In this document: piece after piece, positions 1 through 64,000 of the stretch
How the letters are laid out: each line of letters begins with the position of its first letter
Numbering within the stretch: the stretch's first letter is position 1
Assembly: GCF_000194625.1 (NCBI RefSeq)
Contig: NC_015320.1
Location: 558,001 to 622,000 of the forward strand
Length of the DNA: 64,000 bases
DNA from: Archaeoglobus veneficus SNP6
GTDB taxonomy: Archaea; Halobacteriota; Archaeoglobi; Archaeoglobales; Archaeoglobaceae
Reading direction: 5' to 3'
Position numbers and translations under genes: made by a program
The notes under the pieces: generated by a model
Databases searched by the model: none
Seen by the model: only the letters and a program-made list of their open reading frames with translations
Told to the model about the DNA's origin: nothing

Positions 1-2
1 TG

Positions 3-347
3 TTCAATTATGTTTATGCAGATATTCTTACTCTCTTTGAGCCTGGAATGCTAGAGGAAATAATGACAGGATCTGTAGGGGGTATTCAATTTACTCAAGG
101 ATTTTTGTTGGGAGCCGCAATATTAATGGAGACTGCGATTGCTATGGTTCTCCTGTCCCGGGTATTGAAGTATAGAGCAAATCGCTGGGCAAACATCAGC
201 GCAGGTACAATACATACTGCTGCTGTTTCCTTATCAATGTTTCTTGGAACGCCGGCTCTTCACTATATGTTTTTTGGAACTATAGAAATTGCTTGTACTT
301 TGTTCATCATCTGGTATGCATGGACGTGGCCTAACCCTGAAGGTTAG
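3..347 (+). CDS. DUF6326-like membrane protein (5' truncated by window edge)
   Basis: The reading frame is open from base 3, so the start lies outside the window. The visible ~114 residues begin FNYVYADILTLFEPG and carry three hydrophobic stretches, consistent with a small multi-span inner-membrane protein of the DUF6326 type. No catalytic residues are visible and no function is known for the family. A similarly AT-rich membrane gene follows 38 bp downstream in the same direction, probably co-transcribed. Codon use is more AT-rich than the host genes further right, which suggests acquisition by transfer. Family assignment is from memory of the sequence pattern. Confidence 0.6.
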   Translation, partial: FNYVYADILTLFEPGMLEEIMTGSVGGIQFTQGFLLGAAILMETAIAMVLLSRVLKYRANRWANISAGTIHTAAVSLSMFLGTPALHYMFFGTIEIACTLFIIWYAWTWPNPEG

Positions 348-385
348 TCCTAATAACAAAACCTAACAAATTAGGAGGAATTGAA

Positions 386-1084
386 ATGAAAAGTCATATC
401 GCCGATATATCACTACGCAAAGCCGCAATAGTTGCAGGGTTCGGGTTACTATTCATGACAATAGCCGCTACCTTCGCTTATTTTTATGTTCTCTCGAACC
501 TTATTGTGCCGGGAGATGCAGCAACAACAGCAAATAATATTATGGCTAATGAGTTGCTATTCCGCACCGCTATTGATAGCTTTATAATCGTGGTTATTCT
601 TGATGTGGTGGTGGCTTGGGCACTTTATGTTTTACTCAAACCGGTAAACAAGAGTCTCTCGTTGCTTGCGGCGTGGTTTAGGTTGGTGTATGCCACTATT
701 TTTGGAATCTCATTGCATAATTTTTTCAGTGTTTTGCTACTTTTAAGTGGTGCTGACTACTTGACAGTATTTGAAACAGGTCAGTTGCATGCTCAGGTGA
801 TGTTATTTCTCAATGCGTTTAGCTATGGTTGGCTTATTGGATTGGTATTTTTCGGCCTTCATTTATCTGTCCTTGGTTATTTAGTTTTCAAGTCGGGCTA
901 TATCCCCAGAATTCTGGGCGTCTTGTTGATAATTGCAGGTTTTGGCTATCTAATAGATAGTTTTGCAAAATTTCTTTTTCCCAACTACGAAGCGACAATT
1001 GGCTTGTTTACGTTTATCGGGGAATTGCTATTTATGTTGTGGCTTTTGTTGAAAGGTGCAAAAATACCCGAAATGAAATCCTGA
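386..1084 (+). CDS. DUF4386-family membrane protein
   Basis: The 232-aa product has about six hydrophobic segments, and the opening residues MKSHIADISLRKAA followed by a long first span match the DUF4386 pattern. A strong Shine-Dalgarno, AGGAGG, lies 9-14 bp before the ATG and fixes the start. It follows the DUF6326-like gene and is probably in its operon. DUF4386 proteins have no established biochemical role. Base composition is AT-rich relative to the nearby host genes, as for the upstream gene, so both may be a transferred pair. It ends cleanly with a C-terminal KIPEMKS tail. Confidence 0.65.
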   Translation: MKSHIADISLRKAAIVAGFGLLFMTIAATFAYFYVLSNLIVPGDAATTANNIMANELLFRTAIDSFIIVVILDVVVAWALYVLLKPVNKSLSLLAAWFRLVYATIFGISLHNFFSVLLLLSGADYLTVFETGQLHAQVMLFLNAFSYGWLIGLVFFGLHLSVLGYLVFKSGYIPRILGVLLIIAGFGYLIDSFAKFLFPNYEATIGLFTFIGELLFMLWLLLKGAKIPEMKS

Positions 1085-1158
1085 AATTGATTCATTATAA
1101 CATTTGACAAAAACTATAGAAGAGAAAATGAACACATCTGAAAAATTGTATACGCAAA

Positions 1159-1248
1159 ATGACAGAACCGGTTATGGCATCTAATTTAATTAGAAAGGCA
1201 CTTAAAAAAGCCGTTGAGCGAGTAATTACCCATCACCTGTGTTATTGA
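1159..1248 (+). pseudogene. Relic of the C-terminal helix-turn-helix of a Bat-type regulator
   Basis: A 29-codon open frame contains ASNLIRKALKKAVERV, nearly the same as the end of the intact regulator at 2003-2560 (ASDLIRRALKKVVRMY). Nothing resembling the rest of such a protein is readable upstream in any frame, so this looks like the last recognition-helix segment of a decayed paralogue. A chance match is possible, but about 12 of 16 residues agree, including the LIR-ALKK core. Confidence 0.4.
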
Positions 1249-1277
1249 ATATTCAGTTTCAACTCAAAAGTAAAAAA

Positions 1278-1901
1278 TTAAAGTACGGCCTTCTTAAACT
1301 CTTCAAAGCCGATTGAGTCGATGAAATCTCCCAGTCTCTGACCATTCTTGGCGTTGGCCTTGTAGAATTCTATGATCTTTTCAACCAGCTTTTCTGCATC
1401 CTCTGGACTGACCTTTTCAGCCAGCACGTAGCCAATTCTTGGTTTTCTGCCAGCAGATCCACCGACGAATATCGTGTATCCGTCCTTTGTTCCCATCAGT
1501 CCTATGTCTCTGACGGCAGGCTCCGTGCATGAGTTGGAGCATCCAGCAATAGCAATCTTCAGCTTACCCGGCAACTCCATGCCGTCGAACTTCTTGAGTT
1601 TCTGCGCCATTTCAATGGTATTCTGCAGCCCCATTACGCAAAGGGTGTTACCTGGGCAGAACTTTATACTTCTAACGACCCTGCCAACAGCGTTCGCAAG
1701 CTTGACACCCATTTCATTGCACATCTCTTCGACTTTTTCGGGATCAACGCCAACTATGACCATTCTCTGGGATTCGCTGAACTTTATCAGACTAACTCCG
1801 TACTTTTCCAGCACTTCAGCTATCTTCTTTAACTCCTGCGGTGTCGTTATTGCTGCATCCAGCACTACCGCATAAGACCCATCTCTCTGCTTTATTGCCA
1901 T
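1278..1901 (-). CDS. Small siroheme sulfite/nitrite-reductase-like protein
   Basis: The 207-aa product has a ferredoxin-like half-domain (residues ~1-60, with a VSLIKFSESQRM segment) followed by a siroheme/[4Fe-4S] half-domain. The cluster motifs C-PGNTL-C (CX5C) and GCSNSC (CX3C) are both present. This is the minimal single-repeat form seen in archaea, roughly half the size of an assimilatory sulfite reductase; substrates of such short forms are mostly unproven. The longer upstream open frame (to 1976) would run through the palindromic operator and promoter, so the ATG at 1901 is preferred. It is divergent from the Bat-type regulator at 2003. Confidence 0.75.
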   Translation of the reverse strand: MAIKQRDGSYAVVLDAAITTPQELKKIAEVLEKYGVSLIKFSESQRMVIVGVDPEKVEEMCNEMGVKLANAVGRVVRSIKFCPGNTLCVMGLQNTIEMAQKLKKFDGMELPGKLKIAIAGCSNSCTEPAVRDIGLMGTKDGYTIFVGGSAGRKPRIGYVLAEKVSPEDAEKLVEKIIEFYKANAKNGQRLGDFIDSIGFEEFKKAVL

Positions 1902-1933
1902 GTTTTTGTAGCTTTCATTCGTGTGATTTAACA

Positions 1934-1959
1934 ATATTTTCGAACATGTTCGAAAATAT
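1934..1959. promoter_or_regulatory. 26-bp perfect palindromic operator between divergent genes
   Basis: Bases 1934-1959 read identically on both strands; the half-site is ATATTTTCGAACA. The site lies 33-58 bp upstream of the sulfite-reductase-like start (1901) and 44 bp upstream of the divergent regulator start (2003). It overlaps the AT-rich core promoter expected for the leftward gene. A perfect dyad of this length suggests a dimeric repressor or activator; the adjacent regulator is the obvious candidate. Confidence 0.7.
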
Positions 1960-2002
1960 ATTTTTAAGAATATCATTTGGAATTCTTGGCCGATAGTGTT
2001 AT

Positions 2003-2560
2003 ATGGGCAGCAGCGTACTTTTGCACGTGATCAGGGCTAAAATAAGAACTTCAACGCCAGAATGCTGCATAATACGAAAACACGGCGGATCACTCAGGTT
2101 TAAACACATCTGGATGGGAAACGAAGGAATAAAGGGCATAATCGACGTTAGATCGCCGGATGAAAGCAGAACGGTGGTAGTAGAAAATCACGAATGTTCT
2201 CTGGCTGTAGAGATACTTGATTCAGGAGTCATGGTCATTTCTGCTGAGGTCGAAAGGGATTCCGTGGTGTGGGTTCTGATCTGCAGCGGTGATGCGTTCA
2301 GAGAACTGATAACGAAATTAGAAGAATTAAATGTGGATTATGAGATAATATACAAAATAAAGTTCTCAGAAGATGAGGACGTGAGCTATAAAGAATATGA
2401 AATTCTTAAACTTGCGTTTGAAATGGGATTCTTCGAAAATCCAAGGCGTGTTAAGCTGGAGGATATTGCAAAAAGGCTTGGAATCTCCAAATCGACAGCG
2501 TCGGACTTAATTAGAAGGGCTCTGAAAAAAGTTGTGAGGATGTATCTTGAGTCAGTTTAG
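2003..2560 (+). CDS. Bat-type transcriptional regulator (HTH_10)
   Basis: The 185-aa product has an N-terminal ~110-residue sensor-like region rich in beta strands, then a C-terminal helix-turn-helix (residues ~135-183, with KLEDIAKRLGISKSTASDLI). This layout is that of haloarchaeal Bat/Bop-activator-like regulators. It is divergent from a siroheme reductase gene across a perfect palindrome, so it probably controls that gene and itself. The ligand is unknown. The start is uncertain: internal Mets at residues 38 (MGNEGIKG) and later are alternatives, and the first ~35 residues are not typical of the family. Confidence 0.65.
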   Translation: MGSSVLLHVIRAKIRTSTPECCIIRKHGGSLRFKHIWMGNEGIKGIIDVRSPDESRTVVVENHECSLAVEILDSGVMVISAEVERDSVVWVLICSGDAFRELITKLEELNVDYEIIYKIKFSEDEDVSYKEYEILKLAFEMGFFENPRRVKLEDIAKRLGISKSTASDLIRRALKKVVRMYLESV

Positions 2561-2664
2561 CGCTCGGTCAGCAATTTCTTCAGATCAGCCATCGCACAGT
2601 CTACCTGACTATTCAAAACCTAAAGGAAAAACTGAAACTTGAAAAAGAAAATGAAAAAAACTGT

Positions 2665-3246
2665 TTAGTATTCTTCGCACTTTATCTGGAAGTAATTCCT
2701 CGGATGCTTGCATGACGGACATTCTTCAGGCGGCTCAGTGCCATAGTGGACGTAACCGCACTTTCTACACACCCAGTAAACTTCTTTGTCTTTCTTGAAT
2801 AAAGTACCGGCCTCAAGTTCATTGAGCAGCTTCTTAAAGCGCTCTTCGTGGTGTTCCTCAGCCTTAGCAATGGCTCTCAAACGCTCGGCCACTTCTGGAA
2901 AGCCTTCCTCTTCCGCCACATTTGCAAACTCAGGATACATCTTCGTGTGCTCGTAGTTCTCTCCACCAATCGCCGCCTTCAGGTTTTCTACTGTAGTTCC
3001 AAAAGCTATTGGCGCTTCCGCCTCAACGATCACAGCATCAATTTTCTCGCCGGTTTTCTCCATTATTTCGAAGATCATCTGGTAGAGGGCCTTGGCATGT
3101 TCCCTCTCGTTTTCAGCCGTTATTTGAAAAATCTCCGAGATCTGCTCATACCCTTCCTTCTTTGCAACCTTCGCATAGAAGGTGTACCTGTTCCTTGCCT
3201 GGCTTTCTCCAATAAAGGCCTTTACGAGATTCTTTATTGTTTTCAT
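2665..3246 (-). CDS. rbr: Rubrerythrin
   Basis: The 193-aa product is a complete rubrerythrin, a cytoplasmic peroxide reductase. Residues 1-145 form the diiron four-helix domain with the ligand motifs [15 protein letters not shown] and EEHHEERF. The C-terminal rubredoxin domain binds one Fe through CRKCG and CPSCKH. It is followed by a peroxiredoxin gene upstream in the same direction (3351-3998), forming an oxidative-stress pair as expected in a strict anaerobe. A TATA-like AT tract (TTTATAAAAT, minus strand near 3336) precedes the gene, so it may have its own promoter. Confidence 0.95.
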
Positions 3247-3350
3247 ACTACCACCTCCATTTTATTACAGCAAACGACTTTTCCAACTCGAGTCTCCACA
3301 ATTGGGCTTCACCCAATTCTGCTTATTATTAATTAAAAATTTTATAAAAA

Positions 3351-3998
3351 CTATTCATCCACAGCTTTGTAGCAGAACCACCAGTCAAAACATTCGTACT
3401 TCTTCGGCCTCTCTTTGGCTTCATCTTCGCTTGTTGGCGGTGGGACTATCACCTTATCCCCGATCAACTCGTTGTTGGGCCAGTTAGCCGGTAATGCTAC
3501 TCCTTTCTCGCTGCTAACCTGTAAGGCGGTCAGTAGTCTCAGTATCTCATCTATGTTCCTGCCAACGGAAAGCGGATAGTAGAGGATTGCTCTGATTATC
3601 CCTTTCGGATCGATTATGAATACTGCTCTAACTGTCTGAGATTCTGCGGCTTCTGGATGCAGCATTCCGAAGAGTTTTGCGATTCTGCCAGTGTTATCGG
3701 CTATGATAGGAAACGGAATCTCGACACCTAATTTTTCTTTTATCCACTCGACCCACTTTATGTGGGAAAACACCTGGTCGATGGACAAACCGATTAGTTC
3801 TGCATTTTTTTCCTTAAATTCCTCATATCTTTTGGCAAAAGCGACGAATTCGGTGGTGCACACGGGGGTAAAGTCTGCGGGATGGCTGAACAGTACAACC
3901 CACTTACCTTCATAATCCTCTGGAAAATCTATCACACCTTTCGTAGTCTGTGCCTTAAATTCTGGCGCTCTATCTCCTATTAGGGGGATGCCCTCCAT
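3351..3998 (-). CDS. Archaeal peroxiredoxin (Prx6/AhpC-TSA family)
   Basis: The 215-aa protein reduces H2O2 and organic peroxides in the cytoplasm. The peroxidatic cysteine is in the [13 protein letters not shown] motif (about residue 47), and two extra Cys lie in the C-terminal tail ([11 protein letters not shown]), as in archaeal decameric peroxiredoxins where the tail Cys act in resolution. Length fits the family. The ATG at 3998 (MEGIPLIG) is preferred over one three codons earlier. It is upstream of and co-oriented with rubrerythrin. Confidence 0.92.
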
Positions 3999-4208
3999 AC
4001 AACACACTTATTATCACCATGATTAATATGGTCTTCAAAACATATAAAGCTATCGACCACCATTCAGAAATGTACAAAATGTTTATATGTGTGTTATTTA
4101 TTTGAGATTCGACCCGACTTAGTCACCGTGACATATTCTATGACACGAAACCTGAAAAACATACGTGTGTAATTCGAAAAACACAAGCATTCAGCTGCCT
4201 TGGAATAA

Positions 4209-4589
4209 TTAGTACAGGACAAAGTGAATGTTCCTTAAAGCCATTTTGGATAATTTTCGAAAAAACCATGCGGGGGGAGGGATTTGAACCCTCGGACCCC
4301 TACGGGACTGGCCCCTCAAGCCAGCGCCTTTTCCTGACTCGGCAACCCCCGCGACAGCGGAAACGTCAGATATCGGCGAAAGCACGATAGCGACAGGCTG
4401 AATGCCTCGGCGAATCTCTGTAATCAGTTTATCAATGAATTTCGAGATGTTTTCTGTATTATTGTGCAACCATTTATAATTTTCTTCGGATACTGTTATA
4501 TGCAATCTCGGCCTGTTGCGCTTCGTTCGCCGATTGGAGCCCGCTGATGATGATTTGTTTTGTCCGGACACTTGTGTATTTGTGCTCAT
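4209..4589 (-). CDS. Int(N): RHH-like N-terminal piece of the element 1 integrase
   Basis: Residues 1-93 (4310-4589) are viral; the remaining 33 residues are read through the 3' half of tRNA-Leu and host flank. Residues ~27-60 (RPRLHITVSEENYKW, then NISKFIDKLITEI) show the beta-strand plus two-helix pattern of ribbon-helix-helix proteins. After excision, residue 93 continues directly into Int(C) at 17612 with no frame change (280 nt + 866 nt = 382 codons including stop), giving a 381-aa integrase. A minus-strand TTTAAACC near 4632 may be its TATA box. In the integrated state this gene lies upstream of and on the same strand as the tRNA. Confidence 0.75.
   Translation of the reverse strand: MSTNTQVSGQNKSSSAGSNRRTKRNRPRLHITVSEENYKWLHNNTENISKFIDKLITEIRRGIQPVAIVLSPISDVSAVAGVAESGKGAGLRGQSRRGPRVQIPPPAWFFRKLSKMALRNIHFVLY
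4269..4352 (-). tRNA. tRNA-Leu(GAG), reconstituted at attL of element 1
   Basis: On the minus strand a complete cloverleaf is visible: acceptor GCGGGGG / CCCCCGC with discriminator A, a D arm, an anticodon stem CTGGC/GCCAG with loop TTGAGGG (anticodon GAG), a long variable arm typical of tRNA-Leu, and a T arm with GGTTCAAATC. No CCA is encoded. The 5' half (4310-4352) is the att core shared with 17613-17655. The sequence immediately 5' of the tRNA therefore belongs to the provirus, and the native upstream flank lies 13 kb away at 17656. Confidence 0.95.
4310..4352. repeat. attL core of element 1
   Basis: These 43 bp are identical to 17613-17655. They are the 5' half of tRNA-Leu(GAG), from the first base through the anticodon loop. 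The flanks differ immediately outside the repeat (CT versus CA on the left, GAC versus TTG on the right), which defines the crossover segment. The same 43 bp are read in frame by the integrase. Confidence 0.92.
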
Positions 4590-4633
4590 GGTTACTGTTT
4601 ATGAAGCTTATGGTACTTAAACCCTGGATAGGT

Positions 4634-4882
4634 TTAAATGGTTTTCCGTGCCTTCTCGTACTGTTTTATCAGGTACTGGATAACCTTGTCGTAGCTCAAT
4701 CTTACGCCAATTTCCTTTTCTATGTCCTCTTTGATCCTGTCCAGAGGCCTTAAGGCCTCTATCATGTGCTGGATAGCGCGGTTATAGCTCAGGTTTTTCA
4801 TTCCGGTATCTTCCTCAATCTTTTCCTTAATTTTATCAAGATCCTGGAGCGTTTTCATGGTTACAGATATGCCGAAACTCAT
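4634..4882 (-). CDS. Small RHH-like protein with two repeated helical units
   Basis: The 82-aa product begins MSFGISVTMKTLQDLDKIKE. Two similar segments, LDKIKEKIEEDTGMKNLSYNRAIQHMIEAL and a second starting LDRIKEDIEKEIGVRLSYDK, suggest internal duplication of a helix-hairpin unit. The first is preceded by a short beta-like strand (GISVTM), as in RHH DNA-binding proteins. The start at 4882 shares bases with the stop of the upstream 36-aa ORF (TAATG), indicating translational coupling. It sits next to int(N) at the left end of the provirus. The function is probably DNA binding, but not proven. Confidence 0.65.
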   Translation of the reverse strand: MSFGISVTMKTLQDLDKIKEKIEEDTGMKNLSYNRAIQHMIEALRPLDRIKEDIEKEIGVRLSYDKVIQYLIKQYEKARKTI

Positions 4883-4992
4883 TAAAACCACCACAGGAAG
4901 ACTATTTTATTGAGTACTGAGATTGACGCCATTTTCAGACTTACACAAAATCCAAAGCCAATACATTGAGCATCTACAACCAGAATCTTCAT
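4882..4992 (-). CDS. Tiny 36-aa ORF coupled to the RHH-like gene
   Basis: The ORF starts at the ATG whose complement is 4990-4992, just after a strong Shine-Dalgarno (GGAGGT, complement of 4997-5002). It ends TAA overlapping the next ATG at 4882. The predicted peptide begins MKILVVDAQCIGFGF and ends in a hydrophobic LWWF. The ribosome-binding site and exact coupling are the main support. No family is recognised; it could be a leader peptide that couples translation of the downstream gene. Confidence 0.45.
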   Translation of the reverse strand: MKILVVDAQCIGFGFCVSLKMASISVLNKIVFLWWF

Positions 4993-5072
4993 AACCTACC
5001 TCCTTATCAAATATAACCAAACTTCACGGGATCTTGCACAGCTCCTGCAACCTGTTATAAGTCTTGATCTTA

Positions 5073-5756
5073 TCATCCATAATGCTCCGTTATCCTCTTT
5101 ACCTCGCCGGCCCTGATTACGCGATATTCGCCGTTTTTGTGATTGTACTCAAGGACGTCGTGCTCCGCGAGAGAAGCGTTAAGCTCCTGGAAGTTGGGTA
5201 TGAAACGCTCGATATACTTGATATCCTGCGGAATGAACCAGCGGAAGATATACGTCCTATCACACTGGCTCCAAACAAGCTTTGAAAACTCCTGGATCCT
5301 CTGCGTTGTGAATACCATGCTCAGGCCCTTACCTCTTCCCTCACGGACAAACAGCTCGATGATAGGTTCAAGGTTCCACTGACTGGCGAGGTGGTGAGCC
5401 TCTTCAACTATAACGACTCTGTTACGGTCATTGTAGTAGATAACCTCCAGGAGCTGTAGGTACTGCTGCTTTAACTCATCAGTAAGTGTTCGCTCCGTCG
5501 GCCTGATAACCAGGTAATCTTTAGACAGCACCCTGAACCAGTTATAAGCCGTGCTTGGCATAACCTTAACTTCGTGGACGTCCTTCATTGCTGTCAGGCC
5601 GCGGAGGTTATCGCTCTTTGTGTCCAGGACGATGAAACGCCTGCGGAGCCTGCGGAGTTCCTCGCAGATGTAGCCTGTGAAATAGCTCTTACCGGAGCCT
5701 GTAACTCCGGCAATAAGCCAGCGGAAATTATGCGGAAAGTCTATTTTCGCCGGCAT
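5073..5756 (-). CDS. HerA/FtsK-like genome-packaging ATPase
   Basis: The 227-aa product is a compact P-loop ATPase: Walker A GVTGSGKS at residues ~18-25, Walker B VVIVEEAHH at ~113-121 (the EE pair fits the FtsK/HerA superfamily), and a sensor-like MVFTTQR at ~150. Its size and minimal architecture match the A32-like packaging ATPases of PRD1/STIV-lineage viruses, which pump DNA into preformed capsids. Its presence with the double-jelly-roll-like capsid gene at 11665 is the diagnostic pair for that lineage. It overlaps the 5728-6183 membrane-protein gene by 29 bp in the same operon. Confidence 0.82.
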   Translation of the reverse strand: MPAKIDFPHNFRWLIAGVTGSGKSYFTGYICEELRRLRRRFIVLDTKSDNLRGLTAMKDVHEVKVMPSTAYNWFRVLSKDYLVIRPTERTLTDELKQQYLQLLEVIYYNDRNRVVIVEEAHHLASQWNLEPIIELFVREGRGKGLSMVFTTQRIQEFSKLVWSQCDRTYIFRWFIPQDIKYIERFIPNFQELNASLAEHDVLEYNHKNGEYRVIRAGEVKRITEHYG

Positions 5757-6183
5757 GCTCTTCCTGGTTCTCTTCTTTAGGCTTCGCTCTCGCCTTAACC
5801 TGCTCTATCTTCATGTATGCGATAGCTCCGACCATCGTCCCTGCAGCGAGCAGGCCGAGAAGCGGATGGTCAGCCGGAAGCTGCGGAACGTAGTAATCGA
5901 TTACCTTAACGACGGCCTCACCGAACCCAATTTCTGATATCTCCTCCGGCCTTACCTTGTCGCTCTCCTTGATCTCGACTTCGTACTTCTCGCCGGTTAT
6001 CGTGATGATCCTGTTGATCAGAAACGCCGTTCCTCTGTCGATAACCTGAGCGAACGGCTTTAACGCCTCTTCAGTCCTAACCTCCTGCTGGTCAGCAGCC
6101 TGTTCCACAGGCTGGAGCTGCTCGGCTCCAGGCTGCGGCTGCTGGCCTGAGATTATAAACTCCTGAGTTAGATCCTCACCCAT
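5728..6183 (-). CDS. Viral protein with one C-terminal membrane span
   Basis: The 151-aa product has a Gln/Glu/Pro-rich, probably disordered N-terminus (residues 1-40), a central charged region, and a hydrophobic helix HPLLGLLAAGTMVGAIAYM near residues 110-128, followed by a basic-acidic tail. It could be a virion membrane protein or an anchor for the packaging ATPase, whose gene overlaps it downstream. The start overlaps the stop of the upstream 46-aa ORF (GGATGGGTGA), implying coupled translation. No family is recognised. Confidence 0.65.
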   Translation of the reverse strand: MGEDLTQEFIISGQQPQPGAEQLQPVEQAADQQEVRTEEALKPFAQVIDRGTAFLINRIITITGEKYEVEIKESDKVRPEEISEIGFGEAVVKVIDYYVPQLPADHPLLGLLAAGTMVGAIAYMKIEQVKARAKPKEENQEEHAGENRLSA

Positions 6184-6316
6184 CCCTATCCAGCCTCCTG
6201 ATTACAAAATCAATTTCCAGGTCCTCAATAACCAGCTTACCTTTCAGGCCTCCGCTCTTCAGCTTCTCGGTCTTGATGCCGAGCTGATTCATCAGCGCAG
6301 TGATGATCGGGTTCAT
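6176..6316 (-). CDS. 46-aa viral ORF
   Basis: The frame starts at the ATG complementary to 6314-6316 and ends TGA at 6176, overlapping both neighbours by 4-8 bp in the tightly packed operon. The peptide begins MNPIITALMNQLGIKTEKLK and ends with the charged DFVIRRLDRDG. It fills an otherwise unexplained gap between two operon genes, which is the best support for it being real. No function can be assigned. Confidence 0.5.
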   Translation of the reverse strand: MNPIITALMNQLGIKTEKLKSGGLKGKLVIEDLEIDFVIRRLDRDG

Positions 6317-6720
6317 GGGTATTCATCTCCGAAGTGATGAAAGCCAGGCTGGCCCTCATCCTTCTCCTGCTCAGGTTCTACCTTCCTCGCAAACAGCTTC
6401 AGATAGGCGATGTATGCCAGCGATGCAACTGCTCCGAGAACCAGAAGGATATTTACGGCCCTTCTCAGCCTGGACTTTTTCGGTGGCTCCTGCTGCTGTG
6501 GTGGCTGTGGCTGTGGTGCCGGCTTGCTGTCCAGGATGGGTTCGCCGGCGACGTCCCTGGTCAGGTCGGCAGGTTCATCATTCTGCTGCGGAGGTTCATC
6601 ATTCGCGGCAGGCTCAGGCTCTACCTCCTTAACCTTATATCTCTTGCATTTCGGACATTGCGGCCTTTTCGCGTTGCTTTCCCAGACATGGCCACAGTTC
6701 AAACATTCATACACAGTCAT
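6313..6720 (-). CDS. Zinc-ribbon membrane protein
   Basis: The 135-aa product starts with a zinc ribbon: CLNCGH and CPKCKRYK, four cysteines in residues 5-25. A long Pro/Gln/Glu-rich linker follows (residues ~30-80), then one membrane span (residues ~91-108, VNILLVLGAVASLAYIAYL), and a short charged tail. The start MTVYECLNCGH at 6720 is preferred over the open frame to 6753. The layout of a cytoplasmic zinc ribbon with a C-terminal anchor suggests a membrane-tethered binding protein of the virus. No known family. Confidence 0.65.
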   Translation of the reverse strand: MTVYECLNCGHVWESNAKRPQCPKCKRYKVKEVEPEPAANDEPPQQNDEPADLTRDVAGEPILDSKPAPQPQPPQQQEPPKKSRLRRAVNILLVLGAVASLAYIAYLKLFARKVEPEQEKDEGQPGFHHFGDEYP

Positions 6721-6786
6721 GCCATCACCGGATGAAATTTTCAAGCTCATCATCTTAAATGATGAATAGCGAAAGGTTATGTTTCA

Positions 6787-6996
6787 TCATGCTATCTCTA
6801 TATGGTTGTCAGGTGGGAGCTCCTCAGGCTCTTCCTCTTCGCAGTCTTCCACGACGCCGATGAGATTGTCCAGGTAAAAGTGAAAGTGGAAGCCCTGGTT
6901 ACAGAGGAGGTACCACTCGGTAATGCAACCGGCGATAAATCCAAGGCCGAAGAATGCGAGCAGCCAGGAGACTTCGATCACTCTGAGGCCTCCCAT
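6787..6996 (-). CDS. Small membrane protein with acidic tail
   Basis: The 69-aa product has one strong hydrophobic segment (SWLLAFFGLGFIAGCITEWYLL, residues ~10-31) and a very acidic C-terminal tail (CEEEEPEELPPDN). Its start overlaps the end of the 6978-7661 gene by 19 bp. It belongs to the leftward provirus operon and is probably a virion or cell-membrane component. No family is recognised. Confidence 0.55.
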   Translation of the reverse strand: MGGLRVIEVSWLLAFFGLGFIAGCITEWYLLCNQGFHFHFYLDNLIGVVEDCEEEEPEELPPDNHIEIA

Positions 6997-7661
6997 GGAG
7001 TTCCTATAACCTCTACCTCCTGTCGGAGCCTCTGCCTGGCTTCCTCACTGAGGGAATAGTCATGTTGCTTGACCAGTACGAGCCTCTTACCTCCTCTTCC
7101 TGGTGATGTTTCCTGGATGAGCTCAGCATCAAAATCGACGTACCTTGAATAAACGTGCATCAGCAACCTCGCATCAGGTGGGTGTATTTTCATTCCGAGT
7201 TCGCCGGCAATCTCTATAATCTCTTTATAGGTGCTCCTCTCCGGCAGCCTGGCGTATATCTCCTTAACCCTCTGATAATCCAACCTCCTGCTCCTGGTCC
7301 ATTTACCGTCCATTTCCTGTCTGAGATACAGGAACCTGCCATCAACGGCATATTTGAAGTGGCCGGCATCTATCCAGGTTAGTTTGGTTTCTTCCTCAGG
7401 CTCGGCCTCAGACTCCTCTTTACTTCCGTTGGATTCCAACGGATAAATAGAATCAGTTTTATGCACTTCTTCTGTGATTCTCTTCTCCAGGAACGCAAGG
7501 ATTTCATATATTGCCTTTATCTCTCTAACCGTGAGTTCGGTATCTCCAACCTTTACCCCTACAAATTCACCCTCCTTATAGAAAATATCCACGTACAGCC
7601 CGTTATCTTCCTCATTCTCCTTCCAGTAATACCTCTCCATACTAACCAGGTGTTCTATCAT
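6978..7661 (-). CDS. Viral protein of unknown function, 227 aa
   Basis: The ATG at 7661 is preceded by GGAGGG about 10 bp upstream, which decides the start over the internal Met at codon 8. Residues 1-80 and 100-227 look like two small alpha/beta domains joined by an acidic linker (KEESEAEPEEET). The C-terminal half contains helix-turn-helix-like text (STYKEIIEIAGELGMKIHPPDARLL), which could bind DNA. It lies between the RHH-coiled-coil gene and small membrane genes in the leftward operon. Confidence 0.6.
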   Translation of the reverse strand: MIEHLVSMERYYWKENEEDNGLYVDIFYKEGEFVGVKVGDTELTVREIKAIYEILAFLEKRITEEVHKTDSIYPLESNGSKEESEAEPEEETKLTWIDAGHFKYAVDGRFLYLRQEMDGKWTRSRRLDYQRVKEIYARLPERSTYKEIIEIAGELGMKIHPPDARLLMHVYSRYVDFDAELIQETSPGRGGKRLVLVKQHDYSLSEEARQRLRQEVEVIGTPWEASE

Positions 7662-7664
7662 ACA

Positions 7665-8168
7665 TCAACCCTCCAGATATTCTTTCAAATCCGGAAAAAC
7701 CTTAAAGAAGAGCTGCCATGCTTCCTGAAGGCTTAACTTATTCTGCGCCGCGAAGGCTGAAAGCCTCTGCTCTATCAGGTCTTTAGGCTTGAATCCCGTC
7801 CGGCGTGCTGTCCTCTCAAATGCCTCGAAGTCCTTGAGGTCGTCGAAGACTTCAAGCTCCAGCAACCTGATGAGGCTAAGGTTTTGTTCGATTTCTTTGG
7901 CTTCCTGTTCCTGTTCGAATTTCTTTCTCAGCTCTTCGAGTTCCGGCTGGATGCTGTTGATGATCTCATAAGCCTGCTTAACCTTCCTCTCAAGCTCTCG
8001 GATCTTCAGAATCTCCTTAGTGATAACCTTGTCATCATTGTTGCCGAAAAAGTAGTTCCTGAGGAGGGAATTAACCAGCCTGCTGACGTTACCTCCATTA
8101 TTCTTGAATTCTTTGAGGGCTGATAGAACGTCATCATCAACGGAAGCACTAATAACATTCCGCGGCAC
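7665..8168 (-). CDS. RHH protein with long coiled coil
   Basis: The 167-aa product opens with a ribbon-helix-helix pattern (NVISASVDDDVLSALKEF, then NVSRLVNSLLRNYF, residues 5-42). A predicted coiled coil (residues ~50-100, rich in Glu/Lys/Leu heptads) and a helical C-terminal domain follow. It is the first gene downstream of the TTATTAAT-rich control region 8169-8373, so it may bind those repeats and control its own operon. RHH proteins with long C-terminal coils are common viral repressors and partition proteins. Confidence 0.7.
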   Translation of the reverse strand: MPRNVISASVDDDVLSALKEFKNNGGNVSRLVNSLLRNYFFGNNDDKVITKEILKIRELERKVKQAYEIINSIQPELEELRKKFEQEQEAKEIEQNLSLIRLLELEVFDDLKDFEAFERTARRTGFKPKDLIEQRLSAFAAQNKLSLQEAWQLFFKVFPDLKEYLEG

Positions 8169-8373
8169 GGTTAAAACCTCCGAAAAGTGTTATTAATTTT
8201 AATAACCGGAGTTATTAACACCCTATTGCTTCTCCTGGAGAACGAGAAAGACAACCTGGTTGTAGTTGTTGTTAGTAGTAAAGTTAGTGTTATTAATAAT
8301 CCTACAGCGTTATTAATTAATAACGCTGGCATGGTTGTATTAATCTTCGAATTCCACAGGAAAGAAAGGAAGT
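8169..8373. promoter_or_regulatory. Operator region with repeated TTATTAAT motifs and a 24-bp palindrome
   Basis: This 205-bp gap contains at least four TTATTAA-type motifs: at about 8188 (GTGTTATTAATTTT), 8211 (GAGTTATTAACACC), 8288 (GTGTTATTAATAAT) and 8308 (GCGTTATTAATTAA). The last is the centre of a perfect 24-bp palindrome at 8305-8328 (half-site CAGCGTTATTAA). Apparent ORFs on both strands here are low-complexity and have no codon signature. The position just upstream of the leftward RHH gene suggests an autoregulated promoter. Confidence 0.6.
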
Positions 8374-8568
8374 TCATGGTATCACCAGGTCTGCTAAGCT
8401 CGCCTTTTTGATAATGATGCGCTGTTCTTCGAGCTTGATGGCTAAGTACTCTCCTTTCTGGAGGTTAAGCTCTCTTACGAATTCCGCTGGTAGATTGACA
8501 TAATAGCTCTTTGATTTGCAGTACTGGAGCTTTCGAAGCCTGGTTTTATTGATGGCTGGCTGTCTCAT
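8374..8568 (-). CDS. AbrB/SpoVT-like swapped-hairpin DNA-binding protein
   Basis: The 64-aa product fits the AbrB/MazE fold: LRKLQYCKSKSYYVNLPAEFVRELNLQKGEYLAIKLEEQRIIIKK has the typical 'sYyVnLP..fv..L.L.kGe.l...l....iii.k' pattern. Such proteins are dimeric transcription regulators or antitoxins. It is upstream of the repeat-rich operator region, and its start overlaps the stop of the 37-aa ORF (TTATGA). No partner toxin gene is visible, so a regulator of the provirus is the better reading. Confidence 0.75.
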   Translation of the reverse strand: MRQPAINKTRLRKLQYCKSKSYYVNLPAEFVRELNLQKGEYLAIKLEEQRIIIKKASLADLVIP

Positions 8569-8678
8569 AACTCATGAACCTCCTTCTTTTCTAAGAACTC
8601 AGCGGCAAGAAATGCGGCAAGTATCAGGTTTCTGACATTCATAAGCTCCGGATGCGGTAATGCTATCACCATCTTCAT
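8565..8678 (-). CDS. 37-aa viral ORF
   Basis: The ORF is joined to both neighbours by overlaps: its ATG shares ATGA with the stop of the upstream 190-aa gene, and its TGA overlaps the AbrB ATG. The peptide reads MKMVIALPHPELMNVRNLIL and continues as an amphipathic helix ending KKEVHEL. The precise head and tail couplings in a compact operon are the evidence. No function can be assigned. Confidence 0.5.
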   Translation of the reverse strand: MKMVIALPHPELMNVRNLILAAFLAAEFLEKKEVHEL

Positions 8679-9247
8679 TCCTGGACCTCCTGGATTATGT
8701 CGGCGAGGGCAGTAACGACCTCCACGTCAGAAAGAGTCAGGCCTTCGTCCAGCGGTATCTTAACATAGTAATCCCTGAGCTGATGGTATCCGTTGTTCCT
8801 GTGCTCGGTCCTCCAGAAGTTCAGCTTGACCAGTTTGTAGCACCCTGGTACCCTGACCAGGTAGAAAACAGGAACGTCCAGCGTTTCACTCAGCGTCCTC
8901 AGCGTGTGCCATTCTGATTTGCTGACTCTGATGTAGCCGTTTTGCTGCCTCCTGCGTACTTTTAGCTCGAAGAGGGCCTTAATCTCGTCACCTACTCTGA
9001 TGATCTTATCGACGTCGTTGATGATTACGTTATTAACGTTCGCAGCCACCTTGGCCTCCTCAATGAAATAAGAGAAGTATATCATCGATTTTAGCTCGGT
9101 GAGCTTGTTGATCACGAAGGTGAGGACGTCCTTCTCGAACTGCTCGGTAGTGTTTCGCTTCCTTTCGGCGAGCAGGCCCTGGATCTCTGTTACCTTTCTC
9201 GCAAAGTATCCTGGCTGTCTATAGAATGTTTCCAATCGCATCGTCAT
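8675..9247 (-). CDS. Predicted PD-(D/E)XK-type nuclease-like protein
   Basis: The 190-aa product contains NDVDKIIRVGDEIKALFELKVRRR (given here as two halves joined at VGD; residues ~75-98), where an Asp and E-x-K lie on adjacent strands as in PD-(D/E)XK nucleases. A second helix-strand unit ends DVPVFYLVRVPG. The same core occurs in the 142-aa protein of element 2 (56478). The likely role is a Holliday-junction or restriction-type nuclease, or an inactive relative. Catalysis is inference from the motif; the N-terminal ~70 residues are helical and not diagnostic. Confidence 0.55.
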   Translation of the reverse strand: MTMRLETFYRQPGYFARKVTEIQGLLAERKRNTTEQFEKDVLTFVINKLTELKSMIYFSYFIEEAKVAANVNNVIINDVDKIIRVGDEIKALFELKVRRRQQNGYIRVSKSEWHTLRTLSETLDVPVFYLVRVPGCYKLVKLNFWRTEHRNNGYHQLRDYYVKIPLDEGLTLSDVEVVTALADIIQEVQE

Positions 9248-9518
9248 CTACCTCTTCGTATATTGTCTCTTCTAAAAGATAGAAGATGTGGTGATACAGG
9301 CTCTCAGGGCCGCCACATCCTCCAAGCTTGAGAAGCATACAGTATCGGCACATGTAAGGAAATCTTTGCCTCCTCACAGATTCTGCTGCAACCTCGCAGG
9401 CCGTGCAATATCCGCCTGCGTTCATAATGCTGAGAATCTTCTCAGCCGTGAGATCGTTTTTAGACATCCTGCTGAAATGAGCGCTGTAATCCCATTTACG
9501 CGGAATTCTCTGCGTCAT
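9219..9518 (-). CDS. Cysteine-rich viral protein
   Basis: The 99-aa product has a potential zinc site built from GYCTAC, MCRYC and GGCGG cysteines in residues 36-70, with helical ends. The C-terminal EEVDDDAIGN tail overlaps the start of the 190-aa nuclease-like gene by 29 bp. It may be a small DNA- or RNA-binding protein of the leftward operon. No family is recognised. Confidence 0.55.
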   Translation of the reverse strand: MTQRIPRKWDYSAHFSRMSKNDLTAEKILSIMNAGGYCTACEVAAESVRRQRFPYMCRYCMLLKLGGCGGPESLYHHIFYLLEETIYEEVDDDAIGNIL

Positions 9519-9736
9519 CCCTCCACCTCTGAGAGCAGTCTCCTCACTTCGGCGTGGACGTCCCTCAACCTCTCGATGAACTGCCTGTTCTTGAAGAGCA
9601 TCGCCTTCTCAAGCGCCTTGCGAAGATGCTCTTCTGCCCACTGGAGCTGATCCTCAAGCGTGCTCTCTGGCAGTTGCGGCTCGTACTGAACCTTCCAGGG
9701 AGCATCACATGGATCATAAAAAGGATCAGAGGACAT
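9515..9736 (-). CDS. 73-aa helical viral protein
   Basis: The product begins MSSDPFYDPCDAPWKVQYE and then is almost entirely helical and charged (TLEDQLQWAEEHLRKALEKA), probably a coiled coil. The stop overlaps the start of the next gene by 4 bp (ATGA type). No known family; a small regulator or structural adaptor is possible. Confidence 0.55.
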   Translation of the reverse strand: MSSDPFYDPCDAPWKVQYEPQLPESTLEDQLQWAEEHLRKALEKAMLFKNRQFIERLRDVHAEVRRLLSEVEG

Positions 9737-9739
9737 AGC

Positions 9740-10000
9740 TCAGTCCTCCTTCTTACAGCTTTCAATCAGCCTGTTCAGGTCGTGGACATCCTTCGCGTCG
9801 GAAAGGTGAGCCATGATAACGGCGAGCGAGCTGGCGAGCATCTCATGATCGATGTTGCTCTCCAGCGGCATCCTGAAATCGCTTTGATCGCCGGTGTAGA
9901 TTACCAGTTCAAAGCTCCGGACGTCGATAGCCTGAATGGAATTAACAGGAATGATGGAGATTGTGCCGCCTGGCCACTTGTACAGGAGGACGCCCGGCAT
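9740..10000 (-). CDS. 86-aa viral protein of unknown function
   Basis: The product starts with beta-strand-like text (GVLLYKWPGGTISIIPVNSIQAIDV) and ends with a helical segment (HEMLASSLAVIMAHLSDAKD). It begins on the last base of the upstream gene's stop codon and is separated by 3 bp from the downstream gene, so it is part of one polycistron. No family or active-site residues are recognised. Confidence 0.55.
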   Translation of the reverse strand: MPGVLLYKWPGGTISIIPVNSIQAIDVRSFELVIYTGDQSDFRMPLESNIDHEMLASSLAVIMAHLSDAKDVHDLNRLIESCKKED

Positions 10001-10197
10001 TAAGCATCACCTTCCAGAAAAGTCCTCCTGAGCTTCTCGTCGGCTTCTTTGATGACCCTCAAAACCTCGTCCATGTCCTTGCCGGTGTAGGTTATCTCCC
10101 ATCCGTAGCCGCCGCGCTGGCCGCGTGTGACGCTGATCTTCAGCTCCGGTTCAGGCCTGAAAGAAAAGTGCTCGTGCCTGATAACCTGCTGCTCCAT
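10000..10197 (-). CDS. 65-aa viral protein of unknown function
   Basis: This short alpha/beta protein (HEHFSFRPEPELKISVTRGQ then a helix EVLRVIKEADEKLRRTFL) sits between two operon partners with spacings of 0-3 bp. The beta-strand followed by an amphipathic helix resembles the 59-aa ORF of element 2 at 58216. No function can be assigned. Confidence 0.5.
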   Translation of the reverse strand: MEQQVIRHEHFSFRPEPELKISVTRGQRGGYGWEITYTGKDMDEVLRVIKEADEKLRRTFLEGDA

Positions 10198-10200
10198 AGC

Positions 10201-10485
10201 TCAGCCCTCCTTTGGTTCGAATGGGTAAACAGGCTCTGCAATTACCAGGTACACCCTGTCATCAAGCTGGACGACTCCAAAGTAATTCTGCCAGTCAATT
10301 TCAACCTCTTCGTCAGGTTTTAGCTGCTTAAAACGAATTCTCCAGCCGTTTGCGTAACATCCACATCCATAGCCAACCCACGAGCCAGTTTTTGGACAAA
10401 CTCCTCCTTCAGGAAGTTCAGGAAAGTGTTTGCAGTTCTGACAAAAGAATTCATTTGATATGGCCCTGTAACCTCCGCCCAACAT
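10201..10485 (-). CDS. 94-aa protein with an N-terminal cysteine cluster
   Basis: Cysteines at FFCQNCKHF, GGVCPKTG and GCGCYANG (residues 14-45) suggest a zinc- or Fe-S-binding knuckle. The second half is beta-rich (VEIDWQNYFGVVQLDDRVYLVIAEP). Its ATG overlaps the stop of the RHH gene at 10485 (TAATG), so translation is coupled to that regulator. The family is unknown. Confidence 0.55.
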   Translation of the reverse strand: MLGGGYRAISNEFFCQNCKHFPELPEGGVCPKTGSWVGYGCGCYANGWRIRFKQLKPDEEVEIDWQNYFGVVQLDDRVYLVIAEPVYPFEPKEG

Positions 10486-10664
10486 TAAGCACCACCCTCC
10501 ATTTCGGCTTTCGCTTCAAGCTCCTCTATCCTTCTGCGCGTCGCATCTCTCACAAACTCCGTCAAAGAAACGTAGCCGTGCTTTTTCGCCACAATTTCTG
10601 CCTTCTTCGCCAGGTTTTCTGGAATCTCTAACTGCCTAACATCTTTCTTCTTTGGCGAACTCAT
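10485..10664 (-). CDS. RHH regulator, first gene of the leftward provirus operon
   Basis: The 59-aa product is a typical CopG/RHH protein: a strand VRQLEIPENLAKKAE, a turn with KHGYVSLTEFVRDATRRRIEEL, and a charged tail. It is directly next to the divergent control region 10665-10745, which contains a 7-bp inverted repeat starting one base upstream of its ATG. It probably represses its own promoter and the facing RHH gene at 10746, a genetic-switch arrangement. Confidence 0.75.
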   Translation of the reverse strand: MSSPKKKDVRQLEIPENLAKKAEIVAKKHGYVSLTEFVRDATRRRIEELEAKAEMEGGA

Positions 10665-10745
10665 GAGTAATACATTACTCCATGAATTTATAAAGGTTAC
10701 GGCTATGACGAAAGTATTAATAAAGCATGGGTGATAACTATAACT
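10665..10745. promoter_or_regulatory. Central divergent promoter of element 1
   Basis: This 81-bp gap separates the leftward and rightward provirus operons. An inverted repeat GAGTAAT-AC-ATTACTC occupies 10665-10680. AT-rich TATA-like tracts (AATTTATAAAGG near 10685 and AGTATTAATAAAGC near 10711) could serve the two directions. Both flanking genes encode RHH proteins. Confidence 0.6.
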
Positions 10746-10949
10746 ATGGGTGAGCGAAAATATGTAACATTGAAACTACCGGAAGAGTTCGTAGATATGG
10801 TTAAACGATTTATTGATGAACATCCAGAGTGGGGATATACCTCTGTGCCAGAATTCGTTAAAGAGGCAATTAGGGATTATATTCTGTACCTTGAGAGTTC
10901 AAAAGTTGCTGAATCTTCCAAAAAACGGCCCTCTGAACGAACTCGGTAA
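10746..10949 (+). CDS. RHH regulator, first rightward provirus gene
   Basis: The 67-aa protein has a clear RHH pattern: KYVTLKLPEEFVDMVKRFI then YTSVPEFVKEAIRDYILYL. The start is placed at MGERKY; the open frame begins five codons earlier. It faces another RHH gene across an 81-bp control region, so the pair probably regulates the early/late or lysogeny decision. The tail is basic (SSKKRPSERTR). Confidence 0.75.
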   Translation: MGERKYVTLKLPEEFVDMVKRFIDEHPEWGYTSVPEFVKEAIRDYILYLESSKVAESSKKRPSERTR

Positions 10950-11086
10950 GATCTTTACTTTCGACTTCCATAATATAGCTATAGCTCGGATACTTGATTA
11001 CATTTTTGAGTACTGCGAAAGTGATACACCTCAAAAAAACTAACATTTTTATGGGTATAATATTAGGGTTGAACTGGTGGTAAAAA

Positions 11087-11341
11087 ATGCTGCCTTGGAG
11101 TTGGATGGATTTTCTGATAGTTTGGGTTATTTCAGTTATTGCGGCAGCTTTTGTGGGATGGGAATTAAAAAAGGACATCAGAGACGAAGATTTGATACCG
11201 ATAATTCAGAGCCTTCAAGCGGACCAATATACACAGCTCCAGGAGTTAGTAAGAGAACTGGATAGAGAACTTGAAAGAATAGATAAGGAGCTTATGGAGC
11301 TGAGAAAAGATATAGAATTCTTAAAAGGTAGAATATTGTAA
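11087..11341 (+). CDS. Membrane-anchored coiled-coil protein
   Basis: The 84-aa product has one N-terminal membrane helix (WMDFLIVWVISVIAAAFVGW, residues 6-25) and a long charged coiled coil (LQELVRELDRELERIDKEL). Spanin-like or virion-membrane roles are possible, but nothing in the sequence proves one. The preceding 137 bp (10950-11086) hold no convincing gene, only AT-rich sequence with possible promoter elements. Confidence 0.6.
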   Translation: MLPWSWMDFLIVWVISVIAAAFVGWELKKDIRDEDLIPIIQSLQADQYTQLQELVRELDRELERIDKELMELRKDIEFLKGRIL

Positions 11342-11408
11342 CGTTTCATCACTTTTAATTATTCTTCCCTATTCATAATATAAGTATATCTTAAAGCCAG
11401 CTTCTACC

Positions 11409-11654
11409 ATGAACGTCGATAGTGGGAAGGTGGTTAATGCTGTAAAAGTGAGCGCAACGGTTGCGGCGGGTGCCGTTGCGGCTGAAGCGATCGGCAGCAA
11501 AGCAGGCAACCCACTGGTAGGGACCGCAATTGCTTTCGGAATTGGCGTGGCTGGAATATTCATAAAAGGCTCGTATGGCACGTATTTCGCCGCTGGTGCA
11601 ATTCTCCCGCCGGTCATGAATGCAGTCGAGAACGTTGTTAAGAAGATAATCTGA
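11409..11654 (+). CDS. Hydrophobic Ala/Gly-rich protein upstream of the capsid gene
   Basis: The 81-aa product contains two hydrophobic, Ala/Gly-rich stretches (VSATVAAGAVAAEAIG and LVGTAIAFGIGVAGIFI) ending in a third weak one. Such small membrane proteins are typical of the internal membrane of PRD1/STIV-lineage virions. It lies 10 bp upstream of the predicted major capsid gene and is probably co-expressed with it. Confidence 0.65.
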   Translation: MNVDSGKVVNAVKVSATVAAGAVAAEAIGSKAGNPLVGTAIAFGIGVAGIFIKGSYGTYFAAGAILPPVMNAVENVVKKII

Positions 11655-11664
11655 GGTGAGGCCA

Positions 11665-12627
11665 ATGAGATTTGCACACAAGTACCTTGACGAGGTAACA
11701 AAGCTCAACGCCGATGACGTCGCCACCATCAAGCTTCCGCGTGACAGGTTCATAAGGGATGTCCTGCTCTACTTCACGATCAAGATCGCCAACGCCGGAG
11801 CTGCAGACGTTGCAGTTACAGAGGATCAGATCCTCAACCTCATCAAGAGGATCAGAGTTGTCGCCGGCGGTGACGTCACGTTCCTGGAAGTCAACGGTTA
11901 CAGGAAGTTCCTCATGAACTACCTGGAGTTCAACACCAAGCCGTACGTGAACATACCGTCCAGCATTCCGGCCGGCGGAGATGCAACCTTCGAGATCGAG
12001 CTGCCGCTCATCTTCGCTACAAACCCTGTGAACGAGTACGACGTCAGCGCCGTTATTCCGGCTCACCTCACCAGCTCGCTTAACGTTTACATCGACTTCG
12101 GAAATCCTGCTGACATCGACGCTAACCTCAGCCTTGCTTCCGGCCAGGTGGACGTCACCATCAAGGAGGTTTACACCAACAAGGCCGAGCACGACAAAAT
12201 CCTCAACAACCTCCAGCGCGTCATAGAGCTTGAGGTCGAGAAGACTGTCGATGAGATCAAGAGCAACTACACATTCAAGGTGGACCTGGACGTCGGCAAC
12301 CTCATACAGAAGATCGGCATCTTCACCTACGACGGCACCGGCAACCTGAGCAACAGCATAATCTCGGCATACAAGATCAGGCAGAACTCACCAATAGACG
12401 TGGACCTGGAGAAGATCACCTGGAAGCAGTCAAGAGCTGAGGACAAGAGGGCCTACGTCCTTGAGAGCATACCGGACGGCATGACGATCTGGGACGCTCA
12501 GTACCGCATGGGTGTGCTTGATACCAGAGGACTTAAGAGCGGCGACGTCACGTTCAATGCAAACACCCTTGTGAGCTCCGGTAAGGTGGTCCTCCTGCAC
12601 AGAGAGATAGCGCCGGCGCAGGTGTAA
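11665..12627 (+). CDS. Predicted double-jelly-roll major capsid protein
   Basis: The 320-aa product is beta-rich throughout. It starts MRFAHKYLDEVTKLNADDVA and quickly reaches IKLPRDRFIRDVLLYFTIKI, followed by LNLIKRIRVVAGGDVTFLEVNG. The order 'LPR.gFIR.i.l......LL..I..I.v...g...i' is the N-terminal signature of double-jelly-roll capsid proteins of STIV/TKV4/MVV-like viruses. A similar strand pattern restarts near residue 190, consistent with a second jelly roll. The ATG at 11665 has GAGGTGA 5-11 bp upstream; the GTG at 11656 is rejected. Together with the packaging ATPase this defines the virus type. A structure prediction would settle it. Confidence 0.75.
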   Translation: MRFAHKYLDEVTKLNADDVATIKLPRDRFIRDVLLYFTIKIANAGAADVAVTEDQILNLIKRIRVVAGGDVTFLEVNGYRKFLMNYLEFNTKPYVNIPSSIPAGGDATFEIELPLIFATNPVNEYDVSAVIPAHLTSSLNVYIDFGNPADIDANLSLASGQVDVTIKEVYTNKAEHDKILNNLQRVIELEVEKTVDEIKSNYTFKVDLDVGNLIQKIGIFTYDGTGNLSNSIISAYKIRQNSPIDVDLEKITWKQSRAEDKRAYVLESIPDGMTIWDAQYRMGVLDTRGLKSGDVTFNANTLVSSGKVVLLHREIAPAQV

Positions 12628-12630
12628 GCC

Positions 12631-12732
12631 ATGGAGATCGTAATGCTCACCATCGGAGGCATGTTTTTCCTCGCAGGCTACGGCCTGACTCTGCGCTTCC
12701 TCAGCTCTCTCTTCGGCGAAGAGAAGGCTTAA
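12631..12732 (+). CDS. 33-aa single-span viral membrane protein
   Basis: The ORF starts 3 bp after the capsid-gene stop. It encodes one hydrophobic helix (MLTIGGMFFLAGYGLTLRFL) with a short GEEKA tail. Position and composition match the minor membrane proteins of membrane-containing icosahedral viruses. It is very short, so support comes from location, open frame and hydrophobic pattern. Confidence 0.6.
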   Translation: MEIVMLTIGGMFFLAGYGLTLRFLSSLFGEEKA

Positions 12733-12776
12733 AGAGAAGGCTTAACCTCTTCTATTTTTCTAAGGAGGCCTGCGCC

Positions 12777-12971
12777 GTGAACGGCGAGGAGTTTCAGAAC
12801 CTGGTAATCGACAAACTCATCAAAATAGAGAACCGTGTCACTAAGCTCGAATCGAAGATCAACGGCTCTGTTGTGATCATTATCAATAACGACACCATCA
12901 AGAGGGCCGGCCTGGTTGTCCTCACGGCCCTCGCCGCGAAGATAGGGATTGATCTCTCAGGCTTTTGGTGA
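12777..12971 (+). CDS. 64-aa protein with coiled coil and hydrophobic C-terminus
   Basis: A GTG start at 12777 follows AGGAGG about 10 bp upstream, which supports it. The N-terminal half is a charged coiled coil (IDKLIKIENRVTKLESKI). The C-terminal half has a hydrophobic segment (AGLVVLTALAAKIGI). The stop overlaps the next start (TGATG). Probably a small virion component. No family is recognised. Confidence 0.6.
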   Translation: MNGEEFQNLVIDKLIKIENRVTKLESKINGSVVIIINNDTIKRAGLVVLTALAAKIGIDLSGFW

Positions 12972-13231
12972 TGGGTATGGGAAAGGGCCGTAATAAGAAG
13001 TGGATTCAGAAGGCCATTAAGAGGCCTGGAAGAGTGGAGCGGTACATCAAGAGAGTTTACGGAGACAAAGCTTTCAATAAAGATGGAACTATAAAAATGA
13101 AGTATCTCAACATGGCCGAGAAGAGGGCCGAGAAGAAAGGTAACGATTCTCTTGCTGATGCTATCCGTCTGGCAAAGACTCTGAAGAGGCTGAGCCGGAA
13201 GAGAAAGAAAGGCAGGAGGAACCGGAAATGA
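12971..13231 (+). CDS. Highly basic protein, probably genome-binding
   Basis: The 86-aa product is strongly Lys/Arg-rich. It has the motif KKWIQKAIKRPGRVERYIKR, which recurs in small basic proteins next to capsid genes of several virus groups, and ends in a nearly continuous Lys/Arg tail. A DNA-condensing or packaging accessory role is likely. Its stop overlaps the next start (ATGA). It is in the structural operon between membrane proteins. Confidence 0.65.
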   Translation: MGMGKGRNKKWIQKAIKRPGRVERYIKRVYGDKAFNKDGTIKMKYLNMAEKRAEKKGNDSLADAIRLAKTLKRLSRKRKKGRRNRK

Positions 13232-13326
13232 TCAGCAAGCTGAAGAGTATGGTTGAAATGAAGGCGCTGGAGCTTGCCATCGTCGCGGCAGCTCTGGCGG
13301 TTGCATACCTTTTAGGGAGGAAGTAA
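13228..13326 (+). CDS. 32-aa single-span viral membrane protein
   Basis: The ORF overlaps the previous stop by 4 bp (ATGA) and ends 2 bp before the next gene. It encodes MISKLKSMVEMKALELAIVA, then further Ala/Leu residues to LLGRK, i.e. a single transmembrane helix with a basic N-terminus and end. It is the second very short membrane protein in the structural operon. Confidence 0.6.
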   Translation: MISKLKSMVEMKALELAIVAAALAVAYLLGRK

Positions 13327-13328
13327 CC

Positions 13329-13838
13329 ATGTGGAGGAGGATCATCTCAGGAAGGTTACCTGTTATCCTGGAAGAGATCCCGAAGGTAGGAGAAAGAGTA
13401 GGAAAAGGAGTATGGGAAACGCTCGGAGGAGGAATCAGGTACATAGGTAGATCGATAGGCCGCCCTCTTGCGTGGGGAGCGGCAGTAGGAGGAGCCGGTT
13501 ACCTGGTAGGTGCAGGAGTAGGTAAAGGTGCAGAGGCAGTAAGAGAAGGCCTTGGCCTTGAAACTCCATCTGAGCAGCTTGAAAAACAGCTGGAATACCT
13601 CAGAACACTGAATAAGATTTCTGAGGACGAGTTCAGAAGGTACAAAGAATGGCTGAACATGCAGAGATCCGCCGCAATGCCTGGATACGTGGCTCTGAGC
13701 ATGTATCCGCCGTGGAGGCCTGAATGGACTCAGAACACTAAACCATCTTCAGCAGATCCACAGTCAAGAGACTGGACTCTCGCGCTGCCTGTCGTAGCCG
13801 CCATTCTCGTCGGCCTGGCGCTGGTGATGAGGAAATGA
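13329..13838 (+). CDS. Viral structural protein with Gly-rich and C-terminal membrane segments
   Basis: The 169-aa product has a glycine-rich hydrophobic region (residues ~44-68, LAWGAAVGGAGYLVGAGVG), a helical charged middle (residues ~80-115), a Pro/Trp-rich linker (YPPWRPEW), and a C-terminal membrane helix (TLALPVVAAILVGLALVM). A role in the virion membrane or in membrane remodelling is plausible. It overlaps the next gene by 4 bp (ATGA). Confidence 0.6.
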   Translation: MWRRIISGRLPVILEEIPKVGERVGKGVWETLGGGIRYIGRSIGRPLAWGAAVGGAGYLVGAGVGKGAEAVREGLGLETPSEQLEKQLEYLRTLNKISEDEFRRYKEWLNMQRSAAMPGYVALSMYPPWRPEWTQNTKPSSADPQSRDWTLALPVVAAILVGLALVMRK

Positions 13839-14812
13839 AGAGGAAGGAAGTAATTATAATAGCTGCTGCTGGAGCTATCGGCCTGCTGTTCCTGATGAGC
13901 AGGAGAGGAGAGGCTCCAGGTTACGCTCCGGCAGGTGCCGAGCCGGCAGGAGCTTCAACCGTTGAAACTTATGGAGAGCTTCCACCAGAAGAGTCGTTCT
14001 ATCCAGAAATGGGCCTGACAGATTACTCCGAAACTGGAGGCCTTTCACCTTTTATGTATCCGTGGACGAGTCCGTGGGATACTTCCGAGCCAGACTGGCA
14101 GCCTCTAACACATGAGCAGATCAGGAACCTGGTTGAAGAATATAACAAGAGGTTCGGAGGAGTAGATAATCAGAAAGCAACCGGAGGAGAGGCGAATCAA
14201 ACTATTTCTTCTCAGGAACCTCAGGCAGCGGAGCCGGAACATTACAGCGTTTCAGGAGCGTTGAAGGAAGGTGCAGCCTGGGCGGCAGGCTTCGGAGCCG
14301 CGAGCCTGGCAGTCGAAGGTATCAGGAGGAAGTTTTTCACTCCGAGATCAAAACCGGTTAGAATCTCGGTTCCCAAGACAGACGCCAGGAAGCTGAGCAT
14401 CAGGAGACTGATAGAGAGGAACAGGATAAGAGACATCCAGGCCGGCAGGCTGACGAAGGCGACACAGGCGGAGATAAGGGCCGCAACAAGAGAGGCTGAG
14501 GAGGTAGCGGCAAAGCTATCCAGAGCAGGAAGACTAAGTAGGCTCGGAAGAGTAACCAGGTTCTCAAGGATCGCAAGAGTCGCAAGAGCTGGAACCGTCG
14601 CGGCTATTGCTCTTCCGTATGTTATCAACATCGCAGGAGAGATAAGGAAGGAAGGGCCTACGGTTAAGGCCGTTTCCGAAGGTGTCAGGAAGACCGTTAA
14701 GGAGGAGTATGAGATAGCTCAGTCCATTCCTGGACTCAAGCAGCTTTCAGATATTGCGTTTCAGGCTGGCCAGTTCATTCAGAAGAAGTTTGGAATAGGA
14801 GGATGGTGGTAG
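13835..14812 (+). CDS. Viral structural protein, membrane-anchored, 325 aa
   Basis: Residues 5-21 (EVIIIAAAGAIGLLFLM) form an N-terminal membrane anchor or signal. A Pro/Gly/Tyr-rich extended segment follows (residues 25-100, ending SEPDWQP), then a second hydrophobic patch (~145-160), and a long Arg-rich helical region (residues ~180-260, RARAGT...). The layout resembles internal or vertex-linked virion membrane proteins. It is flanked by capsid-operon genes. No known family. Confidence 0.6.
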   Translation: MKRKEVIIIAAAGAIGLLFLMSRRGEAPGYAPAGAEPAGASTVETYGELPPEESFYPEMGLTDYSETGGLSPFMYPWTSPWDTSEPDWQPLTHEQIRNLVEEYNKRFGGVDNQKATGGEANQTISSQEPQAAEPEHYSVSGALKEGAAWAAGFGAASLAVEGIRRKFFTPRSKPVRISVPKTDARKLSIRRLIERNRIRDIQAGRLTKATQAEIRAATREAEEVAAKLSRAGRLSRLGRVTRFSRIARVARAGTVAAIALPYVINIAGEIRKEGPTVKAVSEGVRKTVKEEYEIAQSIPGLKQLSDIAFQAGQFIQKKFGIGGWW

Positions 14813-14813
14813 T

Positions 14814-15809
14814 ATGGCAGATGTTGAATATACTGCGTGGCTTTACTGTCCGAAAGGTGAGGAAAGCAAAGTTATCGAGCTGATTGAACAGTTTGGAAGA
14901 TCGTACAAGCAGAACGATAACTATCACAGTAAGGTTACCGAGTTCCAGGTTACAGTGGATGACGACGTTTACAACCTGATGGTTGCTCAGATCGTGGCCA
15001 GGAGGCTGCCGATAGGCATCACCAGGCAGAGGCGCGACCTCATAGGCGACCTGCTCCGTTACATCGTACAGGGTGAGGTAAACGCGACTATTGTAGGTGC
15101 TGATATTCAGGTTCCCGTTCAGATACAGAGCCAGCTCATTGACCTCCTGAGAAAGTCAGATTTACAGTTCGATCCTGACGGCGGAAAGCTGCTCGTAGGA
15201 AGGTTCTCTTACATCAAGCTGATGGCGCAGAACTTAGAATTTGCAGTCGATGAGCCGCTCAGCCTCAATGACATACTTATCTATCCAGAGCCGGCGATGG
15301 CAGACGTCAACGGAGCGGATTACGAGGAGGGAACCGTAGAAGCTCTCGCAGGAGCTTCCGCGAGCAGCTCAATCAGCAAGACGTTCACGTCTATACTGAC
15401 GAACACCATCAGGGTAGCCGGAGTTATCCAGGTAGGCGTTAGCGTTTACCTGGAGCTCCGCCAGGTGGACGCAACCTATCCAGGTACCGCGAGCATCGAC
15501 AGCATCACAGTGGAACTTTACGAGTACGACGGTGTAACAGCTAATCTGATAGGTAGCAAGACGAAGACAGTCAGCAAGAGCATCAGCGGAACTGCTGCAG
15601 CGAACACGACTTTCAGCGAGCTGTTCAACTTCAAAATACCTATCTCTTCACCGAAGACATTCAACGAGAGTAATTTCCTCCAGCTCAAGGTTACGGTTAA
15701 CTTCTCAGCAACGACTGACGCCAGCGCTACGACCACGACGATAGCGGCGGCAAGGATCAACTTCGCAAGAGGCAGTGATGAAACGTTCGTCATGCTTCCA
15801 GTTGTCTGA
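14814..15809 (+). CDS. Probable vertex/spike or turret protein
   Basis: The 331-aa product has an alpha/beta N-terminal domain (residues 1-170, starting ADVEYTAWLYCPKGEESKV) and a Ser/Thr/Ala-rich beta-sandwich-like C-terminal domain (residues ~180-331, with VGVSVYLELRQVD and LQLKVTVNFSATTD). Surface-exposed jelly-roll domains of this kind are usual in turret or spike proteins of icosahedral archaeal viruses. Placement after the capsid and membrane genes fits. The assignment is inference from composition and position. Confidence 0.5.
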   Translation: MADVEYTAWLYCPKGEESKVIELIEQFGRSYKQNDNYHSKVTEFQVTVDDDVYNLMVAQIVARRLPIGITRQRRDLIGDLLRYIVQGEVNATIVGADIQVPVQIQSQLIDLLRKSDLQFDPDGGKLLVGRFSYIKLMAQNLEFAVDEPLSLNDILIYPEPAMADVNGADYEEGTVEALAGASASSSISKTFTSILTNTIRVAGVIQVGVSVYLELRQVDATYPGTASIDSITVELYEYDGVTANLIGSKTKTVSKSISGTAAANTTFSELFNFKIPISSPKTFNESNFLQLKVTVNFSATTDASATTTTIAAARINFARGSDETFVMLPVV

Positions 15810-15819
15810 GGTGGTTCAA

Positions 15820-15918
15820 ATGGATACTCTCAAAATTTTTAAGGATCTGAAGGACATGCTGATAGACACAGGAATCGAACTCGATGGCAACATGATGCAT
15901 GCTCACGAGGTGATGTGA
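15820..15918 (+). CDS. 32-aa viral ORF
   Basis: The ORF sits between two structural genes with a GAGGTGG ribosome-binding site at 15809-15815. The peptide starts MDTLKIFKDLKDMLIDTGIE. The GAGGTGA near its 3' end also serves as Shine-Dalgarno for the next gene, whose TTG start directly follows its stop. A coupling or leader role is possible. Confidence 0.45.
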   Translation: MDTLKIFKDLKDMLIDTGIELDGNMMHAHEVM

Positions 15919-16218
15919 TTGGCGGAGATTATACCAGATTGTTCCGAGTTAAACCTTAAAGCAGCGGCTCCGGCTCCTGCTCAGGCTCCGAGCTCCACAA
16001 CAGCACCGGCATTGGTTGATGCTGTCAAGCCATGCCGCTGCTGGAAATCAAAGTTTGGAGATTATTTCGGACCTTCTGAGCCTGTCTTTTCGTTCGTTTA
16101 CTCTGAGAACTGGAAGCCCTTCAAGGTTGCAACTCCTCTGAAATTTGTTGAAAGGTGGGAGGTTTCTGAGCCTGTCTTTTCGTTCGTTTACTCTGAGAGG
16201 TGGGAGGTGTTACCGTGA
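15919..16218 (+). CDS. Viral protein with an internal SEPVFSFVYSE repeat
   Basis: A TTG start with GAGGTGA upstream gives 99 aa. The first third is Pro/Ala-rich (AAAPAPAQAPSSTTAPA). The C-terminal part contains SEPVFSFVYSE twice, each followed by a Trp (ENW.., ERWEV), because of a 35-bp DNA repeat (16074-16108 and 16164-16198). The stop overlaps the next start (GTGA). It may be a surface or adsorption protein whose repeats allow length variation. No known family. Confidence 0.55.
   Translation: MAEIIPDCSELNLKAAAPAPAQAPSSTTAPALVDAVKPCRCWKSKFGDYFGPSEPVFSFVYSENWKPFKVATPLKFVERWEVSEPVFSFVYSERWEVLP
16074..16108 (+). repeat. 35-bp direct repeat, copy 1 (copy 2 at 16164-16198)
   Basis: Two exact 35-bp copies start 90 bp apart inside one gene. 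The repeat unit begins TTCTGAGCCTGTCTTTTCG. An 11-bp AGGTGGGAGGT follows or precedes the copies, so the duplicated segment was originally longer. Ninety bp is a multiple of three, so gain or loss of a unit keeps the reading frame. Confidence 0.9.
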
Positions 16219-16730
16219 GTGAGTGGACGATTTCTGAGTATGATAGCGCTGGAGACATCACAAGCGTAGTATTAGACAGCGTTAATGCCGTCGAAGGAAA
16301 CTACTGCCTGAAGCTCAAGATAGCAGCCTACAGTAGCACGTTATCTGAAACACATTCGATAACTGTAACTAAAAATAACTTCAGCTACAGGAATGTAAGA
16401 GTAATATTCTGGCTTAAAACAGTGGATCTATCCTCCGCCGTATTCAGGGTAACACATCCATCTTACGGCTCAGTGAACTTAAACACAGGCGGCGTGTGGA
16501 AGCTCTACAGAGTAACTTTCTACTACGACCTATTACTCCTCAGAAAGCAGATAGTAGTGGAAGAATGGGACGACACGATATCGGATTTTGTCGAGAAGAA
16601 CAGGATAGACGCTGGCGCAGGTGATCCGGATCCTGGAACTATCAGCTTCCAGCTTTATATCAAGGCCACAGGAACCGCAGGGTACTCACCGACGGCGTAT
16701 CTCGATTATACCGAACTGCACGCAGCATAA
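16215..16730 (+). CDS. Beta-sandwich viral protein, probable receptor-binding/decoration
   Basis: The GTG at 16215 overlaps the upstream TGA (GTGA) and is preferred over the open frame from 16200. The 171-aa product is nearly all beta strand with a CBM/jelly-roll-like pattern (SVNAVEGNYCLKLKIAAYS, VRVIFWLKTVDLS, ISFQLYIKATGTAGY). Such domains often bind glycans, which would fit adsorption to the host S-layer. It is the last rightward gene and converges with int(C) with a 16-bp gap. Confidence 0.55.
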   Translation: MSEWTISEYDSAGDITSVVLDSVNAVEGNYCLKLKIAAYSSTLSETHSITVTKNNFSYRNVRVIFWLKTVDLSSAVFRVTHPSYGSVNLNTGGVWKLYRVTFYYDLLLLRKQIVVEEWDDTISDFVEKNRIDAGAGDPDPGTISFQLYIKATGTAGYSPTAYLDYTELHAA

Positions 16731-16746
16731 AAAACTCTTTAATTTT

Positions 16747-17622
16747 TTAGAACGGGAATTCGTCGGCTATTTTCGTATAAAGCTCGTCTGCATCCTCGAC
16801 GAGATCCAGGTAATACCTGTCTATAACTGCCTTACCCACTCGGCCCTGTATAAAGTTGATCAGAGTCTCGGCCGTCACGCCGAGCTGGAGCTTCTTCTCT
16901 TTGATCTTTCTCTTCAGGAAATTGGTATGCCATTTTCTGAGCTGCTCCGGCAGGATAATCCTGTCCGCGAGCTTCGCGCCTTTAACGGTAGTCTCCTTGA
17001 TGTCTATCCTCTTGAGCTGCCTGGCGAAATCTGCCGGCATATATGCGTAGTACGTCCTCTTTGTTCCTGCCTTGCTCTTCAGCTCATACGTCGGATATCT
17101 CGCATAGTTTCCGTGGAACTCCAGCTTATTCTTATCGAAGGTTCTTAGGAGTTCAAGGGCCTCACGGAGTCGCAGGCCTGTATATGCAAGCAGCCTTATC
17201 AGGATCTGCCGCCTCTCATCCTTCTTAACCTTCGGAGAATTGAGGGCCTCTATGATCTTCTCATCTGTCGTAAACGCCTCTTCCGGCGGCCTTGGCTGCG
17301 TTCCTGGTATGTCTATTACGGCCTGGAAGTCCATTAACTCACTCTTCTTTCGGATGCCTGACTTTATCAGGAACCTCATAAACGTCCTTATCGCCTTGCG
17401 GTGGTGCCTCTGCGGATAGTCCTTATAGATGTTGTACAGCTCATGAGGATCGTTGATCTTCTTGCCGGCTATTGTCTGCTCCAGGTCACGGAGGTACTGC
17501 TCTGCTGTCTCCTTACTGACTTCCTTAAACAGCCATTCCTTAAACTCTTCTTTATATTTATCGTAATCTAAAACAGCTTCATTAAAAGCCTCGGCAGCCC
17601 TTTCTTTATACAGGCCCCTCAA
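16747..17622 (-). CDS. Int(C): catalytic part of the element 1 tyrosine integrase
   Basis: The 291-aa frame opens with a TTG inside the att core. Residues ~1-110 form the helical core-binding domain. The catalytic domain carries the first Arg in AYTGLRLREALELL, a basic RKWHTNFLKR segment, and the C-terminal FIQGRVGKAVIDRYYLDLVE with the likely Tyr nucleophile. Read across attP it joins Int(N) residue 93 without a frame change, making a 381-aa SSV-type integrase. In the provirus it can only be made from an internal start, so it is probably inactive until the gene is restored. Confidence 0.85.
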   Translation of the reverse strand: MRGLYKERAAEAFNEAVLDYDKYKEEFKEWLFKEVSKETAEQYLRDLEQTIAGKKINDPHELYNIYKDYPQRHHRKAIRTFMRFLIKSGIRKKSELMDFQAVIDIPGTQPRPPEEAFTTDEKIIEALNSPKVKKDERRQILIRLLAYTGLRLREALELLRTFDKNKLEFHGNYARYPTYELKSKAGTKRTYYAYMPADFARQLKRIDIKETTVKGAKLADRIILPEQLRKWHTNFLKRKIKEKKLQLGVTAETLINFIQGRVGKAVIDRYYLDLVEDADELYTKIADEFPF

Positions 17623-17655
17623 GCCAGCGCCTTTTCCTGACTCGGCAACCCCCGC
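17613..17655. repeat. attR core of element 1
   Basis: These 43 bp are an exact copy of 4310-4352 (5' half of tRNA-Leu including the anticodon loop). Host DNA starts at 17656. Because the core is the 5' half, the DNA right of it is the original upstream flank and promoter of the tRNA-Leu gene. Confidence 0.92.
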
Positions 17656-17830
17656 TTGGGATTTCCAACGTTGAACTTAAGATCAAAGATGCCACATCGT
17701 GGGTTGCTACGATTGGCGTTGCACCCAGCAACCCCGCTATGCATAGAGCATACACCAATGGTTTTAAAGGTTTTTGCTTGCTGCCCACTCTGCACCGTTA
17801 AACACTTTCGCATCACTGAAAAAGCATTTA

Positions 17831-18790
17831 ATGCTTCTGAGTCAACTCTATTCGATGCAGAGCAATAGGCTCAAAGGCCGCCTTATGGCACAGATTGGCA
17901 AATTCAGGCAGTTCGTTGATAGTTACTGTTCTGAACTCGATGAGGTCAGAAAGAGGGCAATGCCAAAGCTCTCGGACATAGAGTTCTTCGAACTCGAAAC
18001 GGGGGGAAAGTGGTACCTCGATGTCCTAAGGGGGAGAAGAGTTGTTGGAGTTGATGGAAGTCAGATCATGCCCCTGAAGGAAGTAGGCATCCCCGTTGGA
18101 GCTGTTCAGGTTGCGAAGGTCTTTGTTGTACACGGGAAAGGGGATCACGACGTGGATTATTATTCTGAGTTCGTACCCATGGAAGGTAACGTCGATTTGA
18201 AACGTTTCCAGATGGAGGCAGAAGTGCTGATGGAGGAAATGGATGGTAGGAGCTGGCTATTCTTCGATGGCAGCTTTATACCGACGTTCTCAGCAGAACT
18301 AAGCGAAGATCTGAAGAAAAAGTACCTGAATGCGATGCTGACACTCGTGAGGAAAAGCGAGGAAACGAGAACACCACTCATTGGCTACGTTGACAGGAGC
18401 TACGCCAAAGACCTTGCAAGAACTCTCGGATTCGACGTCTACGATACCTTCCTTCTCTCCGAAATGAAACCGATGACGTATACCGCGCCTCTCCTATCGC
18501 CACGCAGAGACGTCGGAGACATATGTTATGCTTACATGCGCATTACACCATCTTTACCAGTGAGAATCGAGTACCCTGCCTGGATGAAAGATGAAGGATT
18601 GCACCACGAGGTTATAAGGGTCGTTGCAGCCGAGTGCATGCTTGGCAGCACGAGAGGTTACCCGTACATCCTCGAGAGGGCGCACGCACGTGCAGTTATA
18701 AGCAACGAGGAAAGGATGTACTTCATGAAGGTTATAGGAAGCAGAGGTGTGTCGTTCAAATGGATGAGCAAGGTGAGAAAGGTGGGATAA
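17831..18790 (+). CDS. nurA: NurA-family 5'-3' nuclease
   Basis: The 319-aa protein fits NurA, the nuclease that acts with HerA helicase in archaeal DNA-end resection. The first conserved strand with the metal-binding Asp is in RRVVGVDGSQIMP (residues ~70). Further motifs are SWLFFDGSFIPTF (~150) and PLIGYVDRSYAKDL. The start is uncertain (17831, 17855 or later) because no Shine-Dalgarno is visible. It overlaps the following HAS-barrel gene by 31 bp, indicating one operon. The herA helicase itself is not in the window. Confidence 0.82.
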   Translation: MLLSQLYSMQSNRLKGRLMAQIGKFRQFVDSYCSELDEVRKRAMPKLSDIEFFELETGGKWYLDVLRGRRVVGVDGSQIMPLKEVGIPVGAVQVAKVFVVHGKGDHDVDYYSEFVPMEGNVDLKRFQMEAEVLMEEMDGRSWLFFDGSFIPTFSAELSEDLKKKYLNAMLTLVRKSEETRTPLIGYVDRSYAKDLARTLGFDVYDTFLLSEMKPMTYTAPLLSPRRDVGDICYAYMRITPSLPVRIEYPAWMKDEGLHHEVIRVVAAECMLGSTRGYPYILERAHARAVISNEERMYFMKVIGSRGVSFKWMSKVRKVG

Positions 18791-19284
18791 AAGGAAGGGT
18801 TGTGAGAGTTCTCTCTCACGCCGAGTTTGAAGCTGAACTCGATGCAGAAGCTGGAGACGTTGTTAGGGCTGGAGATATCATTGCGGTAGTTACCTCCATT
18901 CATCAGGAAGAGCCTGACTACGTCAAATACCTCAGCGATCTCGAAAAGGAAGAAATCAAGAAATTCCTCCCAGACGTAGCGGAAGGAAAGAAGATTGCAA
19001 AATGCGTTGTGCTTTGTAGAGCAGATTTAAGCGAAGCGAGGAAATCGCCGAAGATAGGAGAGAACGTTGAAAAAGTTGACGATATATTCTTGAGAGAGCT
19101 TCACTTCTCCAGTGGAGAGTTCAGAATCCCCTACCTGATACCTCTCCTCCAGAAGTGCAAAGACGTCTCAATTGCCCGATCGCTGCTTTACCGGCTGATG
19201 GAGCTTATTCCAGAAGAGAAGGAATTGCTGAAGATCATACTTGCGGAGATAGAGTACAGCATGATGAGGGGTGTGGAGCTATAG
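18760..19284 (+). CDS. HAS-barrel domain protein
   Basis: The 174-aa product starts MDEQGEKGGIKGRVVRVLSH and contains the short beta-barrel seen at the N-terminus of HerA and ATP synthase subunits (residues ~8-45, AEAGDVVRAGDIIAVVTS). The rest is helical without a P-loop, so it is not HerA itself. Immediate linkage to nurA suggests it works with the NurA-HerA resection machine, perhaps as an adaptor that competes for or mimics the HerA barrel. Confidence 0.6.
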   Translation: MDEQGEKGGIKGRVVRVLSHAEFEAELDAEAGDVVRAGDIIAVVTSIHQEEPDYVKYLSDLEKEEIKKFLPDVAEGKKIAKCVVLCRADLSEARKSPKIGENVEKVDDIFLRELHFSSGEFRIPYLIPLLQKCKDVSIARSLLYRLMELIPEEKELLKIILAEIEYSMMRGVEL

Positions 19285-19297
19285 CTCAGTGTATGGT

Positions 19298-19837
19298 TCA
19301 GCGGAGATCACCGAGGCTTAGCAAGGGGATTAGCCTTACTCCTTTTTCTCTGAATGCTTCCGCTGCTCCCTCCTCTCTGTCAACAACCACCAAGACCGCT
19401 TCGACTTCACCACCCCTCGCCCTCACCCTTTCGACCGCTGAGAGAGCTGAAGAGCCAGTAGTGGTCACATCTTCCACGACGAGAATCTTGTCTCCTTTCT
19501 CAATTACACCAACGAGGTCGTCTTTGACACCGTAGTCCTTCTTCTGCTTCCTGAATATTGCATAGGGCTTTCCAGTTTCGAGAGATAGAGCTACTGCAAT
19601 GGGAACACCCCCGAGTTCAACGCATGCAATTCTCTGAAAGTCGAGAGCTTCTGAGTCTGCCAGTTCCTTCATTCCTTTTGCAATCATTGCAAGGATATCT
19701 GGATGTGTGCACGCGTGCTTAATGTCGATGTAAATGCTGCTTCTCTTTCCTGACGATAGAACGAAGTCCCCAAACCTTACCGCTCCAGTCTCCTTTAGTT
19801 TCTCAGCAATCTCCTTTTTTAACTCCCCATTCACCAC
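19298..19837 (-). CDS. pyrE: Orotate phosphoribosyltransferase
   Basis: The 179-aa protein makes orotidine 5'-phosphate from orotate and PRPP in UMP synthesis. The PRPP-binding motif KILVVEDVTTTGSSALSAV is at residues ~115-133, and GELGGVP-like ELGGVPIAVA and the YAIFRKQKKDYG loop are present. Length is typical. It overlaps the carS stop by 7 bp in a two-gene leftward unit. Confidence 0.93.
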   Translation of the reverse strand: MVNGELKKEIAEKLKETGAVRFGDFVLSSGKRSSIYIDIKHACTHPDILAMIAKGMKELADSEALDFQRIACVELGGVPIAVALSLETGKPYAIFRKQKKDYGVKDDLVGVIEKGDKILVVEDVTTTGSSALSAVERVRARGGEVEAVLVVVDREEGAAEAFREKGVRLIPLLSLGDLR

Positions 19838-20370
19838 GGAACCTCCTTCAGGCCGAGTTTGTAGGCAATGATGTTAGTTACGAGGTGCAGCAGAGGTGTG
19901 AGTATCAGCCCAGCTATTATTACTTCCGACGTGTAAAGCTTTTCGAATCCTTCAACTCTGCTCGCAAGCAGTAATGCAAAGACGAGGAATCCGAGCTGGT
20001 CGAGAATGGGGAAGCTTGCTCCCCTTTCGACTCCAAACCTCCTCTTTATAAAGCTCCCGAAAGCGTCCCCACACAGCGAGCCGAAGGAAAGCGAAAAGGC
20101 GAGAAGCAGAAAGGTGCTGTATTCAAGGGATGAGAATAACTCCACACCGACGAATTTCTCAATGAAAAGCTGGATATGGGCAACAAGTAAACCGCCGGAA
20201 ACCCCAGCAACAAAACCCCTGATGGTTTTCCCGTTTCCGAGAATTCTTTTGCCGTCTACGAAGTTTTTGCCTAAATCTATGGGTGTCCCGCCTCCAAACA
20301 CGACCGCGAAGTTGTTGGGAGTGTATGCAGGGAGGAGGAGCCAGATAGTTTTGGCAATCAATATGAGCAT
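19831..20370 (-). CDS. carS: CDP-archaeol synthase
   Basis: The 179-aa membrane protein transfers CTP onto unsaturated archaetidic acid, forming CDP-archaeol for polar-lipid headgroup attachment. Family motifs are visible: PAYTPNNFAVVFGGGTPIDLGK, RILGNGKTIRGFVAG and GSLCGDAFGSFIKRRFG, with about five hydrophobic spans. It is divergent from the tetraether-synthase-like gene across 124 bp, a lipid-synthesis pair. The minus-strand TATA is AATATATAAAAAAG near 20397. Confidence 0.92.
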   Translation of the reverse strand: MLILIAKTIWLLLPAYTPNNFAVVFGGGTPIDLGKNFVDGKRILGNGKTIRGFVAGVSGGLLVAHIQLFIEKFVGVELFSSLEYSTFLLLAFSLSFGSLCGDAFGSFIKRRFGVERGASFPILDQLGFLVFALLLASRVEGFEKLYTSEVIIAGLILTPLLHLVTNIIAYKLGLKEVPW

Positions 20371-20494
20371 AGTCCGTAGGCTTCCCTTTTTTATATATTC
20401 CTTTCGCTGCTGTAGAATTGCTGGGCGGTGCGTTTTGAACGAAACGTTGATATATTCTCCCTTCCACTATTTTCTGTCTCTGGAGGTGATTCAC

Positions 20495-22039
20495 GTGGAA
20501 ATCAAGCTGCCTTATAAGACACTTTCACTGTGTCCGGAATGTCTTAAGGTTCTCAACGCTGAAGTTTACGAGGACAGTGGGAAAGTGATGATTAGAAAGA
20601 CTTGCCCCGATCATGGTGAGTTCACGGAGGTTTACTGGGGTGACGTTGAGCTTTTCAAAAAAGCTGCCCGCTTTGCCCACGATGGGCTGGGAATCCAGAC
20701 ACCCCTTACAGATACTAAAGATGGCTGCCCCTTTTCCTGCGGGCTGTGCCCACTACATAAAAGTCACACTGCTTTGCTCAACATAGTTCTCACGAATCGT
20801 TGCGATTTAGCCTGCTGGTACTGCTTCTTCTATGCAAAACGCGCTGGATACGTTTACGAGCCGAGTGTAGAGCAGATTGCCCGGATGGTAAGAACTGCAA
20901 GGAACATGAAGCCCGTCGGATGCAACGCCGTCCAGCTTACTGGCGGAGAACCGACGCTCAGGGATGACCTGATTGACATAATTAAAGCGATAAAGGCAGA
21001 AGGAATCGATCACATCCAGCTCAACACCAACGGTATCAGGCTCGCAAGAGAGCCGGATCTTGCCCTGAAGATCAGAGAAGCAGGAGTCAACACTGTCTAT
21101 CTCTCCTTTGACGGTGTTGACGAGAAGACAAACCCGAAGAACTTTCCAGAAGTACCGACGATCCTCAAGAACTGTAGAAGGGCTGAACTTGGAATTGTTT
21201 TTGTTCCTACTGTAATAAACACGGTAAACGACCATCAGCTTGGGGATATAATCCGTTTCGCAGCCGATAATATCGACGTTGTTAGAGGAGTCAACATTCA
21301 GCCAGTCAGCCTTGTAGGGAGTATGCCGAAGAAGGAAAGGGCAAGGTACAGAATAACGATTCCGGATGTTATAAAGAGGATCGAGGAGCAGACAGGTGGG
21401 GAAATCTCGAGAGATGACTTTTATCCCGTTCCCAGCGTTACCCCAATATCCCACTTTGTCGAGGCTCTAACAAGCATCCCACAGTACGAGCTCACATCCC
21501 ACTTTGCATGCGGAATGGCCACCTATGTTTTCAAGATGAACGGCAGGCTTGTTCCCATAACGAGGTTCGTTGATGTGGAGGGCTTCTTCGAGTACCTCAA
21601 CGAGAAAGCTGACGAACTCAGGACGAGCAGGATAAAGACAATAAGGGCTTTAAAGGGAATACTCGACGTGAGAAAGTTCGTTGATCATGTAAAGGCTCCA
21701 AAGGGCTTTGACATTAGCAGAATCCTCTTTGACATCCTCGTCAAGCACGATTACACGAGTCTTGGCGAATTCCATGTGAAAGCTCTCTTCATAGGTATGA
21801 TGCACTTTCAGGATCTGTATAACTACGACATAGAGCGCGTTAAGCGCTGCGTTATCCATTACGGTGTTCCAGATGGCAGGATAATCCCGTTCTGCGCATT
21901 CAACGTGCTTCCAGAGGTATACAGGGACAAAATCCATGCGGAACACGGAATCCCTGTGGAGGAATGGGAACGAAGAACTGGCAGAAAGCTCAAAGACGAT
22001 ATATACAGAGTTGTTCGCAGACCGAAGGAACAAGAGTGA
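20495..22039 (+). CDS. tes: Radical SAM tetraether lipid synthase (Tes-like)
   Basis: The 514-aa protein has an N-terminal zinc/Fe-S Cys set (LCPECLKVL and KDGCPFSCGLCPLHKSH), then the radical SAM motif TNRCDLACWYC (CX3CX2C) near residue 110, and LTGGEPTLR. This combination matches the Tes family (MJ0619 type) that couples two archaeols tail-to-tail into GDGT. The GTG at 20495 has GGAGGTGA 6-13 bp before it; longer open frame is noise. Divergence from carS supports a lipid role. Function is by family, not shown here. Confidence 0.85.
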   Translation: MEIKLPYKTLSLCPECLKVLNAEVYEDSGKVMIRKTCPDHGEFTEVYWGDVELFKKAARFAHDGLGIQTPLTDTKDGCPFSCGLCPLHKSHTALLNIVLTNRCDLACWYCFFYAKRAGYVYEPSVEQIARMVRTARNMKPVGCNAVQLTGGEPTLRDDLIDIIKAIKAEGIDHIQLNTNGIRLAREPDLALKIREAGVNTVYLSFDGVDEKTNPKNFPEVPTILKNCRRAELGIVFVPTVINTVNDHQLGDIIRFAADNIDVVRGVNIQPVSLVGSMPKKERARYRITIPDVIKRIEEQTGGEISRDDFYPVPSVTPISHFVEALTSIPQYELTSHFACGMATYVFKMNGRLVPITRFVDVEGFFEYLNEKADELRTSRIKTIRALKGILDVRKFVDHVKAPKGFDISRILFDILVKHDYTSLGEFHVKALFIGMMHFQDLYNYDIERVKRCVIHYGVPDGRIIPFCAFNVLPEVYRDKIHAEHGIPVEEWERRTGRKLKDDIYRVVRRPKEQE

Positions 22040-22229
22040 CTTTTCAACCGTATAACCTTTTCCCGAATTCTATGAAGAAAGAAGTAAAGTCCATGGGTTG
22101 TCTATCTTTTTAAAGAGCAAGCATAATCAGAGATGGGCGATTCAGAGTTGCTGCAGCCTTAAGAAACTTTTAAATTTTGTATTTGATCATAAGTGTTGAA
22201 ATCAGACTAATGTTAAGAAAAATCAAAGA

Positions 22230-22760
22230 TTAAAGCACCTTAACCCTCAGCTTCGTCAAATCTTCTTTAATTTCGGCGTTAATCCCTACCCCAGCGAAGA
22301 CTTCTTCAAGAAATACCTTTATAAAATTCTTCGTAATTTCATTACCGAGAATTAGCGTGAACTCGTTTTCAGCTGTCCTATTTATCCTGAAGAAGTTACA
22401 GGCTTCAAGTCTTTCGAGAATATAATCAACAGACTTCCCCCTGAACTGCTCCGCATGACTCTTCGCCACCTCCCTGTGTAACTCCCAGAACTTGTCCTTT
22501 TCTGGATGAGTTTCCACGAGTCTCAAAAAAGCTATCCAGTGGTCTATATCGAGAATTACGTGTTCACCTTCAGCAAGCATTTCAACGTAAATTTTGATCT
22601 TTTCACTGTCGTAATATTCCAGATCCTGATGAGTATAGTAAAACTTGAGAGCTTTTCTTATAATTTCACTCTGTGATTGTCTGGATTTTTCTCTGAGCCT
22701 GTTGAATATCTCATGGCTTTCATCATCGAAAGCTATCGTAACCCTAACTGGATTTTTCAT
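22230..22760 (-). CDS. RHH-domain regulator with large C-terminal domain
   Basis: Residues 1-45 (VRVTIAFDDESHEIFNRL then SQSEIIRKALKFYY) form a ribbon-helix-helix DNA-binding domain. Residues 50-176 form an alpha/beta domain of unknown ligand (DHWIAFLRLVETHPEKDKFW, then FRINRTAENEFTLIL). It resembles a paralogous Archaeoglobus family. It is divergent from amt1, so it may regulate that gene. The 190 bp upstream of its stop (22040-22229) hold no other gene. Confidence 0.7.
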   Translation of the reverse strand: MKNPVRVTIAFDDESHEIFNRLREKSRQSQSEIIRKALKFYYTHQDLEYYDSEKIKIYVEMLAEGEHVILDIDHWIAFLRLVETHPEKDKFWELHREVAKSHAEQFRGKSVDYILERLEACNFFRINRTAENEFTLILGNEITKNFIKVFLEEVFAGVGINAEIKEDLTKLRVKVL

Positions 22761-22816
22761 GCTTCAGCATCACCACCATGGGTTTAAAAATTTTGTGAGC
22801 AAATCACAAGTTTTGT

Positions 22817-22825
22817 GAAAAATTA
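22817..22825 (+). promoter_or_regulatory. GAAAAATTA motif upstream of amt1 (also 27059-27067 and 30113-30121)
   Basis: The same 9-mer lies 83, 74 and 88 bp upstream of the start codons of amt1, amt2 and the nifH'-modC' gene, each preceded by T-N-(T/C)... (TGTG, TATG, TACG contexts). The region is AT-rich, so chance is possible, but the matched distance at all three nitrogen genes suggests a common regulator site. Confidence 0.3.
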
Positions 22826-22907
22826 CCAGCAATTAAGCTGAAATATTAAAAATTTTTTTAAAAACAACGGCGTCTCCGGCTTTAAAACATAGAAGAGGTG
22901 ATAGAGC

Positions 22908-24690
<1,783 letters not shown>

Positions 24691-24786
24691 AATTTTTATT
24701 TTATTTTATCTTTTCTGTTCTAAAAAATAATCCTCAAAGATGCCGTCTCAAAATTTTAAAATAGTAAAACGAATCTCAATAATGTG

Positions 24787-24975
24787 ATGACTAAAGCTGC
24801 AATTATTAAAGATCTAGAAGACATTAAAACCAAAATAGATTCTATTATTGAGACGCTCGAAGTTATGTCTGATGAAGAGTTGAAAAAATCTATTGTAAAG
24901 GCGAGAAACGAGGCGCGTGAAGGAAAATTGAGAGATTTTGATGATCTCCTTGACGAGCTTGGCATTTCCGTTTAG
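24787..24975 (+). CDS. RelB-like antitoxin candidate
   Basis: The 62-aa product is helical and charged and ends with the typical archaeal antitoxin tail (EAREGKLRDFDDLLDELG). The ATG at 24787 is preferred over the GTG three bases before. It is unusual in that the toxin-like gene lies on the opposite strand, tail to tail, with 3' ends overlapping by 4 bp (24972-24975). The antitoxin function is inferred from the tail pattern and from proximity. Confidence 0.6.
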   Translation: MTKAAIIKDLEDIKTKIDSIIETLEVMSDEELKKSIVKARNEAREGKLRDFDDLLDELGISV

Positions 24976-25232
24976 TAAATTTTCTCTCTGTGCCCAACCG
25001 CAAGCAGCCAGACTTCTTTACTATTCTCGTCAATTTCATAGACGATGCGATACTTACCCACATGCAAAGACCAACAGCCGGAATATTCGTAGGAAAGAGG
25101 TTTGCCAAAGTAGGGATAGTCTGAAAGTTTTTTAATGGCCTTGGCAAGTCTTTCAGCCAAGATTTTATCTTTTTTAGTTAGCTCTTTGAAGGATTTTTCA
25201 AATTCTGGAGTAATTTTGATTTTCCAGCCCAT
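24972..25232 (-). CDS. relE: RelE/ParE-superfamily toxin
   Basis: The 86-aa product reads MGWKIKITPEFEKSFKELTK, then PYFGKPLSYEYSGCWSLHVG and KYRIVYEIDENSKEVWLLAV, with the C-terminal GHREKIY. This is the standard RelE order, including the basic residues used for ribosome-dependent mRNA cleavage. The open frame extends further upstream, but MGWKIK is the family-like start. Its antitoxin candidate is convergent and overlaps at the 3' end, so the pair cannot share one mRNA. Confidence 0.82.
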   Translation of the reverse strand: MGWKIKITPEFEKSFKELTKKDKILAERLAKAIKKLSDYPYFGKPLSYEYSGCWSLHVGKYRIVYEIDENSKEVWLLAVGHREKIY

Positions 25233-25410
25233 ATAACGCGAAATCGTTATTAAACCTTTAAGAGCTTTACCATTCTCCAGTATATATTTATATATGCAAA
25301 CAATATTGAAGAGTTCTTCCGAATTTTTCATTATCGACTTAAATCACCCCACAAAATCCACAACCGTTAGGCTACGAACAAAATAAATACGCTGTCATTA
25401 AATTAAGATC

Positions 25411-25896
25411 ATGGTTAGATCGATAGATCTCTCAGGCGTGGGGTCAAAATACGAGCTTGAAACGGAAAAGGGCGATAGAATTGCAATTGTTTATCTACTA
25501 TCGGGAGAAACCCAGCTCTATCTTCTCGAAAAAGGTTGCGATAAACCATGTGTTGTAGAACTAACACCGTACGAGGCAAGAAGGCTTGGAAGCATCCTTA
25601 CCGGAGCAATATTCGAGACAGAAAAAGAATCTGTCGAGATTGAGTTTTCGGGAGGACTCTCAGACCTCAAAATAACTGTGCATACGTACGTGGTGGGTAA
25701 AAATCTCGCTGGAAAATCGATAAAAGACCTTGCAATAAGAACAAAAACGGGCGTAACCATAATTGCAATCTCAAGAAAGGGTAAAAACATAATAAATCCT
25801 CCTCCCACCATGAAACTCGAAGAAGGAGACGTTATAGTTGTTATAGGAGAGCACGACCAGATAAAAACGTTCGAGAGGGAAATTCTGGGTGTTTAA
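25411..25896 (+). CDS. TrkA-C (KhtT-like) regulatory subunit of a K+/H+ antiporter
   Basis: The 161-aa product has an N-terminal domain (residues 1-85) and a C-terminal RCK/TrkA-C domain (residues ~95-161, VVGKNLAGKSIKDLAIRTKTG, then LEEGDVIVVIGEHDQI). It ends one base before the antiporter ATG. This two-gene order is that of KhtT-KhtU-like K+(NH4+)/H+ antiporters, where the soluble subunit gates the membrane subunit. Confidence 0.85.
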   Translation: MVRSIDLSGVGSKYELETEKGDRIAIVYLLSGETQLYLLEKGCDKPCVVELTPYEARRLGSILTGAIFETEKESVEIEFSGGLSDLKITVHTYVVGKNLAGKSIKDLAIRTKTGVTIIAISRKGKNIINPPPTMKLEEGDVIVVIGEHDQIKTFEREILGV

Positions 25897-26976
25897 ATGA
25901 ATATCCCAGTAGCGCTGCTGATATGCGCTCTACTCGCATTAGCAGTCAGGAGGTTTTCTCTGCCACCTATTCCTGCGTACATAGTCGCTGGTTTAGCGCT
26001 GGGAAAGGCTGGTCTCGGGATTTTTGAGCCAGATGAGGTAACTAAAAGCCTGAGTGAACTCGGTATAGTATTCCTGCTATTCTACGTTGGCCTGGAGCTC
26101 AATCCCAGAAAAATAGCTGAAAAAGGTTCAGAAATTGCTGTCAGTGGTCTGGTCGATTTTGCCGTGAACTTCTCGTTCGGTTTTCTCGTTGCCTTACTAT
26201 TTGGCTTCAGCTTCGTTGAATCCTTCGTTATAGCTTCAGCCATTTACATAAGCAGTTCAGCAATAGTTATACAGTCTCTAATCGAGAACAGGAAGCTGAT
26301 TTTCTCCGAAGCTGAAACAATCATATGGTTAATGGTCTTCGAGGACATACTGCTCATACTGCTCATTCTCGCCATTTCGGCTGACGTTTCGGAGTTGATC
26401 TTGTTCTTCGCCAAAGTAATTCTCCTTGCCTGTGCTGTTTTTGTACCGGCAAGGTTGCTGCACAGACACCTTGCCAGCATCTTTCACAGAAACGATGAAG
26501 TACCTATTCTGCTCGCTTTTTCGCTTGCGTCTCTGGCAGCGTATGCAGCCAGCACTTTAGAGATCCCTGAGGCCCTTGCAGCCATATTCCTGGGAATAGC
26601 ACTCTCTGGAATCAGGGAAGTTGAAGTTTTAATCCAGCCCTTCAAAGAAGTATTTCTTGTGATATTCTTCTTCTTTTTTGGCGTTTCTGTAGAACTGGGA
26701 TACATAGACTCTATTCTGATCACCTCTCTGATTCTTATTGCCATTTTGGGCAAACTTCTTGGTGGTCTGATCATTGGCAGAATTGTCCACAAATCCACGA
26801 GATCTGGAGTGGAAATCGGAACGAGCATAGTTGCCAGGGGAGAATTTTCTATTTTTCTTGCTTCTCTGTATGGATTGAGCCACATTTCCTCCATAATAAC
26901 TCTTTTAGTCGTAGCAACATCCATTATCGGCTCAGTATCAGCAAAGTATGGTTATATTCTTAAAAGATACATATAG
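25897..26976 (+). CDS. CPA2-family cation/proton antiporter (KhtU/Kef-like)
   Basis: The 359-aa membrane protein has about 11-12 spans and the CPA2 features PPIPAYIVAGLALGKAG and LGIVFLLFYVGLELNP near the N-terminus. The conserved membrane acidic site lies in MVFEDILLILLILA. It probably exports K+ or NH4+ in exchange for H+. It lacks a cytosolic RCK domain, which the preceding gene supplies. Nearby ammonium genes make NH4+ a reasonable substrate candidate. Confidence 0.88.
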   Translation: MNIPVALLICALLALAVRRFSLPPIPAYIVAGLALGKAGLGIFEPDEVTKSLSELGIVFLLFYVGLELNPRKIAEKGSEIAVSGLVDFAVNFSFGFLVALLFGFSFVESFVIASAIYISSSAIVIQSLIENRKLIFSEAETIIWLMVFEDILLILLILAISADVSELILFFAKVILLACAVFVPARLLHRHLASIFHRNDEVPILLAFSLASLAAYAASTLEIPEALAAIFLGIALSGIREVEVLIQPFKEVFLVIFFFFFGVSVELGYIDSILITSLILIAILGKLLGGLIIGRIVHKSTRSGVEIGTSIVARGEFSIFLASLYGLSHISSIITLLVVATSIIGSVSAKYGYILKRYI

Positions 26977-27140
26977 TCCGGCAGTCTCATTGGATACAAA
27001 ACTACTCAGATTTAAACGGTGGCACTAAAAAATTCCTCAATTAAGTCAGCGATTCTATGAAAAATTATGAAATGTTAAGAGATTTCATTAAAAACCCTTA
27101 AAAATAGCAGCTGGCGGGGTACTCTGAGAGGTGATAGAAA

Positions 27141-28683
<1,543 letters not shown>

Positions 28684-28709
28684 GGTTTTTTAAATTTTTA
28701 TTTTTGTTG

Positions 28710-29888
28710 TCATTTTGTTTTTACTTTCTCTGCGAGTCTGACTCCCAAATCAAAGGCCATTTTTAGCTCTTCTTCAGTTGGCTTGAATTTTACCTCCAGG
28801 CCTTCGTCTATTATCTCAAAGCCCATCTGTTCAAGCATTTTGTTGATTTCTCTGACTGCTCCACCACCCCAGCCACACGAACCGAAGGCAACTCCCAGCT
28901 TTTTCCTAGGCTTTAGGCCCTTGAGATAATTCAGAAATCCGGCCACCGGTGGAAACATGCCACCATGCATTGTCGGCGAACCGATTGCAATGGCTTTTGC
29001 ATCGAGAATCTCAGCCACGATTTCACTCCATGGATCATTTCTCGTATGGAAAAGCCTGACCTCGACACCCTTTGACGCTACTCCCTCTGCAATAGCCTTT
29101 GCGAGAAGAGTCGTGCTGTGGTACATTGTATCGTAAACAATGCAGACTTTCTCTTCAGCCTCGAAGTTTGCCCATTTCCTGTATGCCTCTATAATCTTTG
29201 CCGGGTTCTTCCATATTACTCCGTGGCTGGGAGCGATCATATCAACTTCGAGGCTGCTTAACTCCTCAAGCTTCTTGTTAATCAGCTTTCCAAAGGGCAT
29301 GAGTATGTTCGCATAGTACACCTTGGCCCAGTAAAGTGCTTCTTCAACTCCAAGCTCCTCATCAAAACGCTCGACGCTCGCTATATGCTGCCCAAACGCA
29401 TCGTTGGGGAGTAAAAGCTTGTCTTCCTTTACATACGTGAACATGCTGTCCGGCCAGTGAAGCATTGGAGCTTCTATGAACGTAAGCGTCTTCTTTCCAA
29501 GCTTGAGCTCATCCCCTGTCTTAACAGTCTGGAATTCCCAGTCAGCGCAGTCGTAATACTTGCAGAGACCTCTTCTCCCCTTCTCGGTTGCTATGACCTT
29601 TGCATCCTTTGCAATTTTCTTTATGTACGGTATGCTGCCTGAATGGTCTATTTCAACGTGATTTGAGATTATGTAATCTATTTCCTTGGGATCAATGATT
29701 TCCTCTATTCTCCTCAGCATTTCGCCGAAGAACTTGTGCTTGACGGTGTCAACAAGAGCTATCTTTTCATCCACAATAAGGTATGCGTTGTATGTAGCAC
29801 CCCTCGGGATCTCAAAGTTGTGGAAGTCTCTCTCCTCCCAGTCTATGGCTCCTACCCAGTAAACGTTCTCTTTTATTTCCAGAGGCAT
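28710..29888 (-). CDS. fprA: Flavodiiron protein (A-type flavoprotein)
   Basis: The 392-aa enzyme reduces O2 to water, or NO, in the cytoplasm of anaerobes. The N-terminal metallo-lactamase domain has the diiron ligands in ISNHVEIDHSG (H-x-E-x-D-H) and later LHWPDSM and HGVIW. The C-terminal flavodoxin domain (residues ~250-392) has the FMN loop YDTMYHSTTLLA and SPTMHGGMFP. The start is MPLEIKENVYW at 29888; the upstream open frame is not conserved. Confidence 0.94.
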   Translation of the reverse strand: MPLEIKENVYWVGAIDWEERDFHNFEIPRGATYNAYLIVDEKIALVDTVKHKFFGEMLRRIEEIIDPKEIDYIISNHVEIDHSGSIPYIKKIAKDAKVIATEKGRRGLCKYYDCADWEFQTVKTGDELKLGKKTLTFIEAPMLHWPDSMFTYVKEDKLLLPNDAFGQHIASVERFDEELGVEEALYWAKVYYANILMPFGKLINKKLEELSSLEVDMIAPSHGVIWKNPAKIIEAYRKWANFEAEEKVCIVYDTMYHSTTLLAKAIAEGVASKGVEVRLFHTRNDPWSEIVAEILDAKAIAIGSPTMHGGMFPPVAGFLNYLKGLKPRKKLGVAFGSCGWGGGAVREINKMLEQMGFEIIDEGLEVKFKPTEEELKMAFDLGVRLAEKVKTK

Positions 29889-30161
29889 TTTACCACTCTC
29901 GGTCTTCTTTGAGTATAATCTAACTTTAGAAGCATCTAACTTTAGAAGCCTATTAAAAGATAGATTACTTAAATTTTTTTCCGTCGTTCTCTTTTCAGAC
30001 CAGTCGGGCATCTATATGATTGCTTTGTATTTGTCCGCTTATATAACGCCCCAGATACTGCAACCTGTTGTCGAGACACTCCTAATTTTTCTCAACTTTT
30101 GTGAAACTTTACGAAAAATTAACAAAATCATATAATGTATTAATCAAATAGTAGTAAAAAG

Positions 30162-30170
30162 ATTTATATT
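30162..30170 (+). promoter_or_regulatory. TATA box of the nifH'-modC' gene
   Basis: ATTTATATT lies 39-47 bp upstream of the ATG, a normal distance for an archaeal TATA with a short leader. A strong AGGAGGTGA ribosome-binding site precedes the ATG at 30197-30205. The chimeric gene therefore keeps a complete expression signal of nifH type. Confidence 0.55.
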
Positions 30171-30208
30171 ACACTTTCGAACTTCGGGCTAAAGAAGGAG
30201 GTGAATAG

Positions 30209-31384
<1,176 letters not shown>

Positions 31385-31674
31385 TAACGGCATCCAGCTG
31401 GCGAATAGATTAGGTTATATTAGATTATTAGCATTCAGTGCAGAAACATATTAGATGGCGAAGGAATTGTAGAGGCCCGACTAATTTATAATTATGGCAC
31501 TTAACGTTCTAAAACCTTTAGTCCCATATTCTCTAAAGACTTTGAAATTTTCACAAAAGTGAATACCAAAATCGCCAATTTTCCAATCCATTCTCAAAAA
31601 GACTTATATGCGCTGTACTGCCAAAACAGGGCAACACAAAAATAATCAAGCGAATAGGCTAGCAGGTGGTCTCA

Positions 31675-32340
31675 ATGAAAGTCGTCGCAATTAAACACGT
31701 CCCCAACGAACCCATGGGGCTGATAGAGGACATTCTAAAAGAGAAGGGAATAGAGTACGAGTACGTGAGAGTATATGAAACAAACGAACTTCCCGAAGTA
31801 AAGGCGACCCACATCGTTATCATGGGCGGCCCTATGGGCGTTTACGAGGAGAAGGAGTATCCCTTCCTTAGCCAAGAAAAAGAAATGATCAGACAGGCTT
31901 TTGAAGACAACATTCCAATCCTTGGCATCTGCCTTGGAGCGCAGCTAATAGCCAGCGCCCTTGGAAAGAATGTCTATCCCTATAAGCGTGAAATCGGCTG
32001 GTTTGAAGTGGAGAAAGCAAACGACGATGAATTAATCGAGAGTTTGCCTGATAAAATGATTGTTTTCCAGTGGCACAACGACACCTTTGACTTGCCTGAT
32101 AATGCAAAGCTGCTTTATGCTGGCAAAGACGTAAGAAATCAGGCTTTCCGCGTTGGAAATGCCATCGGCCTGCAGTTCCACCTTGAAGTTACGCCGGAAA
32201 TCGTGAGGAATTGGGTTGAAGACGAGAAATCGTTGACCCAGGACGAGAAAGAGAAAATAATCTCGGAAACCGGAAGATACATTAACGAGCTGAACGAGAA
32301 CTGCAGAAAACTCGTTGACGCCTTTTTAAAGCTCGGGTAG
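31675..32340 (+). CDS. Class I glutamine amidotransferase-like protein
   Basis: The 221-aa protein has the complete GATase triad: nucleophile Cys in ILGICLGAQLIA (about residue 85), His and Glu in LQFHLEVTPE. Family relatives act as stand-alone GMP-synthase-like amidotransferases or gamma-glutamyl hydrolases; the real substrate is unknown. Start at 31675 (MKVVAIKHVP) follows GGTGG. The 290 bp before it (31385-31674) contain no gene I can support, only a weak TTCAC-AAAA-GTGAA dyad near 31550. Confidence 0.8.
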   Translation: MKVVAIKHVPNEPMGLIEDILKEKGIEYEYVRVYETNELPEVKATHIVIMGGPMGVYEEKEYPFLSQEKEMIRQAFEDNIPILGICLGAQLIASALGKNVYPYKREIGWFEVEKANDDELIESLPDKMIVFQWHNDTFDLPDNAKLLYAGKDVRNQAFRVGNAIGLQFHLEVTPEIVRNWVEDEKSLTQDEKEKIISETGRYINELNENCRKLVDAFLKLG

Positions 32341-32541
32341 ATTCGGGCTTTATAGGGGGTAAAATCCCCTGAAAAGCCAAATTTATTTTAATTACCAGCG
32401 ATGAATACAATCCAGTGTCGAATGCGTTAAGAATTTTTACGCTAAACGGTACCTCATAAATCGGCATTTTATGAAGAGCGAACAAACTTTAAGACAATTA
32501 TATTAAAAACTTTAAAAAATCCCTCTCCTCCAGCCAAAAGT

Positions 32542-33267
32542 ATGTACACGAGGATAGGGCAGGATCTCTACCAGATAAAGCCCGGAAAGTTATCATCTCA
32601 CTGCTACCTCATCCTGTCTGAAAAGAACATACTGATCGATTCAGGGACGTCAAGAGATTTCCCAACGTTGCAGAGCGACCTGGAGGGGGTAGGTGTAAAG
32701 GTGAGCGATATAGACATGGTAATCAACACCCACGAGCACTTCGACCACATCGGTGGAAACAGGTTTCTGCAAAACCATGCTATCATTGCGGCTCACAGAT
32801 ACGCAGCGGTGAAGATCGTCTATGGCGATGACGAGGTTACGATGTGCAGGGCTAACGAGCAGGATGTTGCGGGATACCGGATTCACGTGTGGCTCGGAAA
32901 CACGGACGTAATCGATGCCGGTAGCTGGTTTTTGAAGGTTCTGCACACACCTGGCCACACATCCGGCTGCATATGTGTCTACGAGCCAAGAAAGAGAATC
33001 CTGTTCTCCGGAGATGCACTCTTTGCAAGCGGGACGCTATCGACGATATTCAACTCGGGTAGTCTTGCAGAGTACCTAAACTCGTTAAGAAGACTGAGCA
33101 CAATGAAGATAGACCTGCTGCTTCCAGGGCATGGCAGAATTTCAGATAACGTTGAAGAGGACATTTCAAAGACAGTCGAAGCAGCCGTGACAAAGTTTCC
33201 GGAAGCAGAGCGTCTTGCAGTAATGCTTGGACTCAAAGAGAGTAGGAGCATAATACCGTATTCGTAA
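32542..33267 (+). CDS. MBL-fold metal-dependent hydrolase
   Basis: The 241-aa protein has the metallo-beta-lactamase signature NTHEHFDHIGGN (HXHXDH type, residues ~68-79), then HTPGHTSGCICVY, LFSGDALFASGT and LLPGHGRISD, which supply the two-metal site. Glyoxalase II-like or other thioester/phosphodiester hydrolase activity is possible; the substrate is not evident. The gene stands alone with its own upstream AT-rich promoter region. Confidence 0.85.
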   Translation: MYTRIGQDLYQIKPGKLSSHCYLILSEKNILIDSGTSRDFPTLQSDLEGVGVKVSDIDMVINTHEHFDHIGGNRFLQNHAIIAAHRYAAVKIVYGDDEVTMCRANEQDVAGYRIHVWLGNTDVIDAGSWFLKVLHTPGHTSGCICVYEPRKRILFSGDALFASGTLSTIFNSGSLAEYLNSLRRLSTMKIDLLLPGHGRISDNVEEDISKTVEAAVTKFPEAERLAVMLGLKESRSIIPYS

Positions 33268-33429
33268 ATTTTTCTTATTTGCTTAGTTCAATAACTCATT
33301 TCAACGTCTCAATATAATTTATTCTTCCTCATCCCTCTTCGTCGGTCTGTTCTGAGAAAACATGAGCGCCAAAAAAATGTAGAAACATTTATATTGAAAT
33401 ACATATCCACCGATTTTGGGGGGAGGCCT

Positions 33430-34782
33430 ATGGCGATCAGCGAAATTAGAGAGGTTGCTGCCAGATTTGAGAGGATAGGCGCACACTCCCACATAAGAGG
33501 TCTGGGGCTCGATGAAAATCTGAAAGCCAGGGACGTTGCAGACGGGCTTGTTGGGCAGAAGAAAGCAAGAGAAGCTGCCGGCGTTATAGTCAGGCTTATA
33601 AAGTCGGGCAAGATGGCTGGAAGGGGCATCCTTATTGCCGGCCCGCCAGGAACGGGAAAGACTGCAATTGCCGTTGCGATAAGCAAGGAACTTGGCAAGG
33701 ACATTCCCTTCGTCCACGTTTCCGCCAGCGAATTCTACAGCAGCGAGATGAAGAAGACCGAGGCTCTGATTCAAACCGTAAGGAAAGCCATAGGCGTCAG
33801 GATTAGAGAAACGAGAGTTGTACTCGAGGGAGAAGTGGTAGGCCTCGACTACAACATGGTTCCGAACCCATACAACCCCACGCAGAAGATTCCAGAGTCT
33901 GCAACGCTGACGCTATCAACGACTGACGAGAAGAAGACGTTCTCTGTCAGCGGCAGACTTGCGCTCCAGTTCCTCTATCAGGGTATCGAGGTTGGCGACG
34001 TCATTGTCATTGACAAGGAGACTGGCAGAATCGCCAAGCTCGGGAAGAGCAGGAAGGCGGAGAAGAAGTACGACATCGGCGAGGTCGATTACGTTGATGT
34101 TCCTTCAGGCAGGGTGGAGAAGGAGAAAGAGTTCACCTACGTCGTAACTCTCCACGACCTCGATGAGGCGAACGCGAGGAGGGGCAGCATCTTCAGCATA
34201 TTCTCACCGCCAAGCAGGGAGATAGACAACGAGGTGAGAGATGCCGTTGATGAGCAGGTGAAGCGGTGGGTCGAGGAAGGAAGAGCAGAACTCGTGCCCG
34301 GAGTCCTCTTCATAGATGAAACACATCTCATGGACATAGAACTCTTCACGTTCATGAACAGGGCGATGGAGTCGGAGATGGCCCCGATAATCATTTTAGC
34401 GTCGAACAGAGGGTTTGCGAAGATAAGGGGAACGGACATCGTCGCACCGCACGGCATACCCCTTGACCTCCTCGATAGGCTTCTCATCATAACGACGGAA
34501 CCGTATTCGAAGGATGAGATAAGGAAGATTCTGGAAATCAGAGCGGCAGAATCAGGCATTATGCTGAGCAGCGACGCTCTGGAGAAGCTCACCCAGCTCG
34601 GAGTTGAGAACAGCCTCAGATATGCTGTCCAGCTCCTCGCTCCGGCATACGAGTACGCAAAGCTGAGGAATGCGGGTAAAGTAGAGGTCGAGGACGTCGA
34701 GAGGGCAGCCCAGCTATTCGTCGATGTCAGTCAGAGTTCAGCGTATCTGAAGAAGTGGGAAGAGAAGATGCTGGCGATGTAG
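33430..34782 (+). CDS. RuvB-like (TIP49/RuvBL) AAA+ ATPase
   Basis: The 450-aa protein is an archaeal relative of eukaryotic RuvBL1/2: MAISEIREVAARFERIGAHS, Walker A AGPPGTGKTAIAVAI, an OB-fold insertion (residues ~125-240), Walker B GVLFIDETHLMD, sensor 1 IILASNRG, and the LLDRLLII arginine region. Start at 33430 (GGAGG upstream) rather than 33394. Such proteins act in chromatin or RNP assembly in eukaryotes; the archaeal role is open. It is a single-gene unit. Confidence 0.93.
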   Translation: MAISEIREVAARFERIGAHSHIRGLGLDENLKARDVADGLVGQKKAREAAGVIVRLIKSGKMAGRGILIAGPPGTGKTAIAVAISKELGKDIPFVHVSASEFYSSEMKKTEALIQTVRKAIGVRIRETRVVLEGEVVGLDYNMVPNPYNPTQKIPESATLTLSTTDEKKTFSVSGRLALQFLYQGIEVGDVIVIDKETGRIAKLGKSRKAEKKYDIGEVDYVDVPSGRVEKEKEFTYVVTLHDLDEANARRGSIFSIFSPPSREIDNEVRDAVDEQVKRWVEEGRAELVPGVLFIDETHLMDIELFTFMNRAMESEMAPIIILASNRGFAKIRGTDIVAPHGIPLDLLDRLLIITTEPYSKDEIRKILEIRAAESGIMLSSDALEKLTQLGVENSLRYAVQLLAPAYEYAKLRNAGKVEVEDVERAAQLFVDVSQSSAYLKKWEEKMLAM

Positions 34783-34904
34783 CTTTTTTAAATTTTTTGA
34801 CAGTGAATTATATTATCTCAACTCTCCCCTGTAAGTCCCAGCCAGTAGCCTCACATTATACAACTCAAATTAATGTGATTTACATCCTCCAATCAACACT
34901 ATCT

Positions 34905-35214
34905 ATGAAATTCAAAGTTGTTATAGAAAAAAGAGAGGACGGATACCATATTGTCACTGTTTCCTCTCTTCCAAGCTGTATCTCAGGGTAGAACCAAGGA
35001 GGAAGCACTGGAAAATATAAAGGAAGCCATTGAATCCACCTTGAAGTTCTCCAAGAGTGGACCTGCCAAAGAAATTGGCATAAACCTGTCGGTTTTTCTG
35101 GAGTTGAAGCCGAGAAAACCTCTCAGTGTGATAAAAGGGGAGGAATTACCCTCCCACAGTGGGCTCGCCCGGATTCGAACCGGGGATCACCGCCTCGTAA
35201 GGGCGGCGTCATAA
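34905..35214 (+). pseudogene. Frameshifted hicB antitoxin
   Basis: Frame 1 encodes MKFKVVIEKREDGYHIVTVS and SLPSCIS, then stops at 34991. The following frame continues QGRTKEEALENIKEAIEST, the rest of HicB. A 2-bp loss near 34986 (CA in TCACAGGG becoming TCAGGG) would explain it. The C-terminal part runs on into the antisense of tRNA-Val, so the original stop may also be lost. No hicA is adjacent. It resembles the intact HicB at 61483-61689. Confidence 0.75.
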
Positions 35215-35232
35215 CCACTAGACCACGAGCCC
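35160..35232 (-). tRNA. tRNA-Val(TAC)
   Basis: The minus strand gives acceptor GGGCTCG / CGAGCCC with discriminator A, a D arm (TGGTCTAGTGGTTATGA), anticodon stem CCGCC/GGCGG with loop CTTACGA (anticodon TAC), and a T arm GGTTCGAATC. No intron and no encoded CCA. The broken hicB runs into it from the left. Confidence 0.96.
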
Positions 35233-35332
35233 TCAGCCTTACTTTGCGTTGTTGAATTTAAGGTTAATGGTCTTTGCGTGTTGCATGAGTGTGGTGTTTC
35301 ACATCGTGACTTGGATACATCGCAGTTCCGTC

Positions 35333-35875
35333 TCACGCCTCCATGCTTTTAAGCTCCGAAAAGCACTTTCTTAACACGTCTCTAACTATCTTTCGCTTCC
35401 TCATTCCTCCCAGCCGGATGGCGGTCTTTTTTATGCTTCCGGTTTCGAGGAAGAGCTCGAGTATCTTGCGCTCCTCATCGCTCAGCTCAAGCTTTTCGAG
35501 GGCATTTTTCGCAATTTCCACAAGGTCTGCGTCGGCGCTGCCGTAGTACATTTCGTGAGGGGATACACCGGAATCAAACGGTCTCAGTCTGAATCTTATT
35601 ACGTAGAACTTATCAGCATCGCCGTACAGCCTCCCGAGCTCTCTCTTCAGCTCTCTAAGGCTTGCAAAACCGTCAGCTCTTGCATCATCTTCCGTTAGCT
35701 CTTCAGCAGACTTCTCTTCCACGCTTTCTATTTCCGCTTCTCCTATGATCTTCCCTCCGCAATGAACAAAAACAACGTCTCCAGGCTTGAGATTCGTTAC
35801 AGTCCTTATGGTCGCCCTCTTTTTTCCGCTCAAAAGTGGCTTCTTGTACTTTTCCTTGAATTCAAGATGCTTCAT
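35333..35875 (-). CDS. ASCH-domain protein with C-terminal helical domain
   Basis: Residues 1-95 are an ASCH domain: MKHLEFKEKYKKPLLSGKKRATIR, LKPGDVVFVHCGGKIIGEAEI and KFYVIRFRL. ASCH proteins are PUA-like and probably bind RNA or modified nucleic acid. Residues ~110-180 are helical and may form a DNA-binding unit (SIKKTAIRLGGMRKRKIVRD looks HTH-like). The substrate is unknown. It precedes the radical SAM gene downstream by 29 bp on the same strand. Confidence 0.8.
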   Translation of the reverse strand: MKHLEFKEKYKKPLLSGKKRATIRTVTNLKPGDVVFVHCGGKIIGEAEIESVEEKSAEELTEDDARADGFASLRELKRELGRLYGDADKFYVIRFRLRPFDSGVSPHEMYYGSADADLVEIAKNALEKLELSDEERKILELFLETGSIKKTAIRLGGMRKRKIVRDVLRKCFSELKSMEA

Positions 35876-35904
35876 GCCTGACTAAACCCCCCACCCGAGC
35901 ACTT

Positions 35905-37089
35905 CTAAACCTCTTCCGCGAGGAATATTCCGTCGTGAGTTCTTACTATCTCGAAAGTTGCGAAATCTCCTACCTTCCTATCTGTTCTGACTGTAACGAC
36001 TCTATCTCTGACAACCGCAAGCTTCTCGCCGAACATTCGCCCCTCTGCGATGAGTCTTGCCCTGAACCTCTCACCCTTCCTGATTGGCTGAGGTATGCGA
36101 GGCCTTTTCTCCATCCCAAAATCCTCTGGCCTGAGAATAAGCTTTACTCCGTACTCCTTTTCCCATTCTACAAGCCTATCGTAAAACTCTCTAAAAGACA
36201 TTACGTTCTTCAGCTTCCTCCCGTAGCGGTAGGGGATGTACTTCTGAATGCCCAGTGGGGGGTAGCGCTTTCCCGCGCCAATTTCGAGGGCGAAGCGTAT
36301 GATTTTCTCTATCTCATCATCGTTGTAGCCCGGAACCCATACTGGAGCTATGAGCAAGTCCATTTTGCTCTCAGCGATCATCTTTGCATTTTCGAGCACC
36401 CTACTCAGCGGGTACTTGATACCCGCAAGCCTGCTGGCCTTCTTCTGGTCGAGGGCGCTGATGGAGAGGTTGATGCGGGTAACGTATTTCTCCAGCATGT
36501 CTATGCGATCATCGTTCAGAAGAGTTCCATTCGTTTGCATAGAAATCACTTCGACTTCCTTTATTCTGCTTATTCTTTCCAGAAGCTCCTCCATGTATGG
36601 ATACAGTAAAGGTTCCCCCTGCCCGTCGATGTGCGCCTCAACACCCTTGCCCTTGAACTCCGCTATTTCCTTCAGCTTCTCAGCGAGGTATTCTGGCTCA
36701 ACAAGGTAGTCGGCAGCTCTCGTTCTGCTTCTTCTCCCCTCATCAACGCTGCAGAAAATGCAGTTGAGGTTGCAGCCGGTAACGCATCTCACCTGTATCA
36801 GGTTTGTCCCTCTATCTATGAGGCCGAAGGCTGCATGGCCCAAAAGAGGAATTCCACTCTCCCGCGTTACGACTACGAGCTCCCTCTTCGTTACGTGGCT
36901 GATAACCTTTCGGGGCTCAGCAATCGAAACTATGTACTCTTTTGGATATCTCTTCTCAAGCTTGCGGTAGTGGCTGAGGGGGATACGCACCTCTATGAAG
37001 TCCCTTACGAGAAAAACTTTCTCCCCGCTCTTTTTATCCTCGTACTCTTTGAAGATTCCAGAAACATCAGATTCCTTTGAGGTTTGCAA
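35905..37089 (-). CDS. Radical SAM protein with C-terminal TRAM-like domain
   Basis: The cluster motif RCVTGCNLNCIFCSVDEG (CX3CX2C) lies near the middle of the N-terminal half, then AHIDGQGEPLLYP (the GGEP equivalent) and LSISALDQKKASRL. The C-terminal ~60 residues (ARLIAEGRMFGEKLAVV to GIFLAEEV) resemble a TRAM/OB domain, suggesting RNA binding. The reaction is unknown. The open frame extends to 37134 and overlaps the upstream gene by 68 bp; a TTG at 37089 with GGGGA upstream would reduce that, so the start is uncertain. Confidence 0.75.
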   Translation of the reverse strand: MQTSKESDVSGIFKEYEDKKSGEKVFLVRDFIEVRIPLSHYRKLEKRYPKEYIVSIAEPRKVISHVTKRELVVVTRESGIPLLGHAAFGLIDRGTNLIQVRCVTGCNLNCIFCSVDEGRRSRTRAADYLVEPEYLAEKLKEIAEFKGKGVEAHIDGQGEPLLYPYMEELLERISRIKEVEVISMQTNGTLLNDDRIDMLEKYVTRINLSISALDQKKASRLAGIKYPLSRVLENAKMIAESKMDLLIAPVWVPGYNDDEIEKIIRFALEIGAGKRYPPLGIQKYIPYRYGRKLKNVMSFREFYDRLVEWEKEYGVKLILRPEDFGMEKRPRIPQPIRKGERFRARLIAEGRMFGEKLAVVRDRVVTVRTDRKVGDFATFEIVRTHDGIFLAEEV

Positions 37090-37303
37090 TAACTCTGAGT
37101 CCCCTTTCCGTAATCTTGAGCTCACCATCTTCATCTCTCAAAATTCCGTCGGCTTCGAGCTCCTTAACAACGCCTTCCAGTATCTTGAGGGGGATGCGTG
37201 TTATCTTTGAGATAGTTCGGATGTCGGCACTCTTCCTGCTAAGGACTTCGAGAACTTTGATTTTGCTGCGATTAGACGTTATGTGTCCTATCAACTCTTC
37301 CAT
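37067..37303 (-). CDS. Small winged-helix DNA-binding protein
   Basis: The 78-aa product is one winged helix: NRSKIKVLEVLSRKSADIRT, then ISKITRIPLKILEGVVKEL and a wing ILRDEDGELKITERGLRV. It is upstream of and overlaps the radical SAM gene, so they form one unit. Function is probably transcription control; the target is unknown. Confidence 0.75.
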   Translation of the reverse strand: MEELIGHITSNRSKIKVLEVLSRKSADIRTISKITRIPLKILEGVVKELEADGILRDEDGELKITERGLRVIANLKGI

Positions 37304-37345
37304 AGTCTTAGTTACGCAAAAAGGTTAATATACCTTCTTCCGGGA

Positions 37346-37666
37346 TTAGGGTTTTCTCAACTTTACAGCAGTTCCGTAGGCAAGTAATTCGGCGGCTCCA
37401 GCCATTGTCTGGGACGTGGCAAATCTTACATTAACAACGGCATCAGCTCCAAGCTTTTTGGCTTCGTTTATCATTCTATTGAGGGATTCCTTTCTTGCAT
37501 CGGCGAACATTTCTGTGTACTCCTCTATCTCTCCACCAACTATATTTTTCAGCCCGGCTATGATATCTTTCCCTACGTGCTTTGCTCTCACAGTATTTCC
37601 AAAAACTATTCCCAAGATTTCTACGATCCCATATCCTGGAACGTTTTCTGTATTTGTAACAATCAT
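37346..37666 (-). CDS. YbjQ/DUF74-family protein
   Basis: The 106-aa protein matches the YbjQ family: TNTENVPGYGIVEILGIVFG near the start, ARKESLNRMINEAKKLGADA, and a C-terminal AAELLAYGTAVKL. Family members form pentamers and have been suggested to bind metal, but the role is unknown. Start at 37666 has a GGAGGTGG just upstream and the longer frame is rejected. It overlaps the upstream small membrane gene by 4 bp. Confidence 0.85.
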   Translation of the reverse strand: MIVTNTENVPGYGIVEILGIVFGNTVRAKHVGKDIIAGLKNIVGGEIEEYTEMFADARKESLNRMINEAKKLGADAVVNVRFATSQTMAGAAELLAYGTAVKLRKP

Positions 37667-37839
37667 TCTACCACCTCCTCTATCCTTTTTTCTCTTCCTC
37701 CAAAAAGAAGAAGTACTAAGCCTACTGCGAGTAGCGGAAGTGAATAAATGAGGGTAAATGAAGTAACGAGCATAGATATTGTTGCTAAAATCAGCCCAGC
37801 AAAAATAAAACCTAATCCCCATTTTATGTGGCTGTCCAA
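37663..37839 (-). CDS. 58-aa two-span membrane protein
   Basis: A TTG at 37839 lies just after GAGGTG and begins LDSHIKWGLGFIFAGLILAT; a second span follows (LIYSLPLLAVGLVLLLFGG) with a charged end. Stop overlaps the YbjQ start (ATGA type), so the two are co-translated. In other genomes YbjQ proteins are often found with small membrane partners. Longer upstream frame lacks support. Confidence 0.6.
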   Translation of the reverse strand: MDSHIKWGLGFIFAGLILATISMLVTSFTLIYSLPLLAVGLVLLLFGGREKRIEEVVE

Positions 37840-37931
37840 TTTTTTCACCTCAGTACAGTTTTTGGTTATATATTGATAAAGCTTACTGCGACGAACACAA
37901 AGCTTAATAGTACATCGCATGATAAACACAT

Positions 37932-38242
37932 GGTGGGCTAGGCCGGGGGGTTCGGCGTCCCCTGTAACCCGAAACCGTCGATATGCGGGGGCCGAAGCCG
38001 AGGGAAGGTTCGCTCAGCGGGGATGCAAGTTTTGTCCGGCTCCGCAGAGTCCCCGTCCTGGAGGGTCGTCGGTTACGGTCGGGCTGCCCGGAGGGGCTGT
38101 CCGCCGTATTTGCCGGGGGAACCGGCCCAGGCCCGGAAGGGAGCAGGCTAACCCCGGACGTTCGGCGCTTCCAGGGGTGCGGGGAGGAGGAGTCGGGCTT
38201 AGCTGCTCCCCGTGATGCGGATCGACCCGAGGCGTGCCCACC
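37932..38242 (+). ncRNA. ffs: 7S signal recognition particle RNA
   Basis: The ends pair as GGTGGGC (37932-37938) with GCCCACC (38236-38242). The conserved apical SRP54-binding region of helix 8 is clear: GGCCCAGGCCCGGAAGGGAGCAGG near 38120-38150 (here interrupted after GGCCCAGGCCCGG). The 5' domain has the expected GGCCGGGGGGTTCGGC and TGTAACCCGAAA elements. It is very GC-rich, as expected for a hyperthermophile RNA. A T5 run follows. Confidence 0.93.
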
Positions 38243-38247
38243 TTTTT
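38243..38247 (+). terminator. T-run terminator of SRP RNA
   Basis: TTTTT directly follows the paired 3' end of the SRP RNA. Archaeal RNA polymerase terminates at T-runs like this without a hairpin. Confidence 0.5.
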
Positions 38248-38322
38248 CACTTTTGCTTTGATTGCAGTTTACCTTGCAAGCAGGTTCGATAACTTTAACT
38301 ACCACATCAAAAAGCGGCCATA

Positions 38323-38586
38323 GTGCTTGAATATTTAGTGGCATTATTGACGGGGATTATCTTAGGATATTTTATGGAAAGGAGAAATATTAGCGTATCT
38401 GTTGAAAAGCCCATGCAGATTGTTTTAATCTTGCTGATATTCTTCCTCGGGATGAATATTGGCAATACTCTTGACTTTGAAGAAATGTTCGAAGTTGGGT
38501 GGTTATCCACAGTGTTTGCATCTGCTACGATGGCTATGTGTTACACTTTTTCAAAAATTTACAGGAGGTGGAGCAGATTTTCGTAG
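38323..38586 (+). CDS. LysO-like exporter, N-terminal half (DUF340)
   Basis: The 87-aa product starts MLEYLVALLTGIILGYFMER and has three hydrophobic segments, like the N-terminal third of the LysO/YbjE lysine exporter. In bacteria this is one protein; here the C-terminal part is a separate overlapping ORF at 38568. A split-gene form, with the two chains assembling, is likely. No frameshift-prone sequence is evident at the overlap. Confidence 0.7.
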   Translation: MLEYLVALLTGIILGYFMERRNISVSVEKPMQIVLILLIFFLGMNIGNTLDFEEMFEVGWLSTVFASATMAMCYTFSKIYRRWSRFS

Positions 38587-39146
38587 CAGTTGTTTTGATA
38601 ACGCTGCTCTCCGGCATAGTCCTTGGCTATTACGGCTTTACGTTTCCAAACGGCGTAGAAGCGCTTCTTATGACCCTATTACTCATCATCGGTATCGACA
38701 TTGGAATGGCCGAAGGAAGGATCGAGAGGCTGAAAAAGGCATGGAAAGAGGCTTTCGTGTTGAGCATAGGAACAATTTCAGGTTCCTTGCTCGCAGGGCT
38801 GGTACTCGGTATTGTGCTAGACCTGCCACTACTGCTATCCGTCAGCGTCGCTGCAGGAATGGGCTGGTATTCTCTAACCGGCCCATTTTTAGCCAAAACC
38901 ATGGGTGCGTTTGCGGGAGCACTGGGTTTTTCATCCAACTTCATGAGAGAACTCCTGACGATTATAGTTTATCCCAAGATTGGAGACAAGGCGAGCGGTA
39001 TATCCATTGGAGGAGCTACAACGATGGATTCAACGCTACCCATAATCTCAAAGTTCTCTCCAGAGCTCTCGCTAACGGCCTTTGTGCACGGATTCATAGT
39101 TTCCATAGCAGTCCCGTTCCTGCTTTCGGTTCTGTCTCTTCTGTAA
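38568..39146 (+). CDS. LysO-like exporter, C-terminal part (DUF340)
   Basis: About 192 aa starting near VEQIFVAVVLITLLSG. About six spans, including SVAAGMGWYSLTGPFLAKTM and ELLTIIVYPKIGDKASGISI, with GGATTMDSTLPIIS, the conserved LysO C-terminal motifs. The GTG at 38568 lies inside its own AGGAGGTGG, so the true start may be slightly further downstream. It overlaps the N-terminal half by 19 bp and is presumably co-translated. Probable substrate is L-lysine or a related amino acid. Confidence 0.75.
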   Translation: MEQIFVAVVLITLLSGIVLGYYGFTFPNGVEALLMTLLLIIGIDIGMAEGRIERLKKAWKEAFVLSIGTISGSLLAGLVLGIVLDLPLLLSVSVAAGMGWYSLTGPFLAKTMGAFAGALGFSSNFMRELLTIIVYPKIGDKASGISIGGATTMDSTLPIISKFSPELSLTAFVHGFIVSIAVPFLLSVLSLL

Positions 39147-39209
39147 CCCATTGCTCTTCTCGCCCCCCCATCGCCAAACTTTAAATTCCCCATCCCTCAG
39201 CAGGAGGCA

Positions 39210-40283
39210 ATGAAAAAAGCCCGGGTTGCAATGGCCACACCGTACTACCCTCCACACATAGGAGGCGTTGAAATCCACTCGAAAAACCTCGCAGAGGGTC
39301 TGAAAGCAAGAGGCTACGACGTAGTCGTAATCTCCTCAACGGGCTCTGATGTGGTAGTTCCGAGCATTCCCATTCCTTATTCCCCTATTCCACTCTTTTT
39401 CCCGAACATCAACGCGAATATCTATCACTCCCACGTTCCATCTCCCTTCTTCGCAAGAAAACTTGCTAAGTTAGCTGTGCACAGCAGCAAACCACATATT
39501 GTCACCTACCACAACGATGTTGTCGTGCCGCCGAAGGTTGGTGGCCACAGGATACCCTCATCCATCGCAAGGTGGGTGGAGAAGATAAACGATTTTCTTA
39601 TCGAGCCAGTCCTCGAAAAAGCTGACGTAATCATCGCAACCACGCGCAGTTACGCTGAATCCTCACCAATTCTATCAAAATTCATGGAGAAGGTGGAAAT
39701 TGTTCCCAACGCCGTCAACGTAAGCGAATTTACGCCCGGCAAGGATGCTGGAGAGAGGGAAGCTATAGTCCTCTACGTTGGCAGGCTCGTAGAGTACAAG
39801 GGTTTGCCTCTGCTGATTAAAGCAATGGCCGAGGTGCAAAGAAGAATCAACGCGAAACTCGTTGTTGTAGGAGAGGGAGAAGACAGAAAAGCCTTTGAAA
39901 GGCTTGCAGCAAAACTCGGCGTAAACGTAACCTTTACTGGCAGACTGCCAAAAGATGATGTCGTGAGATGGATGGGTAAAGCGAGAGTTCTCGTCCTTCC
40001 TTCTTTTTCCAGACTCGAAGCCTTCGGCATAGTCCTTCTCGAAGCTATGGCTTGTTCTACACCAGTTCTCGCCGCAAACATCCCGGGGGTTTCGGAAGTT
40101 GCATCCGAGGGGGGTTTAACGTTTAGCAACGATTCGGAACTTGCGGAGCTGATTGTTAAATTGCTCTCAGACGACAAACTCGCAACCGAGCTTGGAAACA
40201 GAGGCAGGAAGGCCGTAGAGCAGAAGTACGACTGGAATGTTGTTCTCGACAGGATAGAAGAAATATACGGTGCTCTGCTATGA
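39210..40283 (+). CDS. GT4-family glycosyltransferase
   Basis: The 357-aa protein has two Rossmann halves: PYYPPHIGGVEIHSKNLAEG at the N-terminus and the donor-binding C-terminal half with VLYVGRLVEYKGLPLLIKAM, VLPSFSRLEAFGIVLLEAMA (the E-x7-E motif). It is a retaining transferase of cell-surface or lipid glycan synthesis. It is the first of three genes with 4-bp and 8-bp spacings: GT4, GT2, and a flippase-like membrane protein. Confidence 0.92.
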   Translation: MKKARVAMATPYYPPHIGGVEIHSKNLAEGLKARGYDVVVISSTGSDVVVPSIPIPYSPIPLFFPNINANIYHSHVPSPFFARKLAKLAVHSSKPHIVTYHNDVVVPPKVGGHRIPSSIARWVEKINDFLIEPVLEKADVIIATTRSYAESSPILSKFMEKVEIVPNAVNVSEFTPGKDAGEREAIVLYVGRLVEYKGLPLLIKAMAEVQRRINAKLVVVGEGEDRKAFERLAAKLGVNVTFTGRLPKDDVVRWMGKARVLVLPSFSRLEAFGIVLLEAMACSTPVLAANIPGVSEVASEGGLTFSNDSELAELIVKLLSDDKLATELGNRGRKAVEQKYDWNVVLDRIEEIYGALL

Positions 40284-41242
40284 AGCTTGCGATAGTCGTT
40301 CCGGTTTCACCCTTCGAGCCGGTTGAAATTCTTAAGCAGTCGGCGCTGCATCTGAAAAGTCTTGATTATAGAGGAATGGTGATCAAGTTACTCTATGTGG
40401 TCGATTTGAAGGAAGAAGGAGATGAAAGAGTCAAAGCTCTCAGAAAGCTGGGCGTAGAGGTGCTTGAGAGAAGAACCACGAGGGGAAAGAGAGCAGGGGC
40501 GATAAATGATGCGCTCAAAGCTTTGAAGGACTTCATGCCCGATTACATCGCAATCTTCGACGTCGATTCGAGGCCGGCAAAGGACTTCGTGGTCAAATGC
40601 GTTAAAGCCCTCGAGAACGACGCGAAAGCGTACATCGCGTCCTCTCCTCGCTACATCTCCAACCCCATAAACCTCGTCTCGAAGACAATAGAAGCAGAGT
40701 ACCACCTCATAAACTTCCTCCTCAGGAGATCTGGATTCCGACAATTCAACGGCCTCATTGGGGTTCTGAGGGCGAAATACCTCTTTAAATATCGGCTCAG
40801 AGAGGGCGCTGTTGCTGAAGACGCGGACTTCGCAACCCGCATGCATGCAAGGGGTTTGAGGGCAATTTTCGTCGGAGACACTTTAACCTACGAGCAATCC
40901 CCTCTCAGCTGGAAAGACCTCTTCAACCAGCGTAAGAGGTGGTACTACGGCGGACTCCAGCTGTGGAGATACTGGAAGGACGTAAAGCGTAGCAGAGATT
41001 CGAACTTTATTCTCTCGTGGTTCATGGCTTTGACCTTCACATATTTCGTTGCTCTCCTCCTTCCGCTCATGGTCTTTTCCCCGCCCTTAATCATCTACCG
41101 ATTCCGAAACGTTAAAAAGCTTGTAGTGGTTGCTGGTCTGGTTATTCACACAGTCCTTCTCCAGTATGCAGCAATTCAGGCAATGCTAAGCTTTGCGAGG
41201 AAGAGAGGCGTGGAGTGGAAGGCAATTGAAAGAAGTCTGTAG
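40280..41242 (+). CDS. GT2-family membrane glycosyltransferase
   Basis: The 320-aa protein has the GT-A fold: DYIAIFDVDSRPAKDFV supplies the DXD metal site, and AEDADFATRMHARG and QRKRWYYGGLQLW are the ED and Q/R-x-x-R-W motifs of processive enzymes. C-terminal membrane spans follow. It overlaps the GT4 stop by 4 bp and makes glycolipid or polysaccharide with it. Confidence 0.9.
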   Translation: MKLAIVVPVSPFEPVEILKQSALHLKSLDYRGMVIKLLYVVDLKEEGDERVKALRKLGVEVLERRTTRGKRAGAINDALKALKDFMPDYIAIFDVDSRPAKDFVVKCVKALENDAKAYIASSPRYISNPINLVSKTIEAEYHLINFLLRRSGFRQFNGLIGVLRAKYLFKYRLREGAVAEDADFATRMHARGLRAIFVGDTLTYEQSPLSWKDLFNQRKRWYYGGLQLWRYWKDVKRSRDSNFILSWFMALTFTYFVALLLPLMVFSPPLIIYRFRNVKKLVVVAGLVIHTVLLQYAAIQAMLSFARKRGVEWKAIERSL

Positions 41243-41250
41243 GTGATAGA

Positions 41251-42243
41251 GTGAAGAAAGCGTTAATTGGCGTCATAATAAGCATCCTGACGATTGCAGT
41301 AATCTTCAGGCTCACTGAGACGAATGTAACATGGCAAGTCATTTTTCAGGCTAACCTGTTCTTTCTTTCTATAGCTTTCCTCCTTCACGTCTTTTTCTGG
41401 TTTTTCTGGGCCATCAGGCTGAAATCCCTCGCAGATTCTCTCGGTCAGCCCATATCATTGGGATACGCCCTCGAGGTTTCGATAGCGAGCACGTTTCTTG
41501 CGGCCATTACACCATCTTCAGCCGGAGGCGAGCCGCTGAGGATTAAGATGTTACACGATGCGGGAGTGAGCGTTGGTTCAGCAACTGCGGTAGTGCTCGC
41601 AGAAAGGCTCCTCGACGCAATATTTTTCATTGCTGCTCTACCCGTTTTTCTCCTTTTAACTGGCTTCTCAACGAAGCTCGGAATAGAAATTGGTCTCTTG
41701 TTTGCCTTATGTCTCTTTGGCTTCATAATCTTCCTTTATCTTCTCCTGAAAAGGCCGGAAAGACTTGACAGCTTTACCTCCTGGCTTGTGAGGTTCATTG
41801 CGAGATTTAGCAGGGAGAGGGCAGAGAAGGCAGGGGAGAAAATCAGGGCCGAGTTGATGAGGTTCAGAGAGGCTTTAATAAGCCTCGCGAAAAATTCATA
41901 CAGAAAAATCGCTTCCATTATGGTTATTACTTCCTGCATCTGGTTCTCCGAGTTTCTTGTACCTTCAGCAATCCTCGCTGCCTTTGGATGCGATCCGGAG
42001 CTTTTGCTTTCTCTCACGTCTCAGCTCATCCTCGTAATAATCTCTCTCGTCCCGCTAACCCCGGGGGCAAGCGGGATTGCCGAAGTGGGGATGAGTTACC
42101 TCTATTCAAAATTCGTGCCCCAGCACATTATAGGTGTGCTGACGGGTGTGTGGAGATTTATAACGTACTTCCTCAATCTGATAGTAGGCTTCGTAGTGAA
42201 CGTAAAACTGCTGAAGTCAAAATATATTGATCAAAAATATTAA
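41251..42243 (+). CDS. LPG-synthase-TM / AglD-like integral membrane protein (UPF0104)
   Basis: The 330-aa product has about eight spans and the family motifs AITPSSAGGEPLRIKML and VPLTPGASGIAEVGMSYLYS. Such proteins accompany glycosyltransferases and may move or modify lipid-linked sugars. GTG start at 41251 with GGTGA upstream. Third gene of the glycosyl cluster. Confidence 0.88.
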   Translation: MKKALIGVIISILTIAVIFRLTETNVTWQVIFQANLFFLSIAFLLHVFFWFFWAIRLKSLADSLGQPISLGYALEVSIASTFLAAITPSSAGGEPLRIKMLHDAGVSVGSATAVVLAERLLDAIFFIAALPVFLLLTGFSTKLGIEIGLLFALCLFGFIIFLYLLLKRPERLDSFTSWLVRFIARFSRERAEKAGEKIRAELMRFREALISLAKNSYRKIASIMVITSCIWFSEFLVPSAILAAFGCDPELLLSLTSQLILVIISLVPLTPGASGIAEVGMSYLYSKFVPQHIIGVLTGVWRFITYFLNLIVGFVVNVKLLKSKYIDQKY

Positions 42244-42257
42244 CGAAATGTTGGTTA

Positions 42258-42671
42258 CTACAGGTAACTCATGACTTCTTCAACTTCCAGACCAATGTCT
42301 TCCAGCTTTTTCTTTGCCCTGCTGAATGCGTTGTAGTTGTACTCTTCATCCCTTGCCCTCGCAATAAGTGCGTCATACTCAGATGTGCTTAGAAGTTCCT
42401 TCAGAAACTTCTTCATTTCCGTTCTGTCGATTACTCTAACTTCATCTCTTGAAATCAGGTTCTTGCTACCGTTGAACGCCATTGCCTCATTTCTCCAGCA
42501 CTTTTCGCACTCTGAAACGAGTATGTAAAAATTCCCCTCGCGGAACCATGACTTCTGATACATCACGCCTCCGCACGTGCAAAAGCCACCGAATACCTTC
42601 TGTTTTACTTTCTCTCCCTTTACCACATGCCCGTCAACGAAGAACTTTGTGAGTGGTTCTATTAGTATCAT
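42258..42671 (-). CDS. Zinc-binding protein of unknown function
   Basis: About 137 aa, start placed at MILIEPLTKFF. A four-Cys site is likely: FCTCGGVMY and ECEKCWRNE, about 25 residues apart with beta strands between, as in a zinc ribbon. The C-terminal half is helical (KKFLKELLSTSEYDALIARA). Four closely spaced Met codons make the start uncertain. It is convergent with the glycosyl cluster. No known family. Confidence 0.6.
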   Translation of the reverse strand: MILIEPLTKFFVDGHVVKGEKVKQKVFGGFCTCGGVMYQKSWFREGNFYILVSECEKCWRNEAMAFNGSKNLISRDEVRVIDRTEMKKFLKELLSTSEYDALIARARDEEYNYNAFSRAKKKLEDIGLEVEEVMSYL

Positions 42672-42797
42672 GAGTATCATAATAGAACTCACGATATATA
42701 TCTTTTTTGGTAAGAATAGTTTATAAGCGCAGTATCGTAAATCTTAAGGCTACACAGATAAATTGCACTAAAAAGTACAGAATATAAAGCTTTTGAT

Positions 42798-43037
42798 TTA
42801 AACTGGTATAACTTTCTTAACTTCAGGCACCCTCTGCTTTATTCGCTGTTCAACGAACATTGCGAGCGTGACCTGCGAAAGAGGACAGCCATAGCACGCT
42901 CCGAGTAGTTGAACCTTTACAACACCGCTTTCCTCGTCAACGTCAACGACAGCGATGTTTCCACCATCCTGGATGAGTGCAGGCCTTATTTCCTCTTCAA
43001 CGACTTTCTCAACCTTTTCTTTTAATCCCATGGCCAT
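42798..43037 (-). CDS. nfu: NifU C-terminal-domain (Nfu) Fe-S carrier
   Basis: The 79-aa protein has the Nfu domain: ALIQDGGNIAVVDVDEESG and the cluster motif LLGACYGCPLSQVTLA (CX2C). It carries and delivers [4Fe-4S] clusters to apoproteins in the cytoplasm. Length is the usual single-domain archaeal form. Met 1 or Met 3 could be the start. The 90 bp on either side show promoter-like AT tracts only. Confidence 0.92.
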   Translation of the reverse strand: MAMGLKEKVEKVVEEEIRPALIQDGGNIAVVDVDEESGVVKVQLLGACYGCPLSQVTLAMFVEQRIKQRVPEVKKVIPV

Positions 43038-43129
43038 GAGTCAGTCAGGTCATATTTAAATGTTTCCGCCACATTCGCATTGAGAACTACATAGCAAATC
43101 TTCTACGACATTCGAAGAAGGTCGAATGA

Positions 43130-43825
43130 TTAAATACTGAAGCTCATCAAATCCTCTGCTATTTCTCCAAAGCCAAGAAATGCAAGAATGTCGTCTTTGA
43201 CCGCATAGGCGTGAGGATACATGTGCGTGTAGAAAATTCTCTCGGCCTTGGCTTTATCGAGGCATTCTTTCATGTTTTCAGGTGTGGTGTGGAAGTCTGA
43301 TTGACCTGACGGCAGCGAAAGTTCGTGGATTAATGCATCACATTCTATGCTGAAGAGTTCTGGAAAAGCCCTCGTGTCGCCACTCACCACGAGCGCCCCG
43401 TCAATTACGTATGCCCTGCTGACTATAGAGTGGAAAGTTGGTATCGTTTCGACTTTCATACCGCAAACCTCGAAGCTACTTTCTTCGTTAACCTCGAAGC
43501 TAAGTTTTTGTCTGAGATAGGGGAACGCTTCCAGCAGGCTCTCCACGAACGCCTTCGTGCCCGGAGGCCCGTATATCTCCAGCTTTCCTGCGTTTTCGAG
43601 CCATCTCGCCTTCAGCAGAGGAAGCAGGTCTGCGTTGTGGTCGAGGTGGTTGTGGGTGATAAGAACGGCATCGATCTCCTCCACCCTTACTCCAACGTCT
43701 CCGAGCCTCCTGAACGCTCCACACCCAATATCAATCAGGATCCTTGCTGAGTCCTCCACAAGAACACAGCTCTGGGCCTTTTGAGTGTCAACGGCAGTTC
43801 CGGTACCGAGAAAGGTGACCTTCAT
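43130..43825 (-). CDS. MBL-fold hydrolase (RNase Z-like branch)
   Basis: The 231-aa protein starts MKVTFLGTGTAVDTQKAQSC and has LITHNHLDHNADLLPLL (HXHXDH), SGDTRAFPE and FYTHMYPHAY, the RNase Z/ElaC-like arrangement but without a clear tRNA exosite arm. Likely a phosphodiesterase; the substrate is uncertain. It is 20 bp downstream of the MtaB-like gene on the same strand, so the pair may work in tRNA metabolism. Confidence 0.82.
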   Translation of the reverse strand: MKVTFLGTGTAVDTQKAQSCVLVEDSARILIDIGCGAFRRLGDVGVRVEEIDAVLITHNHLDHNADLLPLLKARWLENAGKLEIYGPPGTKAFVESLLEAFPYLRQKLSFEVNEESSFEVCGMKVETIPTFHSIVSRAYVIDGALVVSGDTRAFPELFSIECDALIHELSLPSGQSDFHTTPENMKECLDKAKAERIFYTHMYPHAYAVKDDILAFLGFGEIAEDLMSFSI

Positions 43826-43845
43826 ACCTCAGGCTATGCGTGCAG

Positions 43846-45099
43846 TCACAAAGCCCTTTCGCCTATCAAATGAGTCGGCGTGTAGTCTGTAACCCTGACC
43901 CTGCAGAACTCGCCTATTTCTCCCTGCTTCAAAATTACCGGCCTGTAAGCGTTCGTCCTCGAGAGTAGCCCGTTGCTCCGCTTTGTAATAACCACATCAA
44001 ACGTTTTGCCAACGAATGTCGAATTCTTTTTTTCCTTTATCCTGTTGGCAAGCCTCGTTACAGCCCTCGATCTGTCCTTCTTTATCCAGTCAGGCATATC
44101 TCTAAGTCTGAAGGCTGGCGTTCCCTTGCGGGGAGAATAGCGGGTTACGTTGACCAGGTCGGGTCTCGTTCTCCTCACGAGGTCGAGGGATTTGTAAAAC
44201 GCTTCCTCGCTCTCCGTCGGAAATCCAACTATTATGTCCGTCGAAATCATCACGTCGTCAAATCTCTTCCTGAAGGCCGAAACTACCTCCTCGTACTCTT
44301 CAACGCCGTGGTCTCTGCCCATATCCCTCAGTACTTTCTCATCGCCGCTCTGCACGGGAAGATGGAGAAACTTGTATATCTTCTCACTTTCGAAGGCATT
44401 CAGCAAGTCGTCGAGCATGCTGTACGCGTGCCTTGGATTCATCATCCCAACTCTCACTCTGAACATCCCCTCGATGGCAGAGATTTTTTCGAGCAAGTCC
44501 GGAAGATTCGTTCCAATGTCGTGGCCGTACGCTCCCGTGTCCTGAGACGTGAGCTGAATTTCCACATATCCTGCTCTGACGGCCTTTTTAATTTCTTCCA
44601 CAATTCCATCGGGACTGAAGCTTCTCAACCTGCCCCTCGCAAACCTCGTCGCGCAAAACGTGCATCTGCCGGTGCAGCCTTCCGCAATAGACACTATTGC
44701 AATTCCACCTGCCATGCGTTGCTTCTCGCACCTTGTCTTGTCTATCTCGCTCTTATCGAGCAGAAAGAGCTTATTTCCAGAAACTGCTGCTTTTATCACC
44801 TCATCTATCCTGTGAACGTTATCAGGACTTATGGCTGCATTGGCAACTTCCATCACCTTTTTCTTCGCAATCCTTGGCAGGCAGCCAGCCATGACTACAG
44901 TTTTCCCCATCTGCCTGAGCTGCCTGGCTCTATTCAGAATCTTCCGTTCAGTGTAGTCAATGACGCCGCACGAGTTGATTACGACGACATCTGCATCTTC
45001 AACGGACGATAGTTCAAACTCCCTCGAAACTTCGGCCCTTATTATATCGCTGTCCGCCTGATTCATCGTGCATCCGTAGGTTTCGATGGCAACCCTCAC
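43846..45099 (-). CDS. tRNA t6A methylthiotransferase (MtaB/CDKAL1 type)
   Basis: The 417-aa protein has the full methylthiotransferase order: N-terminal MTTase domain (VAIETYGCTMNQADSD, VINSCGVIDYTERK, VMAGCLPRIA provide three Cys), radical SAM motif AEGCTGRCTFCATRFARGRL, and a C-terminal TRAM domain. It adds methylthio to t6A37 in tRNA. GTG at 45099 is preferred; the open frame upstream encodes an unrelated hydrophobic stretch. Confidence 0.92.
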   Translation of the reverse strand: MRVAIETYGCTMNQADSDIIRAEVSREFELSSVEDADVVVINSCGVIDYTERKILNRARQLRQMGKTVVMAGCLPRIAKKKVMEVANAAISPDNVHRIDEVIKAAVSGNKLFLLDKSEIDKTRCEKQRMAGGIAIVSIAEGCTGRCTFCATRFARGRLRSFSPDGIVEEIKKAVRAGYVEIQLTSQDTGAYGHDIGTNLPDLLEKISAIEGMFRVRVGMMNPRHAYSMLDDLLNAFESEKIYKFLHLPVQSGDEKVLRDMGRDHGVEEYEEVVSAFRKRFDDVMISTDIIVGFPTESEEAFYKSLDLVRRTRPDLVNVTRYSPRKGTPAFRLRDMPDWIKKDRSRAVTRLANRIKEKKNSTFVGKTFDVVITKRSNGLLSRTNAYRPVILKQGEIGEFCRVRVTDYTPTHLIGERAL

Positions 45100-45221
45100 A
45101 GCCCCATGACATCTACGGTAGGAGATATAAATACGACGGTAGCCGAAAATAGTGAACACGATCAAACAGGCACTGCACAATATAAGAGAAAGCGTTAATA
45201 CAGCATCACCCAAAGCTCAGC

Positions 45222-46940
45222 ATGCATAAATGCGTCGTACTCTGTAAGGGTTGCACCGGCCTGAACCTCGATAAAATAGCTTCTAAGATTTCTGATGCTG
45301 AAGTGATTATTGTAAACGACTGCAAGGTTAAGGTCGAATACAGCTTTGTCGTGTTTGGCTGTCCGGCTATTCCCCACGCATCCGGTTACAGCGGCAACTA
45401 CGAGATAGTCGATCTGAGAATGGTAGAATCCCTCTTTGAAAATCCCGAGGATGTTGCTTCAGCGTGGATAAATTCGAGCCTCGTTTTCTCCGAGCCAGAA
45501 GTGGAGTCTGTTGAGATGGGCTACGATATAGTCTACGAAGGGGACAACGTTGAGATTATTTCGGAGCTCGCGCTCAACGCAAACGTGACAGTAGTAACTT
45601 CGAATGTAGAAACGATAAAGAGCCTGTACCCGTTCAGGGTAAGGGTTATTGAGGGCAGAATTGAGGATGTCAGAGGAAAAGTAGGCAACTTTGAGGTTAT
45701 TGTGGATGGTGTAGATGTCACAACGCAGAAGAGGGGAAAAATCGTCGTTAAAGCCGGACAGGTTATAACTCCGCATGCTGAAGAGAAAGAGGGCGTCTTT
45801 ACTGGAGACGAATACCGTGCTGCCCTGAAGGCCGTGAACAATCTGGGAAGCTTCATCAGAATTAAAGCCGTGGATGTTAACTATCACGTGTGCGGAACAG
45901 CAAAGAGCGGTATTCCTGGCTGCTCTCTATGCCTGTCGTGTCCGACGGGTTCAATCGAAAGGTACAACGACGGGCTGAAGATCAATCTCGAAAGCTGCAC
46001 GGGCTGCGGTTTCTGTGCTGCAGTCTGTCCAGTTTCCGCAATCAGGAATACGATTTTACCTTCAGAAGTCCTTCTCGAGAAGATAGATGCCGCGCTCAGC
46101 GCAGAATCTGAAAAGAAGGTTGTGGCTTTCGTCTGCCAGAATGCTCTTGGAGATTTCTACGAAATGTGGAGAAATTGCTGCGAAAAACTTCCGCCAGTTC
46201 TTCCAGTCATAGTTCCGTGCATAAACTCCGTTTCCGAAATTCACTACCTCTACGCCATTCTGAGGGGGGCGGATGGAGTTGTAGCGATTCCGTGCGAATG
46301 TGAGGTGAGATACGATGCGCTCGAGATTGCAAAAGCAACACTTGAAGCCTTTGGCTTCGATGGAATAAGGGTTGCACGGGCTGCGGAGCTCAAAGATGTT
46401 GACTTTGGAAATGTACCCGGAAAGCTCCTCGATTCTCCGCCTGAGGGAGAGACGAAGAGACAGAAGTGGCTGTACATGGTCGAAAGGCTGATGGCGTTCC
46501 CGCTCAGGAAGGATAAATTCCAGATTAAGCAATTTGGAAAGATTGAAATTGGGGATACATGTACTCTCTGCCGGGCTTGCGCGTCATTCTGCCCGGCAAA
46601 CGCGATAGTCCGGGATATTGAGAACGGTAGAATCCTCTTCACACATGCGTTATGCTTTGCCTGCAACCTCTGCGTTGGAGTTTGCCCTGAGAATGCCATA
46701 AAGCTCGAAAATGTGCTCGACTTCAATTCGCTCGCTGAAAGCGTAGTGTTTGAAGACGAAATAATCAGATGCCCGTCATGCGGAAAGCCCCATATCACAA
46801 GGAGGGCGTACGAGAAGATTAGGGTCCTGAGCAAGATGGAAAATGCGCTGCTCTTCTGTCCGGATTGCAGGCCGAGAGTTATACTCGAATCCATTTACGA
46901 GGAAATTATGGATGAGCGAGGGAGGAGGGAAAAGCTGTGA
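45222..46940 (+). CDS. Polyferredoxin with MvhD-like domain, linked to formate dehydrogenase
   Basis: The 572-aa protein has an N-terminal Cys-containing domain (MHKCVVLCKGCTG), a ferredoxin pair (GCSLCLSCPTGS and CTGCGFCAAVCP, residues ~230-270), an MvhD-like domain (KVVAFVCQNALGD to ADGVVAIPCECEVRYD), a second ferredoxin pair (CTLCRACASFCP and CFACNLCVGVCP, ~450-490), and a C-terminal zinc-like RCPSCGKPH / FCPDCRP. It probably wires electrons between the formate dehydrogenase and HdrA-type partners. It overlaps the TorD-like gene by 4 bp. Confidence 0.82.
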   Translation: MHKCVVLCKGCTGLNLDKIASKISDAEVIIVNDCKVKVEYSFVVFGCPAIPHASGYSGNYEIVDLRMVESLFENPEDVASAWINSSLVFSEPEVESVEMGYDIVYEGDNVEIISELALNANVTVVTSNVETIKSLYPFRVRVIEGRIEDVRGKVGNFEVIVDGVDVTTQKRGKIVVKAGQVITPHAEEKEGVFTGDEYRAALKAVNNLGSFIRIKAVDVNYHVCGTAKSGIPGCSLCLSCPTGSIERYNDGLKINLESCTGCGFCAAVCPVSAIRNTILPSEVLLEKIDAALSAESEKKVVAFVCQNALGDFYEMWRNCCEKLPPVLPVIVPCINSVSEIHYLYAILRGADGVVAIPCECEVRYDALEIAKATLEAFGFDGIRVARAAELKDVDFGNVPGKLLDSPPEGETKRQKWLYMVERLMAFPLRKDKFQIKQFGKIEIGDTCTLCRACASFCPANAIVRDIENGRILFTHALCFACNLCVGVCPENAIKLENVLDFNSLAESVVFEDEIIRCPSCGKPHITRRAYEKIRVLSKMENALLFCPDCRPRVILESIYEEIMDERGRREKL

Positions 46941-47572
46941 GTGACATTGAAAGCATCATAAAGGGAAGGATGGCTATGTATTCCTTCCTCTCGTCCGTTC
47001 TGCTTGATGCCCCTCCAAAGGAATTTCTCAGAGATTTGATGAAGTGTGAAGTTGTTTTTCCTGTCCATCCTATCATCGATGAAGGTGCAAAAATACTGAC
47101 AGACATGGCATCAAAATTTGAGAACGTTGAAGATTTCGAGATATTCGTCAGGCAGGAGTACACAGCCGTATTTGTTGGCCCATTCGGTGAAACCGTGTCA
47201 CCCTACCAGTCCACATACGAGGGTGATTCCCCATATCGGGAAGTTACGGCGAGAATAAAGAGAAAGTACCTCGAAATGGGCTACATTCCTCAAGTTTCCG
47301 AGCCAGCAGACCACATTGGAGTTGAGCTGTCCTTCATGGCCGAAAGCTGCAGAGCAATGCTTGAAAGCGGGAAAAAGGAAGATAGAATAAGAGAAATGAG
47401 GAACCAGATGAAGTTCTTAAAGGAGGAACTCCTGACCTGGATCTTCAACTTCTGCAATGCTCTTGAAAACAACGAGAACGCGAGATTCTACAAAGGCATA
47501 TCAAAAATACTGCGCGGATTTATGGAAATGGAGAAAAGAGCAGTTGATGAGCTCTACGCGCTGCTCCGGTAA
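46937..47572 (+). CDS. TorD/DmsD-family molybdoenzyme chaperone
   Basis: The 211-aa helical protein has the TorD-type core: FEIFVRQEYTAVFVGPFGET, then SPYQSTYEGDSPY and PADHIGVELSFMAESCRAML. These chaperones hold the apo-catalytic subunit and its Tat signal until the Mo/W-pterin is inserted. The GTG start overlaps the polyferredoxin stop. The client is the Tat-bearing catalytic subunit at 48153-51026. Confidence 0.88.
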   Translation: MSDIESIIKGRMAMYSFLSSVLLDAPPKEFLRDLMKCEVVFPVHPIIDEGAKILTDMASKFENVEDFEIFVRQEYTAVFVGPFGETVSPYQSTYEGDSPYREVTARIKRKYLEMGYIPQVSEPADHIGVELSFMAESCRAMLESGKKEDRIREMRNQMKFLKEELLTWIFNFCNALENNENARFYKGISKILRGFMEMEKRAVDELYALLR

Positions 47573-47585
47573 AAACTGTAAAAAA

Positions 47586-48140
47586 TTATACCATAAACAC
47601 CTTCTCTACAAGCTCCTTCGCTGTATACCCCCTTATCCGCTCCCTGAACACCCTAACGATCTCCGATGCCTCGCCAGCAAGCAGTGCTCCGCCGGGGCAG
47701 ACCATTGCACACCTTGGGATGGGCTCATTCTCGATTATGTTGCCGTTCTCGTCCTTCTGCTCGTACGGCTGAACGCAGAAGGTGCACTTGTCCATCTTGC
47801 CCTTAGTTCCGAATGCTCCGCTGCCTTCGAACTGCGGAGCTCCGAATGGGCATGCGTAGCTGCAGTAGCCGCATCCGATGCAATTATCTTTGTTGACGAG
47901 GACTATTCCATCGCTGCGCTTGTATATTGCGTCCATCGGGCATACTTTAAGGCATGCCGGGTCGCTGCAGTGCATGCAGGGCATGGGGATGTTTAACTGG
48001 CCGGGCTTGCCCTCGTTGATTGTTATTACTCTGATTCTGTAGATTCCGGGAGGGACGTTGTTGTGATTCTTGCAGATGGCTTCGCATGCTTTGCATTTGA
48101 TGCAGAGGTTTGAGTGTGTGTCTACGATGAACTTGTACAA
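47586..48140 (-). CDS. fdhB: Formate dehydrogenase iron-sulfur subunit
   Basis: The 185-aa ferredoxin subunit has four Cys sets for four [4Fe-4S]: CIKCKACEAIC, CMHCSDPACLKVCP, CIGCGYCSYACPFG and CTFCVQPYEQ with CAMVCPGGAL. It carries electrons from the catalytic subunit. No signal peptide, so it is co-exported with the Tat-bearing partner. It lies 12 bp downstream of fdhA on the same strand. Confidence 0.92.
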   Translation of the reverse strand: MYKFIVDTHSNLCIKCKACEAICKNHNNVPPGIYRIRVITINEGKPGQLNIPMPCMHCSDPACLKVCPMDAIYKRSDGIVLVNKDNCIGCGYCSYACPFGAPQFEGSGAFGTKGKMDKCTFCVQPYEQKDENGNIIENEPIPRCAMVCPGGALLAGEASEIVRVFRERIRGYTAKELVEKVFMV

Positions 48141-48152
48141 GGGATCACCTCA

Positions 48153-51026
48153 TCAGCGCCGCATCAGTGTTACCTTTAAAGCCTCGATTTTGCCCTCGTT
48201 CTTTCTTCTAAATTCTTCAAGCCTCGTAAGCTTTACAACCTCGCAGATTCCGGCCTTCGTCGCCTGCATCTGTGTTTCCGGATCCCAGCCCGGCGGATTT
48301 ATGATATTCGCTGAATCGCCTGCTACGAATGGGCGAGTGTCCATGTCCTTGGTAACGGGGAAGCGGTCGAGGTATGACTGCCCCTGGAAGTAGCCGCCCC
48401 AGTGGAATGGCATGAATACAACGCCGGGCGGAACTGCATGCGTAACTTTTGCCTTCACAACCACGTAAGCTGGTTCGTCACCATACTCCAGGCCTCTTGG
48501 TGAGATTACTGCGACCATCTCGCCGTTCTTAATGCCTCTTTCGTTTGCATCCTTTGGATTGATTTCAACGTACATGTCTGGCTGCAGTTCGGCAAGAATT
48601 CTGTTCGCCCTCGTCTCTGCTCCACCACCCATGTGCTCAACCTGCCTGCCGGATGTCCATATCAGCGGGAATACTTCCTTGAGCCGGGCGTTCTTCCATG
48701 CAACCTGATAGCTTCTTGCCCTTATCTGCACCCTGTAGTGGTACTCGCCGTAAACACTGTCGTCGTAGACCGGATATTTGTCCACAAGGTCGAGGCGCGG
48801 CGAGAAGATTGGTTCTCTATGCACAGGCACGGGATCTTTCATGTTCCAGGCGTAGAACCTCGCCCTACCCCTTCCAGACGGAACCATGTTTTTGTCAAGC
48901 CATTCGGAGTAGTCCGTTTCGAGGTTCGTCGCCCATCCTGGTATCTGGTCGTGTCCGTTCACACCGCTGAGCAGCGAAGCACCATCCGGGGCAGTAGTGC
49001 CCCACTTAACCCTGAAGTCGTGGCCACCCTCCCACACCGGAATGTCGTTGCGGTATAATATGGGCGTGCCAGGGTGCTTTTCATTCCAGCACGGCCACGG
49101 CAATCCCCAGTATTCACCATCGCAAGGCCCGCCGACAGCTCTGCAGGTCTCGGGATCGAATGTGTAGTCGTACTCCTGCTGTCTCTTTATTCTCCAGCTC
49201 TTCTGGCCGATCATTCCAATGCTTCTGCAGCCTACGGTTACCTCGTTGTCCCACACATCCTCCGGTCTGATCTCCTCAGGCGATTTGTTTCCGAAGTTGA
49301 TTGTGAACTTCTCGTACAAGCCTGCCTCATACCTGTCAAGGGCTTTTACGAGGCTGAGCAGGATCCACATGTCTTCTTTCGATTCGTAAAGGGGCTCAAC
49401 AACTCTGTTTCTCCACTGTATCTGTCTTCCGCTGTTTGTGACGAAACCCTCTCCCTCGAACTCGGTTGCTGCTGGCAGAAGGATTATGCCGTCATCTCTA
49501 TCAGCCATCGCCGCTCCGCTTTCGACGAATGGATCAACGAAGACAAGAAGCTCAACCGTTTCAAATGCCTTCTTAACGAGCTTCAAATCACCGAGAGATG
49601 GCGTTGAGTGGCCCCAGATGAAGATCATCTTGAGCGGAGCGGGCTGGTCAATTTTCATGTTTCTCGTTCCGGGATATGCATCCGTCCCAGCTACAGCTCC
49701 AACAGCGAACCTCGCCATTGTAAAGCCCTTCTTGTGCATCATTTCTTCGCTGGCGAACCTGCTCTTGATCCACTCGTAGTCAACCTTCCAGACGTTGCAC
49801 CAGTGCTTCCACGCTTTCTCGCTGAGACCATAGTATGCTGGCAGAGAGTGGCTCAGAACACACATGTCGGTAGCTCCCTGCACGTTGTCGTGGCCTCTGA
49901 AAGCGTTTACACCTCCGCCAGGCTTTCCTGCGTTGCCGAGGAGGAGCTGCAGGATCGCATAAGCCCTTATGTTCTGTGCTCCATACTCGTGCTGTGTTCC
50001 ACCCATTGCGTACTGCAGCGTTGCCGGCCTGTGGGTTGCGAGGATGTACGCAGCTTTTCGAATCTTTTCAGCTGGAACACCCGTTATGTCCTCAACAAGC
50101 TCCGGCGGGTACTGCATTATGATTTCCTTTGCTTTCTCAAAGCCGTAGGTTCTATTCTTAATGAACTCTTCGTCGTACCATCCGTTCTTTATTATCTCAT
50201 AGCATATGCCCCATACAAGCGCTATGTCCGTACCTGGCCTGAACTGCAGGTGTAAGTCGCTAACCGCAGCGGTTCTGCTGAAGCGGGGGTCGCAGCAAAT
50301 TAAAACAGCCCCCCTCCTCTTTGCTTCGTATATGTGGTAAAAGCTGACAGGATGTGCCTCAGCAGGATTCGAGAAGAAGATTATGCATCTCGCATTTCTC
50401 ATGTCGTTAAAGTTGTTTGTCATTGCTCCATATCCCCAGGTGTTACCGAGGCCAGCAACGGTTGTGGAGTGGCAGATTCTCGCCTGGTGGTCTATGTTGT
50501 TGCTACCCCAGAAAGCCATGAACTTTCGCATCAGGTAAGCAACTTCGGTGCTGACTTTTGCCGAGCCTGCGAAGAAAATTGCATCCGGACCATATTTCTG
50601 CCTTATTTCAATCATTTTTCTCGCAATTATGTCAAGCGCCTCCTCCCAGCTTATACGCTCCCACTTTCCGTTTCTCTTTATCATCGGATATCTCAGCCTT
50701 TTCGGAGACGTTACGATGTGGTTTACAGTTGCTCCCTTGCAGCAAAGCTTTCCGCGGTTTATCGGGTGATTGACCCAAGGTTCAATCCCGATGAAAACAT
50801 CATCCTTAACCTTCCCCAAAATCCCGCAGCCAACTGCACAGCCCGTACAGATGGTCTTAACGAGCCTGACCCCTTCCTGTTCCGCCTGTTCCTGTATGTG
50901 CTGAGCCTCCACCTTCTTAAACAGGCCATCCCTGCCGTACTTTGCCAGACCTGCAGCTACAGCAACTGTAGCTACGGAGGCTTTCATAAAATCTCTTCTG
51001 GAAAGTTTCAGAGAACGAACGCCCAT
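48153..51026 (-). CDS. fdhA: Formate dehydrogenase catalytic subunit, Cys type, Tat-exported
   Basis: The 957-aa Mo/W-bisPGD enzyme starts with a Tat signal (SRRDFMKASVATVAVAAGLA). The proximal cluster is CTGCAVGCG with LCCKGATVNH. The active-site segment HQARICHSTTVAG aligns with the Sec-His of FdnG-type formate dehydrogenases, with Cys185-His186 in its place. GTQHEYGAQNIRAYAILQLL and GGGVNAFRGHDNVQGATDM are also FdnG-like. It oxidises formate outside the membrane or reduces CO2. Partner fdhB follows. No cytochrome b subunit is in the cluster, so the electron acceptor is unclear. Confidence 0.9.
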   Translation of the reverse strand: MGVRSLKLSRRDFMKASVATVAVAAGLAKYGRDGLFKKVEAQHIQEQAEQEGVRLVKTICTGCAVGCGILGKVKDDVFIGIEPWVNHPINRGKLCCKGATVNHIVTSPKRLRYPMIKRNGKWERISWEEALDIIARKMIEIRQKYGPDAIFFAGSAKVSTEVAYLMRKFMAFWGSNNIDHQARICHSTTVAGLGNTWGYGAMTNNFNDMRNARCIIFFSNPAEAHPVSFYHIYEAKRRGAVLICCDPRFSRTAAVSDLHLQFRPGTDIALVWGICYEIIKNGWYDEEFIKNRTYGFEKAKEIIMQYPPELVEDITGVPAEKIRKAAYILATHRPATLQYAMGGTQHEYGAQNIRAYAILQLLLGNAGKPGGGVNAFRGHDNVQGATDMCVLSHSLPAYYGLSEKAWKHWCNVWKVDYEWIKSRFASEEMMHKKGFTMARFAVGAVAGTDAYPGTRNMKIDQPAPLKMIFIWGHSTPSLGDLKLVKKAFETVELLVFVDPFVESGAAMADRDDGIILLPAATEFEGEGFVTNSGRQIQWRNRVVEPLYESKEDMWILLSLVKALDRYEAGLYEKFTINFGNKSPEEIRPEDVWDNEVTVGCRSIGMIGQKSWRIKRQQEYDYTFDPETCRAVGGPCDGEYWGLPWPCWNEKHPGTPILYRNDIPVWEGGHDFRVKWGTTAPDGASLLSGVNGHDQIPGWATNLETDYSEWLDKNMVPSGRGRARFYAWNMKDPVPVHREPIFSPRLDLVDKYPVYDDSVYGEYHYRVQIRARSYQVAWKNARLKEVFPLIWTSGRQVEHMGGGAETRANRILAELQPDMYVEINPKDANERGIKNGEMVAVISPRGLEYGDEPAYVVVKAKVTHAVPPGVVFMPFHWGGYFQGQSYLDRFPVTKDMDTRPFVAGDSANIINPPGWDPETQMQATKAGICEVVKLTRLEEFRRKNEGKIEALKVTLMRR

Positions 51027-51157
51027 CTAAGGACCTCCCATCGTTATAATCGTGTTGTTGATACAATAAATTTAAAAATTTCGGATTTGTACTTTTGGAT
51101 TCGTACTCATTAGCTGATTAGTGCTCGCAGGACAACCCGTCTCATCAGTAAGGTTTT

Positions 51158-51409
51158 TTAAGCCCACAGGTTAAGGGCTGCCGAGGGGCCGTGGGGTAGC
51201 CTGGTGATCCTCCCGGCTTTGGGAGCCGGTGACCCGAGTTCAAATCTCGGCGGCCCCACTGCTATAGGATGTTTTACGTAAAATAGAAACCTCAGGAGCT
51301 CTCCTTCGACGAAATCAGACAGGTTAGGGATGTACTGGCGTGCAGCTTCCAGTACATCCTTGCGAATACTCAACCTCACAGGTACTTTACCAAGGTTGGG
51401 GCGCCCCAT
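51158..51409 (-). CDS. Int(N): RHH N-terminal piece of the element 2 integrase
   Basis: Residues 1-65 (51216-51409) are element-derived, and the rest is read antisense through tRNA-Pro. Residues 8-42 (KVPVRLSIRKDVLEAARQYI, then NLSDFVEGELLRFL) are a clear CcdA-like ribbon-helix-helix pattern. Residues 51-65 (VGPPRFELGSPAPKA) are encoded by the att core. Across attP the frame continues into Int(C) at 61120 (194 + 1048 nt = 414 codons), giving a 413-aa protein. In the integrated state this ORF would make an 83-aa RHH protein on its own. Confidence 0.78.
   Translation of the reverse strand: MGRPNLGKVPVRLSIRKDVLEAARQYIPNLSDFVEGELLRFLFYVKHPIAVGPPRFELGSPAPKAGRITRLPHGPSAALNLWA
51185..51258 (+). tRNA. 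tRNA-Pro(TGG), integration target of element 2
   Basis: Acceptor GGGGCCG / CGGCCCC with discriminator A, D arm TGGGGTAGCCTGGTGATCC, anticodon stem CCGGC/GCCGG with loop TTTGGGA (anticodon TGG), T arm GAGTTCAAATCTC. No intron or CCA. Its 3' half is the 45-bp att core of element 2, and its 5' half and promoter remain host DNA, so expression is unaffected by integration. Confidence 0.96.
51216..51260. repeat. attL core of element 2
   Basis: These 45 bp run from the anticodon stem to two bases past the 3' end of tRNA-Pro and equal 61121-61165. Outside it the sequences differ at once (CG/CA on the left, GC/CG on the right). Confidence 0.93.
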
Positions 51410-51505
51410 GGATGAGTAATATGGCCATGAAATGATAAAGTTAGCGGAGCTTGTTGTGGGTGAACACTATCCAACAATAATTATACAACACGTGTGATGA
51501 AAATC

Positions 51506-51643
51506 TGCGGGTAGTGTGGGTAAATGCGGGTATCTCCCTATACCCTTTTCTTATACACATAGGGGGGGTTCAAAAATTAGACCCTCCCTTTGCTTATTTT
51601 AGAGGGTATATACGATTACCCGCAACCCTCCGCACTACCCGCA
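51506..51643. repeat. Large inverted repeat built from TACCCGCA boxes (candidate origin or operator)
   Basis: Two 27-bp arms (51506-51532 and 51617-51643) match at 21 positions in inverted orientation, separated by 84 bp. Each arm holds two TGCGGGTA/TACCCGCA boxes spaced exactly 19 bp (51506 and 51525; 51617 and 51636). A fifth box is at 51802-51809. The spacer contains a smaller ACCCTC...GAGGGT dyad and AT-rich DNA. The gap 51410-51827 holds no gene. This symmetry is expected for a replication origin or a large regulator site. Confidence 0.7.
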
Positions 51644-51827
51644 AGTCGTGACGAAATTCCGTAACGAAGTAGCCAATTTATCATGAATCATTACATAATC
51701 TTTTTTGAATATAATTAATTTTATAATACAATGTGTGTCGCAGTAGCAAGGAACCCCCCACCGGTATGTTTTTGAATTCCCGTAAAAATTACCCCGCAAA
51801 CTACCCGCAAAAATAAGAAAGAAGGTT

Positions 51828-52646
51828 TTAGGAGATACTTCCTTCTCGAGCCAGCAACATTAACTTCTCATACAACCTACCGTAGATTTCTCCCATATTT
51901 CGAATGTATTCGTCTAGATCCATTTCACGTGCTCTTTCCCGTAAGTTATTCAAGTCCTTCTCGAATTTTTCAATATCACCCAACAGCTCGGCGAGATTTC
52001 TCTCGTTTGAAGCAATCGCCTTTATGATATCTACAACCATCATTACAAACATTATTCGCTCATTGAACATGCGAGCCGACGATTGCTTCTCGTAGAATTT
52101 TTTCAAAACTTTTGGTGACTCTAGAGTATTTCCAAACTCCACGACATCATTCCAGACGGATATGATAAACATGTATTCAAGAGCTGTAAGATAGTTAACA
52201 AATTGCTGTGTTTCACCGAGATCTATCACCACTGCTGGGAAATTTCTCAAAAGCTGGATGTATTCATCAAAAGATCCGAGAACGAGCATTTTAAAAAAGT
52301 TCGGCGATGTTTTTAGCATTTCCCTTACATCTTCACGAAATAGTGTAACCTTGTGATGATTAATTAGAAAATCAACAACGCCATCGTTTTTCTGAAGTTC
52401 TGGAATTATTTCAGGATAATTCCTTACAATAGTCCTCAGACCCTCAATCGTCAAGTTAAGTTCATAAAAACGCCTGCGTCGGTCGTTTGGATCGGTATGT
52501 TCCAATATCAAACCCTCTTCTTTGAGTGCTCTGATATACTCGCTAACGATCGGTTTTTTAAGCCCTATGGCTTCTTGAATTTCGCCGAAGTACTTTTTTC
52601 CTTTCAGAATTGCTAAGAGAATCTCGAATTTGCGTTTGCTTGTCAT
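51828..52646 (-). CDS. Winged-helix (MarR/PadR-like) regulator with long C-terminal domain
   Basis: The 272-aa product begins with a winged helix (residues 1-75: KFEILLAILKGKKYFGEIQE, KPIVSEYIRALKEEGLILEH, RRRRFYELNLTIEGL). Residues 80-272 are all-helical with a C-terminal coiled coil (IEKFEKDLNNLRERAREMDL). It sits between the TACCCGCA repeat region and the divergent control region, so it is a likely element repressor or copy-control protein. Confidence 0.72.
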   Translation of the reverse strand: MTSKRKFEILLAILKGKKYFGEIQEAIGLKKPIVSEYIRALKEEGLILEHTDPNDRRRRFYELNLTIEGLRTIVRNYPEIIPELQKNDGVVDFLINHHKVTLFREDVREMLKTSPNFFKMLVLGSFDEYIQLLRNFPAVVIDLGETQQFVNYLTALEYMFIISVWNDVVEFGNTLESPKVLKKFYEKQSSARMFNERIMFVMMVVDIIKAIASNERNLAELLGDIEKFEKDLNNLRERAREMDLDEYIRNMGEIYGRLYEKLMLLAREGSIS

Positions 52647-52797
52647 AATTGTTTGTTAGGTATCATGCCTATATAAACCTAACTATCTGTTAGTTGCCGA
52701 ACTATCAATCTTTTTTGTTCGTTAATCCTAGAACAAAAAATTATTTATACCCTTTCTGCAAAATGTTTGTTAAAAAACAAACAAATGGTGGGGGAAG
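52647..52797. promoter_or_regulatory. Divergent promoter of element 2
   Basis: Between the leftward regulator and the rightward replication operon. GTTAGG...CCTAAC (about 52654-52682) flanks a CTATATAAA TATA box for one direction. For the rightward operon ATTTATACC near 52743 is the TATA, followed by an inverted repeat GTTTGTT-AAAA-AACAAAC at 52765-52782 at the expected transcription start. The dyad probably binds the RHH protein encoded next. Confidence 0.6.
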
Positions 52798-52962
52798 ATG
52801 GGTAGGGTAATCGTGACTAAAACAATCTCAATGCCTCTCGAAGTAGCCCTCTTGGTTCAGAAACTCGCAGAAAAGCTTCAGATGTCAGAATCAGCAGCAG
52901 TCAGAGAAGCAATTCTCGAGAAAGCAGAAAAACTTGGTTTAATTGAAGATGAAATTAAATAA
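52798..52962 (+). CDS. CopG-like RHH regulator
   Basis: The 54-aa product reads VIVTKTISMPLEVALLVQKL then MSESAAVREAILEKAEKLGL, a standard RHH order. It is the first gene of the rightward operon, with GGGGGAAG before the ATG. Like plasmid CopG, it probably represses its own operon, which contains the replication protein. Confidence 0.75.
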   Translation: MGRVIVTKTISMPLEVALLVQKLAEKLQMSESAAVREAILEKAEKLGLIEDEIK

Positions 52963-52976
52963 AAGAGGTTAATAAA

Positions 52977-53135
52977 ATGCCAGCCAAACGCCGAACTCCA
53001 GTAAAACAGGCAACGAACCTCTATAAAAACATTTGCCATGACGAATGGTTAGACGACTTTTGCGGTGACTTCGGCATAGCGTGCTCATTCTGCCCTGTAA
53101 AGCTCTTCTCCGAGGAGGGAGCTACTCATGGTTGA
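52977..53135 (+). CDS. 52-aa cysteine-rich protein upstream of the primase
   Basis: The ORF has AAAGAGG 10 bp before the ATG and overlaps the primase start by 8 bp. Cysteines in ICHDEWLDDFCGDFGIACSF and CP form a likely zinc knuckle. The N-terminus is basic (PAKRRTPVKQA). It could be a DNA-binding cofactor of the primase. No family is recognised. Confidence 0.6.
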   Translation: MPAKRRTPVKQATNLYKNICHDEWLDDFCGDFGIACSFCPVKLFSEEGATHG

Positions 53136-56100
53136 CAAAAAAGCCCTCCTCGAGGAAATTCGCTCAAAACTAAGACTTGAAGACCTTATCGACTTAACAG
53201 GCTTTAAGCTCATTGGTGGGGAGTACAGGGGACCCCACCCAGTTCATGGATCCACTACAGGAACAAACCTTGCCGTCAACCTCGATAACCAGGTTTGGTA
53301 CTGTTTCCGCTGCCAGAGTGGAGGAGACGCTCTCGCTTGGCTTGCAGTTCAGGAGGGTCTCATCGATTGCAGCGAAGCCGATGACATAGCCCATGTTTTC
53401 CCTGAGGTGCTCCGTATAGCCTGCGAAAGGCTTGGCATCGACTTCAACACCACACCAGAGGATAGGAGAGCGTGGCGGAAGCTAAGAGAAGAGGAACAAC
53501 TCCTTGAAGCGATGTTCAAGGAAGCTCTTGCGTTCTTCAGAGAGCAGCTCGAAGACTGCCCCGATGTTAAGGAATGGATCAGAGAGAAATATGGCCTCTC
53601 TTGGAATGATGAGCTTCTGGAGAAGTTTGGTATTGGCTATTGCCCCCCTGATGGAGATCGTTTAGCAAAACACCTCATTACAAAGTTCGGAGAGGTTAAT
53701 GCCTTAAAAACAGGCCTTATAATCCCAACAAAGGACGGCTACAGGGATTTCTTCGCTGGAAGAGTAGTTTTTCCATACTTCGTGAGAGGTAAGCCAGCGT
53801 ACTTCATAGCCCGCCAGACTCCTTGGACTCCTGACGGACCGACAAAGGAAGCAAAATATCTGAAGCAGCTTAAGAAGTCAGACAACCACCAGTATGTAAG
53901 TTCTCTCGTTGAAGAGCCTATTTACGGGATCGATAGCCTGAGAGGGGCTAAGGAAGTCGTAATAACCGAGGGTATAGCCGACGCAATCACAGCAATAGCG
54001 AACGGCTTTCCAGCAATCTCTCCCGTGACGACTCGCTTTAAGGCTGAACACGTTCCAGATCTGCAGAAGTACGTCAGGGGAAGGACGATCTACATTGTCA
54101 ACGATAACGAAGAGTCGGGAGCTGGACTTAGAGGTGCTCTCGCAATTTTAAGGAGTATAGAGGGAGACGCAAGACTCGTAATCCTCCCAAGGCCTGAAGG
54201 CATCGAGAAGATCGACGTAAATGATTACTTCAAAGCTCTCACCGCTGAGGAGTTCAGGGAACTTCTGGACAAGGCCGTGCCAAAAGAAGAGGCGTTACTA
54301 CGTTTCTCGGATTCAGTGGTGGACATATTCAGAGTAGTTCTGAAGGAAAAGGCCATTGACCCGGATAAGGCGTTCGGGATCTGGCAAAACAAAGAACAGT
54401 ACTGGAAGTACGTTCCCCTTGAAGAAGCCTTACCAAATGACGCCAAGCTCGCTATTGCTGCCTTCAGAAGGGACAAAATAGGAGAGATAAAGAACCACGT
54501 TGAAGCACCGATCCGCCACAGCGTTATCGCTGGCGTGACTCTTCGCCTTCTCCTGAAGTGCGGAAGGTTTCTGAAGGACGAGCTTAACAACCTCTACTAC
54601 TTCAGAGAGGACGAGAAAAGAGTTTACGAGATTTCAGAGAAGTCTGAGGAGTTCAAGGGGTTATTGTACGATTTAACCGGGCTTAACTCAAAGACTCAAT
54701 CTTTTAAGGAAGCCGTTGCCGAAGTTACGGCTTATGCTCTCCGTCACGGTGAGGAAGTTAGCGTTTACCGTGACTTCCACTACGACAGGGAGAGAGGGAT
54801 CCTGTATGTTTACCTCCAGAATGGAGAATATCTCGCCCTTGACGGAGAAAAAGTCGAAGTTTGGCCTAACGGGGCTAATGGAATATACTTCGCCAGAAAT
54901 AAGCTGGTTGAACCTCTGAAATACATCCCTTCAGAAGAGAGGGAACAGATAGAAATCCCGGGACAGATCGAAGAGCTGAGGAGAGACGGCAATCTGTTCA
55001 TTCAGGCTGTGTGCAACCGCACGAGCTACGATCCAAATTCCGAGCTGACAATCAGGCAGCAGAGAGATCTCCTCGCATTGTATTACTACAGCGTTCCGTT
55101 CGGGGATTTCCTGTCAACCGTTCCTCTCCTCGCCCTCGTCGGTGAGAAGGGATCGGCAAAGACCTTCACGTTAAGGCTCTTTGGGCGTCTCATTTACGGG
55201 AGACATTTTGACGTCAGCTCCATAAATCCGACCCCTTCAGGTGAGAGGGATTTCGTAGCAGCCCTTGCAAACTGGGGCTTCATTGCCTTGGATAACGTTG
55301 ATAGCCCTGTTTCATGGCTTGAAGATGCCCTCGCAAAGGTCGCAACCCGTGGCGTTCACAGGATGAGAAAGCTGTTTACCAATGCTGAGGAGGTTGATGT
55401 TCCGATACGTTCTTTTGTCGCCCTCTCATCGAGAGATCCCCACTTCAGACGTGATGATGTCGCTGACAGGCTCTTAATCATCAAAACGACCAGACTTAGC
55501 AACTTCATTCCGGAGGGTGTCCTCCTTGAGGCGGTAACAAAGTACCGGAACGTTGTTTTCTCTGAATACGTGGATGGCCTGAATAGAATCGTTAAGGCCC
55601 TGAAAGGCGTTAACTTGGCAGAGATAACGATTCCTCACCGTCTCGCCGACTGGGTTGCCTTCGCTCAGATCGCTGCCGAAGCTCTTGGTTTCGACGTTGA
55701 ATCTGTTAGGGATGCTCTTGAAAAACTCGATGAGGTAAGGGCGAACTTCACCGTAGAGGCAGATTCCTTCTATCTCATCCTAAAGGGCTGGGTCGAGACG
55801 TCGAACACAGGAGAGTGGCTCACAGCAACACAGCTCTTTAAGGAACTTCAGAACTTTGCAAATACGATAGGTTTGGAGCTTTACGTCAGAAATCCTATCT
55901 CTCTTGGGCGTAAACTCCAGAATCTCAAGGCAGAACTTGCCAGAATTCTGGGGATGGAAACAAAGTACGATTCCCACGAAAAAGTATGGTTGTATCGTTT
56001 CCCCAAGCCAGATAACCTCTTACAGAAGAACGATGATGACAGCAACGACCAAGATGAGGGGGATGGTAGTCCGGAAGAGTACGAGAAAAGGACTCTTTCT

Positions 56101-56481
56101 GATGGTTCAACCGCCTACATCCCGAAGAAGCTCGCAGAACTGAGAAGGCGAAAAGAGGAGGAGGCGAGGAAAGCCGAAGAGGCAGAAGAGGATGAAAACG
56201 AAACTGCTGGTTTTGACCTTGAAGCAGCACTCGGAATCCAGCGAGAGAATATCGAGGACCTTCTCGACGAGGACGAGGAGACTGAGGAAGATGATGAGGA
56301 TATCGAGTACGTTACAATAAAGATCGTCAAACTCCCGCCAGTTCGCGAGTTCATCGGTGTTGACGGTCAGACTTACGAAATAAAAGAGGAAGGCCAGATT
56401 TTGAGGATTCCAGCCCTTAATGCTCGTCCATTTCTGGAGAGAGGCTACGCCATAGAAGTTAAGGAGGGTGATGCTCCATGA
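53128..56481 (+). CDS. DnaG-like primase fused to an AAA+/SF3-like helicase
   Basis: The 1117-aa protein starts with a CHC2-type zinc finger (residues ~32-64: GPHPVHG and WYCFRCQSGGDALAWL). A DnaG-like catalytic core follows with TOPRIM acids in EVVITEGIADAITA (~277) and IYIVNDNEESG (~322). A P-loop helicase domain comes later: ALVGEKGSAKTFTLRLFG (~672), Walker B GFIALDNVDSP (~713), and SSRDPHFRRDDVADRLLI. A charged acidic linker and a small C-terminal domain end it. This bacterial-type primase-helicase fusion would start replication of the element. The family as a whole is not one I can name. Confidence 0.85.
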   Translation: MVDKKALLEEIRSKLRLEDLIDLTGFKLIGGEYRGPHPVHGSTTGTNLAVNLDNQVWYCFRCQSGGDALAWLAVQEGLIDCSEADDIAHVFPEVLRIACERLGIDFNTTPEDRRAWRKLREEEQLLEAMFKEALAFFREQLEDCPDVKEWIREKYGLSWNDELLEKFGIGYCPPDGDRLAKHLITKFGEVNALKTGLIIPTKDGYRDFFAGRVVFPYFVRGKPAYFIARQTPWTPDGPTKEAKYLKQLKKSDNHQYVSSLVEEPIYGIDSLRGAKEVVITEGIADAITAIANGFPAISPVTTRFKAEHVPDLQKYVRGRTIYIVNDNEESGAGLRGALAILRSIEGDARLVILPRPEGIEKIDVNDYFKALTAEEFRELLDKAVPKEEALLRFSDSVVDIFRVVLKEKAIDPDKAFGIWQNKEQYWKYVPLEEALPNDAKLAIAAFRRDKIGEIKNHVEAPIRHSVIAGVTLRLLLKCGRFLKDELNNLYYFREDEKRVYEISEKSEEFKGLLYDLTGLNSKTQSFKEAVAEVTAYALRHGEEVSVYRDFHYDRERGILYVYLQNGEYLALDGEKVEVWPNGANGIYFARNKLVEPLKYIPSEEREQIEIPGQIEELRRDGNLFIQAVCNRTSYDPNSELTIRQQRDLLALYYYSVPFGDFLSTVPLLALVGEKGSAKTFTLRLFGRLIYGRHFDVSSINPTPSGERDFVAALANWGFIALDNVDSPVSWLEDALAKVATRGVHRMRKLFTNAEEVDVPIRSFVALSSRDPHFRRDDVADRLLIIKTTRLSNFIPEGVLLEAVTKYRNVVFSEYVDGLNRIVKALKGVNLAEITIPHRLADWVAFAQIAAEALGFDVESVRDALEKLDEVRANFTVEADSFYLILKGWVETSNTGEWLTATQLFKELQNFANTIGLELYVRNPISLGRKLQNLKAELARILGMETKYDSHEKVWLYRFPKPDNLLQKNDDDSNDQDEGDGSPEEYEKRTLSDGSTAYIPKKLAELRRRKEEEARKAEEAEEDENETAGFDLEAALGIQRENIEDLLDEDEETEEDDEDIEYVTIKIVKLPPVREFIGVDGQTYEIKEEGQILRIPALNARPFLERGYAIEVKEGDAP

Positions 56482-56906
56482 AGTGCCCTTACTGCGGAAA
56501 CTTCCTCGAAAACACCCTCTTCAAAGCTCTCGAGCCATACCACGACGATTCCGCTGTAGTAGTCACCAACGTTGACTACGTCCTGGATGTCGGAAACAGA
56601 ATTAGGGCAATCATCGAGGAGAAGCACAGCAACAGGAAGGTTATAAGGGGTTACCAGGCCGTAACACTGAAGAAGATAGCTAAATGTCTGAAAGTTCCGT
56701 TTTACGTTCTCTTCTCGAAGAATGGCGTTGAGCTATACGAGGTTGACAGATTCAGCATAGTCCGCTCCAATCCCTACGTCAGCTTCGAGGATAAGGAACC
56801 CGTTCTTTCCGGCTCGATCTCTGACCTTGGAACCTTCCTCTATGAGAACTTCCTGGCTGACGCTCCTCCCTCAAGAAACGGGAGGAGAGGAGGGGGAAGG
56901 AGATGA
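56478..56906 (+). CDS. Predicted PD-(D/E)XK-type protein with zinc-like N-terminus
   Basis: The 142-aa product starts with MKCPYCGNFLE (a half zinc site) and contains TNVDYVLDVGNRIRAIIEEK, a strand-Asp...E-x-K core, then LKVPFYVLFSKNGVELYEVD. The same core is in the element 1 protein at 8675-9247. A nuclease fold is likely; activity is unproven. It overlaps the primase stop by 4 bp (ATGA) and the next gene by 4 bp. Confidence 0.55.
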   Translation: MKCPYCGNFLENTLFKALEPYHDDSAVVVTNVDYVLDVGNRIRAIIEEKHSNRKVIRGYQAVTLKKIAKCLKVPFYVLFSKNGVELYEVDRFSIVRSNPYVSFEDKEPVLSGSISDLGTFLYENFLADAPPSRNGRRGGGRR

Positions 56907-57088
56907 GGTACCTGAAAGTTAGGACCGAGACAGGTGGAGAGGGCGAGCTCGGAGAAATAAGCCTGTGGGTGTTTAGGGGAGAGTGGAAGGCAAGGAAGGA
57001 GAACGGGAGAATTTACCTCAGCTACGGCAGCATAACCTTAGAGATGGACCCAGAGACCTTCAATGAGCTCAGGAACGCCCTTTCTTAA
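56903..57088 (+). CDS. 61-aa beta-rich protein
   Basis: The product (starting MRYLKVRTETGGEGELGEIS, then LWVFRGEWKARKENGRIYLS) is a small beta barrel-like protein with a C-terminal helix DPETFNELRNAL. It overlaps the previous stop (ATGA). Possibly an ssDNA-binding or replication accessory protein, by position only. Confidence 0.55.
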   Translation: MRYLKVRTETGGEGELGEISLWVFRGEWKARKENGRIYLSYGSITLEMDPETFNELRNALS

Positions 57089-57107
57089 TCTTTTCGAGGT
57101 GTGGAAG

Positions 57108-57344
57108 ATGAAGGGCAAGAAGAACGGACCGAAGAAGTACCTTGCCGGCGTGGTGGACTTTGGGATCCTGGGAAGGAGAGAGGCCTACCTGTTCAAGAAC
57201 GAGAAGCGGGAGAAGAAGGAACAGCCAGCTTACAGATTGGTGATCAAGGAAGGCGATGCATGGAAGGAAGTTGGAGCGTTCTGGGTCCGAGAAAGCAAAA
57301 CGAAGGAAGTTGAGGAGGAAGAGATCGATCTGTCAGGTGACTGA
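57108..57344 (+). CDS. 78-aa basic/acidic protein
   Basis: The start MKGKKNGPKKYLAGVVDFGI at 57108 follows CGAGGTG; the longer frame from 57063 is rejected. A basic N-terminus, a beta-rich middle (AYRLVIKEGDAWKEVGAFWV) and an acidic tail (EVEEEEIDLSGD) are typical of ssDNA-binding-like small proteins. The function is not established. It ends 1 bp before the next gene. Confidence 0.55.
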   Translation: MKGKKNGPKKYLAGVVDFGILGRREAYLFKNEKREKKEQPAYRLVIKEGDAWKEVGAFWVRESKTKEVEEEEIDLSGD

Positions 57345-57345
57345 A

Positions 57346-57714
57346 ATGCCACGCCCACGCAAATCCTTCCCCATTTCTTTCTGCCTCTCCCTTAGAGAAA
57401 GAGGATACAGCTACGAAATGATAGCGTGGAAGCTTCAGCAGCTCGGCTATGACGTCAGCAAGTGGACGGTGATGAGGAGACTATCTCCCATAGAGAGGTC
57501 CTCGAGCTGTGGCCACAACAACCAGGAGACTGTGGCCACAGGCGGACCTGGACAATCAGGTTGTGATTTTGCACCGTCAACCAGCAACATTCAGCACGAA
57601 AATCCGGGCTTTAGCGCTCAAAGACTCGAAGAAGCCAGCATAGATTTGCTGGCTGGAGAGGTTGAGAGCTTTGATGAATTGGTGGACAGGCTGAAGGGTT
57701 GCCATGAAGCCTGA
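57346..57714 (+). CDS. HTH protein containing two iteron-like boxes in its coding sequence
   Basis: The 122-aa product starts MPRPRKSFPIS and has an HTH resembling resolvase/transposase recognition domains: LSLRERGYSYEMIAWKLQQL then VSKWTVMRRL. The middle (residues ~50-90) is low complexity, because the DNA there contains TGTGGCCACA twice (57508-57517 and 57531-57540), closely related to the TGTGGACACA array at 59890-60009. The C-terminus is helical (LAGEVESFDELVDRLKG). A related HTH is in the 58418 gene. It could be the factor that binds those repeats. Confidence 0.65.
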   Translation: MPRPRKSFPISFCLSLRERGYSYEMIAWKLQQLGYDVSKWTVMRRLSPIERSSSCGHNNQETVATGGPGQSGCDFAPSTSNIQHENPGFSAQRLEEASIDLLAGEVESFDELVDRLKGCHEA

Positions 57715-57787
57715 AGTCTTCACCATCCTTGCCGTCATCTTCTGCCTGTGGGCTTTGTCGAGATACCTCAGGAGGAGGCTGGCATGA
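57704..57787 (+). CDS. 27-aa single-span peptide
   Basis: The ORF overlaps both neighbours (ATG within the previous gene, TGA within the next start, ATGA). It reads MKPEVFTILAVIFCLWALSR and a basic end YLRRRLA. One membrane helix with a basic end. It is very short and supported only by coupling and composition. Confidence 0.4.
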   Translation: MKPEVFTILAVIFCLWALSRYLRRRLA

Positions 57788-58158
57788 TCAAAAAGCCTCG
57801 AGAGATCTGCCAGGTAGAAGGCTGCAAGGGTAAAGTCGTCATGCGCTGCTCCAATTGCCTCCGCTACGTATGCGAAAAGCACAGCGGAGATCTACCTCTT
57901 CTCTGCTCTGACTGCTCTAAAATCCCGGAATCTAAGAGAGAAAAAGAAACGATCATTGTGCTGCCAGCAAGCTCGCCTTATGCTTTTATCACCACAGCAG
58001 AACGCTGCTGGATAAGAAAGCTGTCGAAGCTAAAGGATGCTGAACTACTCGAAGAATTCAAGGACTCGAGGGGGAGAACCCACGCCGTGAAGTTTGCAAT
58101 CGACAAGCGGCACATCACATTAACCAGCAAGCCACGAAAGAGATACGATCACTTTTGA
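57784..58158 (+). CDS. B-box/AN1-like zinc-finger protein
   Basis: The 124-aa protein has an N-terminal cross-brace-like Cys/His set: CQVEGCKGKVVMRCSNCLRY, then VCEKHSGDLPLLCSDC, i.e. six to eight metal ligands in ~40 residues. The C-terminal half is a small alpha/beta domain (RCWIRKLSKLKDAELLEEFK). Such fingers usually mediate protein contacts. The start MIKKPREICQ at 57784 is coupled to the 27-aa ORF. Confidence 0.65.
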   Translation: MIKKPREICQVEGCKGKVVMRCSNCLRYVCEKHSGDLPLLCSDCSKIPESKREKETIIVLPASSPYAFITTAERCWIRKLSKLKDAELLEEFKDSRGRTHAVKFAIDKRHITLTSKPRKRYDHF

Positions 58159-58215
58159 GAATGCTATGAAGTTGGGATTTTTGCTCATGGTATGTGCATT
58201 TCAGGAGGTGAAAGA

Positions 58216-58395
58216 TTGAACCACGATAGGGAGTTCAGGAGAAGGAGATCCCGCACATTCAACGCTATCTACTTGAAAATTGAGGATGAGAAGGAACTCA
58301 TCGAAATCTCCTGGAAAGGAACCTGCAGGCTTGAGAAGGCCATCGACGAGCTGAAGAGGTTAATTGAGGAAGGGATTAAGGTTAAGATGAGGTGA
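58216..58395 (+). CDS. 59-aa small alpha/beta protein
   Basis: A TTG at 58216 lies after GGAGGTG and gives LNHDREFRRRRSRTFNAIYL, then a strand and a helix (LEKAIDELKRLIEEGIKVKM). The basic N-terminus suggests nucleic-acid contact. The open frame from 58192 lacks a ribosome-binding site. No family known. Confidence 0.5.
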   Translation: MNHDREFRRRRSRTFNAIYLKIEDEKELIEISWKGTCRLEKAIDELKRLIEEGIKVKMR

Positions 58396-58417
58396 AATCT
58401 CGTGAGAGGTGTTTGGC

Positions 58418-58879
58418 ATGGTTGACATCCACAGCATTTTCAAGCGGATAGAAAGAGGAGAGAAGATCTCCAGAAAAGAGCTGGAGGAACTGGGAATCAA
58501 AGAGAGGATGAGCCATAAGGAATGGCTGGAAAGAGTCAGGGTTGAAGGGATGGACGTCCACACCTACGTGAAGCTGAATCCTCCTGAAAGCGATGTGTTT
58601 GTTGTTCCAAAGGAGTTGCTGCAACCTCTCAAAAGCACGGGAAGAGAGGAACAGGAGAGAAAGCAGAAAGAAAAGAAAAAACAGCTTAAGGAGGCAGTAG
58701 GCAAACCAAGAGCTGACAAGTTGAGAAAGCCAAAGAAGGAGATACCAATTGAAAAGGTGAGGAGGCTGAGAGAAAGGGGTTACTCATACAGGCAGATAGC
58801 GCTTATTCTAAGGGTGGAAGATGGCATTTACGTTTCGCCCATGACAGTCTGGAGGAGACTCCGGGAATGTCTAATGTAA
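58418..58879 (+). CDS. HTH protein related to the 57346 product
   Basis: The 153-aa product starts MVDIHSIFKRIERGEKISRK after GAGGTG. A lysine-rich coiled segment (residues ~85-115) precedes a C-terminal HTH: VRRLRERGYSYRQIALILRV then YVSPMTVWRRLRECLM. The 'LRERGYSY..IA..L.....VS..TV.RRL' pattern is shared with the 57346 gene, so the two may bind the same or paired sites. It is the last rightward gene. Confidence 0.65.
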   Translation: MVDIHSIFKRIERGEKISRKELEELGIKERMSHKEWLERVRVEGMDVHTYVKLNPPESDVFVVPKELLQPLKSTGREEQERKQKEKKKQLKEAVGKPRADKLRKPKKEIPIEKVRRLRERGYSYRQIALILRVEDGIYVSPMTVWRRLRECLM

Positions 58880-58908
58880 AAATCTTTCATAACCTGATAC
58901 TACTATAG

Positions 58909-58924
58909 CCCGTAACGATACGGG
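58909..58924. terminator. Short hairpin after the replication operon
   Basis: CCCGTA-ACGA-TACGGG forms a 6-bp stem 30 bp past the last stop codon, followed by A/T-rich DNA. It may mark the end of the rightward operon. The region 58880-59106 otherwise shows nothing coding. Confidence 0.35.
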
Positions 58925-59106
58925 AATGAGACAATATTAAATTCTATTATAGAGTGCTCTTTAAATAAATAAAGCTGGCCATAAAAAGCAATCACAGCGA
59001 TGGAAGTGTTAAGAGAAGGCAAAGGGGTGTAAAGATTTCACCAAGCTTGGCTGGTGTAAAAAAAGAGAGGATAGAGGGTGATGCTGCATGCTGCTGAAGA
59101 TCGGGT

Positions 59107-59385
59107 TTACACAGCCCCTTCTCCGGCTCCATATCTTGCGTAGAGGAACATTCCCAGGACACCGAAAGCAATGAAGCCTATTGCCGTCAGGAAGTTGAAC
59201 TTCAGTATGCTGAATCCGAGAGTTCCTGCCTCGTTGATGAAGTTCAGAGTTGCAGTCTGGAATGTCAGGTCAGTGATCGTCCCTGCCAGGTCTATGGCGA
59301 TACCACCGGTGTATCCGAGGACTATACCCATGATCATCACTGTCAATATTATCGCACCTGCATGAATGGCCAGTGCACTTGTCAT
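59107..59385 (-). CDS. 92-aa protein with two membrane spans, possible coat protein
   Basis: Two long hydrophobic helices (AGAIILTVMIMGIVLGYTGG, residues 10-29, and FLTAIGFIAFGVLGMFLYAR, residues 65-84) flank a polar Thr/Asn-rich loop. This size and design resemble coat proteins of spindle-shaped archaeal viruses, but also ordinary small membrane proteins. An own promoter is likely in the AT-rich 59400-59510. Minus-strand GGAGGTGATGCGGG precedes the ATG. Confidence 0.6.
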   Translation of the reverse strand: MTSALAIHAGAIILTVMIMGIVLGYTGGIAIDLAGTITDLTFQTATLNFINEAGTLGFSILKFNFLTAIGFIAFGVLGMFLYARYGAGEGAV

Positions 59386-59511
59386 TTTCCCGCATCACCT
59401 CCGTCAGAAGGTACATTGTCATGATGATTTAAATAATTTTCTGATACAATAAAATTATAAAAATTTATATATATTTATTCTTTTCCTTAATCTTACTGGT
59501 TTCGAAAGTAT

Positions 59512-59715
59512 TTAAGTTTTGCTAAATGGGAGGTTGTGCAGTTCTGCAACAGAAACAAGGCAGTCTCCTCTTTGGTGGTATATCCTCAAAAACTTCCTGT
59601 TACGGTTCCATTTCTTGCTGATGAATGCAAAACCTGGCCTTCCACATCTTGGACAGATCACCTCAACACGGTAGCAGCCTTGGAGTTCAAGAACAGAAGC
59701 CAGCATATTTGTCAA
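59512..59715 (-). CDS. Small zinc-ribbon protein
   Basis: The 67-aa product has YRVEVICPRCGRPGFAFISK (two Cys) and later GDCLVS, with basic beta strands between (KWNRNRKFLRIYHQRG). This matches the archaeal zinc-ribbon-plus-basic-hairpin layout often found near integrases in mobile elements. It may bind DNA. Start at 59715 or at Met 4. Confidence 0.6.
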   Translation of the reverse strand: MTNMLASVLELQGCYRVEVICPRCGRPGFAFISKKWNRNRKFLRIYHQRGDCLVSVAELHNLPFSKT

Positions 59716-59889
59716 TAAATATCAGACTATATTTGACTTTCTGAGATAATAGATTATTTTACTACCGGAATTTTGCACCATCAGGCAGGCGTGTTCTAAG
59801 GTGATAACAGGGGTTAATGTGGGGAGAGGGGAGGTTCCAAGACACAACGTCGAAGAATCTTTCGACTCGCAAGGTTACAGGTCCAGTGT

Positions 59890-60009
59890 TGTGTCCACAA
59901 TCCTGGACCTGCATGCTGTGGACACAACCCTGGACGTCCACCTTGTGGACACAGTGACCAGGAGACTGTGGACACAGAACCCCAGGGATCTCCCAGGGAT
60001 GTGGACACA
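59890..60009. repeat. Iteron array of five TGTGGACACA boxes (candidate origin)
   Basis: Boxes: 59890-59899 (inverted, TGTGTCCACA), 59917-59926, 59944-59953, 59967-59976 and 60000-60009. Start-to-start distances are 27, 27, 23 and 33 bp. Two spacers contain CCTGGAC-type text. Nothing codes here. Such arrays are typical of plasmid/virus replication origins or of partition sites. Confidence 0.75.
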
Positions 60010-60011
60010 AT

Positions 60012-60072
60012 AGATCCCCATCCAGTTTACTGGACAAAAGTATAAAAGAAACTGTCCGGAAAACTGGACAGA
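60012..60072 (-). terminator. Dyads and T-rich tract downstream of int(C)
   Basis: On the minus strand, directly after the integrase stop: CTGTCC...GGACAG hairpin, a T-rich tract (TTTCTTTTATACTTTTG), then a TCCAGT..ACTGGA dyad. This could end integrase transcription before it reaches the iteron array. The repeated GTCCAGT/ACTGGAC sequence could also be a binding site. Confidence 0.4.
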
Positions 60073-61164
60073 TTAATTGCTGTTGATGGCTTTGAGAAGC
60101 TCCTCCAGCCTGACCTCTTCAGGCACAAGGTTGACCTTTCCCCACGCTGCCATGTACTGTTCATAGATCTCACTGGGAAGCTTCCCGTCATAGCTCTGAA
60201 CGTCAAGGCTGCCAGTGTTGTGTGCCATAATGTAGTCTCTTAATCCGGGATGTACTGCTGGAACTACTCTGCCATCAGGAAGCTGAATATTCAGGACGTT
60301 GTTGCACATCTGCTCGAAGAACTTTCTAAGGTGGGAGTAGGTTATCTTTCTGCCTGTGTGGACGGCCTTGATATCTATCCTGGTGAATGCTTTTCTAATG
60401 GAATTATACGGAAAAACAACGTCATCACGTGGTTTTTGCTGCTGAAGATGCCGATAATCGAGAACAGCCCGCAGCCATTCAACCACCACAGGATGGAGAG
60501 GAACCCAGTGAGGGAAGGACTCTTTGTCCTTCTCCTCTGGGACCCACAGCATTGGCGGGTTTCTGCTCAATGCCCTCTCAAAGTCCTGAAACGTTAGCTT
60601 TGAAATGGTTGCTTCGGGTCTTTGACCTGTGTAGGCTGCAAAAAGAACGTTTGCGATGTACTTGATCTTGGCGTAGGTATCCCTTATTTCCGAATTGTGT
60701 GGATCTCTGGGGAGATTGTAAATCGCCCTGATTACGTTTTTAACATCTTCTTCTCTAATGAGAATTGGATTAATTTTCTTGCTTGGCCTCTGGGGTTTGT
60801 CAAGGACTTCCTTGAGATCCCTGGCGAGAGGATTTCCCGTGGTTTTGTAGACGTACTCGAGGAAAGACTTGGTGTAGGTGTAGTACTTGTGGAGAACGTC
60901 ATAGCTGTTGTATTCAGACATGTACCAGTTCTGAAACTCTATCAATGTCCGGCGGCTCAGAATGCCCTTGGTTTTCTCCATAAGGTCTTTCTGAATCTTT
61001 GTAATCCAGTACCTTCCACCGTCTGTCTTGCTTTTTGTAAACCTGTATTGGATGTATTCCCTTGATATTCGCTCATCGACCTTTATTTCTGCTGAATTTT
61101 GTGTAAATCGCTCTATTTCAGCTTTGGGAGCCGGTGACCCGAGTTCAAATCTCGGCGGCCCCAC
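60073..61164 (-). CDS. Int(C): catalytic part of the element 2 tyrosine integrase
   Basis: The 363-aa frame opens with a GTG inside the att core. Residues ~20-160 are core-binding; the catalytic domain has the first Arg in FAAYTGQRPEATISKL (~195), YSHLRKFFEQM (H-x-R box, ~285), and the Tyr region YDGKLPSEIYEQYMAAWG near residue 340. Joined across attP to Int(N) residue 65, it forms a 413-aa protein. Restored only after excision, as in SSV-type integrases. Confidence 0.87.
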   Translation of the reverse strand: MGPPRFELGSPAPKAEIERFTQNSAEIKVDERISREYIQYRFTKSKTDGGRYWITKIQKDLMEKTKGILSRRTLIEFQNWYMSEYNSYDVLHKYYTYTKSFLEYVYKTTGNPLARDLKEVLDKPQRPSKKINPILIREEDVKNVIRAIYNLPRDPHNSEIRDTYAKIKYIANVLFAAYTGQRPEATISKLTFQDFERALSRNPPMLWVPEEKDKESFPHWVPLHPVVVEWLRAVLDYRHLQQQKPRDDVVFPYNSIRKAFTRIDIKAVHTGRKITYSHLRKFFEQMCNNVLNIQLPDGRVVPAVHPGLRDYIMAHNTGSLDVQSYDGKLPSEIYEQYMAAWGKVNLVPEEVRLEELLKAINSN

Positions 61165-61165
61165 T
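61121..61165. repeat. attR core of element 2
   Basis: Exact 45-bp copy of 51216-51260 (3' half of tRNA-Pro). Host or older-element DNA begins at 61166. A degenerate third copy with flanking int sequence is at 61753-61834. Confidence 0.93.
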
Positions 61166-61270
61166 CGTATTTTGCAGCGGAGGATTAGCGGGATTTAACT
61201 ATAATAGAACGGAATTCCAGAGGTAAGTTAAGGGTGGAGTTACTTCCAAAATTGGGATTGAATAACCTAA

Positions 61271-61486
61271 CTAAAGCAGCTCCGCAAATTCTTTAACAGT
61301 CATCCCACTTTGCTTTATAATCGCTCTTAACGTTCCCCTGTCAAGTTCCCTGTGAAGTGGAACTACAACAATCCCTGTCCCTTCCTTATACAGAACGACA
61401 TGGCTCCCTCTCTGCCTTTCAACACTCCAGCCAGCTTTAACAAGAGCTTTGATTGCCTCTTCGCCAGAGATCCTTGGCAGTTTCAA
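61271..61486 (-). CDS. hicA: HicA mRNA interferase toxin
   Basis: The 71-aa protein is a HicA dsRBD-like fold: ISGEEAIKALVKAGWSVERQ, then GSHVVLYKEGTGIVVVPLHR with the catalytic His in GSHVV. It cleaves mRNA when not held by HicB. The order here is hicB upstream, hicA downstream, overlapping by 4 bp. The pair lies between attR of element 2 and an older att relic. Confidence 0.9.
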   Translation of the reverse strand: MKLPRISGEEAIKALVKAGWSVERQRGSHVVLYKEGTGIVVVPLHRELDRGTLRAIIKQSGMTVKEFAELL

Positions 61487-61689
61487 ACAACCACTTCCAC
61501 AACTTCGGCCTTCTGCATCTTTTCAAGCTCTTTCTCCTGAAGAACTTCAAGATAGAGTTCTATAGCCTCTTTTATGTTCTTCAGAGCCTCTTCTCTGGTT
61601 CTACCCTGTGAGATGCATCCTGGAAGAGAAGGAACGGTGACAACGTAATAACCGTCTTCCCCCTCTTCTAGGATAACCTTGAATTTCAT
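61483..61689 (-). CDS. hicB: HicB antitoxin
   Basis: The 68-aa protein starts MKFKVILEEGEDGYYVVTVP and continues SLPGCISQGRTREEALKNIK, the RNase H-like HicB domain; no separate DNA-binding domain is present. The start at 61689 is family-like; the open frame extends to 61752. It neutralises HicA. A frameshifted relative lies at 34905-35214. Confidence 0.9.
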   Translation of the reverse strand: MKFKVILEEGEDGYYVVTVPSLPGCISQGRTREEALKNIKEAIELYLEVLQEKELEKMQKAEVVEVVV

Positions 61690-61752
61690 GGGTTTTATTC
61701 TGCCAAGGATGTATATTACCCTATCGTTGAGTTTGTCGGGGATGCCTCCCAC

Positions 61753-61834
61753 TTATTTCTGCTGAATTCTCAGAATTCTGTAAATCGCTATATTTGGGAG
61801 CCTTGATGCCATGATGGGTTCAGATCTCAGCTAC
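61753..61834. repeat. Degenerate att/int relic of an earlier integration
   Basis: TTATTTCTGCTGAATT and TGTAAATCGCT, then TTTGGGAGCC and GTTCAGATCTCAGC match the attR junction of element 2 (from 61083 on), in the same order with small indels. The matched text covers both the start of int(C) and the tRNA-Pro half. This is the decayed right end of an older related element at the same tRNA. Confidence 0.75.
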
Positions 61835-61874
61835 TTGGATTTTAGATTTTTGTAATGCAGCGTTATGGCACGAC

Positions 61875-63212
61875 TTACTGATTGATAGCGTATCCGGATG
61901 GTTCTGATTCGATGTAAACATCAACATTGCCCCATTCGTGACACCTTGAGCATCCGCCTGACGCCCCTCCTCCACCTTTACTTTTTGTTGCATGCACTGC
62001 AGCTTCATGGCAGCCCATACAAACGTCTCCATGGTACATTCTTGCATAAGTTGCAGTCTGATTTAGCAAGTTTTCGTGATCATCAGGATCTGTCTTGCCG
62101 ACTGGTCCCGAATATGCACTTGCATTTAGTATTGCATTGTATGCGTCAAAAGTTTTTCCGTAACCATGGCACGTCAGGCATGAGACTTTCTCTGCACAGT
62201 GAACAAGTCCTTTGTTTGCAGCCGTATCAGGCACTGAAGGGTTATAATGGCAGTCTTTACAGTATGTGTTATTTATCAGCGATGTGTTAAGCGAGTACGT
62301 TGACGTATATCCATCATACACTCCTCTCGCGTGAAATCTGATGTCTCCCCACAGATTAGTTAGGTACCAAGACCATCCAGGTTTAGTAGGATTAACGTAC
62401 CTATAGATCGGAGCATGAGTTCCATTAATTAATCCCTCATAAATGTTCTCATGGCACTTTGAGCAGTTTATACTATCCATTGGTAGAAATTCATGTTTAC
62501 CACTAAATTCTGTTGACTTAGCGGCGGTTATGGTGTAAGTGCGAGTTCCATTTGGTGAAAAGGACGTAAAATTCCAGTAAAGTGTTGAATAATCGATATT
62601 CCAGTGATAAGTGTACGATATCTCCTTCGAATAATTCGTGTGACAGAGCAGACAGCCAATATTCATATCCCCAAGCGTGTCATTAGCGTATTCAATCAGC
62701 CTTTTGTGGGCTGCATAGTATGAGATTCGAGAAACGTCGATTGTATAGTTCGGTATGCGTGAATTATCTGGGATGTATGCCAGATTAAAGCCCGCCGCTG
62801 CTGGAGCGTAACTTATCCCGCCATGTATATTCCTGATAGGTGTAGTTTTCCAGTGACACTCTAAACAGTTCGGCACGTACGCCGCATGAGCCTGCCTTCC
62901 CGGATGCGCTCCCGTTGAATTTATCACAGCAAATTTCACGCCGGTGCCGTTGTAGCGGTGGCAGGTTTCGCAGCTTAAATCACTATGTGGAGCTTTTGGA
63001 TTGGAATACAGCTCATTCCACACCCTGAGATGGCACTGTTTGCAGTACTCGTCGCTTCCGCTTCCAACTGTAACGTTTATCACTCCTGATTCCGCATTGT
63101 TATCAAAATTGAAGGTTGAATGTGAGCCTACGAAAAGAGTGATGACTGGTGTAGCGTACACGAGCATAGCCGCTGCAGCGGCGATCAGCAGGAGCACAAC
63201 TTTACTATTCAT
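61875..63212 (-). CDS. Nine-heme c-type cytochrome
   Basis: The 445-aa protein has an N-terminal signal or anchor (VVLLLIAAAAAMLVYATPVI) and nine CXXCH motifs: CKQCH, CETCH, CLECH, CLLCH, CSKCH, CKDCH, CLTCH, CMGCH and CSRCH. It is exported and probably moves electrons to outside acceptors or from outer enzymes. The C-terminus (VDVYIESEPSGYAINQ) is soluble. It is 9 bp downstream of a related cytochrome on the same strand. Confidence 0.92.
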   Translation of the reverse strand: MNSKVVLLLIAAAAAMLVYATPVITLFVGSHSTFNFDNNAESGVINVTVGSGSDEYCKQCHLRVWNELYSNPKAPHSDLSCETCHRYNGTGVKFAVINSTGAHPGRQAHAAYVPNCLECHWKTTPIRNIHGGISYAPAAAGFNLAYIPDNSRIPNYTIDVSRISYYAAHKRLIEYANDTLGDMNIGCLLCHTNYSKEISYTYHWNIDYSTLYWNFTSFSPNGTRTYTITAAKSTEFSGKHEFLPMDSINCSKCHENIYEGLINGTHAPIYRYVNPTKPGWSWYLTNLWGDIRFHARGVYDGYTSTYSLNTSLINNTYCKDCHYNPSVPDTAANKGLVHCAEKVSCLTCHGYGKTFDAYNAILNASAYSGPVGKTDPDDHENLLNQTATYARMYHGDVCMGCHEAAVHATKSKGGGGASGGCSRCHEWGNVDVYIESEPSGYAINQ

Positions 63213-63221
63213 CCCACCACC

Positions 63222-63950
63222 TTAGCCGTAGTCTCTTCTTTCCTCAACTTCCACAAAGGCATATTTTGATGACGTGATGTTGAGATACGACTCATTGAAT
63301 CCCGTAACAGTTGAATATCCCGGGATAACGTGGTTAACTTCCAGCAACATACCACTACTTATATTGAAGTTTATCGTCAGATTCACCATCATATGACAGG
63401 CAACACACGCCTCGCTTGAATCGGGCAGCAATGTACCATTGTTTGCAACTATTGCCCCTCTAACAAAGGAGTTGTGCGCTTCACAAATCCCCGCATCGCT
63501 TGCGTTTGGATCGGTGTAGTTGTAGGGCGAGCCGTATATGCTCATGTCTTCAAATCCGCCAGCAAATGACATATTCTGCAGAGAACTCAGCGGTATCTCA
63601 ACATACCGGATTGCCTGCTGTCCGTTATACTGGTGGCAAAGCATACACGCAACAGTACTCGCAGCATGGGCTTGTTTTCCGGGAACAACGGCTGTACCTT
63701 TAACCTCCGCGTACGTAATATTAATGTCTGCCCTGTGGCACGAGCATCCTATATTCCTGTGATAGCTCGACATCAACTCAGTATGCACGTCAGCATGACA
63801 CTTAACACACGGCACATCATTATCCTGACCACTTAAGTCATACCACAGGTGCTGACCTGCAAAAAGGGATGCGGTGGATGGAAGAACAAGAACACCTATT
63901 GCGAAGAAAGTTATGATTATGATTATAATCTTTGGAATTTTGTTATCCAT
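63222..63950 (-). CDS. Multiheme cytochrome c with an unusual CXCH motif
   Basis: The 242-aa protein has an N-terminal membrane segment (KIIIIIITFFAIGVLVLPST) and three CXXCH motifs (CVKCH, CMLCH, CVACH). A fourth site reads NIGCSCHRAD, a CXCH, where the paralogue downstream has CETCH. The region around it aligns well with the nine-heme protein (HTELMSS versus WNELYSN; VPGKQAHAA versus HPGRQAHAA). The gene heads the cytochrome pair; the last 50 bp of the window upstream of it are an AT-rich promoter-like region. Confidence 0.87.
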   Translation of the reverse strand: MDNKIPKIIIIIITFFAIGVLVLPSTASLFAGQHLWYDLSGQDNDVPCVKCHADVHTELMSSYHRNIGCSCHRADINITYAEVKGTAVVPGKQAHAASTVACMLCHQYNGQQAIRYVEIPLSSLQNMSFAGGFEDMSIYGSPYNYTDPNASDAGICEAHNSFVRGAIVANNGTLLPDSSEACVACHMMVNLTINFNISSGMLLEVNHVIPGYSTVTGFNESYLNITSSKYAFVEVEERRDYG

Positions 63951-64000
63951 ATTGTCTCAATCTTTTTACGTTATTTAAATATTGCTTCTGAACACTCTGA

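What the first reader, a model, noticed from the sequence alone, without database searches (positions are those of the whole stretch)
4310..61164. RHH-recombinase fusion cut between domains: a possible integration-coupled switch
In both elements the part upstream of attP is a ribbon-helix-helix-like domain (TVSEENYKW..NISKFIDKLI; VRLSIRKDVLE..NLSDFVEGELL), and the part downstream is the tyrosine recombinase. Integration therefore does two things at once: it removes the recombinase N-terminus and leaves a free, promoter-linked RHH protein at attL. That protein could bind att or the int promoter and keep the element silent, or act as an antitoxin-like maintenance factor. SSV-type splitting is known; I do not know of a described RHH-Int version that separates a DNA-binding regulator from the catalyst.
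Basis: partly seen in the sequence, partly recalled or inferred. Interest (0 to 1): 0.88.

Follow-up and report, generated by a model that had tools for sequence, protein, structure and literature searches.

The report
Self-splitting integrases with built-in repressor domain
Two mobile elements in a heat-loving archaeon carry an integrase gene that is cut in two when the element inserts into a tRNA gene; the piece left behind is a small DNA-binding (ribbon-helix-helix) domain that keeps its own promoter and a nearby palindrome that looks like its private binding site, a regulatory layer I could not find described for this known class of 'suicidal' integrases.

Summary
Both elements carry an attP-in-gene tyrosine integrase split at a tRNA gene into int(N), ribbon-helix-helix (RHH)-like, and int(C), catalytic. 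The splitting is known (SSV/pTN3/pT26-2 'suicidal' integrases), and RHH-like N-termini turn out to be the rule: pTN3, pT26-2, pGE2 and 89 Archaeoglobi loci, 73 of which run into a tRNA gene.

New here: each RHH subtype carries its own palindrome or tandem repeat at the 5' end of its own gene (window 4561-4570 and 51417-51432). Palindromes of 10 bp or more occur at 27/71 int(N) starts, against 8 expected and 10% of control ORF starts. The palindrome changes with the RHH beta-strand: R-Y-T goes with GTGTACGTACAC in both pTN3 and a third element of this genome, where that 12-mer occurs once in 1.9 Mb. This looks like a self-operator, so Int is probably autoregulated; promoter, operator and RHH stay together after integration.

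A dedicated post-integration switch is not shown. int(N) copies decay, elements with the same operator coexist in one genome, and element 1's int(N) frame has no stop codon before the tRNA. Verdict: known anatomy, apparently unreported regulatory layer, switch function open.

The parts
4269..4352 (-). tRNA-Leu(gag), rebuilt target gene of element 1; the only gag copy found (other Leu genes read tag, cag, caa; a fifth Leu-like gene was not resolved)
4307..4352 (.). attL of element 1 (5' half of tRNA-Leu)
4209..4589 (-). int(N) of element 1 as an open frame that runs through the tRNA with no stop before it; 93 codons up to the end of the repeat
4404..4511 (-). RHH-like domain of Int(N)1 (strand PRLHITV, two helices)
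4561..4570 (.). candidate operator TGTCCGGACA at codons 7-10 of int(N)1; kept in 18 aligned type-1 loci while flanking wobble bases vary
4614..4621 (-). TATA-like box TTTAAGTA upstream of int(N)1; now also the nearest good promoter for tRNA-Leu(gag)
16747..17655 (-). int(C) of element 1, tyrosine recombinase (PF16795)
17610..17655 (.). attR of element 1
51185..51259 (+). tRNA-Pro(tgg), target gene of element 2
51216..51265 (.). attL of element 2 (3' half of tRNA-Pro)
51158..51409 (-). int(N) of element 2 as an open frame, antisense to the tRNA; 65 codons before the junction
51281..51388 (-). RHH-like domain of Int(N)2 (strand PVRLSI, two helices)
51417..51432 (.). candidate operator TTTCATGGCCATATTA between the TATA-like box and the start codon; family form TTTTATRCGYATAAAA
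60073..61170 (-). int(C) of element 2, tyrosine recombinase of a second catalytic lineage (weak PF00589, not PF16795)
61121..61170 (.). attR of element 2

Best explanation
These are archaeal suicidal integrases whose N-terminal domain is an RHH DNA-binding module joined by a tRNA-encoded, disordered linker to the core-binding and catalytic domains. In the circular element the RHH part most likely binds, as a dimer, a palindrome (often tandem, about 11 bp apart) at the 5' end of its own gene, and so autorepresses int; it may also help Int multimerise. Recombination with the tRNA cuts the gene in the linker. Promoter, operator and RHH stay at attL as int(N); the catalytic part is left at attR without them. 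The left-over Int(N) may still bind its operator, limit its own synthesis, and act in trans on an intact int gene of a circular or related copy, but it is mostly a by-product that decays. Shown by sequence: fusion, cut position, operator-like sites and their link to RHH type. Inferred: RHH fold and DNA binding, autorepression, trans action.
For: Split anatomy. RHH profile hits; helices plus disordered att linker. Family-wide: 89 loci, 73 run into a tRNA; intact fusions in pTN3, pT26-2, pGE2 and L095. Palindromes of 10 bp or more at 27/71 int(N) starts vs 8.1 in shuffles and 10% of 538 control ORF starts; 16-bp near-palindromes 20/71 vs 3.3 and 4%. Type-1 site: inside bases 1.2-2.0 bits, the bases directly next to it (one of them a free wobble base) 0.16-0.23 bits; L167/L168 carry it three times at 11 bp in three reading frames. 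Strand triad follows palindrome: RTT GTGTCATGACAC, RTW GTGGACGTCCAC, RYT GTGTACGTACAC in both pTN3 and L129. Uniqueness: GTGTACGTACAC and GTGTCATGACAC each occur once in 1.9 Mb, both at int(N) starts; GTGTACGTACAC once in pTN3, at the int start; GTGGGCC only three times in pGE2, all at the int start, and four times in tandem at the int start of pT26-2.
Against: No binding or expression data. RHH homology is weak by profile (best 6e-6) and the isolated fold prediction is low confidence with no structural hit. Loci share ancestry, so counts are not independent. About 60% of int(N) starts lack a perfect palindrome of 10 bp or more. The same triad RHT goes with two different palindromes (TGTCCGGACA and TTATGCGCATAA), so the triad is not a full code. 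pT26-2 has eight further scattered GTGGGCC copies. A role as an arm-type site for recombination is not excluded.
Confidence: 0.62

Rival explanations
1. The RHH domain is only a recombination part: it dimerises Int and binds the palindrome as an arm-type site, as the N-terminal domain of lambda Int does. int(N) after integration is an inert pseudogene.
For: [quoted passage not shown] Several int(N) copies are broken or truncated. Sites lie within roughly 200-300 bp of att.
Against: Within each subtype the sites keep a fixed place relative to the start codon, either between the TATA-like box and ATG or at codons 6-10, while the distance to the tRNA varies. Only one site cluster per element was found in those scanned, whereas lambda-type arms use sites on both sides (general knowledge).
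Confidence: 0.3
2. One reading: free Int(N) is a maintained regulator or antitoxin-like factor of the integrated state.
For: Promoter, operator and open frame remain at attL in both elements. In 5'-half integrants the tRNA lacks a good TATA box of its own (p = 0.003), so int(N) is probably transcribed. An orphan int(N) with no element left persists in two Geoglobus species with 17 synonymous vs 10 nonsynonymous changes. int(N) transcripts are reported for pXQ1/XQ2 (PMC8371274).
Against: The Geoglobus case is confounded by a conversion tract from another copy, and the two copies differ at conserved positions 19, 21 and 29. A second shared orphan is broken (L086/L087/L164). Genomes hold two or three int(N) with the same or nearly the same operator (G019, G022, G057), against strict immunity. 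Element 1 has no stop before the tRNA, so tRNA processing would leave a nonstop mRNA. No Int(N) expression was detected for pSSVi (PMC8371274).
Confidence: 0.2
3. The palindromes are incidental promoter or coding features shared by descent and have nothing to do with the RHH domain.
For: Loci are homologous within subtypes, and AT-rich promoters produce some palindromes.
Against: Excess over dinucleotide shuffles and over other ORF starts; conserved bases inside and variable bases directly outside; one site read in three frames; identical 12-mer with the same strand triad in Thermococcus and Archaeoglobi.
Confidence: 0.1

Closest known systems
pTN3 / TKV4 suicidal integrase (Thermococcus), PMC5495485
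   Same: attP in the gene, 41-bp match to the 5' part of tRNA-Leu, tRNA separated from its promoter, PF16795, RHH-like N-terminus (found here), palindrome at codons 7-10 (found here)
   Different: RHH and palindrome not named in the passages read; sequence identity to element 1 below 30%
pT26-2 / pGE2 suicidal integrases (Thermococcales; reported also in Archaeoglobales), PMC6972569, PMC8371274
   Same: attP in the gene, 3' half of tRNA as in element 2, RHH-like N-terminus, tandem repeats at the int start
   Different: Catalytic domain PF16795 (tested for pT26-2), which element 2 lacks; repeats are GTGGGCC at 10-11 bp rather than one palindrome
ArcVen-P3 of Archaeoglobus veneficus (PMC4158269)
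   Same: Split SSV-like integrase at tRNA-Ser with a previously unannotated int(N); very probably the element at L129 of this genome
   Different: The paper reports CopG-like RHH proteins as separate genes, not as the integrase N-terminus, in the passages read
F55 repressor of SSV1 (PMC8371274, PMC4158269)
   Same: RHH protein that represses the integrase operon
   Different: Separate gene, not fused to Int and not generated by integration
Lambda Int N-terminal arm-binding domain
   Same: Small N-terminal DNA-binding module on a tyrosine recombinase
   Different: Different fold; gene not split; arm sites flank attP (general knowledge)

Membership tests
Archaeal suicidal (SSV-type, type I) integrases | attP inside the integrase gene; gene split into int(N) and int(C) on integration | tested here: met
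   intact unsplit relatives
Archaeal suicidal (SSV-type, type I) integrases | tRNA gene target rebuilt after integration | tested here: met
Archaeal suicidal (SSV-type, type I) integrases | Catalytic domain Phage_integr_3 (PF16795) | tested here: inconclusive
   Element 1 met (6.8e-37); element 2 not met, only weak PF00589. Element 2 works like the family but its catalytic part belongs to another lineage.
Archaeal suicidal (SSV-type, type I) integrases | Site-specific recombination activity | not testable with these tools
   Fold of an element-2 relative matches XerA and lambda Int; no assay
Ribbon-helix-helix DNA-binding proteins | Strand followed by two helices with conserved turn (here N-L/I-S) | tested here: met
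   the strand itself is not modelled as a strand in the monomer
Ribbon-helix-helix DNA-binding proteins | Profile similarity to known RHH families | tested here: met
   CcdA 21/27 members, best 6.3e-6; member 1 is below the gathering score; CopG/CcdA in PDB, weak
Ribbon-helix-helix DNA-binding proteins | Dimeric fold confirmed by structure | tested here: inconclusive
   Low-confidence monomer model, no Foldseek match
Ribbon-helix-helix DNA-binding proteins | Binds short palindromic or tandem operators | not testable with these tools
   Candidate operators only
Type II antitoxins (CcdA-like) | Cognate toxin encoded next to it | not tested
   Toxin partners were not searched for systematically at the int(N) loci

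The most novel reading that the evidence does not exclude
Integration converts an autoregulated RHH-integrase into a stand-alone RHH repressor with its own operator. This repressor blocks the intact int gene of circular or incoming relatives (re-integration control) and, in 5'-half integrants, also governs transcription of the tRNA gene that now depends on the int(N) promoter.
Probability: 0.22. Interest if true: 0.85.

Novelty: new variant of a known kind. Interest (0 to 1): 0.6.

Why it matters
Why archaeal elements keep integrases that destroy their own gene is an open puzzle (PMC8371274). Recognising the N-terminal half as an RHH regulator with a matching operator gives that half a job other than recombination, offers a handle on integrase specificity and control, and provides a natural set of RHH strand/operator pairs that can be tested at the bench. 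It also shows that the split-gene design occurs with two catalytic lineages sharing one type of regulatory front end.

Tried and rejected
Relatives in IMG/VR viral contigs: two scans found none. Element 2 Int in plasmids: no match. A selection test on an orphan int(N) shared by two Geoglobus species first looked like strong purifying selection, but a tract of about 80 bp in one copy is nearly identical to another int(N) of the same genome, so it is only suggestive. TGTCCGGACA alone is not rare in the whole genome (3 sites, about chance); the case rests on position, base conservation and the longer palindromes. Stand-alone RHH genes: one candidate (L084) without a tRNA; not pursued. The full text of Badel et al. 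2020 (PMC7253208), the main pT26-2 integrase paper, is not held, so an earlier RHH remark there cannot be excluded. Foldseek of the 93-aa model gave nothing.
Full report
WHAT IS THERE. The window is part of a single-contig 1,901,943-base archaeal genome; the nearest named relatives are Archaeoglobales and Geoglobus. Two integrated elements lie in the span. Element 1 (4307-17655) uses the 5' half of tRNA-Leu(gag); element 2 (51216-61170) uses the 3' half of tRNA-Pro(tgg). In each, int(N) reads out of the element into the tRNA and int(C) starts at the other repeat. Joining N and C gives integrases of 381 and 413 residues. Element 1 carries virus-like genes (head protein, packaging ATPase); element 2 carries a DnaG-like primase.

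KNOWN CLASS. Splitting at attP is the hallmark of suicidal integrases (PMC8371274). Element 1 matches pTN3 closely in design: pTN3 shares 41 bp with the tRNA-Leu gene and the rebuilt tRNA is separated from its promoter (PMC5495485). The intact plasmid integrases of pTN3, pT26-2 and pGE2 have RHH-like N-termini when read here. The review does not contain RHH or CopG, and five literature searches aimed at RHH did not show that anyone had named it; the main 2020 paper is not held.

HOW WIDE. In 59 Archaeoglobi genomes, hits to the two N-termini led to 89 int(N)-like places in the loci fetched; 73 run directly into a tRNA gene, mostly antisense (3' half), about a dozen sense (5' half). The integrase of element 2 belongs to a lineage that PF16795 does not recognise but whose predicted fold resembles XerA and lambda Int. 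Similar RHH fronts occur with both catalytic lineages. The review ascribes suicidal integrases to a single origin among PF16795 proteins; element 2 does not fit that simply.

STRUCTURE. AlphaFold of an intact relative (L114) gives two short helices after an extended N-terminal stretch, a poorly ordered 40-62 region that includes the att-encoded residues, then well-predicted core-binding and catalytic domains. Int(N)1 alone gives two helices at 35-43 and 45-60, pLDDT about 72 there. Profiles point to RHH antitoxin and CopG families.

OPERATOR-LIKE SITES. Lining up int(N) starts showed a palindrome at nearly the same place within each subtype. Statistics: 27 of 71 starts hold a perfect palindrome of 10 bp or more (8.1 in shuffles, maximum 17 in 200 rounds; 10% in 538 control ORF starts; Fisher p about 1e-8); 20 of 71 hold a 16-bp palindrome with at least 7 of 8 pairs (3.3; 4%; p about 2e-9). 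Members are related, so the p-values overstate. In the type-1 group the ten site bases carry 1.2-2.0 bits while the bases directly outside, including a free wobble base, carry about 0.2 bits, so the DNA itself seems constrained. L167 and L168 hold three copies 11 bp apart that are read in three frames. pT26-2 has four GTGGGCC at 10-11 bp and pGE2 three at 10 bp, at the start of int. The RHH strand triad goes with the site; most striking, R-Y-T and GTGTACGTACAC occur together in pTN3 and in the tRNA-Ser element of this genome, where the 12-mer is found once. GTGTCATGACAC is likewise found once, at the int(N) of the tRNA-Leu(cag) element.

WHAT HAPPENS AFTER INTEGRATION. Operator, promoter and RHH stay at attL, away from int(C). 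In sense (5'-half) loci the region just before the tRNA has a poorer TATA box than other tRNAs (p = 0.003), while the int(N) promoter usually has a better one. tRNA-Leu(gag) has no second full copy; the other Leu genes read tag, cag, caa and one unresolved. So transcription of int(N)1 into the tRNA is likely. The int(N)1 frame has no stop before the tRNA, so processing of the tRNA would truncate the message; whether protein is made is open. From, a rough hand count in the complete or nearly complete genomes leaves about 70% of both int(N) and int(C) intact; as int(N) is far shorter, it is not specially preserved. An orphan int(N) at tRNA-Gly in two Geoglobus species, with no int(C) or second att found and absent from the related G030 locus, may have been kept, but gene conversion blurs the test.

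RECONSTITUTION. L095 shows two identical 8,724-bp copies in tandem in one tRNA-Lys, with an intact RHH-int at the inner junction. L073 shows an old int(N) remnant fused in frame to a newer int(C). Repeated integration into one tRNA can thus rebuild a full-length gene. L095 may be an assembly product.

CONCLUSION. Known kind of integrase; the RHH identity with a self-operator is, as far as I could search, unreported. Autoregulation of int is the best-supported function; the post-integration switch remains a testable possibility.

Noticed in passing
L095 (G017:C8:1-18700): Two identical 8,724-bp elements in tandem at tRNA-Lys with an intact RHH-integrase at the inner junction, int(C) at one end and int(N) at the tRNA; a simple way to rebuild a suicidal integrase, unless it is an assembly product.
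   Followed up: partly
L073 / L126 (G025:C1, about 1145945-1147100): Old int(N) remnant fused in frame to a newer int(C) after a second integration into the same tRNA-Val: hybrid integrase frame in a complete genome.
   Followed up: partly
L144 7787-8008 and L145 (Geoglobus): Orphan int(N) at tRNA-Gly(ccc) beside host genes (a trpS-like gene and a small membrane-protein gene), with no element left, in two species.
   Followed up: partly
window 60073-61170: Suicidal integrase whose catalytic domain is not PF16795, suggesting a second catalytic lineage with this design.
   Followed up: partly
L129 (G000:C1:1820000-1839000): tRNA-Ser element, probably published ArcVen-P3; its int(N) carries GTGTACGTACGTGTACGTACAC, the pTN3 palindrome in near-tandem form.
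   Followed up: partly
L106 (G000:C1:1546500-1559500): Further elements in the same genome at tRNA-Leu(cag) and tRNA-Ala(cgc), the latter with a broken int(C).
   Followed up: no
L084 (G014:C1:1278000-1280500): RHH open frame of the int(N) type that ends right after the domain with no tRNA nearby; possible free-standing copy.
   Followed up: no
window 5073-5756 and 11656-12627: Element 1 encodes a HerA/FtsK-like packaging ATPase and a protein similar to a viral head protein, so it is provirus-like.
   Followed up: partly
window 53128-56481: Element 2 encodes a 1117-residue protein with a DnaG-type primase start.
   Followed up: no
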